A DNA stretch of 64,000 nt, from assembly GCA_947172415.1 (NCBI GenBank), contig OX359201.1, forward strand, positions 2,294,001-2,358,000, read 5' to 3'. Both the position numbers and the translations under genes were made by a program. Of the stretch, positions 1-64,000 are shown in pieces (position 1 is the stretch's first letter; each line of letters begins with the position of its first letter). The stretch is from Chondrosia reniformis (taxonomy: Eukaryota > Porifera > Demospongiae > Chondrillida > Chondrillidae). The notes below the pieces were generated by a model that ran no database searches, had not been told where the DNA came from, and saw nothing but the letters and a program-made list of their open reading frames with translations.

Positions 1-112
1 CTGCAAGCTCCTCCACTTACAGTACATCCAAGTAAAGATGCGACAAAGGTGTTCTGAAGGTTTGACATACAGGTTAGTGGCTGATATAACGAGGTCAGTA
101 GTATTGAATATT
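1..112 (-). pseudogene. 7TM-0: 7TM receptor fragment cut by the window edge
   Basis: This is the TM2-TM3 part of the 7TM family, continuing beyond the left edge. It matches the same region of 7TM-2 and 7TM-5, including the stretch around the conserved TM3 cysteine. Homology stops near base 112, where coding sequence runs into spacer DNA, so TM1 and the N-terminus are missing. An extra base near 18-23 breaks the frame, and 7TM-4 at 42077-42083 has the same change. The two therefore descend from one already broken copy. What lies to the left cannot be judged. Confidence 0.7.
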
Positions 113-683
113 AATATAAGGTAAAGATGCAATATACCAGTATATGTATGTAAATGTATATATTGTGAGAAAACCAATAGGAAAATGTACATGTATATGA
201 AAATTTCATAAAATTTAGTAATTGGCAATCGAAAAGTAATAAAGTATTACCTCACTGTTTAATGTTAGCTTTTGGTGATTTTGGGTAAGTGTACATGTGT
301 GGTTACTATAGTTCACTAACAGAATTAAGGCATTTCATTGGTGCTAAATTGAAGAATATAATAGTGTTCCCTTATTTATATGTGTCTGTTAAGTGTGAAT
401 GTACATTCAAAAATGACAAAGTATAATTATTTTTCTCCTTATATTCCATTGAAAATGAAGAGGAATGTATTGTTGTGATCTTTAAATAGTTCATGCCAAC
501 AATGAATCAACAAGTTGAGCAGGCATGAAAAAGTCATTATATAGGTTTTAAATATACATGTATACATACATATGTTTAACCAATGTAAGATTGACATCTC
601 ACGGTTAGTTTTAAACCCCACATATACCTATATTAACTGTAGTAAATTAATTGGAAAATGAGATATTCATATAATAATGACTT

Positions 684-736
684 GGGAAGTGGCTTTGATC
701 ATATATTATTACATAATATGATCAAAGCCACTTCCC
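684..736. repeat. Near-perfect hairpin, 20-bp stem
   Basis: The arms gggaagtggctttgatcata and its reverse complement flank a loop of about 13 bases. Further copies lie at 1172-1225 and 42741-42793. Each arm contains ATCAAAG. It may be a tiny MITE or a structured element, and nothing shows which. Confidence 0.8.
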
Positions 737-1171
737 ATACATTTTCAACCATGAAGCTTACTACAGTACTTTAAGTAGTTAATGCAGTGGTTGATGTGAA
801 ATATTTATGATATAAAGGCAGACTGCAGCTACAGATTCATCTTCAAAATACAATGTCATGATCATATATATAAGTGCTTGTTCTACCTTAGACAACTTCA
901 GTAACTGCAATAAAATTAAAATATTCTGTTTGTGCTGAGAAGAGTTGAGGTAGACTAGGTTAGGGTGAAATGCTGTGATCCTTTAATAGTTCATGCCAAC
1001 AATGAATCAACAAGTTGAGCAGGCATGCAAAAAGTCATTATATAGGTTTTAAATATACATGTATACATACATATGTTTAACAAATGTAAGATTGACGTTA
1101 TCTCACGGTTAGTTTTAAACCCCACATATACCTATATTAACTGCAGTAATTTAATTGGAAAATTTAGACTT

Positions 1172-1225
1172 GGGAAGTGGCTTTTGATCATAATATTATT
1201 ACATAATATGATCAAAGCCACTTCC
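1172..1225. repeat. Hairpin, second copy
   Basis: This is the same palindrome as 684-736, inside the second unit of the local tandem duplication. One extra T in the left arm makes the stem slightly imperfect. Confidence 0.75.
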
Positions 1226-2017
1226 TATACATTTTCAACCATGAAGCTTACTACAGTACTTTAAGTAGTTAATGCAGTGGTTGATAGGAATGATATAAAA
1301 GCAGATTGCAGATTCATCTTCAAAATTCAATGTCATGATCATATATATAAGTGCCCGTTCTACCTTATAGACAACTTCAGTAACTGCAATAAAAATAAAA
1401 TATATAAAATATTCTGTTTGTGCTGAGAAGAGTTGAGGTAGACTAGGTTAGGGTGAAATGAAAAGAAAATAGGAAAAAAGAAAAAATTCTCACAAACATC
1501 AGTCTGCATATATTGCACCGTACAAGATTTAAAATACTCTGTTATCTACTTAACTAGTACTGTTGTATAAGGCTTTCTGCTAACTGCCTCGAACTTATTT
1601 TTTGAAAGGATTATTATTCGACTTCTAGAGCATCTGAAGACGTAGTTTTTGTCTGATTTAGAGACAACAAAACTGTGATGATATCCTATCAAAAGATAGT
1701 ACCGTTGCATTAGCTACTTTTAAATTGCTTTATGTACTTAACACCAAAATGGAATAAGAACTCATTCAATTTTTATATTTTGACATGTACAGGTTCCATG
1801 CTAAAGTGATTGATTTCACTTTCTAAAGTATCTGAAAGATAAAACAAAGTATAATACCATAATAAAATTTACATACTTACATAAATATTATAACATATTT
1901 CATTAATATCTTTTTAATATAGCAACAAGAAGAAAAATTAACACTCTGAGAATACAGATTAGTAGAGCTTAAAATAGTCGTTTTTAACAGTTATTACTTA
2001 GTACATAATGTACACTG

Positions 2018-5000
2018 TCATACACACTTTTCATAAACAACTTCATTTGCACTGTCAGTTTTATCCTTTGTCATTGTAGAAGCATAAGCTGGGTTATGTT
2101 GTAGATCTACACCAGCACTGTAGAGGAAACAGAGGAAGTAGACATATTATATGGATTGCAATATTGCATTGTATGTATACTTTCACAAACAATCATCTAT
2201 ACCGTATAATGGGAAAATTGCGCTGAAGAAAATTTCGCAAAATTGTGCAAAATTGAACATTTCACGGTTTTAATTTCGCTTTTTGAAGTTTTTGTGATTC
2301 CTATACTCGTGTATTACTTACTTCACAATGCGAAGATTTCGCAAATTAGGTCAAATAAACCTCGTGAAATTTTCTTATCAGAGAGTATAGTCTTTCCTAA
2401 GAGTAAGGATGGCTGAAAAACAGTATCTTATTCATCTTGGATATCTATCATCTAAAAGTTGCTTAAAGCGGCCAGGAAATACAGTGAAAACTGGTTAACG
2501 AGAAATTCATGGTGCAAGCCAAATCATTTCTCATTAACAGTATTTCTTGTTATCAGATCTCCATACATGTAATGTAATGATCCAAAAGTATATATATATA
2601 TATATGCATATAAACACATTGATACACTAAAAATGAACTGCATACACAAAACCCAAAATATCAAAGCATAATAAATGTCAAGTTATGCAACTGAATTGTG
2701 TACTGTTTGGTCAAGTCAAGAGAAAAAGTTATTTAATGTCGTTTAGTTCTTTAACCATACTATGGCTGTCTCCAAAGCTAAAAGATCTTTTATTTTGCTT
2801 GGGTCTTTGTACAGAAAGTGCGGAAGGGTATGATGGAGGGGTAGGTAGCTCATCATCATCCGAATCTTCATCTTCTCTATCCTGCTGCACCTGTGAAGGA
2901 ATCTCCTCATCAGACACGTTTCCTATACTCCCATTGGCGCTGGAGTTTTCTCCCTCGACTTTAGTCCTGTTCTTCAAGAGCGTAGACAGTGTCGAATTGG
3001 GAATGTCGTACTTTTTACAAATTTCCGACTTAGAGAGCCTTTTGGCGTCAATCTCTTCGAAACATTTTTATCTTGAAATCTATCGAGTAGCTTTGTTGCT
3101 TCTTCGTGACTGCCCTCTTGACAAATTACACGTGTTAATGCAATCGTGTTAACAGGGAAAATTTCGCAGAAGAAAATTTCGCGATTTCGTGCAAAATCGA
3201 ACATTTCACGGTTTTAACTTCGCAATTTGAAGTATTTTGCGATTCCTATACTCGTGTATTACTTATTTCACGATGCGAAAATTTCGCGAATTAGGTCAAA
3301 TCATGAAATTCGCAAACATTAAACCTCATGAAATTTTCCCCACTAAACGGTGTCTTATTAGAGAATATATATAGTCTTTGCTATAAGAGTAAGGATGGCT
3401 GAAAAACAGTATCTTATTCATCTTGGATGTCTATCATCTAAAAATTGCTTAAAGCGGCCAGGAAATATAGGCAGCCTTAGGTTTGAACACACTTTACATA
3501 CGTAATGCAAGTTAGTTCGGAGGGGACTAAAATTGGATAGTTTTAGCACACTATTTTTAATTAAGAATTCTTGGTCATGGCTACTTAATATTCCAGATAT
3601 GCTAACTAGCAATATATACCTGCAATAGTGACATTATCGTTGCAGGCATTGTCATCCCTAATTCTATATTCATTGCTTATTTTACTTGTACATATATGTA
3701 CATATATCAATAATTGATTTCATAAATGTATACTCATGTTATATATGAATTCTATAAGCCTTCCTTTTATACTTTTTAAATAATTTATTGTTTATGCATG
3801 TACACAACTTACCCCTCATTCTTATTTTTATTTTCTTTATGACTAAATCTCTTCTTTGTACTTTTCATGATGAGGACATGTATCACAACAGCAACAATAG
3901 AAGTTAATATTGCACCTCCAAAGAAACCTCCAACAACTCCAATTGTACATGTGCAGTCACCATTTATTGATGGAGCAGATACTATTTGTTAATGTAATAT
4001 ATAATACATACATACAAATTATTAAAAATACATTTAAACCTTAATCCTATGCAACACAAATCTAGTGTAGTGTAACTTATGAACGAAATAAATAATGCAT
4101 AGTCAACTTGCTCACTTTCATTATCATTTAGGACAAGTTCTACAGACTGAGACTTTCCAAAAGCATTCAATGCTACAAGTGTGATGCAATATGAAGCATC
4201 TTCCACAAGTCCTGTTAACTTGTAGTGTGTGTTGTTAGTTGTAATAATAGTCACATTGAAAGTACAAGTCTTGTCCATTGTATAACTAAATTCATACCAA
4301 GTAACTCCATCACATGTAGTTGGAGGTGACTCATCCCATTCAAAGTAAACAGATGTTGTTGTTACTTGTTCTGTCATTTCTCTCAATCCTATTGGATCAT
4401 CTGGTGCTACACAGAATAAAGCATATGGAATAATTTATTCAGATACATTGTGATTCATAGAGTGGAAAGCATATAAACAGTCACCTCTATAGTACAGTCA
4501 TTACTGTACATAGTACAGTTGAACCCTTTTAACATGAAACTCAAGGGACCATTAGAAACAGTCATTATTACAAAGCCTACTATAGTATATGTTTGGACCT
4601 TAATTGATTCCATGCAAAGTAATTAAATTTTATTCATTCAATTAAAAAATGATAATTAAATTAAATAACACTAAATACTTTAGTATGGTTATGATATACA
4701 TTAGTGCACATGTCAAAGTCACAACACAAATAAGTCAGTGAATGTGGTCATTGATACGATTATATACCTCTCTCTGTTCCCAAACAAATTTCTAGCACAT
4801 TTGAAGGCTCAGACATTGTACCAGTATCAGTGTTAGCTGAGTTGACTGCCCTCACTCTCATGTAGTATGTAGGGAACTCTGGTCCTGTCCAGTTGTAGTG
4901 TGTTAAGTTATTTTGGGTAAGTACAGTTCCATTGATTGTGGTAAAGGTACTCTTTGTAGTGTACTCAATCTCATAAGAAGTGATCACTCCATTTGGGTTA

Positions 5001-7349
5001 ACAGGAGGTAGCCAGTTCAACTCAACTCCATTTTCAATATCTCTTGTAATTCTCAGCAGACGTGGAGGACTAGGAACTGAATAGAGACACAGATTCAGTT
5101 ATGTAGTTATAGTTTTGAACTAAACTCACTGTCATCTTCTGTTTTAACTGTCTTATCTATGGGTTGACTGACTCCACTACCATTTTTAGCCCACACTCTA
5201 ATCATGTATCTACTTCCAGCTGTCAGCTTGTTCAGAGTAACACTTGTACTGTCAGATCCACCCAACCTCATATAGGTTGGTGTGACTGGTACTGAGAAGT
5301 CCAGTCTTTCATAACTGATGTAATATCCAGAGCTTCCACTAACACTAGTCCAACTGAGTGTAATGGAATGTTGAGTGAGTTGTGTCACTGACAGATCATC
5401 AGTGGAAGTAAGAGAGGTAATGTCTACAGCAAGATTGCAGGATTATATATATTATATATCAACATGAAGTAAGATCTATATATAATAGTTATAGCCCATG
5501 GCCAGAGGCAAGGACTTCATACAGCCTCACTGAGTATATATATAATAATTTGGTCCAAATATAACTGTTATAGCTATATCCCATTGTGATAGCATTCGAA
5601 CATCCGAGCAAAATGGACAAAATATTTAAAGAAATTCTAGAAATTTGCTTCATATATCATATCAGCAATTCATACTGTATATGGTAGTTATTTGCCGCTG
5701 CTAGGTGGTTGCTATTTTTATTGAGTGACTATAAAATGGCTAATTGTGACACTTTCCCTTCATACAGTGGATATATTGTATTGGAGAGCAAACATATCTA
5801 GTAAATAAATAAATGACAATATCTAATCAGGTCCAGCTGATTCAATCAACACACACATATGTATAACCTCGAGTTTAAACGTAACTTAGCAACGCTAGCA
5901 AAATCTGTCGTCACACCTTTCCCACTCTTTGATCGGCAAATACAACACTAAAACACCTCCTTGGGGGTGTTAAAACTAATACATAATCCATCAATATCAT
6001 CTCATTACCCTGGCAATGGAAGATATATGGATTTATAATTAATATGGCTACATGTGTTTACAAACTGTGAATTGTGTAGTTTTGTAAAAATACACATTCT
6101 GCAATATTACATGAAAAAACATTCTACATAATGCTAACTTCGATTGACAAACATTCCAAACCATGCTGTCCTCTGATTTCCTTTACAGTAGAATTCTTCA
6201 TTTGAGGGATTCCTAGAAATTATTCTTGTTAACTGATTAAACCTTCCTTGAGTGCTATAATATGATGAATAAGAGTAACCTGAGGCGGGTGGTTTAGTTC
6301 CATTTCTATAATGCAATGACACTTCACCTGCACCACTACTGTAACAGAGGACACGATATCTAGTATTCCTTTCCACTAATATTGGAGTTCCATCAGTGAC
6401 AAAACTGTTTCTTGGAAAGTAGCTCCCAGGATACTGTGAACTTTGTTTCAAATATATGGACACTCCAGCTGTAAATAATACAGTATTTACAGAGTTAGTA
6501 TTATTATAAAAGTATAAACATAATACACATTTATAATACCCTATGGAATACACATTCCTTAAAAGAATACCATCCTTAGTATACGTACATTCTTTCCGAG
6601 GCTTACTTGAGACTATTTTATCTAAATAAGTTTCCAATTCCTTCTATTAAGCTGACATAATTCTAAACAATATCCATACAGAATGTTTGGAAGTGCTAGA
6701 ATATTAAAGTCCAATTTGAATTTAATTAATTATACTCTATTAAATGGTAATCATACAAAGAAGTAAACAAACTTGTAACACTGATCCTGTGAGTATCACT
6801 CCCCAGTATCACTCCATCACTTCTATTAGATACACTACACTGGTAGTCTCCACTATCCCACCTATGTACTATATCCACTACTACTGTGTCGTTGTACTGC
6901 CTCCTTGAACCACGCTGTGATGGTTCTGATGGATTGTCACAAGTACTTCCACTAGAACATGTCCAGCTGTAAGTCAGTTCACTTCCATAAGGTACTCCAA
7001 CCACTCTACACACCAAAACCACTGTTGTTCCTTGCTCCACTTCAGAAGTGTTTGGATAGGTATCGATCTTAACTGTAACATTAAAAGTTAAACTGTGAAG
7101 CACATGTATACAGATATTCTACGACACGTACAGTAACCTATATAGGTGTAATTTGTGATATATCTAACGAGTACTCTGTAGTAGCTCTTCTTACCTTGGA
7201 TGTTGCCTGGTCGGGAAGAACAAACTTGACCGGTTAAAAGACCTGAAGGAAATTGATCGGCTAAACTAATATAATATTTAGACTTATAATGCCTAAGATT
7301 TACCTTCGAAGAAGAGTGTGACAATTATTCCTGCGTAGTAAGTTGCCAT
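2018..7349 (-). CDS. IFR1: Ig-FN3 single-pass membrane receptor, intact
   Basis: Probable cell-surface receptor of 628 aa in nine exons: 7304-7349, 7195-7242, 6773-7072, 6139-6468, 5130-5423, 4768-5076, 4116-4406, 3813-3981 and 2018-2117. All introns are GT-AG and the total is 1887 nt. Exons 1-2 encode a signal peptide ([14 protein letters not shown], then a Cys-containing linker). Ig1 (about 32-131) shows VVLVC, YSWTC and DSGDYQC. Ig2 (about 132-241) has RVLC and EEFYC. Three FN3 domains follow (about 242-339, 340-442, 443-539) with [14 protein letters not shown] and many N-glycosylation sequons. The membrane helix (about 548-575) is Gly/Val/Ile-rich, then comes a basic KKRFSHK stop-transfer stretch. 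The tail carries HNPAY and ends EVVYEKCV. Unlike its siblings it reads NEGAGV where they read EYKYAGV or EYTYAGV, so two tail tyrosines are missing. Ligand and signalling partner are unknown; no kinase domain is visible. Confidence 0.85.
2215..2395. mobile_element. MITE-like element, copy 1 (TTTCGC-rich)
   Basis: This AT-rich block begins gggaaaattgcgctgaag and ends near gaaattttc, so its ends are roughly inverted. It contains repeated TTTCGC words and no coding sequence. A second copy lies at 3153-3343 in the same orientation, and host intron sequence to its right (about 2400-2482) is duplicated along with it. It lies in the last intron of IFR1 and looks like a non-autonomous DNA element. 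Confidence 0.6.
2483..3149 (-). mobile_element. pogo/Tigger-like DNA transposon remnant with CENP-B-type HTH
   Basis: On the minus strand, about 3070-2950 encodes KRLSKSEICKKYDIPNST followed by LSTLLKNRTKVE, the helix-turn-helix DNA-binding pattern of pogo/Tigger transposases. It runs directly into an acidic, proline-containing stretch (EDEDSDDDELPTPP) typical of the C-terminal tail of such proteins. The DDE catalytic core is absent, so this is an internally deleted, non-autonomous copy. A frameshift at an A run near 3065 separates the HTH from an upstream piece reading LLDRFQDKN. The left end at about 2483 begins cagtgaaaactgg after TA, as expected for this group. The right end abuts the second MITE copy and I could not find its terminal repeat. 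Confidence 0.7.
3153..3343. mobile_element. MITE-like element, copy 2
   Basis: This is a direct repeat of 2215-2395 with slightly better preserved ends (gggaaaatttcgc and gaaattttcccc). Duplicated host sequence follows it to about 3465. The two copies bracket the Tigger remnant, so that remnant inserted into, or was captured by, a duplicated segment. Confidence 0.6.
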
Positions 7350-8959
7350 TCATATCAAGTTAACGAACAATAATTATACAACAATAGGAACTGTAAACTA
7401 AGTGTAGCTGTAGGAATAATAATAAATCAAGTGTAACTCGTGCTGCATCCATTATATAGCAGACTCTCAGGATGGATCATTAGTAAAGAGGATTGTTAAC
7501 TACAAGAGTAAGAGTGTGACAGAAAGAAGAGGTAGGTTAGGAAAATAGTATATATCCTCTCAGAGGGAGTACTACAAGCACTCAGAGACCCCACCCCCTA
7601 ATTATACCACTGTGCAAGGTCAAGTTTACTAATTCATTAAGTACAATTTTCTATTATGTTATAGGTATTAACTCATATATTAGCACAAGTTATATAGTGA
7701 TGTTGTGTGTATATATACGTGTGTTCACTAACTATATAGAGTCACTGTATATGACAATTATGTCAAATATGTAAGTATATAGCTGTTGTATTCTTATATA
7801 AACAAGAATGTATTATTTTTACCAAATCCTATATGGCTTTACAGAACATAAGTGTGGATAGGGATGTAATATATACTCTTTGCATTGTCTTATATGCGGG
7901 GTTTTACTGTGTATATATCTCCTATGTATATACATGTATATACTAATATTAGTTAGTTGGGAGATGTCCTGAGTGATGTGGCCACTCTGATCAAAGTGTA
8001 CTAGAGTTGTACTGAATGTATGACTTGAACACACAACAGCTCTAAATAGTATGTGGTGTATGCAGTTGGGAATATGTATATAACCAATATTAGCTATTTG
8101 TATACTATATACATAAACAAATAATTATACATATTGAATGCCTTTGACCTTGATATGTATAAGCACTATACATGTATATGTAACAATATTTAATTATTCA
8201 GCTATGGAATATCCCTCTGTATAACTAGATAGGGGTTGACTGAGTATATATACATCAAATGTTTCCAAAACAGGTCAACTATTCATTACCTACACTTAAT
8301 ATTATTAAGTATATTCATTACCTGTAGTATATAGATTAATTTTATTATGTATATGTCTATTGCTATCCTATATAATCATGAGTACTTGAAATTTTAATAG
8401 TTTACATTTTAGCAGATACTCTTACATATATGTAATATATATTAGAGTAAACTGGACTAAACTGATAACTGGACATTTTTCTGATGCAATACTTCCATTC
8501 ACATGCACATGGTCAAATAAATTCCATTAATACACAATTTTAGAAATACTTTATAACTAGCCTTTCATCTATATATATGCCTGATAACAGATTCTTCACA
8601 CCAATACGTACGTAGTAAATAAGATATCTTAGCAACGATTTTCTTCTGTTCAATCTATCAATTTACATAAATTAAACGGTAAAACAGTGTAAAAGCCCCA
8701 TACTAACCAGTCTTGTATAATATAATAATTTCATTAATTCCGTGATTTAAGTTAAAAATATCAATTTGGAAAGCCAAGTGACATCCATTTTACACATACG
8801 AGCTTCAACAACTTCAAGACAAATTTCCACTATATAAAGGTATGTTTCCCAATGACTATTATAATCTGTATATAAAGTATAACATTTTAAATATCAGTGT
8901 AAGAATAAATTAAACTTAATTTAGAGCATTTGTTTTTATATTAGCTAGTATACACACTG
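7350..8959 (-). promoter_or_regulatory. Upstream region of IFR1 and 3' spacer of IFR2
   Basis: There is no supported gene here. On the minus strand a TATA-like ctatataatgg lies near 7450-7460, about 105 bp before the IFR1 start codon, within a conserved stretch (GAGTCTGCTA ... GCAGCACGAGTTACAC). Most other IFR copies keep the flanks but have lost the TATATAA core. A block at about 7951-8050 (gttgggagatgtcctgag ... ggccactctgatcaaag) recurs 600-1000 bp upstream of the other IFR start codons or their remnants. It may be regulatory or simply duplicated. Confidence 0.4.
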
Positions 8960-11900
8960 TCATGTACACTTTTCATACATAACTTCATTTGCACTGTCAG
9001 TTTTATCCTTTGTCATTGTAGAAGCATAAGCTGGGTTCTGTTGTAGATCTACACCAGCACTGTAGGGGAAAGAGAGGAAGTAGATATGACAATTAATGAT
9101 TGCAATAATATTACACATACTTTCATGTATGTATGTACGTATACCTATAGTAGTATTCTCTAAGTAGGGATGGCTTAAAATGCACTATAATACTACAGTA
9201 CCCTATTCAATGTATTATTGTCTTGGATGCATATCTTAATAGCAAATAGGCAGCCTTGGGTTTGAACACATTTGACATGAAGCAAGTTACTCTGAGGGGA
9301 CCAAAACAGCCAGGTGCTATTAGCACACCATTTTTAATTGAGTTTTGGTCTCTTTGACTGCAATATTATTTTGAGTTATCACCAAGAGAACTTTCTAAAT
9401 AAAATTTGACAAGTGTATGGTTCACTTAATTTCCATATATCCAATTCTGTATGATCAGTCTTTTTACATGCGTCATTGTCTTGTTTCATTATTTTTCCAG
9501 ATGTGCTAGTCACGGTTGCAGGCATCATCATCACTAATCCTATCTTCATTTTTTAAAAGTTTCTATTTTACTAGTATGCATATATACACACCATAATTGA
9601 ATTCTCACTTCTTAATTTTATTATATTTAAATTATTATATAATTTCTGCATCTACATAAATAATTGGATTCTTAAATTATATGTACGTATGTACTGTAAG
9701 TACATAACTTACTATTTATATTCATTCTTATTCTTATTTTCTTCATGATTGAATCTCTTCTTTGTACTTCTCATGATGAGGACAAATATCAAAACAGCAA
9801 CAATGGAGGTTAGTACTGCACCTCCAAAGAAACCTCCAACAACTCCACCAATAACTCCACCAACAACTCCACTAGTACAGTCACCATTGATTGATGCAGT
9901 AGACACTATTTGTTAATGTAATATACGTACGTACATTAAGAATACAAATCATTAAAAATACATTTTAAACCTTGATCCACATATACACAAATCTAGTGAC
10001 AATAGTGTAACTTATGAACAAACTACATAAATAATGCATAGTCAACATGCTCACTTTCATTAGCATTTAAGGCAAGTTCTACAGACTGAGACTTTCCAAC
10101 AGCATTCACTGCTACAAGTGTGATGTAATATGTAGCATCTTCCACAAGTTCTCTTAAGTTGAAGTGTGTGTTGTTAATTGTAATGGTAGTCACACTAGAA
10201 GTCTTGCCCATTGTATAACTCAATTCATACCAAGTAACTCCATCACATGTAGTTGGAGGTGACTCATACCATTCAATTACAGATGTTGTTGTTGCTTGTT
10301 CTGTCATTCCTCTCAACTCTGTTGGCTTATCTGGTGCTACACAGAATTGCAGAATATACAGATCATTGACATTACACAATAAATGATAAACATTCATCTC
10401 TGTGAATCAGTGAGGAGAGTGAAATATATGAATGTGGTTACTGATAAGATTATATACCTCTCTCTGTTCCCAAACAGATTTCTATGACATTTGATGGTTC
10501 AGACATTGTACCAGTATCAGTGTTAGCTGAGTTGACTGCCCTCACTCTCATGTAGTATGTAGGGAACTCTGGTCCTGTCCAGTTGTAGTGTGTTAAGCTA
10601 TTTTGGGTAAGTACAGTTCCACTGATTGTGGTAAAGGTACTGTTTGTAGTGTACTCAATCTCATAAGAAGTGATCACTCCATTTGGGTTAACAGGAGGTA
10701 TCCAGTTCAACTCAACTCCATTTTCAATATCTCTTGTAATTCTCAGAAGACGTGGAGGACTAGGAACTGAATAGAGACACAGATTTAGTTATGTAGTTAT
10801 AGTTTTAAACTAAACTCACTGTCATTTTCTGTTTTAACTGTCTTCTCTATGGGTTGACTGACTCCACTACCATCTGTAGCCCACACTCTAATAACGTATC
10901 TAGTTCCAGCTGTCAGATTGTTCAGAGTAACACTTGTACTGTCAGATCCACCCAACCTCATGTAGGTTGGTGTGACTGGTACTGAGAAGTCCAGTCTTTC
11001 ATAACTCATGTAATATCCAGAGCTTCCACTAACACTAGTCCAGCTGAGTGTAATGGAATGTTAAGTAAGTTGTGTCACTGAGAGTTCTTCAGTGGAAGTA
11101 AGAGAGGTAGTGTCTACAGCAAGATTATATATCAGTATGCATTCACTAAGGAATTTAAAGTCCTGTATAAAATTTTATAAGGGTTACTCTGTTAGCTATA
11201 TATATCTGTACATGTGCAGTTTTGATTATATATATTATATATCAACATGAAGTAAGATCTATATATAATAGTTATAGCCCATGGCCAAAGGCAAGGACTA
11301 CATACAGCGTAGCGTTGTGATAGCATTTAAACATCCAAGCAAAATGGACAAAAAATTAAAAGAAATTCTAGAAATTTGCTTCATATATCATATCGGCAAT
11401 TCATACTGTATAGTTATTTGCCGTTGCTAGGTGGTTGCAATTGATATGTGTATTGAGTGACTATAAAATTGCTATTTGTGACACTTTCCCTTCATACAGT
11501 GGATATATTGTATTGGAGAGCAAACATATCTAGTAAATAAGTAAATGACAATATCTATCAGTGTGATTCATACGTACAATCCTGAGTTCAAACGTAACTT
11601 AGCAACTATAGCAAAATTAGTCGGCACATCTTTCCCATCCTTTGATCAGCAAATAAATAACTTAATACACCCTCATGGGGGTGTTATAACTAATACATAA
11701 TATCATCTCGTTACCCTGTCAATGGAGGATATATAGATGTATAATTAATATGCGTGTGTTTACAAACTGTATATTGTGTACGTAGTTTTGTAAAAATTCA
11801 CATTCTACAATATTACATGAAAAATCATTCTACATGAATGCTAACCTGGATTGACAAACATTCCAAACCATGCTGTCCTCTGATTTCCTTGACAGTAGAA

Positions 11901-12954
11901 TTCTTCATTTGAAGGATTCATAGAAATTGACCTTGTTAACTGATTAAACCTACCTTGAGTGCTATAATATGATGTATAAGAGTGACCTGAGAAGGGCACT
12001 TCAGTTCCATTTCTATAATACCATGACACTTGACCTGCACCACTACTGTAACAATGGATACAATATCTACTATTCCCTTCTATTAATATTGGAGTTCCAT
12101 CAGTGACAAAACTGTTTCTTGGAAAGTAGCTGCCAGGATACTGTAAACTTGGTTTGTAATATATGGACAAACCAGCTGTAAACAAGCATATGTAAGTAAT
12201 GTGTGTGTATATGTCTATTTACAGAGTACACCATTATTATGTATATTAATAAATACCTATATATGCACAGTAACAATACATGTGTATGTAATACTTAGAA
12301 ATCGGTCTAAGGAATATAGAATAGATTATTTATAAGAATACAATACTGGCTTATTATATACGAGACCGTGCAACATCACATGGTCTGTTGATAAGAACAT
12401 ATAATTAATCTTCTCCATTAAGCCCACCAAGCATGATTCTAAATAATACCCATACAGCCTTAAGAATTACTAGAACATTAAAGTCCAACTTGCTTTATTA
12501 AAATGACAATCATACAAAGAAGTAAACAAACCTGTAACACTGATCCTGTGAGTATCACTCCCCAGTATCACTCAATCACTTCTATTAGATACACTACACT
12601 GGTAGTCTCCATTATCCCTCTCATGTACTATATCCACTACTACTGTGTTGTTGTACTGCCTCCTTGAACCACATTGTGATGGTTCTGATGGATTGTCACA
12701 AGTACTTCCACTAGCACATGTCCAGCTGTAAGTCACTTCACTTCCAAAAGGTACTCCAACCACTCTACACACCAAAACCACTGTTGTTCCTTGCTCCACT
12801 TCAGATATGTTTGGATAGGCGTCGATCTCAACTGTGAAACACAAATGCCATCGGATATTCTACAGTAGCTGTAATTTGTGATATATCTAACGCGTACTCT
12901 GTATAGCCCTTCTTACCTTGGATGTCGCCTGGTCGGGAAGAGCAAACTTGACCG
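8960..12954 (-). pseudogene. IFR2: Ig-FN3 receptor pseudogene, 5' end replaced by a LINE
   Basis: The exons align to IFR1 at 12917-12954 (partial), 12532-12831 (Ig1), 11846-12175 (Ig2), 10820-11113 (FN3-1), 10458-10766 (FN3-2), 10055-10336 (FN3-3), 9713-9905 (membrane) and 8960-9059 (tail). Splice sites are kept. The signal-peptide exon and promoter are gone: homology stops in the second exon and a LINE fragment follows. There are in-frame stops in Ig1 (12572-12574, TGA in place of a Gly codon) and in FN3-1 (11061-11063, TAA in place of a Gln codon). FN3-3 is three residues shorter than in IFR1. The membrane exon has a longer GVVGG repeat, and the tail keeps EYKY, NPAY and a C-terminal Tyr. 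It is unlikely to give a receptor. Confidence 0.85.
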
Positions 12955-14628
12955 TATGCCCCATGCAGCACTATACAAGAAGGCAAAAAGTTAAAAAAAT
13001 GTTTTAAAAGAACACATTTGCAAAACAGACAAACACATTAATAAATCAATTCAGTACAAAATGACAGTACTTATGTCTGACACTGGAACCTCTTGAACCA
13101 CATCTCCTCTATCATTCTCGCTACTCCTTCCTCTTTCGCTACCACTTGCAGTATGGATGCAGTCTTCAAACTGAATGTCTTCCTGCTGATCCACCTCCAC
13201 CCCTAATCTCTGTAACAACAAGAAGAGATCCTTTCATTCCTCTTTACACAGCTCACACTTTAGAATGAAGTGTTCTACATCTTCAATCCCTAGAACCGAA
13301 CACACAGGGCATGTTCTTTCTACTCTGGGTAGACCACTCCATCTTCCTGTCTCCTCCTTCAGCTCAGCTGTACCTCCCCTAAGCTTGGTCAGCATCCTTC
13401 TCAGCCTCTCGTTCCCTACATCCACATGCACAACTATGGCTCATATCTCCTCTTGCAATCTCCCTCATCACTTTAAGCTTTGGTTTCTTCTCCAGGTCAG
13501 CCTCCCATCTGGCCTTCACCACCCTCCAGACATTACAATCCATCATCTGCCCCCTCTCCCCTTCAGACATATTCCCCAACTCCATCCCTACTACATTTCC
13601 CCATCCAGTTCCTTTAGAGTCTTCCTAAGGTCAGCTAACCTTTTGATTGTACTTCCCTTCTCCTGAACTTCCTCAGCAGTGGACCTGATGAGTCTCTCTG
13701 GCTTCATCTGTAGCACCTTAAACCAGAAGCCCATGCATCTTTTCTTAGCTGCCCAATCCACAGGTAGCAGATCCATCTCCATCTCCAAAGATGTTCTAGG
13801 ATGAAGTCTGTTGGTTCCCAGAAATACCCTGAACCCTTCAGTTGTACCTGCTCCACCGCCTGAATTTGCCTACAGCACCCCCATACCTCAGCTTCATATA
13901 GAAACACTGACTCGTGAGTCCACCAGCATTCCCATCAACTTTCTATAGGCAGCACCTTTCAGAGCCACACAGTACTGCCGACATCTTCTCAGCCAAGCTC
14001 CCAAAGCTCTATCCCCTGACTTCACCCTATCCACTACCAGTCCCTTCATGTCCAATGTCTCATTCAGCACACAGCCTAGGTACTTGTAATGTTCAACCAT
14101 ACTAATTTCCTCACTCCCCACTTTAAAGACAGTGTCTAATCTTGGGACTCTTACCCTTCTAAAATGCATGATCCCACAATTTGAGACATTTACCTTCACT
14201 GCCCATAGCCTACACCACTCCTACAGAGTTTCCAGGCCTTTACTTAAAGCTGCCTCATCATCTGCCAGAATCACCATGTCATCAGCATAGAGCAGAGCTG
14301 GTACAAGCCTTTCCCCACAGGTCCCCCCACCCCTTGCTCCTTAATTCCTCAGTCCAACTGTTGATGTATAACGAGAACAGGATTGGTGATAGGACACATC
14401 CTTGTCTCAAACTCCTCGTGACCCTGAATGGACTGCTCAATTCCTCCCCCACCCTAACTCGACAAGTCACCTCCTCATAGGCTGCCTTAAGGAAAGACAC
14501 AGTCCTGCCTGATATGACCTTCATCTCTAAGACACTCCAGAGTTGCTGTTGATCAATCCTGTCGTAGGTCTTGCTAAAATCAATGAATGCTCCAAACATG
14601 TCCCTACTTCTTTCTGCCACCTATAGTT
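12955..14628 (-). mobile_element. 5'-truncated non-LTR retrotransposon (LINE), broken
   Basis: Minus-strand pieces show reverse transcriptase signatures: FGAFIDFSKTYDRID and LRQGCVLSPILFSLYIN (about 14400-14600), YADDMVILADDEAAL (about 14240-14285, the catalytic YADD box), a YLGCVLNE block, and a C-terminal CPVCSVLGIEDVEHFI-x-KC zinc-finger-like motif (about 13260-13315). They lie in different frames, so there are several frameshifts. The N-terminal endonuclease part is missing. Base composition is clearly richer in GC than the surroundings. Compared with IFR5, about 0.9 kb of host DNA, including the IFR2 signal exon, is absent at this site, so insertion was accompanied or followed by a deletion. 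Confidence 0.85.
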
Positions 14629-15739
14629 TTAGAGAAGATTTATAAGTGGGTTGGGATGTAATATAAACTTACTGTGTGGTTTTACAGTTCATGTATATCC
14701 ACCTATGCATATATGTAGTTGGGAGATGTCCTGTGAGATGTGGCCACTCTGATCAAAGTGTGCCAGAGTTGTGCTGAATGTATGACTTGAACACACAACA
14801 GCTCTAAATAGCTAGTATGTATGTGTATGCATATATAACCAATATTAGCTAGGAGTATGATATTAGCTACATATTTGTATACTACCTATATACATATTTG
14901 ATTTATTGCTATATACATGCATTATTAAATTTTTGCTAAGAAATATTTTACTTTAGTATCTATTCTCAGATTGCCATTCCTCAGCAATAGTTAGTGTATA
15001 TATGCCTTTGATATGGTTTAGCCTTAATATGTATAAAGATCAAATTCTATACATGTATATGTATATGTAATATTTTTACAATATTTATTATTTTATTTAT
15101 TATGTCATACTCATAATATATACGTATGGTATACTGTACATCAAATATTCAGCTATAGAATATCCCTCTGTATAACTAGATAAGGTTTTAACTGACTATA
15201 TATACAGCAAATGTTTATAACACAGGCCAACTATTCATTACCTACTCTTAATATTATTACGTATATATGTATCTATTGCTATCATCACTTGACAGATCAT
15301 TGAAATTTTAAAATATAGTTTACATTTTAACAGATACTCTTACTTACGGAAACTGCAGCTGGACATTTTTTCTGATGCAGTACTTCCATTCACATGCACA
15401 TGGTCAAATAAATTCCATTAATATATAATAATAATAAAAATACTATAAATAGCTTTGCATACTATAAATAGCTTTGCATCTTTATATATACCACATACAT
15501 ATAACACAGATTCATCACACCAATACGTATGTAGTCAATAAGGCTTAGCAACGATTTCTGTTTGTCATACTCATAATATATACGTATATAATATAAAAGT
15601 CAAAACATTTCAGCATAACTAATCAATGTTCATATGCATGTTCGTATATTGAGAAATCATAATACGTATATAATACCATGGAAGGTCCTCATACACAATT
15701 AATGGATAATTCACAAAGTTGATCATGCACTGCTGCATG
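14629..15739. other. Spacer between IFR2 and 7TM-1, no gene seen
   Basis: Host sequence resumes at about 14629 with ttataagtgggttgggatgt, which matches the upstream region of IFR5 at 30971. The conserved block (gttgggagatgtcctg) follows at about 14720. The rest is AT-rich spacer shared with 21060-21850 and 31140-31950. I see no coding sequence or RNA gene. Confidence 0.6.
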
Positions 15740-16590
15740 GACAAAGTATATAGTGTTTCCCTTCTTCCTCTCTCTCTTGCATTTACAAGTACATATGTAG
15801 CAGATCTTCTGATGAAGTGGCTGAAAATATAGCAAAATGAGAAGAGAGGTTGGAAAGAGGGAAAAAACGCAAGCCAACCTTCAGCTGTTAACACTATGTC
15901 CTCTAAAAGTGCTACTTCAGCACTATCTCCTCAGGCAAAGCTTCAGTAATGAATATATACTGGAACAATTTATTACCAATTACAAGGAACAGAGTAAACC
16001 TTACAAGAGCCTTTTGTGACTTTAAGTCACCCGAAATGCTTCTGTGTCTTATGTAGAGGCACGACAATATGAGAATAACAATTGTCACTGCATAACTTAA
16101 AATGCCATAAAGGAAGAAGCACATTATTAGAAAAGGAAGTCCACCTTCATCATCCAGAGTAGGTGAACAGGTAACATTCTTGGCAATTGTAATAGTAATA
16201 ACCTGGGGACTCCAAACCACTGCATTTAATGATTATATTAATAATCCATATCACACAAACAGTCAGCACTACATACCTCAGTACTACTCCATTGTGGCCA
16301 TACCTTACAAACAGGAACACTACCACAGTGAAAACTGCCATAAATGAGAATCTGCAAGCTCCTCCACTTAATTAAGTACATCCGAGTAAAGATGCAACAA
16401 AGGTGTTCTGAAGGTTTGAGAGGTTGAGCATCAGAAGACGTACATGTACAGGCTTTAGAAAAGTAGACTCTCTTAGAATCATAAGCTGGACAAATTCAAA
16501 AAGTATGCCAGGAATAAGGAGAACTATCAATTCAACCAAAGAACCAACTCTGAACCTTTCCTGATAGGGACTAGAGAGATTTGCATTCAT
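15740..16590 (-). pseudogene. 7TM-1: decayed 7TM receptor
   Basis: This aligns along most of its length with 7TM-2. The expected start codon is at 16590 (MNANLSSPYQERFRVGSL). A deletion removes most of TM2 and the following loop, joining LLMLN to the segment before the TM3 cysteine. Further indels break the frame at least twice more: near 16220-16240 (end of TM4) and in the TM6 region near 15912-15960. The homologue of the FVRYGHN motif is still readable. It is a pseudogene of the 7TM family, paired by position with IFR2 and IFR1. Confidence 0.8.
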
Positions 16591-17467
16591 ATTTAGACTA
16601 CGTACGTATATGAAGATCCACTTCATATACATATATATATGCATTGATCAGAGGATGAGGTATATTGTATATACCAAATTTAATAGTTTTAAGGTAAGAA
16701 CAATTTTAGGAGTTCAGAATAGATAATAGGTATACAATCATACATATAGAATGTCTAGTTTATCTCTTTACATGTGTGCCTTCCTTAGTATAGTCAAATT
16801 ATAACCTGGTAAACAGTCTCACTGAATAATGAAAGAGTTACAAGTCCAAATCCTCAAATAAACCCATTTTATATAATACCTAATCCCAGACTATATATGC
16901 TCAATAAAGTCTAGTATATATGTGTGCATGTATAGTTCATTAAACATTAATTTTAGTAAATGGCAATCGAAAAGTAACCTTAATGTTTAGCTTTTAGTAG
17001 TTTTGGTTAAGTGTGTGATTACTATAGTTCACTAACAGAATTAAGGCATTTCATTGCCACTAAATTAAAGTGTCTTTTAAGTGTGAATGCACATTCAAAA
17101 GTGACAAAGTGACAAAGTAAATATATACATACAATTATTTTTCTCGTTATATTCCATTGAAAATAATGAGTATTGTATTGCTGTGATCTTCAAATAATTC
17201 ATGATACCAATGAATCAACAAATTGAGCAGGCATGAAAAAGTCATTATATAGGTTTTTAAATATATATAATACATATGTTTAACCCTGCAAGATTGGCTA
17301 AGATATATTAAAATACGTATAATGTAGAAATTAGCCAAAATAACATCTTTTTAACATATATGTATATAGTTTCAACAACAAGAAAAATTAACAATCTGAG
17401 AATACAGATTATTAGAGCTTAAAACAGTTGTTTTTAACAGTAATTACTTAGTACATAATACACAGTG
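16591..17467. other. Spacer between 7TM-1 and IFR3
   Basis: AT-rich spacer of the type found between every 7TM gene and the IFR gene to its right. Shared words include ggcaatcgaaaagtaa and ggcatttcattg, with related copies at about 235, 23190, 33075, 42275 and 62760. It could hold the 7TM promoter and the IFR 3' flank. No coding sequence is supported. Confidence 0.5.
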
Positions 17468-20400
17468 TTATGCACACTTTTCATACACAACTTCATTTGC
17501 ACTGTCAGTTTTATCCTTTGTCATTGTAGAAGCATAAGCTGGGTTATGTTGTAGATCTACGCCAGCACTGTAGGGGAAACAGAGGAAGTAGATATGACAA
17601 TTAATAATTGCAATAATATTATACATACTTTCGTGTATGTATGTATATATGTATACCTATAGTAGTATTCTCTACGTACGTAGGGATGGCTTAAAAATAC
17701 TACTACAGTACCTTATTCAATGTTTTATTGTTTTGGATGCATATCTTAATAGCGAATAGGCAGCATTGGGTTTGAACACACTTAACATGAAGCAAGTTAG
17801 TTCTGAGGGAACCAAAACAACTAAAAAAGGCAGGTGCCATTAGCACACCATTTTTAATTAGGAGTTTTGATCTCTTTAACCGCAAAATTATTTTGAGTTA
17901 TCACCAAGAAAACTTTCTAAATAAAATTTGATGTGCTAGTCACGGTTGCAGGCATCATCATCACTAATCCTATCTTCATTTTTTAATGTTTTGATTTTAC
18001 TAGTATATATGTATATACACACCATAATTGAATTCTCACGTCTTAAATTTTCTATCATTTCTGCATGTACATAACTTACTACTTATATTCATTCTTATTC
18101 TTATTTTCTTTATGATTAAATCTCTTCTTTGTACTTCTCATGATGAGGACAAATATCACAACAGCAATGACAGAGGTTAGTACTACACCTCCAAAGAAAC
18201 CACCAACAACTCCACCAACAACTCCACCAACAACTCCAATTGTACAGTCACCATTGATTGATGGAGCAGACACTATTTGTTAATGCAATATTAAGAATAC
18301 ATTTTAAACCTTCATCCACAAATCTAGCAGTTATTATAGTGTAACTAATGAACAAAATATATAATGCATAGTCAACTTGCTCACTTTCATTATCATTTAA
18401 GACAAGTTCTATTGTTACAGAATGAGACTTTCCAACAGCATTCACTGCTACTAGTTTGATGTAATATGTAGCATCTTCCACAAGTTCTGTTAACTTGTAG
18501 TGTGTGTTGTAAGTTGTAATTTTAGTCACACTGCAAGTGAACGTCTTGTCCATTGTATAACTCAATTTATACCAAGTCACTCCATCACATGTAGTTGGAG
18601 GTGACTCATCCCATTCAATGTAGACAGATGTTGTTGTTGCTTGTTCTGTCATTTCTCTCAATCGTATTGGCTCACCTGGTGCTATATAGAATAAAGTATA
18701 TGGAATAATTTATTCAGATACATTGTGATTCATAGAATGGAAAGCATATAAACAGTCACCTCTATAGTATTATCATTATTACAAAGCCTACAATAGTATA
18801 TGTTTGGTCCTTAATTGATTCCAAAGCAATTAAGTTTAATGCAATTAACAAATGATAATATACATTGACCCATTGACATCATATGACACTGATACTATGT
18901 TTACATACGACACTATTACCTTAAATAATTACTTTAAAAGATTTACAGTGTATAAATAATTACTTAATTAGTAAGATTATGATATATTAGTGAACATGTC
19001 AAAGTCACAACACATGCAAATAAAGTCAGTGAATGTGGTTGTTGATATGATTATATACCTCTCTCTGTTCCCAAACACAGTTCTATGACTTTTGATGGCT
19101 CAGACAATGTACCAGTATCAGTGTTAGCTGAGTTGACTGCCCTCACTCTCATGTAGTGTGTAGGGAACTCTGGTCCTGTCCAGTTGTAATGTGTTAAGTT
19201 ATTTTGGGTAAGTGCAGTTCCACTGATTGTGGTAAAGTTACTGTTTGTAGTGTACTCAATCTCATAAGCATTAATCACTCCATTTGGGTTAACAGGAGGT
19301 AGCCAGTTCAACTCAATTCCATTTTCAATATCTCTTGTAATTCTCAGCAGACGTGGAGGACTAGGAACTGAATATAGATACAGATTCAGTGATGTAGTTA
19401 TAGTTTTAAACTAAACTCACTGTCATCTACTGTTTTAATTGTCTTCTCTATGGGTTGACTGACTCCACTACCATCTGTAGCCCACACTCTAATCATGTAT
19501 CTACTTCCAGCTGTCAGCTTGTTCAGAGTAACACTTGTACTGTCAGATCCACCCAACCTCATGTAGGTTGGTGTGACTGGTACTGAGAAGTCCAGTCTTT
19601 CATAACTGATGTAATATCCAGAGCTTCCACTAACACTAGTCCAGCTGAGTGTAATGGATTGTTGCGTGAGTTGTGTCACTGACAGGTCTTCAGTGGAGGA
19701 GAGAGAGGTAGTGTCTACAGCAAGATTGTAAGATTATACATATTATATATCAACAAACGTGTAAACGTGTAAGGGGGAATACAAGTAAATAAAAAATGAT
19801 GTTAGAAGTAGGAATGGCAGTGTTCACTAATACATTTGCAAAAAGTATTGAAACAAGACAGTGATTATATGATAAGATACAGAAGTTGCATATAAACTGA
19901 AATTTAAGTAACTTAACCATACACCTCTGTGATTGGGCACATCATTCCTACTTCAGCTTGGTGTAAGTTACTTAAATTTCAGTTTATATGCAACTTCTGT
20001 AATATTAGCCTTATCATATAATCACTGTCTGTGGCAGCATACCAAGACCAAAATAGCTAGTAAACATTTTAACAGAAATTTGTTTCAGGGTCTAAAGAAA
20101 TCATGACAACTCAGAAAAAGGAATGCATAAGATTTCCTGCATTAACTTGTTAATGCCATTAATCAGCAATTCATACTGTATATGGTAGTTATTTTGCCGT
20201 TGCTAGGTGGTTGCTATGTTTATTGAGTGACTATAAAATTGCTATTTGTAACATTTTCCCTTCAGAGAGCAGTTATATCGTATTGGAGAGCAAAACTATC
20301 TAATAAATAAATGACAATATCTAATCAGGTTTAGCTGATTCAATCAATAGCAATAACACACACATATGTATAACCTCGAGTTTAAATGTAACTTAGGAAC

Positions 20401-20891
20401 GCTAGCAAAATTAGTCGTCACTCCTTTCCCACTCTTTAATCAGCAAATAAATAACTTAAAACACCCTCATGGGGGTGATATAACTAATACATAATCCATC
20501 AATATCATCTCGTTACCCTGGCAATGGAAGATATATGGATTTATAATTAATATGGCTACATGTGTTTACAAACTGTGAATTGTGTAGTTTTGTAAAAATA
20601 CACATTCTGCAATATTACATGAAAAAACATTCTACATAATGCTAACTTGGATTGACAAACATTCCAAACCATGCTGTCCTCTGATTTCCTTTACAGTAGA
20701 ATTCTTCATTTGAATTCATAGAAATTATTCTTGTTAACTGATTAAACTTATATTCAGTTCTATAATATGATGAATAAGAGTGACCTGAGAAGGGTGGTTT
20801 AGTTCTATTTCTATAATACCATGACACTTGACTTGCACCACTACTGTGACAATTGATATAATATCTATTATTCCCTTCCACTAATATTGGA
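17468..20891 (-). pseudogene. IFR3: N-terminally truncated Ig-FN3 receptor
   Basis: The exons present are Ig2 (20647-20891, incomplete), FN3-1 (19421-19714), FN3-2 (19059-19367), FN3-3 (18385-18681), membrane (18080-18272) and tail (17468-17567), all open and with normal splice sites. Ig2 breaks off after the ILVEG region and runs into a probable Tigger-type transposon end (20892-21057). Ig1 and both signal-peptide exons are gone. FN3-3 is two residues longer than in IFR1 (VTIELV). The tail keeps EYKY, NPAY and VVYEKCA. Without a signal peptide it cannot make a normal surface receptor, although its three FN3 exons look recently functional. Confidence 0.85.
19857..20029. mobile_element. MITE-like inverted-repeat element in IFR3 intron
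   Basis: Two arms of about 60-66 bp (19857-19915 and 19964-20029) are inverted copies, each containing gacagtgattatatgataag-like and gcatataaactgaaattt-like stretches. They are separated by a loop of about 48 bp. It lies in the FN3-1/Ig2 intron of IFR3 and is absent from the same intron of the other copies. No coding sequence is present. A clear target-site duplication was not identified. Confidence 0.7.
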
Positions 20892-21057
20892 TTGCATTGG
20901 ATGTCAATGTACTACAAAAAAAAACGAACAAACGACTTAGAGCTATAGACATTCCATCTATAATTTACCGTGACGAGTATGGATACGATGCGTATCTTTT
21001 TTATACCGAAATTCGGTTATAACGAAAAGAAGTTCGTTATATCCGTGCTCTATACTG
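20892..21057. mobile_element. Probable Tigger/pogo-type transposon end
   Basis: The right end, read on the minus strand, starts cagtatagagcacggatata next to TA and continues with TATAACGAA and TTATAACCGAA words. This is typical of Tigger-like terminal repeats. The left boundary is the point where IFR3 Ig2 homology stops. Only about 165 bp remain and no transposase is seen. It marks the breakpoint that removed the IFR3 N-terminus. Confidence 0.5.
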
Positions 21058-21853
21058 TATATAACCAATATTAGCTAGGAGTATATTAGCTACTTATTTG
21101 TATATACTTATTTGATTTATTGCTACATATTTGAATTTTTGTTAAGAAATATTTTACTTGAGTATCTATTCTGCAATTCCTTAGTGTATGCCTTTGATAT
21201 GGTTGAGCCTTGATATGTATACAGATCAAACACTCCACATGTATATGTAATATTTTTACGATATTTAATGTGCAATACTGTACATCAATTATTCAGCTAT
21301 GGAATATCCCTCTGTATAACTAAATAAGGGTTTAACTGAGTATATCAATCAATCAATCAATATCATGATTATATATACAGCAAATGTTTATAACACTAGC
21401 CAACTATTAATTTACCTGCACTTAATATTATTACATATATATCTATTGCTATCATCAGCTTTATAATTATGAGTACTTGACAGATTATTGAAATTTTTAA
21501 TAGTTTACATTTTAGCAGATACTCTTACGTATATAAACTGCAGCTGGACATTTTTTCTGATGCAGTACTTCCATTCACATGTACATGGTAAAATAAATTT
21601 CATTAATATACTATATTAGAAATACTATAAAAAGCATTGCATCTTCATCACACCAATACATATATAGATATCTTAGCAACAATATCTGTTTGTCATAACC
21701 ATATATAATATAAAAGTCAAAACATTTCAGCATAACTACTCAATGTTCATATGCATGCTCGTATATTACTGAGGATATAGAGAAATCATAATACGTATAA
21801 TGATATATAATACCATGCTCACACACATGTAATGGATAACTTCACAAAGTTGA
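21058..21853. other. Spacer 3' of 7TM-2, no gene seen
   Basis: AT-rich spacer homologous to 14825-15740 and 31140-31950. It contains a short (aatc)n run near 21346. No reading frame or RNA gene is supported. Confidence 0.5.
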
Positions 21854-22804
21854 TCATGCACTGCTGGACAAAGTAGTGCTTCCCTTCTTCCTCACTCTAC
21901 TGCATTTGCAAGTACATATAAAGCAGATCTTTTGACGAAGTGGCTGAAAATATAGCAAAATAAGAAGAGAGGTTGGAAAGAGGGAAAAAACAAGCCAACC
22001 CTCAGCTGTTAACACTATGTCCTCTAAAAGTGCTACTTCGGCACCATCTCCCTCAGGCAAAGCTTCAGTGATGACTACTGGAACAATTTGACCAATAAAG
22101 CTTATTGTATTGCCAATTACAAGGAATAGAGTAAACCTTACAAGAGCCTTTTGTGATTTTAAGTCACCCGAAATGCTTCTGTGTCTTATGTAGAGGCATG
22201 ACAATATGGGAGTAACAATTGTCACTGCATAACTTAAAATGCCATAAAGGAAGATGTACATTATTAGAAAAGGAAGTCCACCTTCATCATCCAGAGTAGG
22301 TGAACAGGTAACATTCTTGGCAATTGTAATGGTAATAACCTGGGGACTCCAAACTACTGCATTTAATGATATATTAATGACCCATATCATGCAAACAGTC
22401 AGCACTACATACCTCAGTACTACTCCATTGTGGCCATACCTTACAAACAGGAACACTACCACAGTGAAAACTGCCATAAATGAGAATCTGCAAGCTCCTC
22501 CACTTAAGTACATCCAAGTAAAGATGCGACAAAGGTGTTCTGAAGGTTTGACATACAGGTTAGTGGCTGATATAATGACATCAGCAGTATTGATTATTAC
22601 TCCACTCAACCCAACAGTAACATTAGCAGCCAGGAGGTTGAGCATCAGAAGGCGCACAGGCTTTGGAAAAGTAGACTCTCTTAGAATCATAAGCTGGACA
22701 AATAGATTCAAAAGTATGCCAGGAATAAGGAGAACTATCAATTCAACCAAAGAACCAACTCTGAACCTTTCCTGATACAAGGGACTAGAGAGATTTGTAT
22801 TCAT
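21854..22804 (-). CDS. 7TM-2: intact 7TM receptor, rhodopsin-like but divergent
   Basis: Single-exon gene of 316 aa. I chose the start at 22804 (MNTNLSSPLY) because the same Met, followed by an NLS/NLST glycosylation site, is shared by all copies; an in-frame Met nine codons upstream is not. Seven hydrophobic segments can be placed: VELIVLLIPGILLNLF (TM1), LLMLNLLAANVTVGL (TM2), a TM3 preceded by the HLCRIF cysteine and ending FVRYGHN in place of DRY, TM4 with WVINISLN, a second cysteine in extracellular loop 2 (NVTCSP), TM5 ending SCLYIRHR, TM6 ALVRFTLFLVIGN and TM7 ending LLILLYFQPLRQK. The usual NPxxY is not seen. The cytoplasmic tail is short, with CTCKC (possible palmitoylation) and a Ser/Thr-rich end. 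It is probably a sponge-lineage GPCR; its ligand is unknown. It lies upstream of the broken IFR3. Confidence 0.85.
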   Translation of the reverse strand: MNTNLSSPLYQERFRVGSLVELIVLLIPGILLNLFVQLMILRESTFPKPVRLLMLNLLAANVTVGLSGVIINTADVIISATNLYVKPSEHLCRIFTWMYLSGGACRFSFMAVFTVVVFLFVRYGHNGVVLRYVVLTVCMIWVINISLNAVVWSPQVITITIAKNVTCSPTLDDEGGLPFLIMYIFLYGILSYAVTIVTPILSCLYIRHRSISGDLKSQKALVRFTLFLVIGNTISFIGQIVPVVITEALPEGDGAEVALLEDIVLTAEGWLVFSLFPTSLLILLYFQPLRQKICFICTCKCSRVRKKGSTTLSSSA

Positions 22805-23721
22805 ATTTAGACTACGTATATGAAGATCCACTTTATATACATATATATATATGCATGGATCGGAGGATGAGGCATATTATATATACTGAATTTATTAGTT
22901 TTAAGGTAAGAACAATATTAGGAGTTCAGAATAGGTAATAGGTATACAATCATACATATATATAATATCTGGTTTATCTCTTTACATGTTTGCCTTTCTT
23001 AGTATAATTTAGTAATAAAAGGTCTAAACCTGGTAAACAGTCTCACTGAATAATTAAACAGTAACAAGTCCAAATCCTCAAATAAACCCATTTAATATAA
23101 TACCTAATCCTAGCCTATATGCGTGCATATGCTCAATAAAGTCTAGTATATACGTATGTGTGCATGTATAGAAAAGTTCATTAAACATTTAGTAATTGGC
23201 AATCGAAAAGTAATAAAGTATTACCTTAATGTTTAGTTTTTAGTGTTTTTGGTTAAGTGTGTGGTTACTATAGTTCACTAACAGAATTAAGGCATTTCAT
23301 TGGTATAATTTGGCATTCCCTAACTAACAACTAAATTGAAGTGTCTGTTAAGTGTGAATGTACATTCAAAAGTGACAAAGTATATATATATATAATTATT
23401 TTTCTCCTTATATTCCATTGAAAAAGAAGAGGAATGTATTGCTGTGATCTTTAAATAATTCATGATACCAATGAATCAACAATGCAAGTTGAGCAGGCAT
23501 GAAAAAGTCATTATATAGGTTTTTAAATATATATAATACATATGTTTAGCCATGCAAGATTGGCTAATTTATAATGTAGAAATTAGCCAAAATAGCATCT
23601 TTTTAAAATAATATGTATATATATAGTTTCAACAAGAAATATTAACACTCTGAGAATACAGATTATTAGAGCTTAAAACAGTTGTTTTTAACAGTAATTA
23701 CTTAGTACATAATACACACTG
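22805..23721. other. Spacer between 7TM-2 and IFR4
   Basis: This is the same class of spacer as 16591-17467, with the shared ggcaatcgaaaagtaataaa stretch near 23195 and the attccattgaaaa stretch near 23413. No gene is supported. Confidence 0.5.
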
Positions 23722-25262
23722 TCATGTACACTTTTCATACACAACTTCATTTGCACTGTCAGTTTTATCCTTTGTCATTGTAGAAGCATAAGCTGGGTTA
23801 TGTTGAAGATCTACACCAGCACTGTAGGGGAAACAGAGGAAGTAGATATGACAATTAATAATTGCAATAATATTATACATACTTTAATGTACGTATGTAT
23901 GTATGTATACCTATAGTAGTATTCTCTAAGTAGGGATGGCTTAAAAACACTACTACAGTACCTTATTCAATGTATTATTGTCTTGGACACATTGTACCAG
24001 TATCAGTGTTAGCTGAGTTGACTGCCCTCACTCTCATGTAGTATGTAGGGAACTCTGGTCCTGTCCAGTTGTAGCGTGTTAAGCTATTTTGGGTAAGTAC
24101 AGTTCCACTGATTGTGGTAAAGGTACTGTTTGTAGTGTACTCAATCTCATAAGCATTAATCACTCCATTTGGGTTAACAGGAGGTAGTAACAGAGGACAC
24201 GATATTTAGTATTCCTTTCCACTAATATTGGAGTTCCATCAGTGACAAAACTGTTTCTTGGAAAGTAGATTCCAGGATACTGTGAACTTGTTTTGATATA
24301 TATGGACACACCAGCTATAAAATATTAAATACAATATATATAATATACATACATATGGCTGTACTTATAGTGATAGAAAAAATGGTGTATTGTTATTCCA
24401 GCTGTAAATAAAGTATTATATGCAGAGTATATACAGCATTATTATATATAAACATATTAATGTATACACAATATAAGTGTACAAAAACTCTAAGAATGGT
24501 CTATGGAATATATATACATTCTTTAAAAGAATATATACCGTCCTGGTTTATTATATACATTCTCTCTGGCTTACTTGAGACCGTGCAACATCTAATTAAC
24601 CTTCTCCATTAAGCCCAGATTCTAAACAATACAGTCTTAAGATTGTTTGGAAGTGCTTGAACATTAAACTCTATTAAAGGCAATCATACAAAGAAGTAAA
24701 AAAACCTGTAACACTGATCCTGTGAGTATCACTCCCCAGTATCACTCCATCCCTTCTATTAGATGCACTACACTGGTAGTCTCCATTATCCCTTTCCTCT
24801 ACTATATCCACCACTACTGTGTTGTTATACTGCCTCCTTGAACCACGCTGTGATGGTTCTGATGTATTGTCACAAGTACTTCCACTAGCACATGTCCAGC
24901 TGTAAGTCAGTTCACTTCCATAAGGTACTCCAACCACTCTACACACCAAAATCACTGTTGTTCCTTGCTCCACTTCAGTAGAGTTTGGATAAGCATCGAT
25001 TTTAACTGTGAAACACAAATGCCATCGGATATTATACAGTATATAGCTGTAATTTATGATATATCGAACGAGTACTCTGTAGTAGCTCTTCTTACCTTGG
25101 ATGTCGCCTGGTCGGGAAGAGGAAACTTGACCGATTAAAAGACCTGAAGGAAATTGAACTAACAGTTTTACGTATATAGTTATAATATTAATACATAAAA
25201 CGCCTGTAAGATTTACCTTGGAAGAAGAGTGTGACAATTATTCCTGCGTAGTAAGTTACCAT
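23722..25262 (-). pseudogene. IFR4: Ig-FN3 receptor with a large internal deletion
   Basis: Intact pieces are the signal exon (25217-25262, [14 protein letters not shown]), second exon (25096-25143), Ig1 (24706-25005) and tail exon (23722-23821). Between them, the first third of Ig2 (24187-24314) is fused directly to an internal part of FN3-2 (about 23985-24186), and FN3-2 in turn is fused to intron sequence. FN3-1, FN3-3 and the membrane exon are missing. The Ig2/FN3-2 junction is out of frame and reaches TGA at 24160-24162. If expressed it would give a secreted fragment of one and a half Ig domains. I regard it as a pseudogene. Confidence 0.8.
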
Positions 25263-27439
25263 TCTTATCTAGTTAATGATCAACAATAATAAAATGCAAT
25301 AGGAACTGTCAACTGTAAGATTTGATCACAACAACTCAAGTGTAGCTGTAGGAACAATAATAAATCACGTGTGTAACTCGTGCTGCATGCAATAGCAGAC
25401 TCAGGGATAAACAGGGGATTTAGGGAATTAGTATAAACATACGTATCTATTTATGATTTTCTATTTTTCTATTTAGTATATAAAGGGGGATTACAAATTA
25501 CAAGCTATGTAGGAGTGTGATAGAAAGTATTAGAAGAGGTAGGCTAGAAAAATAATGCTCTCAGAGGGAGTACTTCAAGCACCCAGAAACCCCACCCCTC
25601 TAAATCTACCACTGTGCAAGGTCATTACAAGATGTCAATACATTAAGTACAATTTTCTATTTTATGTTATAGGTATTCACTCTTATATATAAGCAGCACA
25701 GTAATGTTATATACGTATATAGTGATGTTGTGTGTATACATATGTTCACTAACTAGAGTAAGTGTATATGACAATTATTATTAGTATATAACTGTTGTAC
25801 ACATTGTTTACCAAATCCTATATGGCTTTACAGAACATAAGTGTGGATAGGGATGTAATATAAACTCTTTGTATGGTTTTACAGTGTATATATAAACCTA
25901 TGTATATATGTAGTTGGAAATGTCCGGCCATTCTCATCAAAGTGTACCTTAATTAAACTGAATGTATGTCTTGAACAGCTGTGATTGGTATTTATAGTAT
26001 GTATATGCATGCAGTTGTATACGTATACACATACATATTTGATTTATTGCTACATTTTTGAATTTTTGTTAAGAAATATTTTACTTGAGTATCTATTCTG
26101 CAATTCCTGAGCAATAGTTAGTGTATGCCTTTGATATGGTTGAGCCTTGATATGTATAAAGATATTAACATAATGGTAACAGGAGGTTTTTATACATGTG
26201 TACCTTAAAGTTACATGATCAGTTCCTTCTATGTTGCTGTCCTTAGCACTTTACAAGGGTGTGTCTCTTATATAGATAGGACAAAGCAAATTTGTTAATA
26301 TCAATAGCCAATTAAAAGCTTATTGAATTTACGGACATTGAAAAAGAATAACTGCGTTATACATATGCATGAAGCACTTATACGAGTTAGGGTCCTGACG
26401 TAGTGATTGTGTGTGTGTATATATTTGCTGGATTACAAAAGTAATATAATATTTTAGATTGAAATTATCATGAGAATATTGTTTAAAGACTATATAGGAT
26501 GGAGACTTTAGCATGCTATTGTAATTATTATATATGCAAAAATTTGTGGTATAATCAAAATCATTCAAAAAGCAATACATAGGTCCTATTATGTACGTAT
26601 GTAAAGTCACATGTTCCCCTGCAATGTCATGTTTATACAAAAAGCATTGCCTGTCCATTTTCTGTGATAAGAAATAAGAGAATTCTTACAAACAACAGCC
26701 TTCTGTTACATACTTTGCATTATACAAGATCTAAAAAATTCTGTTATCTACATAACTGTACATGTTGTGTATAGGCTACTTTTAAATTACCTGTACATAA
26801 CATCAACAAGGAATTAGAAGGCAGTTTTTATATTTGACAGGCACGATACTTAACTGTTTCACTTCACTTTCAAAAGTATCAACAGCTATACATATAGTAC
26901 AAATTTACACACTTGAGAAAGTAGGAAATTCCACCATACAGCCTGTATACAATTGTGACACTAGGACAAGAGACTGTATACAATGCAGTATTCTTATAAA
27001 GATATAAAGATGTTAGATACGATATATATCACATGTGTAAGAAGTCAAGGAAGTCTGTATTCTTATGTTATATAATGACATATATGTTGAGTAACTGATT
27101 TATGCACATTCTGCTCTCAGACGGATAATATATGGCAAGTCTTAAAAAGGCATTTTTATGCATTTCATAAATTCTGTGAATTAAAAATACTAATCTGAAA
27201 GTCAAAATAACATCTCTTTTACACATATGACTTTCAACAACTTCAAGACAAATTTCCACTCTATAAGGAATGTTTCCCAATGACTATTATAATCTGTATA
27301 TAAAGTATAACATATTTTAAACATCAATAATTAAACATTAAAGCATATTTGTTTTCAAATTAGCTAGTATACACACTGTTATGTACACTTTTCATACACA
27401 ACTTCATTTGCACTATCACTTTCATCCTTTGTCATTAAC
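25263..27439. repeat. IFR4-IFR5 spacer, duplicate of the IFR7-IFR8 spacer
   Basis: From about 25604 to 27370 the sequence closely matches 51576-53330, including the aacataatggtaacaggagg stretch and the spacer just before the tail exon. A shorter related block is at 45290-46130. A degenerate copy of the upstream block (tgtccggccattctcatcaa) lies at about 25920. Positions 27379-27439 are a remnant of the IFR5 tail exon. Short reading frames such as 26329-26658 have no recognisable content and I do not support them. Confidence 0.7.
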
Positions 27440-30179
27440 TCAATCACATGTAGTTGGAGGTGACTCATCCCATTCAATATAGACAGATGTTGTTGACAAT
27501 GCTGCATGTTCTGTTATTTCTCTTAATCCTATTGGCTCACTTGGTACTACACAGAATAGTTCATGGCAATTTATGCAGATCATTGACATTACACAATAAA
27601 TGATAAACATTCATCTCTGTGAATCAGTGAGGAGAATGGAAAATATATCAATGTGGTTACTGATATGATTATATACCTCTCTCTGTTCCCAAACAAATTT
27701 CTAGTACATTTGATGGTTCTGACATTGTACCAGTATCAGTGTTAGCTGAGTTGACTGCCCTCACTCTCATGTAGTATGTAGGGAACTCTGGTCCTGTCCA
27801 GTTGTAGTGTGTTAAGCTATTTTGAATAAGTACAGTTCCACTGATTGTGGTAAAGATAATGTTTGTAGTGTACTCAATCTCATAAGAAGTGATCACTCCA
27901 TTTGGATTAACAGGAGGTAGCCAGTTCAACTCAACTCCATTTTCAATATTTCTTGTAATTCTCAGCAGACGTGGAGGACTAGGAACTGAACAGGGAAATG
28001 CATGCATTCAGTTATGTAGTTATAGTTTTACATTAAACTCACTGTCATCTTTTGTTTTAGCTGTCTTCTCTATGGGTTGACTGACTCCACTACCATCTGT
28101 AGCCCACACTCTAATCATGTATCTACTTCCAGCTGTCAGCTTGTTCAGAGTAACACTTGTATTGTCAGATCCACCCAACCTCATGTAGGTTGGTGTGACT
28201 GGTACTGAGAAGTCCTGTCTTTCATAACTGATGTAATATCCAGAGCTTCCACTAACACTAGTCCAGCTGAGTGTAATGGAATGTTGAGTGAGTTGTGTCA
28301 CTGATAGGTCATCAGTGGACAATAGAGAGGTAACGTCTACAGCAAGATTGCAGGATTATATATATTATATATCAACATGAAGTAAGATCTGTATATAATA
28401 GTTATAGCCCATGGCCAGAGGTAAGGACTTCATACAGCCTCACTGAGTATATATATAATAATTTGGTCCAACTATAACTGTTATAGCTATATCCCATTGT
28501 GATAGCATTCGAACATCAGAGCAAAATGGACAATATATTTAAAGAAATTCCACAAATTTGCTTCATATATCATATCAGCAATTCATATTGTATATGGTAA
28601 TTATTTGCCGCTGCTAGGTGGTTGCCATGTGTATTGAATGACTATAAAATTGCTATTTGTGACACTTTCCCTTCATACAATGGATATATTGTATTGGAGA
28701 GCAAACATATCTAGTAAATAAATAAATGACAAAATCTAATCAGGTTCAGCTGATTCAATCAATAGCAATAACACACAGATATGTATAACCCCAAGATATG
28801 AGTTTAAAGTTTAACTTAGCAACGCTAGCAAAATCTGTCGTCACACCTTTCCCACTCTTTGATCGGCAAATACATCACTTAAAACACCCTCATGGGGGTA
28901 TTATAACTAATACATAGTCCACCAATATCATCTCGTTACCCAGGCAATGGAGAATATATAGATGTATAATTAATATGCTGGCTACATGTGTTTACAAACT
29001 GTGTATTGTGTGGTTTTGTAAAAGAGCACATTCTGCAATATTACATGAAAAAACATTCTACATAATGCTAACTTGGATTGACAAACATTGCAAACCATGC
29101 TGTCCTCTGATTTCCTTGACAGTAGAATTCTTCATTTGAAGGATTCATAGATATTATTCTTGTTAACTGATTAACCCTACTTTGAGTGCTGTAATATGAA
29201 GTATAAAAGTGACCTGAGAAGGGATATATAATGCCATGACACTTGACTGCACCACTAATGTAACAGAAGACACGATATCTAGTATTCCCTTCCACTAATA
29301 TTGGAATTCCATCAGTGAAAAAACTGTTTCTTGGAAAGTAGATTCCAGGATACTGTGACCTTGGTTTGTAATATATGGACACACCAGCTGTAAGGTGTGT
29401 GTATATTAAAATTACAGTATATTTACAGGTACACCATTATTATGTATATTAATAAATACGTATATATGCAGAGTAACAGTATGAGACTAGTACAGTGCAT
29501 CATCGTATATAATTAACCTTCTCCATTAGGCATGATTCTAAACAATACCCATACAGCCTTAAGAAATGATTGAACATTACAGTCCAACTTGAATATTAAA
29601 CTCTATTAAATGGCAATCATACAAAGAAGTAAACAAACCTGTAACACTTATCCTGTGAGTATCACTCCCCAGTATCACTCCATCACTTCTATTAGATACA
29701 TTACACTGGTAGTCTCCATTTTCCCATTCCTTTACTATATCCACTACTACTGTGTTGTTGTACTGCCTCCTTGAACCATGTTGTGATGGTTCTGATGGAT
29801 TGTCACAAGTACTTCCACTAGCACATGTCCAGCTGTAAGTCAGTTCACTTCCATAAGGTACTCCAACCACTCTACACACCAAAACCACAGTTGTTCCTTG
29901 CTCCACTTCATAAGTGTTTGGATAGGCATCGATCTTAACTGTGAAACACAAATGCCATTGGATATTCTACAGTAGCTGTAATTTATGATATATCGAACGA
30001 GTACTCTGTAGTAGCTCTTCTTACCTTGGATGTTGCCAGGTCGGGAAGAGCAAACTTGACCGATTAAAAGACCTGAAGGAAATTGATCAACTGATTTAGT
30101 TAAAATATTTAGACTTAAACGCCTAAGATTTACCTTCGAAGAAGAGTGCGACAATTATTCCAGCGTAGTAAGTTACCAT
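27440..30179 (-). CDS. IFR5: Ig-FN3 family member without membrane exon, possible secreted form
   Basis: Exons: 30134-30179 (signal), 30025-30072, 29639-29938 (Ig1), 29073-29387 (Ig2), 28043-28336 (FN3-1), 27677-27985 (FN3-2) and 27440-27546 (truncated FN3-3). The frame stays open for 472 aa. A deletion joins FN3-3, just after the PPTTCD motif, to the middle of the old tail exon, so translation stops immediately (TGA 27440-27442). The membrane exon is missing. Ig2 is five residues shorter, and a local frame change replaces the usual GAGQVSWYYRNG with GAVKCHGIIY, which removes the central Trp of that domain. It may be a secreted decoy-like protein or a pseudogene at an early stage; the open frame across six complete exons keeps the first option alive. 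Confidence 0.55.
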
Positions 30180-31948
30180 TCTTATCTAGTTAACGATCAA
30201 CAATAATAAAATGCAATAGGAACTGTAAACTGTTTTAACTGTAGCTGTAGGAACAATAATAAATCACGTGTGTAACTCGTGCTGCATGCACTAGCAGACA
30301 CTCAGAGGACAGGTCCAGAATTTTGTAAAGAGGAGTGTGACAGAAAGGATTAACATGGGGGTGAGGGAATCAATAAACATGGTTAGGGAATTAGTATGTG
30401 TACCTATTTATGATAACTACATAAATTTTCAATTTCTGTCTACTTAGTACTATATATATTTGTAGGTACATCAACCGTAATTTAGTCAGTGTATGTACAT
30501 TGTGTTAAATATGTAAGGATATATATATAGCTGTAGAAGCTATAATAAATCAAGTGTATAGTGTAACTCGCGATCATGCTGAATGCATTATATAGCAGAC
30601 GGATCATTAGTAAAGGGGATTGCTAACTACAAGAGTAAGAGTGTGACAGAAAGAAGAGTTAGGTTAGGAAAATAGTATATATCCTCTCAGAGGGAGTACT
30701 TCAAATAAACAGAGACCCCACCCTTCTAAATCTACCGCTGTGCAAGGTCAAGTTTACAAGATGTTAATACATTAAGTACAATTTTCTATTATGTTATAGG
30801 TATTCACTCATATATTAGTACAGTAACGTTATATAGTGATGTTGTGTGTGTTTACTAATTAGATCAGTGTATATATAATTTTGACAATTATGTCAAAATA
30901 TGTAAGTATATAGCTGTTGTACACATTGTATTATTATTTATATATACTTTGCCTGATAGTTTTACAGAAGATTTATAAGTGGGTTGGGATGTAATATAAA
31001 CATAAACTTACTGTGTGGTTTTACAGTGCATGTATATATCTCCCTATGTATATATGTAGTTGGGAGATGTCCTGAGAGATGTGGCCACTCTGATCAAAGT
31101 GCAGAGTTGTGCTGAATGGATGACTTGAACAGTTGTACTGAAATAATAGCTACTTATTTGTATACTATATACGTACATATTATACATATTTGATTTATTG
31201 CTACATATTTGAATTTTTGTTAAGAAATATTTTACTTGAGTATCTATTCTGCAATTCCTTAGCAATAGTTAGTGTATGCCTTTGATACGGTTGAGCCTTG
31301 ATATGTATAAAGATCAACACTACACATGTATATGTAATATTTTTACGATATTTAATGTAGTATACTGTACATCAATTCAGCTAAGGAATATCCCTCTTCA
31401 TAACTATATAGATAATGGTTTAACTGAGTATATATACAGCAAATGTTTACAACACAGGCCAACAATTCATTACCTGCACTTAATATTATTACATATATAT
31501 CTATTGCTATCATCAACTATATAATTATGAGTACTTGACAGAGCATTGAAATTTTTAATAGTTTACATATTAGCAGATACTCTTACGTATATAAACTGCA
31601 GCTGCACATTGTACATGTACATTTTTTCTAATGCAATACTTCCATTCACATGCACATGGTCAAATAAATTCCATTAATACACTATTTGAGAAATACTATA
31701 AATAGCCTTGCATCTTCATATCACATATAACAGGTTCATCATACCAATACGTACGTAGATATCTTAGCAACAATATCTGTTCGTCATACTCATATATAAT
31801 ATAAAAGTCAAACATTTCAGCATAACTACTCAATGTTCATATGCATGTTCGTATATTACTGAGGATATAGAGAAATCATAATACGTATATATATATAATT
31901 CCCTGGAAGGTCCTCGCACACATGTAATGGATAACTTCACAAAGTTGA
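30180..31948. other. Upstream region of IFR5 and 3' spacer of 7TM-3
   Basis: Contains the conserved upstream flank (gtaactcgtgctgcatgcac near 30270), and a second, TATA-containing version of the same flank near 30580-30600 (cattatatagcagac). The block gttgggagatgtcctgagag follows at about 31060. The remainder is the AT-rich spacer shared with other 7TM 3' regions. No coding sequence is supported. Confidence 0.5.
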
Positions 31949-32903
31949 TCATGCACTGCTGGACAAAGTAGTGCTTCCCTTCTTCCTCTCTCCCTTGCAT
32001 TTACAAGTACATATGAAGCAGATCGTTTGATGAAGTGGCTGAAAATATAGCAAAATGAGAAGAGAGGTTGGAAAGAGGGAAAAAAACACAAGCCAACCTT
32101 CAGCTGTTAACACTATGTCCTCTAAAAGTGCTTCTTCGGCACCATCTCCCTCAGGCAAAGCTTCAGTAATGACTACTGGAACAACTTGACCAATAAAGCT
32201 TATTGTATTGCCAATTACAAGGAACAGAGTAAACCTTACAAGAGCCTTTTGTGATTTTAAGTCACCTGAAATGCTTCTGTGTCTTATGTAGAGGCACGAC
32301 AATATGGGAATAACAATTGTCACTGCATGACTTAAAATGCCATAAATGAAGATGTACATTATTAGAAAAGGAAGTCCACCTTCATCATCCAGAGTAGGTG
32401 AACAGGTAACATTCTTGGCAATTGTAATAGTAATAACTTGAGAACTCCAAACCACTGCATTTAATGAGATATATATTAATGACCCATATCACACAAACAG
32501 TCAGCACTACATACCTCAGTACTACTCCATTGTGGCCATACCTTACAAACAGGAACTCTACCACAGTGAAAACTGCCATAAATGAGAATCTACAAGCTCC
32601 TCCACTTAAGTACATCCAAGTAAAGATGCGACAAAGGTGTTTTGAAGGTTTGACATACAGGTTAGTGGATGATATAACGAGGTCAGCAGTATTGATTATT
32701 ACTCCACTCAACCCAACAATAATGTTAGCAGCCAGGAAGTTGAGCATCAGAAGACGTACAGGCTTTGGAAAAGTAGACTCTCTTAGAATCATAAGCTGGA
32801 CAAATAGATTCAAAAATATGCCAGGAATAAGGAGAACTGTCAATTCAACCAGAGCACCAACTCTGAACCTTTTCTGAGAGGGACTAGAGAGATTTGCATT
32901 CAT
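31949..32903 (-). pseudogene. 7TM-3: 7TM receptor with one frameshift
   Basis: It aligns end to end with 7TM-5. The start is at 32903 (MNANLSSPSQKRFRVG). TM1 to TM4 are open in one frame and TM4-end to the C-terminus in another. The break is four extra bases in a TA run at about 32464-32478 (gagatatatatta versus gagatatta in 7TM-5), at the end of TM4. Everything else, including NVTCSP, SCLYIRHR and the TM7 segment, is preserved. TM3 ends EFLFVRYGHN. The lesion is young, or could be a sequencing or assembly error in a simple repeat, so the locus might be functional in some alleles. Confidence 0.8.
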
Positions 32904-33595
32904 ATTCAGACTAAACCCGGTAAACGGTCTGACCAAAAATTGAAAGATGTAACAAATCTAAATCCTCTTTAAATAACTAATCCCAACCTATATATGCTTA
33001 ATAAAGTCTATGTATGTATTGCGAGAAAACCATTATGAAAATATACATGTATAGAAAATTTTCATAAAACTTAGTAATTGGCAATCGAATAGTAATAAAG
33101 TATTACCTTATTGTATTGTCTTCATTGGTTTTGGTTAAGTGTGTGGTTACTGTAGTTCATTAACAGAATTAAAGCATTTCATTGGCACTAAATTGAAGAA
33201 TTATATATTGTTCCCTTATATGTGTCTGTTAAGTGTGAATGTACATTCAAAAGTGACAAAGTACATACAATTATTTTTCTCGTTATATTCCATTGAAAAT
33301 AAAGAGTATATTGCTGTGATCCTTAAATAATTCATGATACCATCGAATCAACAAGTTGAGCAGGCATCATTATATAGGTTATTAAATATATATAATACAT
33401 ATGTTTAACCATGCAAGATTGGCTAATATATATTAAAATATAATGTAGAAAGTAGCCAAAATAGCATCTTTTTAACGTAATAGTTTCAACAACAAGAAAC
33501 ATTTACACTCTGAGGATACAGATTATTAGAGCTTAAAACAGCTGTTTTTAACAGTAATTACTATAGTACATAATACACACTGTTATGCACATTTT
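32904..33595. other. Spacer between 7TM-3 and IFR6
   Basis: Same class as 16591-17467 and 22805-23721, with the shared words ggcaatcgaatagtaataaa and gcatttcattggcac. No gene is supported. Confidence 0.5.
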
Positions 33596-36500
33596 TCATA
33601 TATATACAACTTCATTTGCACTGTCAGTTATATCCTTTGTTATTGTAGAAGCATAAGCTGGGTTATGTTGAAGATCTACACCAGCACTGTAGGGGAAAGA
33701 GAGGAAGTAGATACAAATGGATTGCAATATTGCATTATATGTATACTTTCACAAATAATCATCTACGTATATGTCTTATCAGAGAGTACAGTAGAGAAGA
33801 GTAGAGAAAACCAGCTGCCTATATATTTTATTCGTCTCAGATGCCTATCATCTAAAAAGTTGCATAAAGTGGCTAGGAAATATAGGTTTGAACACACTTT
33901 ACATAATGCAAGTTAGTTCTGAGGGGACTAAAGTTGGATAGGTTATATAGCACACTATTTTTAATTAAGGATTCTTGGTTATCTGCTTTTATCATTATTA
34001 CTTAATATTACAGAATATTAGCTTTGAAAAGGAGAGGAATGAAGATTAGCTGCAGCAAGACGGAGTACATGTGTGTGAATGAGAGGGACCCGAGTGGAAC
34101 AGTGAAGTTACAAGGAGCAGAGATAAAGAAGGTGGAGCATTTTAAGTACCTAGGGTCAACAGTCCAGAGCAATGGAGAGTGTGGAAAAGAGTTGAAGAAG
34201 CGGGTGCAAGTAGGTTGGACTGGGTGGAGAAAATTGGCAGGTGTGATGTGTGACAGAAGAGTGCCAGCAAAATTGAAAGGGAAGGTGTACAAGACAGTGG
34301 TGAGACCAGCAATGTTGTATGGTTGAAAGACAGTAGCACTGAGGAGGCAGAGATGGAGATAGCTCAAGATGTTGAGGTTTTCTTTGGGAGTGACCAGAAT
34401 GGATAGGATCAGGAACGAGTACATCAGAGGGACAGTGCATGTTGGATGTTTTGGAGATAAAGTGAGAGAGGCCAGGATATATGATGGTTTGGTCATGTAC
34501 TGCAGAGGGATAGTGAATATATTGGTAGAAAAATGCTGGGGATGGAACTGCCAGGAAGGAGGCCTAGAGGACAAAAGAGGAGATTTATGGATGCTGTGAA
34601 AGAAGATATGAAGGTGTAAGAGAAGAGGATGCCGAGGATGGAAGCAGATGATTCGCTGTGTCGACCCCTAAAGGCAAAGCCAAAAGGAGAAGAAGACTTA
34701 ATATTACAGATATGCTAATGAGGAATGCCTAAACTAATATTAAATGTTTTTATTTTACTTGTAAATTCATAATTATATGTACGTATGTACATAACTTACT
34801 ACGTATATTCATTCTTATTTTTATTTTCTTCATGATTAAATCCCTTCTTTGTACTTCTCATGATAAGGACAAATATAACAACAGCAATGAGAGAAATTAG
34901 TGCTGCACCTCCAAAGAAACTTCCAACAACTCCACTTGTACAGTCACCATTGATTGATGGAGCAGATACTATTTGTTAATGCAATATATATTAAGAATAC
35001 ATAAACATTCATCCACAAATCTAGCAGTTATAGTGTAACTAATAAACAAAATAAATCATGCATAGTCAACTTGCTCACTTTCATTATCATTTAAGGCAAG
35101 TTCTACAGACTGAGACTTTCCAATAGCATTCACTGCTACAAGTGTGATGTAATATGTAGCATCTTCCACAAGTTCTCTTAAGTTGAGGTGTGTGTTGTTA
35201 GTTTTAATGTTAGTCACACTGCAAGTGCAAGTCTTGTCCATCGTATAACTCAATTCATACCAAGTAACTCCATCACATGTAGTTGGAGGTGACTCATCCC
35301 ATTCAATGTAGACAGATGTTGTTCTTGCTTGTTCTGTTATTTCTCTCAATCCAATTGGCTTATCTGGTGCTACATGGTACATGGCAATTTATGCAGATCA
35401 TCGACATTACACAATAAATGATAAAAACTCATCTCTGTGAATCAGTGAGGAGAGTAAAAATATATGATATATATACTGCATGATATGATTATATACCTCT
35501 CTCTGTTCCCAAACAACCTGTTGGCTCATCTGGTGCTACATAATACATAGAGTGGAATGCGTGCAATGAGTGAAACTAGATCTAGTGCAGTCACTGTTTA
35601 CTAGCTAGAATCACAAAAACTTCAATAATATTCATTTGTATCTTCCACAAATAAACATACATTTTAAACCTTCCACAAATCTAGCAGCTACGTACGTAGT
35701 GTAACTAATGAACAAACTAAATAATGCATAGTCAACTTGCTCACTTTCATTATCATTTAAGACAAGTTTTACAGACTGAGACTTTCTAAAAGCATTCACT
35801 GCTACAAGTGTCATGTAATATGTAGCATCTTCCATGAGTTCTGTTAAATTGTAATGTGTGTTGTTAGTTGTAATGTTAGTCACACTGCAAGTGCAAGTCT
35901 TGTCCATTGTATAACTCAATTCATACCAAGTAACTCCATCACATGTAGTTGGAGGTGACTCATCCCATTCAATGTAGACAGATGTTGTTCTTGCTTGTTC
36001 TGTTATTTCTCTCAATCCAATTGGCTCATCTGGTGCTACACAGAATAAAGTATATGGAATAATACAATTAAAAATACGTACATTGTAACAAATGCAGATC
36101 ATTGACATTATATAGAGTGGAAAGCGTAAACATTCACCTCTTAAGTACAGTCATTGTACTGTATATATAATAGTCAGTATCACAAAACCTACAATATTCA
36201 TTTATATATTATAGACCTTAACTGATTCCATAGTTAATAAATTATACACACTTTAATTTCATTTATGCAATTAACAAATGGCAATATATTAAATACAATG
36301 CCCCTTGACATTATTCACTGATTTATTTGAACTACGTACATATAAGTATATATATGACACTCCACTCCTGATAATTCTAAGTAAATTGACAGTGTATACA
36401 CTAAATATTTACTTAAGTATGGTTATGATATATTAGTGAATATGTCAAACTCACAGCACAAATAAAGTCAGTGAATCAGTGAGGCCAGTTAAAATATATG

Positions 36501-39500
36501 AATGTGGTTATCGATTACTGATATGATTATATACCTCTCTCTGCTCCCAAACACATTTCTAGCACATTTGAAGGTTCAGACATTGTACCAGTATCTGTGT
36601 TAGCTGAGTTGACTGCCCTCACTCTCATGTAGTATGTAGGGAACTCTGGTCCTGTCCAGTTGTAGTGTGTTAAGCTATTTTGGGAAAGTGCAATTCCATT
36701 GATTATTGTAAAGGTACTGTTTGTAGTGTACTCAATCTCATAAGAAGTGATCACTCCATTTGGATTAACAGGAGGTAGCCAGTTCATCTCAACTGCATTT
36801 TCAATATCTCTTGTAATTCTCAGAAGACGTGGAGGACTAGGAACTGAACAGAAAAATAAATAACATAAATAATAGCTAGAATAGCTACATAGTGCAACAT
36901 AAATATATATATATATTATATTATATTATTTATTTATTTATTTATATTAGATTAGATTACCTTAGTATATTGTAACTTGTACTGTATATAATATATTCAC
37001 TCAGTAATGTAGTTATAGTTTTAAACCAAACTCACTGTCATCTTCTGTTTTAACTGTCTTCTCTATGGGTTGACTGACTCCACTACCATCTGTAGCCCAC
37101 ACTCTAATCATGTATCCAGTTCCAGCTGTCAGCTTGTTCAGAGTAACACTTGTATTGTCAGATCCACCCAACCTCATGTAGGTTGGTGTGACTGGTACTG
37201 AGAAGTCCAGTCTTTCATAACTGATGTAATATCCAGAGCTTCCACTAACACTAGTCCAGCTGAGTGTAATGGAATATTGAGTAAGTTGTGTCACTGATAG
37301 GTCTTCAGTTGATGAGAGAGAGGTAGTGTCTACAGCAAGATTATATATTTTTTATATCTTTATCCATCTATCATTGCTTTACCATACACAAATTGTAATA
37401 GTTCTTTTATATATCAACATGTTGTAAGATATAAATAATAGTTATAGCCCAGAGGCGAGTATATAATAATTTAGGAAGAAGTCCAAGAATAATCGATATA
37501 GCTATATATCCCATTGTGAGAGCATTCGGGCATCCCAAGATCAAAATAGCAAAAATTTTAAAGGAATTCCAGAAATTTGCTTCAGGGTCTAAAAAAATCA
37601 CGACAATTGCAACTAAAAAGGGATGCATAAGATTTTCTTCACTTCCTGTATTAATTTGTAAATGCCATATATCCTATTAATCAGCAATTCATACTGGCAG
37701 TTATTTGCCACTGCTAGGTGGTTGCTATGTGTATTGAGTGACTATAAAATTGCTATTTGTTGTGAGAGATGAAACTTTCCCTTCAGATGGCGATTAATGG
37801 ATTCAGTGAGATTCAATAATATACACCCCCCCGAGTTGCACCTGGCCAGTTAAATTCTAAGCAACATTAGCAAAATCAATCTTCACACTTTTGATCGGCA
37901 AATAAATCACATAAAACACCCCCATTTCGGGATGTCACTGATTGTTAAGCAACATCGATCCCTCATGGGAGTGATAACAAATACATAATCATCTCGTTAC
38001 AATGATAATGGGGGATATATAGATATATAAATAATTTGCTAGCCATTTACAATCCTTTCAAAAGATAAGTTCAACTCAATTAGAAGGAATCCTTACTCTA
38101 TTAGATAAGTATTAACAAACTATGAAAAAGGAAAAGGAATGTGTTTGATTTACTTCACTTCCTGTATTAACTTGCTAATGCTGTTAATCAGCAATTCATG
38201 CTCTATATGGCAGATAATTTACCAATATCATCTCGTTGCCCTGGTAATGGGGGATATATAATTAATATACTATTTACAAACTTTGTGTGCTTTTGTAAAA
38301 ATGCACATTCTGCAATATTACATGAAAACACACTCTACATGAATGCTAACTTGGATTGACAAACATTCCAAACCATGCTGTCCTCCGATTTCCTTTACAG
38401 TAGAATTCTTCATTTGAGGGATTGATAGACATTGATCTTGTTAACTGATTAAACCTTCCTTGAGTGCTATAATATGATGAATAAGAGTGACCTGAGATTG
38501 GTGGTTTAGTTCCATTTCTATAATACCATGACACTTGACCTGCACCACTACTATAACAGAGGACACGATATCTAGTATTCCCTTGGATTAATATTGGAGT
38601 TCCATCAGTGACGAAACTGTTTCTTGGAAAGTAGATTCCAGGATACTGTGAACTTGTTTTGACATATATGGACACTCCAGCTGTAAAATATACAGTATTT
38701 AACAGAGTCAGCATTATTATAAAAGTATAAACATATAATACACATTTTTAATACCCTATGGAATATACATTCCTTAAAAGAATATCATCCTTAGTAAATT
38801 ATTAAATACAACATATATAATATACATACGTATGGCTTAGGGCTGTACTTATAGTGTTAAGTATTGAGAGAAAAAATGGTGTAATGTTATTCCAGCTGTA
38901 AATAAAGTATTATATGCAAAGTATATACAGCATTATTATATATAAACATATTAATGTATACACAATATATAAATGTATAAATACCCTAAGAATGGTTTAT
39001 GGAATATCTTTAAAAGAATATATACCGTACCGGTTTATTACATACATTCTCTCTGGCTTACGTGAGACCGTGCAACATCTAATTAACCTTCTCCATTAAG
39101 CCCAGCTTCTAAACAATACAGTCTTAAGATTGTTTGGAAGTGCTTGAACATTAAAGTTCAACTTGAATCTAATTATTAATTAAACTCTATTAAATGTCAA
39201 TCATACAAAGAAGTAAACAAACCTGTAACACTGGTCCTGTGAGTATCACTCCCCAGTATCACTCCATCCCTTCTATTAGATACATTACACTGGTAGTCTC
39301 CATTATCCCTCTCATAAACTATATCCACTACTACTGTGTTGTTGTACTGCCTCCTTGAACCAGCCTGTGATGGTTCTGATGGATTGTCACAAGTACTTCC
39401 ACTAGCACATGTCCAACTGTAAGTCAGTTCACTTCCATAAGGTACTCCAACCACTCTACACACCAAAACCACAGTTGTTCCTTGCTCCACTTCATAAGTG

Positions 39501-39759
39501 TTTGGATAGGCATCGATCTTAACTGTGAAACACAAATGCCATTGGATATTCTACAGTAGCTGTAATTTATGATATATCGAACGAGTACTCTGTAGTAGCT
39601 CTTCTTACCTTGGATGTTGCCAGGTCGGGAAGAGCAAACTTGACCGATTAAAAGACCTGAAGGAAATGGAACTAACAGTTTTACGTAGAAAAAAACGCCT
39701 AAGACTTATATACCTTCGAAGAAGAGTGTGACAATTATTCCTGCGTAGTAAGTTACCAT
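33596..39759 (-). CDS. IFR6: Ig-FN3 receptor with an extra FN3 domain
   Basis: Intact gene of ten exons: 39714-39759, 39609-39656, 39223-39522 (Ig1), 38351-38680 (Ig2), 37036-37329 (FN3-1), 36535-36843 (FN3-2), 35745-36035 (FN3-3a), 35079-35369 (FN3-3b), 34800-34968 (membrane) and 33596-33686 (tail). The total is 2169 nt, 722 aa. FN3-3a and FN3-3b are both 291 nt and nearly identical ([20 protein letters not shown] in both), so this member has four FN3 domains. Between them a 39-nt chimeric piece (35497-35535) also has splice sites and is phase-compatible; including it would give 735 aa. The tail reads NEYTYAGV, NPAY and ends EVVYI, three residues shorter than its siblings because of an early stop. 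A LINE fragment sits in the last intron. 7TM-4 lies about 1.7 kb upstream but is broken. Confidence 0.82.
34015..34695 (+). mobile_element. 5'-truncated LINE with target-site duplication
   Basis: The plus strand encodes the C-terminal part of a reverse transcriptase protein: GMKISCSKTEYMCVNE, HFKYLGSTVQSNGECGKEL, KGKVYKTVVRPAMLYG, then, in pieces, a RMDRIRNEYIRGT-like segment and a degraded tail. Frameshifts and stops are present. The element is flanked by a perfect 15-bp direct repeat acttaatattacaga (34000-34014 and 34696-34710). The empty site is visible in IFR1 near 3585 (acttaatattccagatatg). It lies in the last intron of IFR6 on the strand opposite to the gene. No long poly(A) is seen; the 3' end is purine-rich (aaaaggagaagaag). 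Confidence 0.88.
35497..35535 (-). other. Chimeric mini-exon candidate in IFR6
   Basis: The first part of an FN3-3 exon (acceptor tgtag, then codons for APDEPTG) is joined to the last part of an FN3-2 exon (codons for CLGTER, donor gtatat). The product is 39 nt, phase 1 at both ends, with no stop. It marks the recombination junction behind the FN3 duplication. Whether it is spliced into the mRNA is unknown. Confidence 0.5.
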
Positions 39760-40640
39760 TCTTATCTGTAGTTAGCGATCAACAATAACATAATAAAATG
39801 CAATAGGAACTATAAACTGTTTTAAGTGTAGCTGTAGGAACAATAATAAATCACGTGTGTAACTCGTGCTACATGCACTAGCAGACTCAGGGACGGTCCA
39901 GAATTTTGTAACAGAAAGGATAAACAGGGGATTTAGGGAATTAATACCGTATATAAACATACGTATATGTATCTATTTATGATTATAAGTTATAAATACA
40001 TATTTTCTATTTTCTATTTAGTATATAAAGGGGGATTGCTAATTACAAGCTATGTAGGAGTGTGATAGAAAGTATAGAAGTAGAGGTTAGAAAAATATGG
40101 CTCTAAGAGAGAGTACGTATATACGTATACTTCAAGCACCCAGAGAGCCCATCTCCTTAAATCCACCATTGTGCAAGGTCAATTTAATACATTAAGTACA
40201 ATTTTCTATATTATGTTATAGGTATTCACTCATATAATCAGCACAATAATGTTATATAGTGAAGTTGTGTGTATGTTCACTAACTAGAGTCAGTGTATAT
40301 GACAATTATGTCAAATATGTTGGTATATACATTTACTGATATATAGTTCTACAGAAGATTTGGGATGTAATATAAACTATGTGGTTTTACAGTATATATG
40401 TAGTTGGGAGATGTCCTGAGAGATGTGGCCACTCTGATCAAAGTGTACCAGAGTTGTGCTGACTGAATATGTATACATCAAATTAATGTTTACAACACTA
40501 GCCAACAATTCATTACTTGTAGTAGCTTAATATTATATCTATATCTATTGCTATCATCAACTATATAATCATGAGTATATACTTGACATATCATTAAAAT
40601 TTTTAATAGTTTACATTTTAGCAGATACTCTTATGTATGC
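39760..40640. promoter_or_regulatory. Upstream region of IFR6
   Basis: Holds the shared upstream flank (gtaactcgtgctacatgcac near 39860) and the conserved block gttgggagatgtcctgagag near 40401 with ggccactctgatcaaagtg after it. No coding sequence is supported. The sequence up to about 40340 is close to 50850-51410 upstream of IFR7. Confidence 0.4.
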
Positions 40641-41200
40641 GTATGTAATCAGGGAGTACGGTAGTACTCCCTATGTAGGGATGACACAGTTTTTTTCGTT
40701 TTCCCCATACATCGGTATAGGAGCAAAATCCCGAAATAGGCCGAAAATCGACAAAACAAGGCTATGTATAGCTAAATATACCATATATATACTCTAAATA
40801 GACCTTAAAGGCAAGCGAATATGTCCCGCAGGCGAAATAATAAACTTTAAAAATTCCAATTTTCGTCTTCTTCTTCATCTTCTTCGCTCGCTATAACTAA
40901 AAAAGGAAACAAGCTTTCGGACTACTTCTAAAGCGAAAAAACTCTAAATTTTCCGCGCTGTATTCTTTTGTAGAAGCGAGAGCGATTACTATATTATTGA
41001 GCATGACGGTTTTCATGGCCCCAGAGTCAAGGCCTCAATAAATTCGCCATTTTAATGACGTCATATTCAGTCGAAGATTGCGAAACCAAAGTGGTTTAAA
41101 ATACAACGAATTCCTAGCTTATGCTCCATAAAAAGTACAGAAACTAGAGAACAATAAAAATTTTCTACAAAAATAGTGAAGATGTAGGGATGGCACAAAA
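40641..41200. other. Unidentified insertion of about 0.55 kb
   Basis: This stretch has no counterpart in the other 7TM/IFR spacers and differs in composition, with more CpG and GC-containing words (cgctcgctataac, ccgcgctg, gacgtcat). Near its ends are similar direct sequences, ctatgtagggatgacac (about 40671) and gatgtagggatggcac (about 41180). No protein is recognised in any frame. It is probably a transposable element of unknown type or a captured fragment. Confidence 0.45.
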
Positions 41201-41437
41201 AGCACAGAAACAAGAAAGGGATGTTACACAGTGAAGCATTAGCTATGCATGAATCCTACTAGCAAGGGTGTTGTATGATTCAATAATTCAATATCAATGT
41301 TCATATGCATGTATGTTATTGAGGATATATATAAAGAAATCATAACAATACCATAAAGGTCCTCACACAGATGTATTGTAAAATTTTGCTTATCATAATA
41401 GCCTTTGCACGGCTCAGTGCAATTAACTCCCCTTTTT

Positions 41438-42165
41438 TCATAGTGCTTCCCTTCTTCCACTCTCTCTTGTATTTACAAGTACATATGAAACAGATTTTTT
41501 TGACGAAGTGGCTGAAAATATAGTAAAATGAGAAGAGATGTTGGAAAGAGGGAAAAAAACAAGCCAGCCCTCAGCTGTTAACACTATGTTCTCTAAAAGT
41601 GCTTCTTCAGCACTATCTCCCTCAGGCAAAGCTTCAGTAATGACTACTAGAACAATTTGACCAATAAAGCTTATTGTATTGCCAATTACAAGGAACAGAG
41701 TAAACCTTACAAGAGCCTTTTGTGACTTTAAGTCACCCGAAATGCTTCTGTGTCTTATGTAGAGGCACGACAATATGGGAATAACAATTGTCACTGCATG
41801 ACTTAAAATGCCATAAAGGAAGATGTACATTATTAGAAAAGGAAGTCCACCTTCATCATCCAGAGTAGGTGAACAGGTAACATTCTTGGCAATTGTAATA
41901 GTAATAACCTGAGGACTCCAAACCACTGCATTTAATGATATATTAATGACCCATATCACACAAACAGTCAGCACTACATACCTCAGTACTACTCCATTGT
42001 GGCCATACCTTACAAACAGGAACACTACCACAGTGAAAACTGCCATAAATGAGAATCTACAAGCTCCTCCACTTACAGTACATCCAAGTAAAGATGTGAC
42101 AAAGGTGTTCTGAAGGTTTGACATACAGGTAAGTGGCTGATATAACGAGGTCAGCAGTATTGAAT
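41438..42165 (-). pseudogene. 7TM-4: truncated and frameshifted 7TM receptor
   Basis: TM3 to TM7 are well preserved (FVRYGHN, NVTCSP, SCLYIRHR). TM1 and most of TM2 are missing, and homology stops near 42165. One extra base at 42077-42083 breaks the frame before TM3. One extra A in a run near 41553 shifts TM7 (reading FFPLSNIS where intact copies read FSLFPTS). It shares its 5' truncation and first lesion with 7TM-0. Confidence 0.82.
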
Positions 42166-43470
42166 ATTAATATAAGGTAAAGATGCAATATACCAGTATG
42201 TATGTAAATGTATATATTGTGAGAAAACCAATAGGAAAATGTACATGTATATGAAAATGTCATAAAATTCACTAATTGGCAATCGAAAAGTAATAAAGTA
42301 TTACCTCACTGTTTAACGTTAGCTTTTGGTGGTTTTGGTTAAGTGTGTTGTTACTATAGTTCACTAACAGAATTAAGGCATTTCATTGGCACTAAATTGA
42401 AGAATTTCATATTGTTCCCTTATTTATATGTGTCAGTTTAGTGTGAATGTACATTCAAAAGTGACAAAGTATACATACAATTATTTTTCTCATTATATTC
42501 CATTGAAAATGAAGAGGAATGTATTGTTGTGATCTTTAAATAGTTCATGCCAACAATGAATCAACAAGTTGAGCAGGCATGAAAAAGTCATTATATAGGT
42601 TTTAAATATACATGTATACATACATATGTTTAACCAATGTAAGATTGACATTATCTCACGGTTAGTTTTAAACCTCACATATACCTATATTAACTGTAGT
42701 AAATTAATTGGAAAATGAGATATTCATATAATAATGACTTGGGAAGTGGCTTTGATCATATATTATTACATAATATGATCAAAGCCACCTCCCATACATT
42801 TTCAACCATGAAGCTTACTACAGTACTTTAAGTAGTTAATGCAGTGGTTGATGTGAAATATTTATGATATAAAGGCAGACTGCAGCTGCAGATTCATCTT
42901 CAAAATACAATGTCATGATCATATATATAAGTGCTCGTTCTACCTTAGACAACTTCAGTAACTGCAATAAAATTAAAATAATATATATAAAATATTCTGT
43001 TTGTGCTGAGAAGAGTTGAGGTAGACTAGGTTAGGGTGAAATGAAAAGAAAATAGGAAAAAAGAAAAAATTCTCACAAACAACAGTCTGCATATACTGCA
43101 CCGTACAAGATTTAAAATATTCTGTTATCTACTTAACTAGTACTGTTGCATAAGGTTTTCTTCTAACTGCCTCAAACTTATCTTTTTTAAAGGATCATCA
43201 TTCGACTTCTAGAGCATCTGAAGACGCAGTTTTTGTCTGATCAAGAGAGACAACAAAACTGTGATGATATCCTATCAAAAGATAGTACTGTTGCATTAGC
43301 TACTTTTAAATTGCTTTATGTAACACCAAAATGGAATAAGAACTCATTCAATATTTATGTTTTGACATGTACCGGTTCCATGCTAAAGTGATTGATTTCA
43401 CTTTCTAAAGCATGTGAAGGATAAAACAAAGTATAAAGCCATAATAAAGTTTACATACTTACATAAATAT
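42057..43470. repeat. Segmental duplication, right copy (partner 1-1889)
   Basis: Near-identical to the left end of the window, without the internal tandem duplication seen there. It covers the N-terminal side of 7TM-4 and the spacer to 43470. Beyond the pseudogene no coding sequence is present. Confidence 0.85.
42741..42793. repeat. Hairpin, third copy
   Basis: Same palindrome as 684-736, with one mismatch in the right arm (ccacctccc). Confidence 0.75.
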
Positions 43471-43655
43471 TATGCTTCTACAATGACAAAGGATAAAACT
43501 GACAGTGTAAATGAAGTTGTATATGAAAAATGTGCATGACAGTGTTTACTATATACTAAGTAATTCCTGTTAAAAACAACTGTTTTAAGCTCTAATAATC
43601 TCTATTCTCGGAGTGTTAATTTTTCTTGTTGTCGAGACTATATTAAAAAGATAAT
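43470..43655 (+). pseudogene. Inverted fragment of an IFR tail exon
   Basis: The plus strand reads [20 protein letters not shown] then A and a stop at 43537-43539, followed by the normal IFR 3' flank. It is the only IFR sequence in this orientation that includes coding DNA. No membrane exon or NPAY part precedes it, so it is a dead inverted piece left by rearrangement. The next 150 bp (to about 43800) repeat sequence from 43290-43410 in direct orientation. Confidence 0.8.
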
Positions 43656-44044
43656 AAAGAAATTTATTTAAACTTTTGTTGTTACATACAGCAATTTAAA
43701 AGTAGCTAATGCAACAGTACTATCTTTTATCTTTTGAACTCATTCAATATTTATATTATGACATGTACAGGTTCAATGCTAAAGTAATTGATTTCACTTT
43801 CTAAAAGTTGTAAAGCGGCCAGGAAATATAGGCAGCCTTAGGTTTGAACACACTTTACAAGTTAGTTCGGATGCATAGGTACTGCAGAAAAGAACATTTG
43901 GGTCATTGCCACCTGCCTTTAAAGAGACATTAGTTTTTGAAGTGAACTGATTTTGTGTCAATTTGTACTACTATTTTGTAGAGAAAACTAAATTGATGTA
44001 ATGTTGCAACGTGTTCCTACAAAAGGCCAACTGTTTCAGAGTTT

Positions 44045-44899
44045 ATGGATTGTGAAAGTTTTATTGAACTGAAGAAACTCGTTTCAAAGTTAGATGATGT
44101 GGATGAGATGAATAATCTGGGGAAAATCCACATTATATATAATGATGAGGACAGTGGAATGGCTTCTTCTCCATTTTCTAATTCAGAAAGGTACATGTAT
44201 ATGTACGTATATGTACATAATATTTTTTGAATACCCAACATTACACTAACTTGTAATTTCTTCATATATGCAGTGAGATTTCCAATCAAACAAAAGTCTC
44301 AAAGATTAAAAATGACACTAGCTCCTCTGATAGTGTGGTAACATTTGAGAGTACATCAGGAGATGCCAATTCAAAGTAGGTTATTTTATGACTATTAGAT
44401 GGCAAGCAGATATAATGAAGGGAATTTGCCAAATGTTGTCAGGGTAATGACACCCTTTTATGCTCATCTGGTAGCATTTGATGAATTGAACAGCGTAAAA
44501 GTCCCATACTAACCAGTCTTGTAAATCTGTACAAATTTGATATTATGTCAATCATTATGTTTTGGTAGGATATCCTTTTGGTCTTATTGCAGACTATATA
44601 CATTACAACTTAGTTTTGTATACAGTGAGTGGCTAATAATAGCAGCACCATAATTAATTCAGTGCTAATAGATCTCACCATCATTGACTGATAATTTGAC
44701 AGGCTATTTAGATTTTTCTTTGTTTAGGAAATATACATGTACATACATAAATAATGCATGATAAACACTTCAATATACACATTGTCTTCATTTACCCTGC
44801 AGCATCCCTATATCACTGACTTCGTCAAGTACCAGTACATCCAAAACAGGTTCAAACTGTTTAGAACCTTCTGATACTGAGGAGAGTATATATGTTTAA
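44045..44899 (+). CDS. Small three-exon plus-strand gene, Ser/Thr-rich, function unknown
   Basis: The exons 44045-44190, 44274-44375 and 44803-44899 join in frame through GT-AG introns (donors gtacat and gtaggt; acceptors atatgcag and ccctgcag) to give 114 aa ending in TAA. The first exon encodes FIELKKLVSKLDDVDEMNNL, a charged, possibly helical segment, then KIHIIYNDEDSG. The rest is Ser/Thr-rich (TSSSDSVVTF, SLTSSSTSTSK) and low in complexity, ending EESIYV. No signal peptide or membrane segment is visible. The start Met is the first after a possible acceptor (tttcag, 44034-44039), so upstream exons may exist and this may be only the C-terminal part of a larger protein. I do not recognise the family. 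It is the only plus-strand gene model in the window. Confidence 0.5.
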
Positions 44900-46131
44900 T
44901 ACATTGTAGACTCACATTACTTTACGCATATGAAAATCCAGCTATAATTATTTAACTTGTTTACACTGTTTTATAGGATACCTTTTGTAAATATTCCATT
45001 TATAAGACTTTGTATCCTTTGTATGGATTAAAAGGAAACAATATTCTATTTTAAAAGTATTGTGTACATATGACATACTGTTTCATAATCAATGTCAATA
45101 TTGTGTGCATTTCCACATGTTGAATCATCCTTTTTGAGTGTTTGTCACCTCTTGATAATGGCCTTAGCAATTAAGGATGTAGCATTTAATGTATGCTTAA
45201 TTTAACCACCTTATACATTAGCAGTTATTTTCAATTAAATACGTATGATACAGAAACTTGACATAAACGTACCAGTAGGTTTTTACACATACATTAAGTA
45301 TAATGATCAGTTCCTTCTATGTTGCTGTCCTTAGCAATTGACACCAGCAGCCACATGCACTCAACCCAGGGATTGTCAGGTGTGAACATAGCCAGCTCAC
45401 CTTTTTGACAGACTTGGCTTTCAAAACAAGACTTTAGGCTACAGCCTGGGACCTGCCCTATACCCTAACAAGGGCAAGGTGACCGGAAGAAGAAATTTTA
45501 TACATATAAGTATAATGTTGTGTAGGCTACTTTTAAATTACCTGTTTATAACACCAACAAGGAATTAGAAGGCATGCAGTTTTTATATAATTTGACAGGC
45601 ACAATGCTAAACAGCTATACATATAGTACAAATTTACACACTTGAGAAAGTTCGAAATTCCACCATGCAGTCTACAATGTGAAACTAGGACAAGGGATTG
45701 TATACAATGCAGTATTCTTATAAAGATATAAAGATGTTAGATACTATATATATCACATGTGTAAGAAGTCAAGGAAGTCTGTATTCTTATGTTATAATGA
45801 CATATATGTTGAGTAACTGATTTATGCACATTCTGGTCTCAGATCTAGACTAATAATGTCATATGGCAATATATACGTATATATAGATTTCAAAAGTTAT
45901 ATATAAAAGTATTATATGAAATAAATTTCATAAATTCTGTGATTTAAGTTATTTGGAAAGCCAAAATGACATCCATTTTACACATACGAGTTTCAACAAA
46001 TTCAAGACAGATTTCCACTCTATAAGGAATGACTATTATAATCTGTATATAAAGTATAACATAATTTAAACATCAGTAATTAAACATTAAAGCATATTTG
46101 TTCTTAAATTATCTGGTATACACACTGCATA
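44900..46131. other. Spacer 3' of IFR7, with a small insertion at 45340-45495
   Basis: From about 45290 the sequence is related to the spacers at 26200-27370 and 52130-53330 (gatcagttccttctatgttg). It is interrupted by about 155 bp of more GC-rich DNA (45340-45495, cagccacatgcactcaaccc to aaggtgaccggaagaagaa) that the related spacers lack. That piece looks like a SINE or a LINE 3' end, but no diagnostic box was found. No gene is supported. Confidence 0.45.
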
Positions 46132-49100
46132 TCACGTACACTTTTCATACACAACTTCATTTGCACTGTCAGTTTTATCCTTTGTCATTGTAGAAGCATA
46201 AGCTGGGTTATGTTGTAGATCTACACCAGCACTGTAGGGGAAACAGAGGAAGTATATATGACAATTAATATTGCAATATACATACGTACTTTCATGTATG
46301 ATCACTATAAACTAAAAACACTGCATATTCAATTTATTATTGTCTTGGATGCATATCTTAATAAGAAATAAGCAGCCTTGGGTTTGAACACATTTGATAT
46401 AAGCAAGTTATATAGTTCTGAGGGGACTAAAAAGACAGGTGCTATTAGTACACCATTTTTAATTAAGAGTTTTGGTCTCTTTGTCTGCAATGTTTTAAAT
46501 AAACATTGACAAGTGTATGGTTCTCTTAATTTCCGTATATCCAATCATGTATGATCAATCTTTCTACATGCATCATTGTCTTGTTTTATTATTTTTCCAG
46601 ATGTGCTAGTCACGGTTGCAGGCATCATCATCATTAATCCTTCTTTTTTTAAAGTTTCTATTTTACTAGTATATGTATATATATACACCATAATTGAATT
46701 CTCACTTCTTAATTTTATTATATTTAAACTTTTATATAATTTCTGCATGTACATAACTTACTACGTATATTCATTCTTATTCTTATTTTCTTCATGATTG
46801 AATCTCTTCTTTGTACTTCTCATGATAAGGACAAATATCACAACAGCAATAATAGAAGTTAGTACTGCACCTCCAAAGAAACCTCCAACAACTCCACCAA
46901 CAACTCCACTAGTACAGTCACCGTTTATTGATGCAACAGACACTATTTGTTAATGCAATATATATTAAGAATATAACATTTTAAACCTTCATCCACAAAT
47001 CTAGCAGTTATGTAGTGTAACTAATGAACAAAACAAATAATATAAATATAGTCAACTTACTCACTTTTATTTTTATTTAAGACGAGTTCTATCATTACAG
47101 ACTGAGACTTTCCAACAGCATTCACTGCTACAAGTGTGATGTAATATGTAGCATCTTCCACAAATACTTTTAAGTTGTAGTGTGTGTTGTTAGTTGTAAT
47201 GTTAGTCACATTTACAGTGAAAGTCTTGTCCATGGTATAACTCAATTCATACCAAGTAACTCCATCACATGTAGTTGGATGTGACTCATCCCATTCAATG
47301 TTGACAGATGTTGCTGTTGCTTGTTCTGTCATTTCTCTCAATCCTATTGGCTTATCTGGTGCTACACAGAATAAAGTATATGGAATAATACAGTATACTA
47401 TTAAGAAACATTGTAACAAATGCAGATCACTGACATTACATAGAGTGGAAGGCGTAAACATTCACCTCTCTAGTACAGTCACTGCACTGTATATATGATA
47501 GTCAGTATCACAAAACCTACAATATTCATTTAGACCTTAACTGATTCCATAGTTAATAAATTAAACACACTTTCATATTTGCAATTTACAAATGGCAATA
47601 TATTATATACAATCCACTGATTTACGTGAACTACGTATATAAGTATATATGACACTCCACTCATAATTTCTAAGTAAGATTTACAGTGATACACTAAATA
47701 TTTACTTAAGTACGTATGGTTATGATATATTAGTGAACATGTCAAACTCACAGCACAAATAAAGTCAATTAATCAGGCCAGTTAAAATATATGAAAGTGG
47801 TTACTGATATGATTATATACCTCTCTCTGTTCCCAAACACAGTTCTATGACATTTGACAATGTACCAATATCAGTGTTAGCTGAGTTGACTGCCCTCACT
47901 CTCATGTAGTATGTAGGGAACTCTGGTCCTGTCCAGTTGTAGTGTGTTAAGCTATTTTGGGTAAGTGCAGTTCCACTAATTGTGGTAAAGTTACTGTTTG
48001 TAGTGTACTCAATCTCATAAGAGGTGATCACTCCATTTGGATTAACAGGAGGTAGCCAGTTCAACTCAACTCCATTTTCAATATCTCTTGTAATTCTCAG
48101 CAGATGTGGAGGACTAGGAACTGAATATAGATACAGATTCAATTATGTAGTTATAGTTTTAAACTAAACTCACTGTCATCTTCTGTTTTAACTGTCTTCT
48201 TTATGGGTTGACTGACTCCACTACCATCTGTAGCCCACACTCTAATCATGTATCTACTTCCAGCTGTCAGCTTGTTCAGAGTAACACTTGTACTGTCAGA
48301 TCCACCCAACCTCATGTAGGTTGGTGTGACTGGTACTGAGAAGTCCAGTCTTTCATAACTGATGTAATATCCAGAGCTTCCACTAACACTAGTCCAGCTG
48401 AGTGTAATGGAATGTTGAGTGAGTTGTGTCACTGAAAGGTCTTCAGTGGAAGTAAGAGAGGTAGTGTCTACAGCAAGATTATATATATCAAGGTGCATTC
48501 ACTAAGGAATTTAAAGTCCTATACGTATATATAAAGGATTACTCAGTTAGCTATATATAGCCATCTGTACATGTGCAGTTTTGTAAAAACGCTTCTGTAA
48601 TAGTACATGAAAACAAAAATGCATCTTGGATAGAAACATTCATATCAATATGTAGTAAGTAATATGATGTTTGGTGTGTGGCTGAGTATTATTATAGCCC
48701 AGAAGTGTGGACTATAGTTTAGTATAATTATTTTGGCAGAAATATGAGGTGATGGGCTATAATCAATCAATCAATCAATCAATATCTTATTTTAGGTGGG
48801 AGGGTCTATTAGCTAACAGCTATTTTACAAGGAGCCCACCATAATAATATAATAATAAAAGTACCATAATAATAAAACTATAATACGTATATACAGTATA
48901 TACGTATATATATACAGTATGTATATAAGTATATACAATATGGATTTGAGAATATAATTAAAGTTTAAAATATGTAATATAAGTTTAATTAAACAAACCA
49001 ATGGATTTATTAAATGTTTAGAAAAACATTTTTGGTCCTAATTGTAACTAAAACTGATATATGTATACCCTATCAGCATTTGAGCACGAATTCCAGAAAC

Positions 49101-50849
49101 TTTCTTCAGGGTCCCTATAAATTACCAACAACTAAGAAAACCAATTGCAATGCATAAGGTTTACTTCACTATATCCTATAATCAGTGATTAACAGTGTAT
49201 ATGGTAGATAATCCCCCTTAGCTTGTTACCCTGGCAATAAGAGAAGAATAGCCTGTTGCCATGGCAACTGAATGGTTAATGGTGGGGTATATTCCAAATT
49301 TATCTGTTATTATCTGTGATTGGTCACAGATATATCTGGAGAAAAGTCAAACAGGAAATAAATCAATTTAATTTGTCACCTTTTACAACATTGCATCACT
49401 AAAAATCAATATCATCACACTATGGACAACAGAAAAATGAGTTACAGTCCATGCACTGAGACATCCACCAGAATATAATACTCAGTCAGCTTCGCCTCAG
49501 CCTTCTATTATATTGTGGCTACCTTCCTCACCTCTGGTCTATAACTTATACATATATAATTTGCTAGCTATAAATGTGGGCTATTTTTTAAAATGTACAA
49601 TCTGCAATAGACTAAGTACATGAAAAAACATTCTACATAATGCTAACTTGGATTGACAAACATTCCAAACCATGCTGTCCTTTGATTTCCTTGACAGTAG
49701 AATTCTTCATTTGAAGGATTCATAGAAATTGATCTTGTTAACTGATTAAACCTACCTTGTGCGCTATAAAATGATGTATAAGGACCTGAGAAGGGTGGTT
49801 TAGTTCCACTTCTATAATACCATGACACTTGACCTGCACCACTACTGTAACAGAGGACACGATATCTAGTATTCCTTTCTATTAATATTGGAGTTCCATC
49901 AGTGACAAAACTGTTTCTTGGAAAGTAGATTCCAGGATACTGTGAACTTGGTTTGTAATATATGGACACACCAGCTATAAAATATACAGTATTTACAGAG
50001 TCAGCATTATTAGGTATAAGCATATTTATGTATACATACGCATTTATAATACCCTATGGAATATATATACATACACATTTATAATACCCTAAGGAATACT
50101 TTACTTAAAAGAATATCATCCTTAGTATACATACATTCTTTCCGGGGCTTAATTGAGACTATGCTATCTAATTAACTTTCCAATTCCCTCTATTAAACTG
50201 ACTAAATTATAAACAATATCCATACAGAATGTCTTGTAGTGCTTGAATATTAAAGTTCAACCTTTATTAATGGTAATAATACAAAGAAGTAAACAAACCT
50301 GTAACACGGATCCTGTGAGTATCACTCCCCAGTATCATTCCATCCCTTCTATTAGATACACTACACTGGTAGTCTCCATTATCCCCATCATGTACTATAT
50401 CCACTACTACTGTGTTGTTGTACTGCCTCCTTGAACCAGCCTGTGATGGTTCTGATGGATTATCACAAGTACTTCCATTAGCACATGTCCAACTGTAAGT
50501 CAGTTCACTTCCATAAGGTACTCCAACCACTCTACACACCAAAACCACAGTTGTTCCTTGCTCCACTTCATAAGTGTTTGGATAAGCATCGATCTTAACT
50601 GTGAAACACAAATGCCATTGGATATTCTACAGTAGCTGTAATTTATGATATATCGAACGAGTACTCTGTAGTAGCTCTTCTTACCTTGGATGTTGCCAGG
50701 TCGGGAAGAGCAAACTTGACCGATTAAAAGACCTGAAGGAAATGGAACTAATTAACAGTTTTACGTAGTTATAATATTTAGACTTAAAACGCCTAAGATT
50801 TACCTTCGAAGAAGAGTGTGACAATTATTCCTGCGTAGTAAGTTACCAT
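46132..50849 (-). CDS. IFR7: Ig-FN3 single-pass membrane receptor, intact
   Basis: Nine exons: 50804-50849, 50685-50732, 50299-50598 (Ig1), 49648-49974 (Ig2), 48174-48467 (FN3-1), 47821-48120 (FN3-2), 47065-47361 (FN3-3), 46762-46942 (membrane) and 46132-46231 (tail). The total is 1893 nt, 630 aa, all splice sites canonical. Ig1 has VVLVC, YSWTCANGSTC and VHDGDNGDYQC. Ig2 is one residue shorter, with SGTKPPFSGPYTSFYSAQ in the variable loop. FN3-2 lacks three residues near GTLS. FN3-3 carries the VMIELV insertion. The tail reads NEYTYAGV, HNPAY and ends VVYEKCT. The FN3-1/Ig2 intron is enlarged (about 1.2 kb). It lies directly downstream of IFR8, and both could follow the intact 7TM-5. Confidence 0.85.
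48468..49647 (-). other. Enlarged IFR7 intron with repeats
   Basis: This intron is about 0.45 kb longer than its homologues. It contains an (aatc)n run at 48760-48782, AT-rich (taa)n sequence to about 48960, and a gggagggtctattagctaac stretch at about 48799 that has no counterpart in the other copies. The palindrome-like ggtgggag/ggagcccacc pair flanks a short piece at 48796-48841. No coding sequence is seen. Confidence 0.4.
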
Positions 50850-53333
50850 TCTTATCTATAGTTAACGATCAACAATAACATAATAAAATGCAATAGGAAC
50901 TGTAAGCTGTTGAAAAGTGTAGATTTAGGAACAATAATAAATCACGTGTGTAACTCGTGCTGCATGCACTAGCAGACTCAGGGACGATCCAGAATATTGT
51001 AACAGAAAGGATAAACAGGGGGATTAGGGAATTAATACCGTATATAAACATACGTATGTATCTATTTATGATAATAAATAAATACATATTTTCTATTTTC
51101 TATTTAGTATATAAAGGGGGATTGCAAATTACAAGCTATGTAGGAGTGTGATAGAAAGTATAGAAGTAGAGGTTAGAAAAATAGTGCTCTAAGAGAGAGT
51201 ACGTATATACGTATACTTCAAGCACCCAGAGAGCCCATCCCCTTAAATCCACCATTGTGCAAGGTCAATTTAATACATTAAGTACAATTTTCTATATTAT
51301 GTTATAGGTATTCACTCATATAATCAACACAATAATGTTATATAGTGAAGTCGTATGTATGTTCACTAACTAGAGTCAGTGTATATGACAATTATGTCAA
51401 ATACACTTGTCAAATTTTATTTAGAAAAGAGATAGATAATAGAAAATTTTATTTAGAAAGTTCTCTTGGTGATAACTCAAAGTAATATTGCAGACAAAGA
51501 GACCAAAACTCTTAATTAAAAATGGTGTACTAATAGCACCTGGCTGTTTTGGTCCCCTCAGAGTAACTTGCTTCATGACAACTGTGCAAGGTCATTACAA
51601 GATGTCAATACATTAAGTACAATTTTCTATTTTATGTTATAGGTATTCACTCTTATATATAATCAGCACAGTGATTTTATATACGTATATAGTGATGTTG
51701 TGTGTATACATATGTTCACTAACTAGAGTAAGTGTATATGACAATTATTATTAGTATATAACTGTTGTACACATTGTTTACCAAATCCTATATGGTTTTA
51801 CAGAACATAAGTGTGGATAGGGATGTAATATAAACTCTTTGCAGTGTATATAAAAAACTTAGGTATATATGTAGTTGGAAATGTCCGGCCATTCTCATCA
51901 AAGTGTACCTTAATTAAACTGAATGTATGTGAAGCTGTGAATGGTATTTATAGTATGTATATGCATGCAGTTGGATACGTATACACATACATATTTGATT
52001 TATTGCTGAATTTTTGTTAAGAAATATTTTACTTGAGTAATCTATCTCAATTCCTGAGCAATAGTTAGTGTATGCCTTTGATATGGTTGAGCCTTGATAT
52101 GTATAAAGATATTAACATAATGGTAACAGGAGGTTTTTATACATGTGTACCTTAAAGTTTCATGATCAGTTCCTTCTATGTTGCTGTCCTTAGCACTTTA
52201 CAAGGGTGTATCTCTTATATAGATAGGACAAAGCAAATTTGTTAATATCAATAGCCAATTAAAAACTTATTGAATTTACAGACATTGAAAAAGAATAATT
52301 GCGTTATACATATGCATGAAGCACTTATACGAGTTAGGGTCCTGATGTAGTGATTGTGTGTGTGTATATATTTGCTGGATTACAAAAGTAATATAATATT
52401 TTAGATTGAAAATATCATAAGAATGTTGTAAGACTATATAGGATGGAGACTTCTGCATGCTATTGTAATTATTATATATGCAAAAATTTGTGGTATAATC
52501 AAAATCATTCAAAAAGCAATACATAGGACTTTACATATGTATGTATGTAAAGTCACATGTTCCCCTGCAATGTCATGTTTATACAAAAAGCATTGCCTGT
52601 CCATTTTCTGTGATAAGAAATAAGAGAATTCTTACAAACAACAGCCTTCTGTTACATACTTTGCATTATCAAGATCTAAAAAATCCTGCTATCTACATAA
52701 CTGTTGTGTAGGCTACTTTTAAATGACCTGTACATAACACCAACAAGGAATTAGAAGGCATGCAGTTTTTATATAATTTGACAGGCACAATGCTAAACAG
52801 CTATACATATAGTACAAATTTACACACTTGAGAAAGTAGGAAATTCCACCATACAGTCTACAATTGTGAAACTAGACCAAGGGAATATACATAATTTTAA
52901 AGCAATGTAGTATTTTGTAGTAGGGACTGTATATATACATTACAATATTCTTATAAAGATATAAAGATGTTATGATCACATGTGTAAGAAGCCAAGGAAG
53001 TCTGTATTCTTATGTTATATAATGATATATATGTTGAGTAACTGATTTATGCACATTCTGGTCATAGACTGATAATATATGGCAAGTTTTAAAAAGGCAT
53101 TTTAATGCATTTCATAAATTCTGTGAATTAAAAATATCAATTTGGAAAGCCAAAATAACATCAATTTTACACATACGAGTTTCAACAACTTCAAGACAAA
53201 TTTCCACTCTGTAAGGAATGTTTCCCAATGACTATTATAATCTGTATATAAAGTATAACATATTTTAAACATCAGTGTAAGAATATATTAAACTTTAAAG
53301 CATTTGTTTTTAAATTAGCTAGTATACACACTG
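50850..53333. repeat. IFR7-IFR8 spacer with inverted intron fragment
   Basis: 50850-51406 matches the upstream region of IFR6. About 51407-51575 is an inverted copy of the last-intron sequence of the IFR genes (compare 9280-9420: ttggtcccctcagagtaact appears here on the plus strand in reverse orientation). From 51576 on it is the partner of 25604-27370. A degenerate copy of the upstream block lies near 51880. No gene is supported. Confidence 0.7.
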
Positions 53334-56300
53334 TCAAGTACACTTTTCATACACAACTTCATTTGCACTGTCAGTTTTATCCTTTGTCATTGTAGAAGCA
53401 TAAGCTGGGTTATGTTGTAGATCTACACCAGCACTGTAAGGGAAACAGAGGAAGTAGATATGACAATTAATAATATTATACATACTTTCATGTATGTATG
53501 TATATGGACCTATAGTATAGTATTCAGGGATGGCTTATAAACGCACTACTGTACCTTATTCAATGTATTATTGTTTTGGATGCACATCTTAATAGCGAAT
53601 AGGCAGCCTTGGCTTTGAACACACTTGACATGAAGCAAGTTAGCTCTGAGGGGACCAAGTCAGGTGCTATTAGCACACCATATTTAATTAAGAGTTTTGG
53701 TCTCTTATTATTTTGAGTTATCACTTTTCTATTATCTATTATCTATTTTCTAAATAAAATTTGACAAGTGTATGAGTCACTTAATTTCCGTATATCCAAT
53801 TCTGTATGATCAGTCTTTGTACATGCATCATTGTCTTGTTTCATTATTTTTCCAGATCTGCTAGTCACTCTTACAGGCATCATCATCAAAAGTTTAACAT
53901 TATTTTTTATGTTTTTATTTTACTAGTATATGTATTAGTTATACCACGGCGCTGAGGTGTATATGGATTTTATACGTAGAGTCTTTACTAATCCTATCTT
54001 CATTTTTTAATGTTTTTATTTACTAGTTTGTATATATACACACCATAATTGAATTCTATGGATATAAATAATATATTTAATCATTTCTGCATGTACATAA
54101 CTTACTACGTATATTCATTCTTATTCTTATTTTCTTTATGACTAAATCTCTTCTTTGTACTTCTCATGATGAGGACATGTATCACAACAGCAACAGTGGA
54201 GGTTAGTACTGCACCTCCAAAGAAACCTCCAACAACTCCACCAACAACTCCACTAGTACAGTCACCGTTTATTGATGCAACAGACACTATTTGTTTATAC
54301 ATTATACATATATTAATTAAGAATGCAAATTATTAAAAATACATGTTAAACCTTCATCCACAAATCTAGCAGTTATGTAGTGTAACTAATGAACAAACTA
54401 ATGTAAATATAGTCAACTTTCTCACTTTTATTATCATTTAAGGCAAGTTCTACAGACTGAGACTTTCCAACAGCATTCACTGCTACAAGTGTGATGTAAT
54501 ATGTAGCATCTTCCACAAGTTCTGTTAGGTTGTAGTGTGTGTTGTTAGTTGTAATGTTAGTCACACTGCAAGTAAAAGTCTTGTCCATTGTATAACTCAA
54601 TTCATACCAAGTAACTCCATCACATGTAGTTGGAGGTGACTCATCCCATTCAATGTAGACAGATGTTGTTGTTGCTTGTTCTGTTATTTCTCTCAATCCT
54701 ATTGGCTCATCTGGTGCTACACAGAATAAAGTATATTAATACAAAGATACATTGTAACATATGCAGATCATTGACATTACATAGAGTGGAAGGTGTAAAC
54801 ATTCACCCCTCTGGTACAGTCACTGCACTGTATATATAATAGTCAGTATCACAAAACCGACAATATTCATTTGGATCTTAACTTCCATAGTTAATAAATT
54901 AAACACACTTTCATTTATGCAAATAACAAATGGCAATATATTATATACAATGCCCCTTGACATTATTCACTGATTTACTGGAACTACGAACATATATATA
55001 TGATACTGCACTCCCGATAATTTCTAAGTAAGATTTACTATGTATTTACTAAATAATTATTTAAGTATGGTTATGATACGTTAGTGCATGTCAAACTCAC
55101 AGCACAAATAAAGTCAGTGAATGAGGCCAGTTAAAATATATGAAAGTGGTTACTGATATGATTATATACCTCTCTCTATTCCCAAACACATTTCTAGCAC
55201 ATTTGAAGGTTCAGACATTGTACCAGTATCAGTGTTAGCTGAGTTGACTGCCCTCACTCTCATGTAGTATGTAGGGAACTCTGGTCCTGTCCAGTTGTAG
55301 TGTGTTAAGCTATTTTGGGTTAGTACAGTTTCACTGATTGTGGTAAAGGTACTGTTTGTAGTGTACTCAATCTCGTAAGAAGTGGTCACTCCATTTGGAT
55401 TAACAGGAGGTAGCCAGTTCAACTCAACTCCATTTTCAATATATCTTGTAATTCTCAGAAGACGTGGAGGACTAGGAACTGAATAGAGAAACAGATTCAG
55501 TTATGTAGTTATAGTTTTAAACTAAACTCACTGTCATCTTCTGTTTTAACTGTCTTCTCTATGGGTTGACTGACTCCACTACCATTTGTAGCCCACACTC
55601 TAATCATGTATCTAGTTCCAGCTGTCAGATTGTTCAGAGTAACACTTGTATTGTCAGATCCACCCAACCTCATGTAGGTTGGTGTGACTGGTACTGAGAA
55701 GTCCAGTCTTTCATAACTGATGTAATATCCAGAGCTTCCACTAACACTAGTCCAGCTGAGTGTAATGGAATGGTGAGTGAATTGTGTCACTGACAGGTCT
55801 TCAGTGGAGGTGAGAGAGGTAGTGTCTACAGCAATATTAATATATCAACATGTAGTATGATATATAAAATATATATAGAGACGAGGAGCTACAGTCGAAT
55901 ATAAAATAATATATTTTGGCAAAATCTGTGGCAATGGGCTATAACTAATATTGTAACAGCATTCAAGCAGCCCGGGAATAAAATAGTTAAAAATTTAAAG
56001 GAATTCCAGAAATTCAGAGTCTAAAGAAATTACGACAACTAGGAAAAAGAATGTGTTAGATTTACTTCACTTCCTGTATTAACTTACTCAATCAATCAAT
56101 CAATCAGTCAACATTGTACAAACACTTGTTGGAGATTCAATAACTAATTATAGTTCAATGGTTCTCAGAGCACAAACAAAGTCATGATATAATATCGCAC
56201 AGCTTTTTATGAGTTTCAGATGGAAGAGGCATGAGGGGTCCCGGAGGCAACACATCACATTGCAGATCTCGACTATGCTTGACATCGCACTTCTCACCAA

Positions 56301-59300
56301 TACAGTTGGAAGTGCTCAGCATCTGCTCACTGCTCTTGAGACCAACGCTAAAACAGTCGGTCTCAAGATTAATGTTGCCAAAACAGAGTTCATGCTGGCA
56401 GGTGACTTCCTTGGGCAACCCGTGCTCACAATATCCAGCGGCCCCATCAAACAGGTGGATAACTTCAGGTAACTGAGATGTTGGATGAAGGACTCTAAGA
56501 AGGATTTTTGGTCTGGCAAGCTTTGGCATTTGATGCTGCCAACCGTATATGAGGCAGGTTTGGAGGTCAGACATCTCTAGGAGCCTGAAGGTCACACTTC
56601 AGGGCAATTGGTACTTGGTACCAGCCAGCTAGTGACCTAGTGTTCTGGCAGAGACAAGAGAGGTTTCGAGTAGGTCAGGCCAACAGCCTAACTTACACCC
56701 AGATGCTGTCACGCAACACAGGCCTCGAGCTGGATGAATTAAGAAGAGTTGCTGTTGTTAGGGACGAGTGGAGAAAGCTGTGCGATTAACTTGCTAATGT
56801 CGTATATCCTATTTATCAGCAATTCATGCTCCACATGGTAGATTATATTATTTACCAATATCATCTCGTTACCCTGGTAATGGGGGATATATAATTAATA
56901 TGCTAGCTATTTACAAACTGTGTATTGTGTGGTTTTGTAAAAATGCACAATTTCCAATAGTACATGAAAACACATTCTACATAATGCTAACTTGGATTGA
57001 CAAACATTCCAAACCATGCTGTCCTCTGATTTCCTTTACAGTAGAATTCTTCGTTTGAGGGATTCCTAGAAATTATTCTCGTTAACTGATTCGACCTACC
57101 TTCATTGAAAGAGTATGATGAATAAGAGTGATCTGAGAAGGAAGGCACTTTAATTCCATTTCTATAATACCATAACACTTGACCTGCACCACTACTGTAA
57201 CAGAAGACACGATATCTATTATTCCCTTCCACTAATATCGGAGTTCCATCAGTGACAAAACTGTTTCTTGGAAAGTAGATTCCAGGATACTGTGAACTTC
57301 TTTTGATATATATGGATACACCAGCTGTAAATTTATAAAATACAACATATATATATACAAATATAATGAAGGTACAGATAGTGTTTTAGTATTTATATAT
57401 ATTGAAAAATGTGTATTGCTATTCCAGCTGTAAATATTTACTATATATATTTACGAAGGATAGCATTATTATGTATGAACATATTAATATATAATATATA
57501 CCCGTTTATATATGTTGATCTATATGTGCGTGTCTGTGGATCTGCCTGCTGATTTTTCTGATTATTGCTTGCTATGAATCTCTCTTTCGTCCAACAAGGA
57601 TATGCTGTTCGCCCCACGTAACCTGATAGTAGGAAGTTATTCGTGTTTCACTCTCTGCTTGTGGAAGCGAAGTTCACACCTTCGTCCTGATCTGGAACAC
57701 GAAGGTCACGGGTGGTCATTATCCCCTTCTGCTATTGGATGCTGTTACTCACAGTGGATGTCGAGCTAAATCCAGGCCCAACCCGCTTTCCGTGCACCGT
57801 CTGCCACAAGTCAGTAATAAATCAGCCTGGGGTATGATGTGATGCTTGTGACAAGTGGACACATTCTGGCTGTGCCGCATTGCATGGCAAGGATGAGTAC
57901 GAAAGGCTGAGTATTGACAGTGAGTTAGAATGGTTGTGTCCCACCTGCATCACCTGACAGTACCTTCCTGTGTCCTATAACAAATCTCCTAATAACCTCC
58001 CACCCATCCATGCCTTCCCCCCTTGAGTCCTCATCAAAACTAGCTGTCTTCTGCTACATTAATGCCCAAAGTTTGATGAACAACCTAGATGAGTTGCAAT
58101 CCATTCTGTCTCTAGACCTGTAGGTTTCAGTGTAAGTGAGACTTGGTTTAATGACTCCATTCAAAATGGTGAGGTTGACATTCCATCTTATGTCCAGTAC
58201 TGGTGGGACTAAGGCAGTCACAGTGGTGGTGTATTGGTGGACATTCCTGTTAACTTGAGAAGCCACAGGAGGCCTGACTTGGAAGCTGAGGGTGTGGAAG
58301 TCATCTGGGTGGAGCTAGCTATATATACATAGAAAAAGGTTACACTCCAGACAATTTCCCTCTGAGTGGAAGAATGCAAACATTACTCCTATACTCAAAT
58401 CTGGAGACAAAAAAGACATAAATAACTTTCGACCCATTTCTGTTCTACCTTGTTATAGCCAAATTGTTTGAATTCTTCGACACCAAGCCACCACCACTCA
58501 CCACCGTGAGTATTTGGAGTCGAACAAACTCCTGAATGTTGCCCAATCTGGTTTTCAATCAAACCACTGCACCCAAGATGTCTTATTGAAATGCACTGAT
58601 GACTTGAAAACAGCTCTCAATGATGGAATGATTGTTGGTACAGTAATGATTGATCTGTCTAAGGCTTTGATTCTATAGACCATTTCCTTCTTTTGAAGAA
58701 ACTAGAACCTCTTGGAATCCGAGAAAAAGAACACTTTTGGTTTGAAAACTACCTGAAAGGAAGGAGGCAAAGAGTTGTTGTCAGCAGCACTTTCTCTGAA
58801 TGGAGAAGTGTAGTTACAGATGTGCCTCAGGGGTCCATTTTGGGACCACTCCTTTTCTTGGTTTTTGTGAATGATTTGCCCAGTGTAGACAAACACAGCA
58901 AGGTCAACCTCTATGCAGATAACACCTCATTCAGATGAATGTGGCCAGTGTAGTCAAACAAACCTCTATGCAGATGACACTTAATGAATGTGGGCAAAAC
59001 TCAGCTGATGGTCATGTGCGGCCACAAAAAGAAGCATCTGAGGACCTAGTTAAAGTGCGTATTGGGGAAGCCTTGCTATGGAAGCATGATTCAGTGTTAC
59101 AGTAGATAAACACCTACTTAAGTTGGAAGGCGCACATTGCTAATGTACAAAGGATAGGCTTGGGAAAAATTGCTGCCATCAGGCTGGTAGGTGTCTATCT
59201 TCTTAGCCAAGTCAGGAAAATGTTGTACTTCTCTTTTGTCACCCCCCATCTGGATAATTACTCAGTGGTTTGGCTCAATTGTGGTGTCGTCCTGACTAGC

Positions 59301-60486
59301 AGAGTTGAATGCATTCAGAACTGTGCTCTCAGAATGATTCTAAAAAACCTCCAATCAATCAATCCTTGGTGTCACTCATAGGAGGCTTTTTTGGAATCAT
59401 TCTGAGAGCATAACTAAAGATTCTCTCGTCACAAATTATCCAGCAAACAGAGGGGCTACCAATCTCTATCAAAGAAATCCCCATACTAATACTTATTGAT
59501 CATAAATATTTTGGAGCTGACAGACTTCCAGATCACATCAAATCCTTAAAGACTGAAGCTGCCTTCCAAAAGGCATTATTTTCCTCATCCACCTAACTGT
59601 TATAACTTGACAATAGCTTTCTAATAACCCAATTTGTTCCACAATGTGTTCATGTTTTATATTGTATTAGTAAATCAGGACCTGTATGAAAAGCTGCAGC
59701 TATTGCAGATGCAGTATTTCCTATTGCAAAATTAATGTAAAGTAATGGTGATGATGATGATGATGACATTCTATCCGGGGCTTACTTAATACTATGTTAT
59801 CTAATTTTCCTTCCAATTCCTTCTATTAAACTGATGTAATCCATACAGCCTTAAGAATGTTTTGTAGCGTTTGAATTAAAGGCCAACTTTATTAAATGGC
59901 AATCATACAAAAAAGTAAACAAACCTGTAACACTGATCCTGTGAGTATCACTCCCCAGTATCATTCCATCACTTCTATTAGATACATTACACTGGTAGTC
60001 TCCATTATCCCATTCCTTTACTATATCCACTACTACTGTGTTGTTGTACTGCCTCCTTGAACCATACTGTGATGGTTCTGATGGATTGTCACAAGTGCTT
60101 CCACTAGCACATGTCCAACTGTAAGTCAGTTCACTTCCATAAGGTACTCCAAATACTCTACACACCAAAACCACTGTTGTTCCTTGTTCCACTTCAGTAG
60201 TGTTTGGATAGGCATCGATCTTAACTGTAACATTAAAAGTTAAACTGTGAAGCACTTGTATACGGATATTCTACGACACGTAATTTGTGATTTATCTAAC
60301 GAGTACTCTGTAGTAGCTCTTCTTACCTTGGATGTTGCCTGGTCGGGAAGAACAAACTTGACCAGTTAAAAGACCTGAAGGAAATTGATCAACTGATTTA
60401 GTTAAAATATTTAGACTTAAAACGCCTAAGATTTAATTACCTTCGAAGAAGAGTGTGACAATTATTCCAGCGTAGTAAGTTACCAT
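53334..60486 (-). CDS. IFR8: Ig-FN3 single-pass membrane receptor, intact, with two intronic LINEs
   Basis: Nine exons: 60441-60486, 60327-60374, 59925-60224 (Ig1), 56992-57324 (Ig2), 55532-55825 (FN3-1), 55170-55478 (FN3-2), 54426-54716 (FN3-3), 54106-54286 (membrane) and 53334-53433 (tail). The total is 1902 nt, 633 aa, with canonical splice sites. Ig2 is one residue longer than in IFR1, its loop reading [18 protein letters not shown]. Ig1 has [11 protein letters not shown]. The tail keeps NEYTYAGV, HNPAY and VVYEKCT. LINE fragments occupy the Ig1/Ig2 intron (about 57520-59766) and the Ig2/FN3-1 intron (about 56088-56786) without touching the splice sites. The next gene upstream is the intact 7TM-5, so this is the best preserved cassette. 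Confidence 0.85.
56088..56786 (+). mobile_element. LINE fragment in IFR8 intron
   Basis: The plus strand from about 56270 encodes [16 protein letters not shown], matching the segment after the catalytic YADD of non-LTR reverse transcriptases, then [16 protein letters not shown] and a VDNFRYL block. Further stop-containing pieces end in [12 protein letters not shown] short inverted copy of the 3' end (cgcacagctt near 56194 against aagctgtgcg at 56775-56784) lies at the left side, suggesting inversion at insertion. Host ttaactt flanks both sides (about 56079 and 56786), a possible target-site duplication. A (caat)n run borders the left edge. Confidence 0.75.
57520..59766 (+). mobile_element. 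CR1/L2/Jockey-like LINE, broken
   Basis: In order: [18 protein letters not shown] followed by a Cys/His cluster ([12 protein letters not shown] ... WLCPTC), a PHD-like zinc finger at about 57760-57960; an endonuclease start, [17 protein letters not shown] (about 58045-58095), with VSETWFND; then, after an internal deletion, reverse transcriptase blocks [45 protein letters not shown] and LYADN; then a C-terminal stretch ending near 59595. The 3' end is a (gat)n microsatellite at 59748-59766, as in CR1/L2-type elements rather than a poly(A) tail. Several stops and frameshifts are present. It lies in the Ig1/Ig2 intron of IFR8, on the strand opposite to the gene. Confidence 0.85.
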
Positions 60487-61646
60487 TCTTATCCAGTTAA
60501 CGATCAACAATAAAATGCAATAGGAACTGTAAACTGTTTAAAAGTGTAGCTGTAGGAACAATAATAAATCACGTGTGTAACTCGATCGTGGATGCACTAG
60601 CAGACTTAGGGACGGTCCAGAATTTTGTAAAGAGGAGCTTGACAGAAAGGATTAACATGGTTAGGGAATTAGTGTGTGTACCTATTTATGATATATAACT
60701 ACATAAATTTTCAATTTCTGTCTGCTATATATATATATTTGTAGGTACATCAACTGTATATAGTCAGTGTATATATGTACACATGTTAAATATGTAAGGA
60801 TATATATATATATAGCTGTAGAAACTATAATAAATCAAGTGTATATTGTAACTCGCGATCGTGCTACATGCATTATATAGCAGACGGATCATTGTAAAAG
60901 GGATTGCAAGAGTAAGAGTGTGACAGAAAGAAGAGGTTAGGAAAATAGTATATATCCTCTCAGAGGGAGTACTTCAAGCAAACAGAGACCCCACCCCCGG
61001 CCTAAATCTCCCACTGTGCAAGGTCAAGATGTCAACACATTAAGTACATTTTTCTATATTATCTTTATTTACTTTCACTTGTAGATATATATTAGCTCAG
61101 TATAACGTTATGTAGTGATGTTGTGTGTATTCACTGTATAGAGTCAGTGTATATGACAATTATGTCAAAATATATAACTGTTGCACACATTATATACTTT
61201 ACCTATATATATATTTTACAGAAGATTTATAAGGGTTGGTATATAATATATACTTTGTTGTATATGTCCACTAATGTTAGTTAATATGTAGTTGGGAGAT
61301 GTCCTGAGAGATGTGGCCACTCTGATCAAAATGTACCAGAGTTCTGCTGAATGTATGACTTGAACACAAATAGCTCTAAATAGTATGTGGTGTGTGCATA
61401 TATAACCAATATTAGCTATATAGCAGTATGATATTAGCTACTTATTTGTATGCTATATACGTACATATACGTACATGTATATACATGCAAATAATAAACA
61501 ACACTGGATAATTAGTGGAAAAGTCAAAACATTTCAGTATAACATGATCAATGTTCATATGCATGTATGTTATTGAGAATATAAAGAAATCATAACAATA
61601 CCATGAAGGTCCACACATACATGTATTGAATATTTCATAAAGTTGT
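60487..61646 (-). promoter_or_regulatory. Upstream region of IFR8 and 3' spacer of 7TM-5
   Basis: The shared upstream flank lies near 60570-60610. A second, TATA-containing version is near 60860-60890 (cattatatagcagac), as also seen upstream of IFR5. The conserved block gttgggagatgtcctgagag lies near 61291. No coding sequence is supported. Confidence 0.4.
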
Positions 61647-62603
61647 TTATACACCACTGGACAAAGTAGTACTTCCCTTCCTCCTCGTGATCACTCTACT
61701 GCATTTGCAAGTACATATAAAGCAGATCTTTTGACGAAGTGGCTGAAAATAGAGCAAAATGAGAAGAGAGGTTGGAAAGAGGGAAAAAAACACCAGCCAA
61801 CCCTCAGCTGTTAACACTATGTCCTCTAAAAGTGCTTCTTCGGCACCATCTCCCTCAGGCAAAGCTTCAGTGATGACTACTGGAACAATTTGACCAATAA
61901 AGCTTATTGTATTGCCAATTACAAGGAATAGAGTAAACCTTACAAGAGCCTTTTGTGACTTTAAGTCACCCGAAATGCTTCTGTGTCTTATGTAGAGGCA
62001 CGACAATATGGGAGTAACAATTGTCACTGCATAACTTAAAATACCGTAAAGGAAGACGTACATTATTAGAAAAGGAAGTCCACCTTCATCACTGAGAGTA
62101 GGCGAACAGGTAACATTCTTGGCAATTGTAATAGTAATAACCTGAGGACTCCAAACCACTGCATTTAATGAGATATTAATGACCCATATCATGCAAACAG
62201 TCAGCACTACATACCTCAGTACTACTCCATTGTGGCCATACCTTACAAACAGGAACACTACCACAGTGAAAACTGCCATAAATGAGAATCTGCAAGCTCC
62301 TCCACTTAAGTACATCCAAGTAAAGATGCGACAAAAGTGTTCTGAAGGTTTGACATACAGGTTAGTGGCTGATATAATGACATCAGCAGTATTGAGTATT
62401 ACTCCACTCAACCCAACAGTAATATTAGCAGCCAGGAGGTTGAGCATCAGAAGGCGCACAGGCTTTGGAAAAGTAGACTCTCTTAGAATCATAAGCTGGA
62501 CAAATAGATTCAAAAGTATGCCAGGAATAAGGAGAACTATCAATTCAATCAAAGCACCAACTCTGAACCTTTCCTGATAGGGAGTAGAGAGATTTGCATT
62601 CAT
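61647..62603 (-). CDS. 7TM-5: intact 7TM receptor, rhodopsin-like but divergent
   Basis: Single-exon gene of 318 aa. The start at 62603 (MNANLSTPYQERFRVGAL) matches the Met common to the family; the frame is open 50 codons further upstream, but that extension resembles the spacer and is not conserved. Features are as in 7TM-2: LLMLNLLAANITVGL in TM2, cysteines before TM3 (HFCRIF) and in loop 2 (NVTCSP), FVRYGHN at the end of TM3, SCLYIRHR after TM5 and YFQPLRQK after TM7. Most differences from 7TM-2 are conservative. The tail has CTCKCSRVITRRKGSTTLSS, with basic and Ser/Thr residues. It heads the cassette containing the intact IFR8 and IFR7, so co-regulation is possible but not shown. Confidence 0.87.
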   Translation of the reverse strand: MNANLSTPYQERFRVGALIELIVLLIPGILLNLFVQLMILRESTFPKPVRLLMLNLLAANITVGLSGVILNTADVIISATNLYVKPSEHFCRIFTWMYLSGGACRFSFMAVFTVVVFLFVRYGHNGVVLRYVVLTVCMIWVINISLNAVVWSPQVITITIAKNVTCSPTLSDEGGLPFLIMYVFLYGILSYAVTIVTPILSCLYIRHRSISGDLKSQKALVRFTLFLVIGNTISFIGQIVPVVITEALPEGDGAEEALLEDIVLTAEGWLVFFSLFPTSLLILLYFQPLRQKICFICTCKCSRVITRRKGSTTLSSGV

Positions 62604-64000
62604 ACTCAGACTAAACCTGTTAAACGGTCTCACCAAATAATGAAATGTAACAAGTCTAAATCCTCTTTTATACCTAATCCCAGCCCATATACCAGTATGT
62701 ATATATATTGTGAGAAAACCTATATGAAAATGTACATGTATAGAAAATTTCATAAAATTTAGTAATTGGCAATCGAAAAGTAATAAAGTCTTACCTCACT
62801 GTTTAATGTTAGCTTTTGGTGGTTTTGATTGGTTCACTAACAGAATTAAGGCATTTCATTGGTGCTAAATTTAAGAATTTCATAATGTTCCCTTATTTAT
62901 ATGTGTCTGTTGAATGCACATTCAAAAATGACAAAGTATACATACAATTATTTTTCTCTTTATATTCCATTGAAAATGAAGAGGAATGTATTGCTGTGAT
63001 CCTTAAAAAATACATGCATGCTAACAACGAATCAACAAGTTGAGCAGGCATGTAAAAAGTCATTTAGGTTTTTAAATATATAATATTATGTATACATATG
63101 TTTAACCAATGACATATAGACATACATTTTACACATACACTAAGTGGATAGAGTATATACATATTTAGCAAGTTATTTGTAAACACAACTTTGTGACTAT
63201 TGGTCTCTCTCAGTTGACCCTCAAAAACTAAAGTTGTATATTTTAAAAATGACAGGATCCTAGGAACAACTTTGATGAGATTCATGTTTTTTTTCTGAAA
63301 TCTTATATCTTTTATTATATTTATATCTTTTACTGATACCTTATTAATTGGAAATCTGCCTTTGAAGCCATATCCATTTCTGCCAACACAGCAGTTAGTC
63401 TTAAATATAGATACAAGATAATAAGAAATTTCCTTTGACAACATATATACCAGCACACCCTTGGAGGTACTGACTGGAGAAATGGGATGAAAATTGCTGA
63501 TATATACATTTTCAAACATGACGCGTACGACAGTATCTTAAGTTGAAAGCTGAATTAATGCAGTAATCGATATAACAAAAAAAGATATAAACATATGATT
63601 TGGCAGACTGCAGATTAAACTCTACCTCAAGATCAGTAACTTTGCAATAGAGTATTGTGTTAAGTAGACCACGCCTTGAATGGGTGAACTCCTTCATTAT
63701 AAATTGACAGGCCATCCATTTTCCTGTAGGTGTAATTCAGGGAAAATCATGAAAACTATTTTTCTGAGAAAACCGTGATTTGCGATTTAAAGACCCTTAA
63801 CAAGTAAGATGTTCTTGAATGCACTGCAACCGACCTCTTCGTATAATCCGTGGTAGAGTTTATTTACATTTAATCAGTCAAGAACGTAGGTCCTACAATC
63901 TTGTAGGTCCTACAGTTTTAACTGCTAGCTTGTGATCATACGCAACATTTATATTGTCTCTTAGTTTAGCAAATTTTAACTGCCTGGTAATATACGTGCA
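62604..64000. other. Upstream spacer of 7TM-5 and right end of the window
   Basis: 62755-63110 is the usual 7TM upstream spacer (ggcaatcgaaaagtaataaa, ggcatttcattggtgc). Beyond about 63115 the sequence no longer resembles the repeated units. A 151-codon open frame on the minus strand (63064-63519) has no recognisable domain and overlaps the spacer, so I do not support it as a gene. The cluster may end here or continue past the window. Confidence 0.4.

Follow-up and report, generated by a model that had tools for sequence, protein, structure and literature searches.

What holds two unrelated kinds of receptor gene together through repeated duplication? The question is raised by a 64-kb stretch of Chondrosia reniformis DNA (hereafter the window), which maps to chromosome 13 (C13) and in which a first-pass annotation had described alternating 7TM and Ig-FN3 receptor (IFR) genes, proposing that they act jointly in a recognition locus. 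Self-alignment, a tblastn exon map and splice-aware models agreed with the annotation on six 7TM and eight IFR copies, all on the minus strand and arranged as a 7TM followed by one or two IFRs; from high to low coordinate the order is 7TM 62603, IFR8, IFR7, 7TM 42170, IFR6, 7TM 32903, IFR5, IFR4, 7TM 22804, IFR3, 7TM 16590, IFR2, IFR1 and 7TM 114 (Table 1). Two of the 7TM genes and four of the IFRs are intact (IFR2 to IFR5 being the broken ones), and this mixture in the exon map and splice models bears out that the Ig/FN3 receptors form a tandem cluster, some of its members being pseudogenes. Rfam and tRNA searches gave no match.

Table 1. Genes and example exons of the 64-kb window, in window coordinates
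Feature	Positions	Strand	State and content	Basis
7TM 62603	61647..62603	-	Intact, single exon; ATG at 62603	ORF, exon map, translation
IFR8	53334..60486	-	Intact, 617 aa: leader exon, Ig1, Ig2, three FN3, TM, short tail	8-exon splice-aware model; Pfam Ig + 3x fn3
Leader exon (IFR8 example)	60441..60486	-	15 residues	Splice models
Short tail exon (IFR8 example)	53334..53433	-	32 residues	Exon map, splice-aware models
IFR7	46132..50849	-	Intact, 614 aa	Splice-aware model
7TM 42170	41442..42170	-	Broken: first 68 residues absent, frame changes near residues 99 and 279	Exon map
IFR6	33596..39759	-	Intact, 609 aa	Exon map, splice-aware model
7TM 32903	31952..32903	-	Broken: frame change near residue 142-147, same place in copy C13:2192493	Exon map
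IFR5	27385..30179	-	Broken: third FN3 ends after 33 residues, TM missing, tail cut	Exon map, splice models
IFR4	23728..25262	-	Broken: Ig2 stops at residue 43, joined to FN3-2; without FN3-1, FN3-3, TM	Exon map, splice models
7TM 22804	21854..22804	-	Intact, single exon, 316 aa	ORF, exon map
IFR3	17474..20890	-	Broken: without leader and Ig1, Ig2 partial; three FN3, TM and tail kept	Exon map, splice models
7TM 16590	15739..16590	-	Broken: stops, frame changes	7TM search, exon map
IFR2	8966..12832	-	Broken: stops in Ig1 and FN3-1, without leader	Exon map, splice models
IFR1	2018..7349	-	Intact, 612 aa	Splice-aware model
7TM 114	1..114	-	Broken; runs on past left window edge	7TM search, exon map

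The two families were indeed duplicated together with their spacers, as repeated stretches carry both. Two stretches, of 8.0 and 3.4 kb, in which a 7TM, IFR5 and the greater part of IFR6 lie (window positions 27436-39100), recur about 134 kb to the left at 97.4-97.6% identity, and an 8.3-kb cassette on chromosome 9 consists of the 3' half of an IFR, a 7TM and an IFR. The window array, which we call cluster B, reaches 116 kb further left, to about C13:2177.7 kb, and comprises 13 7TM copies and 21 IFRs bearing an Ig1 exon, with one more 7TM copy on chromosome 9. Another 22 of the 44 Ig1-bearing IFRs form cluster A (C13 1.63-1.95 Mb), some 0.3-0.7 Mb from the window, where 19 of the 22 Ig1 exons are opposite in orientation to cluster B. 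One haplotype was analysed; the alternate haplotype assembly is described as having its own accession (GCA_947172445.1; PMC12181767).

We compared the products of the two clusters. Each intact window IFR has all eight exons in a single open frame of 609-617 aa across every join of the splice-aware models; in IFR6 the third FN3 exon is doubled (36036-35752 and 35370-35086) and the tail ends in VVYI instead of VVYEKC. A leader exon lies 5' of Ig1 in 20 of the 21 cluster B copies; a search upstream of two cluster A copies and of a related gene on chromosome 4 (C4) did not reveal it. At their C-terminal end the cluster B receptors carry a short tail with the motif NPAY...VVYEKC, whose tyrosines fit no strict ITIM or ITAM as these motifs are generally defined. 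Seven PTP peptides searched against the 204 kb holding cluster B (E 1e-3) found no PTP exon, nor was one among the matches listed in further PTP-exon searches; the window IFRs are without the PTP domain that marks a LAR-type receptor tyrosine phosphatase (RPTP).

Phosphatase exons were read in A1735 and A1775 of cluster A and in the C4 gene. Those of cluster A encode a D1 domain with WPD and HC-SAGVGR motifs and a second domain of PTP type bearing SDGLGRS. When three D1 exon peptides of A1735 were joined, they matched Pfam Y_phosphatase (8e-31) and, as best PDB match, PTPRS (5e-47); the FN3 part has PTPRF among its best matches, behind titin. Together the exons of A1735 and A1775 supply the Ig and FN3 ectodomain, TM, catalytic-type D1 and second PTP domain expected of a LAR-type RPTP, as in LAR, PTPRS and PTPRD (R2A). 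Unlike these, the sponge genes have just two Ig and three FN3 domains, stand in a tandem array and have a phosphatase-less, short-tailed form with the same ectodomain. We infer that cluster A genes and the C4 gene join an IFR-type ectodomain to a LAR-type phosphatase, with exons that would be spliced into one transcript. Cluster A is not uniform: A1802 has a short tail with NPAY, as in cluster B. Three of its 22 copies were typed by direct reading (A1735, A1775, A1802) and 15 by where phosphatase or short-tail exons lie, and four were left without type. At 94-98% DNA identity, the Cx5R exon was found in 18 places along C13 1.65-1.96 Mb, one of them a fragment of 58 bases, and in a single place on C4; the other D1 exons, by contrast, differ by 14-38%.

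The ectodomain exons of A and B are 85-93% identical, and their synonymous divergence is about that found within either cluster. In a comparison that included 20 of the 22 cluster A copies, Ig1 gave dN 0.057 and dS 0.103 over 380 A-B pairs (dS 0.093 within B, 0.097 within A); dS was 0.204 between clusters for Ig2 (0.150 within B, 0.223 within A) and 0.104 for FN1 (0.093 within B, 0.104 within A). The introns differ: that between Ig1 and Ig2 aligns in 190 of 190 B-B pairs and in 1 of 360 A-B pairs, short-tailed A copies included among the latter, and the Ig1 synonymous distance of these sets is about equal (0.087 for B-B, 0.094 for A-B). Over the 60 bp flanking Ig1 the A-B match of 0.52 is at the level of shuffled sequence, against 0.93 in the exon itself; most of the 60-bp exon flanks compared are at that level. 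Exceptions are the Ig2-FN1 intron, matched in 58 of 289 A-B pairs, and the stretch before FN2 (0.61 versus 0.51 shuffled). No fixed difference separates A from B in Ig1, Ig2 or FN1, where 20, 48 and 14 polymorphic sites, respectively, are shared, nor do the 13-14 phosphatase-type copies show any from the short-tailed copies.

Exons so alike between introns mostly beyond alignment are read as the probable trace of exon-restricted gene conversion, a cause suggested by the pattern across copies. The A-B exchange is incomplete. Shared sites are fewer than the label-shuffle mean in all three exons (in FN1 below every shuffle), A/B labels cluster on the exon trees beyond what label shuffling gives, and the label changes that well-supported branches require number only one each in Ig1 and FN1 and three in Ig2. 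This partial clustering would also suit a young family under ordinary birth and death, with a recent split of A from B, exons alike through recent descent and very rapid intron turnover; the many broken copies and the introns within cluster B, which are more diverged than synonymous sites, point the same way. We nevertheless regard this account as unlikely, given the contrast in Ig1-Ig2 intron alignment at about equal synonymous distance and the C4 gene, whose Ig1 has a dS of 0.27-0.28 and yet whose Cx5R exon is 96-97% identical to cluster A.

Paired receptors belong to the known equipment of immune recognition in vertebrates, and three of their traits are found here too: ectodomains near-identical in two kinds (A-B dS 0.10-0.20 across Ig1, Ig2 and FN1), different cytoplasmic parts (PTP exons in A1735, A1775 and the C4 gene versus NPAY/VVYEKC tails in cluster B and A1802), and likeness confined to exons, with the two exceptions given above. 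With moderate confidence, we therefore read the window IFRs as the short-tailed half of a paired-receptor family in which exon-restricted conversion keeps the binding halves matched, the 7TM genes being passengers. The Ig-Ig-FN3-FN3-FN3 ectodomain is common to the window IFRs and the LAR-type phosphatases of cluster A and chromosome 4; ectopic conversion limited to exons would hold it alike in both kinds and let introns, TM segments and tails remain distinct. Both kinds may share a ligand or a family of ligands. The phosphatase kind would dephosphorylate tyrosines; the short kind might offer the tyrosines of NPAY and EVVYEKC to kinases and adaptor domains, or serve as a non-catalytic competitor, and the balance of the two would set the outcome. 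We infer the common ligand, the opposing signals and any role in immunity or self-recognition from the sequences. A recognition-type locus, as first annotated, is plausible, and the more so because one exon-homogenised ectodomain is shared by two signalling types.

The Alr complex of Hydractinia, likewise a non-bilaterian animal, consists of tandem Ig-superfamily receptors and has pseudogenes among them, and the sponge locus is like it in these respects; it differs in its FN3 repeats and its phosphatase partner family, and the likeness is one of gene arrangement. An allorecognition complex of the Alr kind, with hyperpolymorphic IFR ectodomains that bind themselves in trans, would be in keeping with the intact and broken tandem copies and their turnover in number. 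It would also accord with the rapid change claimed for the IFRs, which was upheld in part: dN/dS within cluster B is 0.46-0.98 by domain, with 0.83 in Ig2 and 0.98 in FN3-3, but a scan for positive selection in 20-codon windows did not show replacement change clearly exceeding synonymous change (the highest about 1.1-1.5, from small counts and without a significance test). Homogenising exchange, moreover, makes copies alike, and Ig1 proteins of cluster B are 87-100% identical to the query. We judge the Alr kind improbable here; it is compatible with paired receptors. The resemblance to Alr is a general one, and vertebrate paired receptors are the closer parallel.

As for the 7TM genes, the window protein had no Pfam match, one of eight family members matched 7tm_1 (1e-4), the best match of a profile search was 5-HT2B (E 0.004) and an AF2 model from the single sequence reached a pLDDT of 46; they may be rhodopsin-like receptors. 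By description they resemble AqRho A-E of Amphimedon, sponge-specific tandem clusters of 2-8 adjacent rhodopsin-like receptors (PMC4302439), from which they differ in lying inside an IFR array and being mostly broken. The linkage to IFRs that the annotation proposed to look for elsewhere in the genome was met with in part: each of the 14 close 7TM copies is set among IFRs, on chromosome 9 too, but cluster A, about 54 kb of which was read directly, had none among the matches listed in the 7TM search, and neither had C13 outside 2.19-2.36 Mb among the matches listed (126 of 162 candidates scored).

Were 7TM and IFR a functional cassette whose linkage selection maintains because the two act jointly or are regulated together, one would expect such company, along with the two intact copies and the purifying selection on open 7TM copies (dN/dS 0.22; 5 copies, 10 pairs). 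The nearest remote 7TM relative (42%; C6:1896.4-1897.3 kb) also starts about 2 kb downstream of a receptor phosphatase gene on the same strand (C6:1.899-1.904 Mb), so such a neighbourhood may be old. Against this, by the annotation's own refuting condition of unlinked families, half of the Ig1-bearing IFRs (22 of 44) have no close 7TM; 12 of the 14 close 7TM copies are broken, and in each of three pairs the two copies have a lesion place in common, so that they were copied when already broken. Of 34 remote 7TM places, 2 have a listed PTP exon within 30 kb (random mean 1.12, P 0.30) and 1 is close to a listed fn3 exon (random mean 1.33), so that, for the exons listed, relatives of the 7TM are in general no more associated with phosphatase or FN3 genes than random placement would make them. 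Duplication of one unit holding both families explains the linkage. We consider a cassette unlikely, and the joint role first proposed is not supported; the 7TM genes are probably passengers that were caught in the duplication unit of cluster B and copied with it, most of them broken. Nor is the 7TM a C-terminal part of the IFR in the manner of an adhesion-GPCR, as intact 7TM genes are single exons with their own ATG and stop and the IFRs have their own TM and tail.

The paired-receptor reading has close counterparts. Vertebrate CEACAM, Siglec-11/16, CD300 and KIR receptors are likewise described as two clustered kinds with near-identical ligand-binding exons, different tails and likeness limited to exons. 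A vertebrate ITIM recruits a tyrosine phosphatase; unlike that arrangement, the sponge partner carries the phosphatase itself. The sponge set further differs in its Ig-Ig-FN3x3 architecture and its many copies of both kinds. In Xenopus CEACAM pairs, conversion is described as exactly restricted to the exon, between oppositely oriented partners, as in clusters A and B (PMC5112662), and the same signature is given for Siglec-11/16, with relaxed constraint on the converted exons (PMC5701461). No report of sponge paired receptors of this kind was found in the literature searched, a search whose reach took in few subscription papers.

It is possible, though we put it at somewhat less than even, that a recognition system of paired receptors arose in sponges independently of the vertebrate one. 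Its inhibitory partner would be an RPTP that has a catalytic domain of its own, its other partner a short-tailed receptor with tyrosine motifs, and conversion acting exon by exon would keep the two in register between two inverted clusters and even from one chromosome to another. If so, the phosphatase built into the receptor would be a second solution to pairing, and these genes would be candidates for sponge self-recognition. They would also offer a concrete candidate for the sensing of microbes or other individuals in an animal without lymphocytes, C. reniformis being described as a high-microbial-abundance sponge (PMC12181767).

Two clusters of Ig-FN3 receptor (IFR) genes on chromosome 13 (C13) carry closely similar ectodomains, and between them have two kinds of tail. 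An Ig1+Ig2 search of the genome (117,379,552 bases in 15 contigs; all 125 candidates scored) found 44 Ig1 exons of the IFR subfamily, of which 21 lie in cluster B (the window's array and 116 kb further left; DNA examined, C13:2174001-2378000 and the window), 22 in cluster A (C13:1.627-1.951 Mb, one partial) and one on chromosome 4 (C4). Ig matches of at most 52% identity on C1, C3, C4, C8, C9, C10, C11, C13 and C14 are outside this count. C13 measures 6,903,244 bases, and chromosome 13 of the sponge Chondrosia reniformis (odChoReni1.1) is given as 6.9 Mb in PMC12181767. As 19 of the 22 cluster A Ig1 exons are on the plus strand, their orientation is opposite to that of cluster B.

Self-comparison, exon mapping and splice-aware models bore out the layout proposed in the first-pass annotation: six seven-helix receptor (7TM) and eight IFR copies share the minus strand, with a 7TM first and one or two IFRs after it. 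Each intact IFR is made of eight exons. A leader ([15 protein letters not shown]) precedes Ig1, Ig2 and the three FN3 exons (FN1 to FN3); after these come a transmembrane (TM) exon that carries GGVVGG repeats and the exon of the short tail ([31 protein letters not shown]). Because splice sites were placed with consensus patterns, their presence is partly by construction, and the real test is a single frame open over all seven joins. Pfam recognized Ig and three fn3 domains; Ig2 by itself gave no Pfam match above the cut-off, and is called Ig-like from its cysteine and YxC pattern. The pseudogenes claimed for this tandem cluster were also found, with IFR2, 3, 4 and 5 broken (4 of 8; IFR1, 6, 7 and 8 are intact) and 12 of 14 close 7TM copies not fully open. 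Of the 21 cluster B copies that have Ig1, our own criterion rates 10 as intact.

In cluster A we read 20 of the 22 ectodomains, two inter-receptor stretches and two further 3' stretches, as well as the C4 gene. In that gene and in A1735 and A1775 (cluster A copies, named by kb), a different TM lies downstream of the FN3 exons, and after it come receptor tyrosine phosphatase (PTP) exons with WPD, HC/SAGVGRTG and the KNRY region; A1735 and A1775 have a second PTP domain (D2) with SDGLGRS. The three first-domain (D1) exon peptides of A1735, when joined, matched Pfam Y_phosphatase at 8e-31, and their best PDB matches were PTPRS, LAR/PTPRF and PTPRA. The Cx5R exon of the phosphatase occurs at 18 places on C13 1.655-1.957 Mb (one just 58 bases); C4 has it once, C6 has a 41-base piece of it, and among the matches listed none is in cluster B. 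A search with seven PTP peptides gave no cluster B match at E 1e-3. A1802 carries a B-like TM and a short tail ([29 protein letters not shown]), and further B-like TM or tail exons lie in cluster A near 1625, 1630, 1644, 1805, 1890 and 1945 kb. By our own assignment from the position of neighbouring exons, a phosphatase exon comes next after 14 of the 22 copies in cluster A, short-tail exons after 4 and neither after the other 4.

Synonymous divergence (dS) of Ig1 was 0.103 between clusters (380 A-B pairs), 0.093 within B and 0.097 within A; the corresponding values were 0.104, 0.093 and 0.104 for FN1, and 0.204, 0.150 and 0.223 for Ig2. The Ig1 dS of the C4 gene was 0.27-0.28, and synonymous sites are therefore free to change. 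The Ig1-Ig2 intron aligned in 1/360 A-B, 46/153 A-A and 190/190 B-B pairs, the FN1-FN2 intron in 1/38 A-B and 153/171 B-B pairs and the FN2-FN3 intron in 4/40 and 188/190 (2 A copies only for both), while the Ig2-FN1 intron was less clear cut (58/289 and 136/136). Computed on at most 150 sampled pairs per cell, the A-B match was 0.93 in the Ig1 exon and 0.52, the shuffled-sequence level, in the adjoining 60 bases; it was slightly above shuffled level after FN1 and above that level before FN2 (0.61 versus 0.51). There were no fixed A/B differences in Ig1, Ig2 or FN1, and polymorphic sites common to both clusters numbered 20, 48 and 14, all below the means under shuffled labels (25.5, 59.8 and 23.1). 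The exon trees required 8, 6 and 8 label changes (shuffles ~14, 13 and 14), with 1, 3 and 1 forced by strongly supported branches. Full mixing of A and B is disfavoured by these fewer shared sites and by the clustering of labels. Between C13 and C4, identity of the Cx5R exon is 96-97%; third-position differences number 3-6 over its 47 codons and 12-21 over 46 codons of the exon before it. Alike exons, unlike introns and partial label clustering are read as incomplete, exon-limited conversion; ectopic gene conversion, apparently ongoing, is well supported as the cause of the A/B exon likeness.

The joint duplication of 7TM and IFR genes proposed earlier is upheld by the largest recent duplication, which contains both kinds. 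Since duplicated pieces hold both, tandem and ectopic copying of one unit can account for their linkage as an ordinary outcome. A genome search for 7TM genes gave at least 128 matches (best 126 of 162 candidates scored); among those listed, none exceeded 49% identity beyond C13:2.19-2.36 Mb and C9:4.21 Mb. Remote relatives lie on at least 10 other contigs, many in clusters on C1, C3, C4, C6, C9 and C11, and two genome IFR searches found no IFR of the window's subfamily near them. On C6, the nearest remote 7TM and two more 7TM genes follow a receptor phosphatase at ~2 kb. Because they stand behind it, the association of 7TM with receptor phosphatase may be older than cluster B, which counts against the 7TM as a passenger. 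Among the matches listed, 2/34 remote 7TM places have a PTP exon at 30 kb or less, against a random mean of 1.12 (P 0.30), and 1/34 has an fn3 exon nearby (random mean 1.33), each exon set being the best 150 scored candidates.

Coordinates of features, in the window (C13:2294001-2358000) or by chromosome
Feature	Position	Strand	Observation
Largest recent duplication	window 27436-39100		second copy ~134 kb left; identity 97.4-97.6%
C9 piece	C9:4206987-4215290		8.3 kb; IFR 3' half, 7TM, IFR
C6 7TM-phosphatase stretch	C6:1888.8-1903.7 kb		three 7TM genes, sharing 35-42% identity with those of the window
C6 receptor phosphatase	C6:1899.3-1903.7 kb	same as C6 7TM genes	D1 and D2 exons
Nearest remote 7TM	C6:1896.4-1897.3 kb	same as C6 phosphatase	42%, among matches listed
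Multicopper-oxidase-like frame (putative, our reading)	C6:1887.5 kb		adjoins C6 7TM genes
Probably other receptor phosphatase arrays	C6:0.61-1.26 Mb and other C6 places		many PTP and FN3 exons within same stretches
fn3 exons in a row	C8:1680520-1697692		regular ~0.67 kb spacing
Retroelement, DIRS-like in our reading	C13:1759900-1765100		follows exon FN3-2 in one cluster A receptor; reverse-transcriptase (615 aa) and tyrosine-recombinase-like (365 aa) frames
Probable insertion	window 12955-14622		GC 0.46; no second copy in array; directly upstream of IFR2 Ig1, the expected IFR2 leader position
Probable insertion	window 56089-56785		GC 0.46; no second copy in array
Conserved IFR-upstream stretch, possibly promoter or 5' UTR	window ~31308-31204, 26157-26053, 21215-21126	minus	recurs in many units, some copies being open and others having stops
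Short-tail fragment	window 43471-43533	plus, opposite to array	flanked by 55-base inverted repeat 43277-43331/43674-43728

Thirteen of the 14 close 7TM copies are in cluster B and one is on C9. Two, both inside the window, are full-length and open, and three of the other twelve hold one frame until about residue 273-278, with the frame change in the last helix. Common lesion places unite 7TM 32903 with C13:2192493 (residue 142-147), 7TM 42170 with C13:2258472 (residue 99/100) and C13:2249495 with 2245002 (residues 272-289), and broken genes were therefore duplicated. Open copies have a dN/dS of 0.22 (5 copies, 10 pairs), which points to past function of the gene. A rhodopsin-like identity is probable for the family: one of eight members matched Pfam 7tm_1 (1e-4) and a profile of the eight matched 5-HT2B at 0.004; a window 7TM protein searched singly gave no match. 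In Amphimedon, rhodopsin-like receptors are grouped in sponge-specific clusters, each with 2-8 sequences side by side (PMC4302439).

Within cluster B, dN/dS by domain was 0.46-0.98, which fits relaxed or mildly diversifying evolution and not strong positive selection. Among paired receptors, Xenopus CEACAM genes have oppositely oriented partners and conversion that coincides exactly with the exon for ligand binding (PMC5112662); in Siglec-11/16, conversion spans the binding exon, and constraint on the converted exons is relaxed (PMC5701461). Among the papers listed on sponge allorecognition, including that of Chondrosia, on sponge receptor tyrosine phosphatases and on paired receptors in sponges, none was an earlier report; one sponge R3-type phosphatase is described in PMC5336234, which cites Ono 1999 for multiple phosphatases in sponges. 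A role in immunity or self-recognition is possible. The short-tailed receptor may be a competitor that sends no signal itself. The sequence facts are strong, and their simplest functional reading is a hypothetical paired signalling, in which phosphatase and short-tailed receptors would recognize the same ligand and would set opposite signals at tyrosines.
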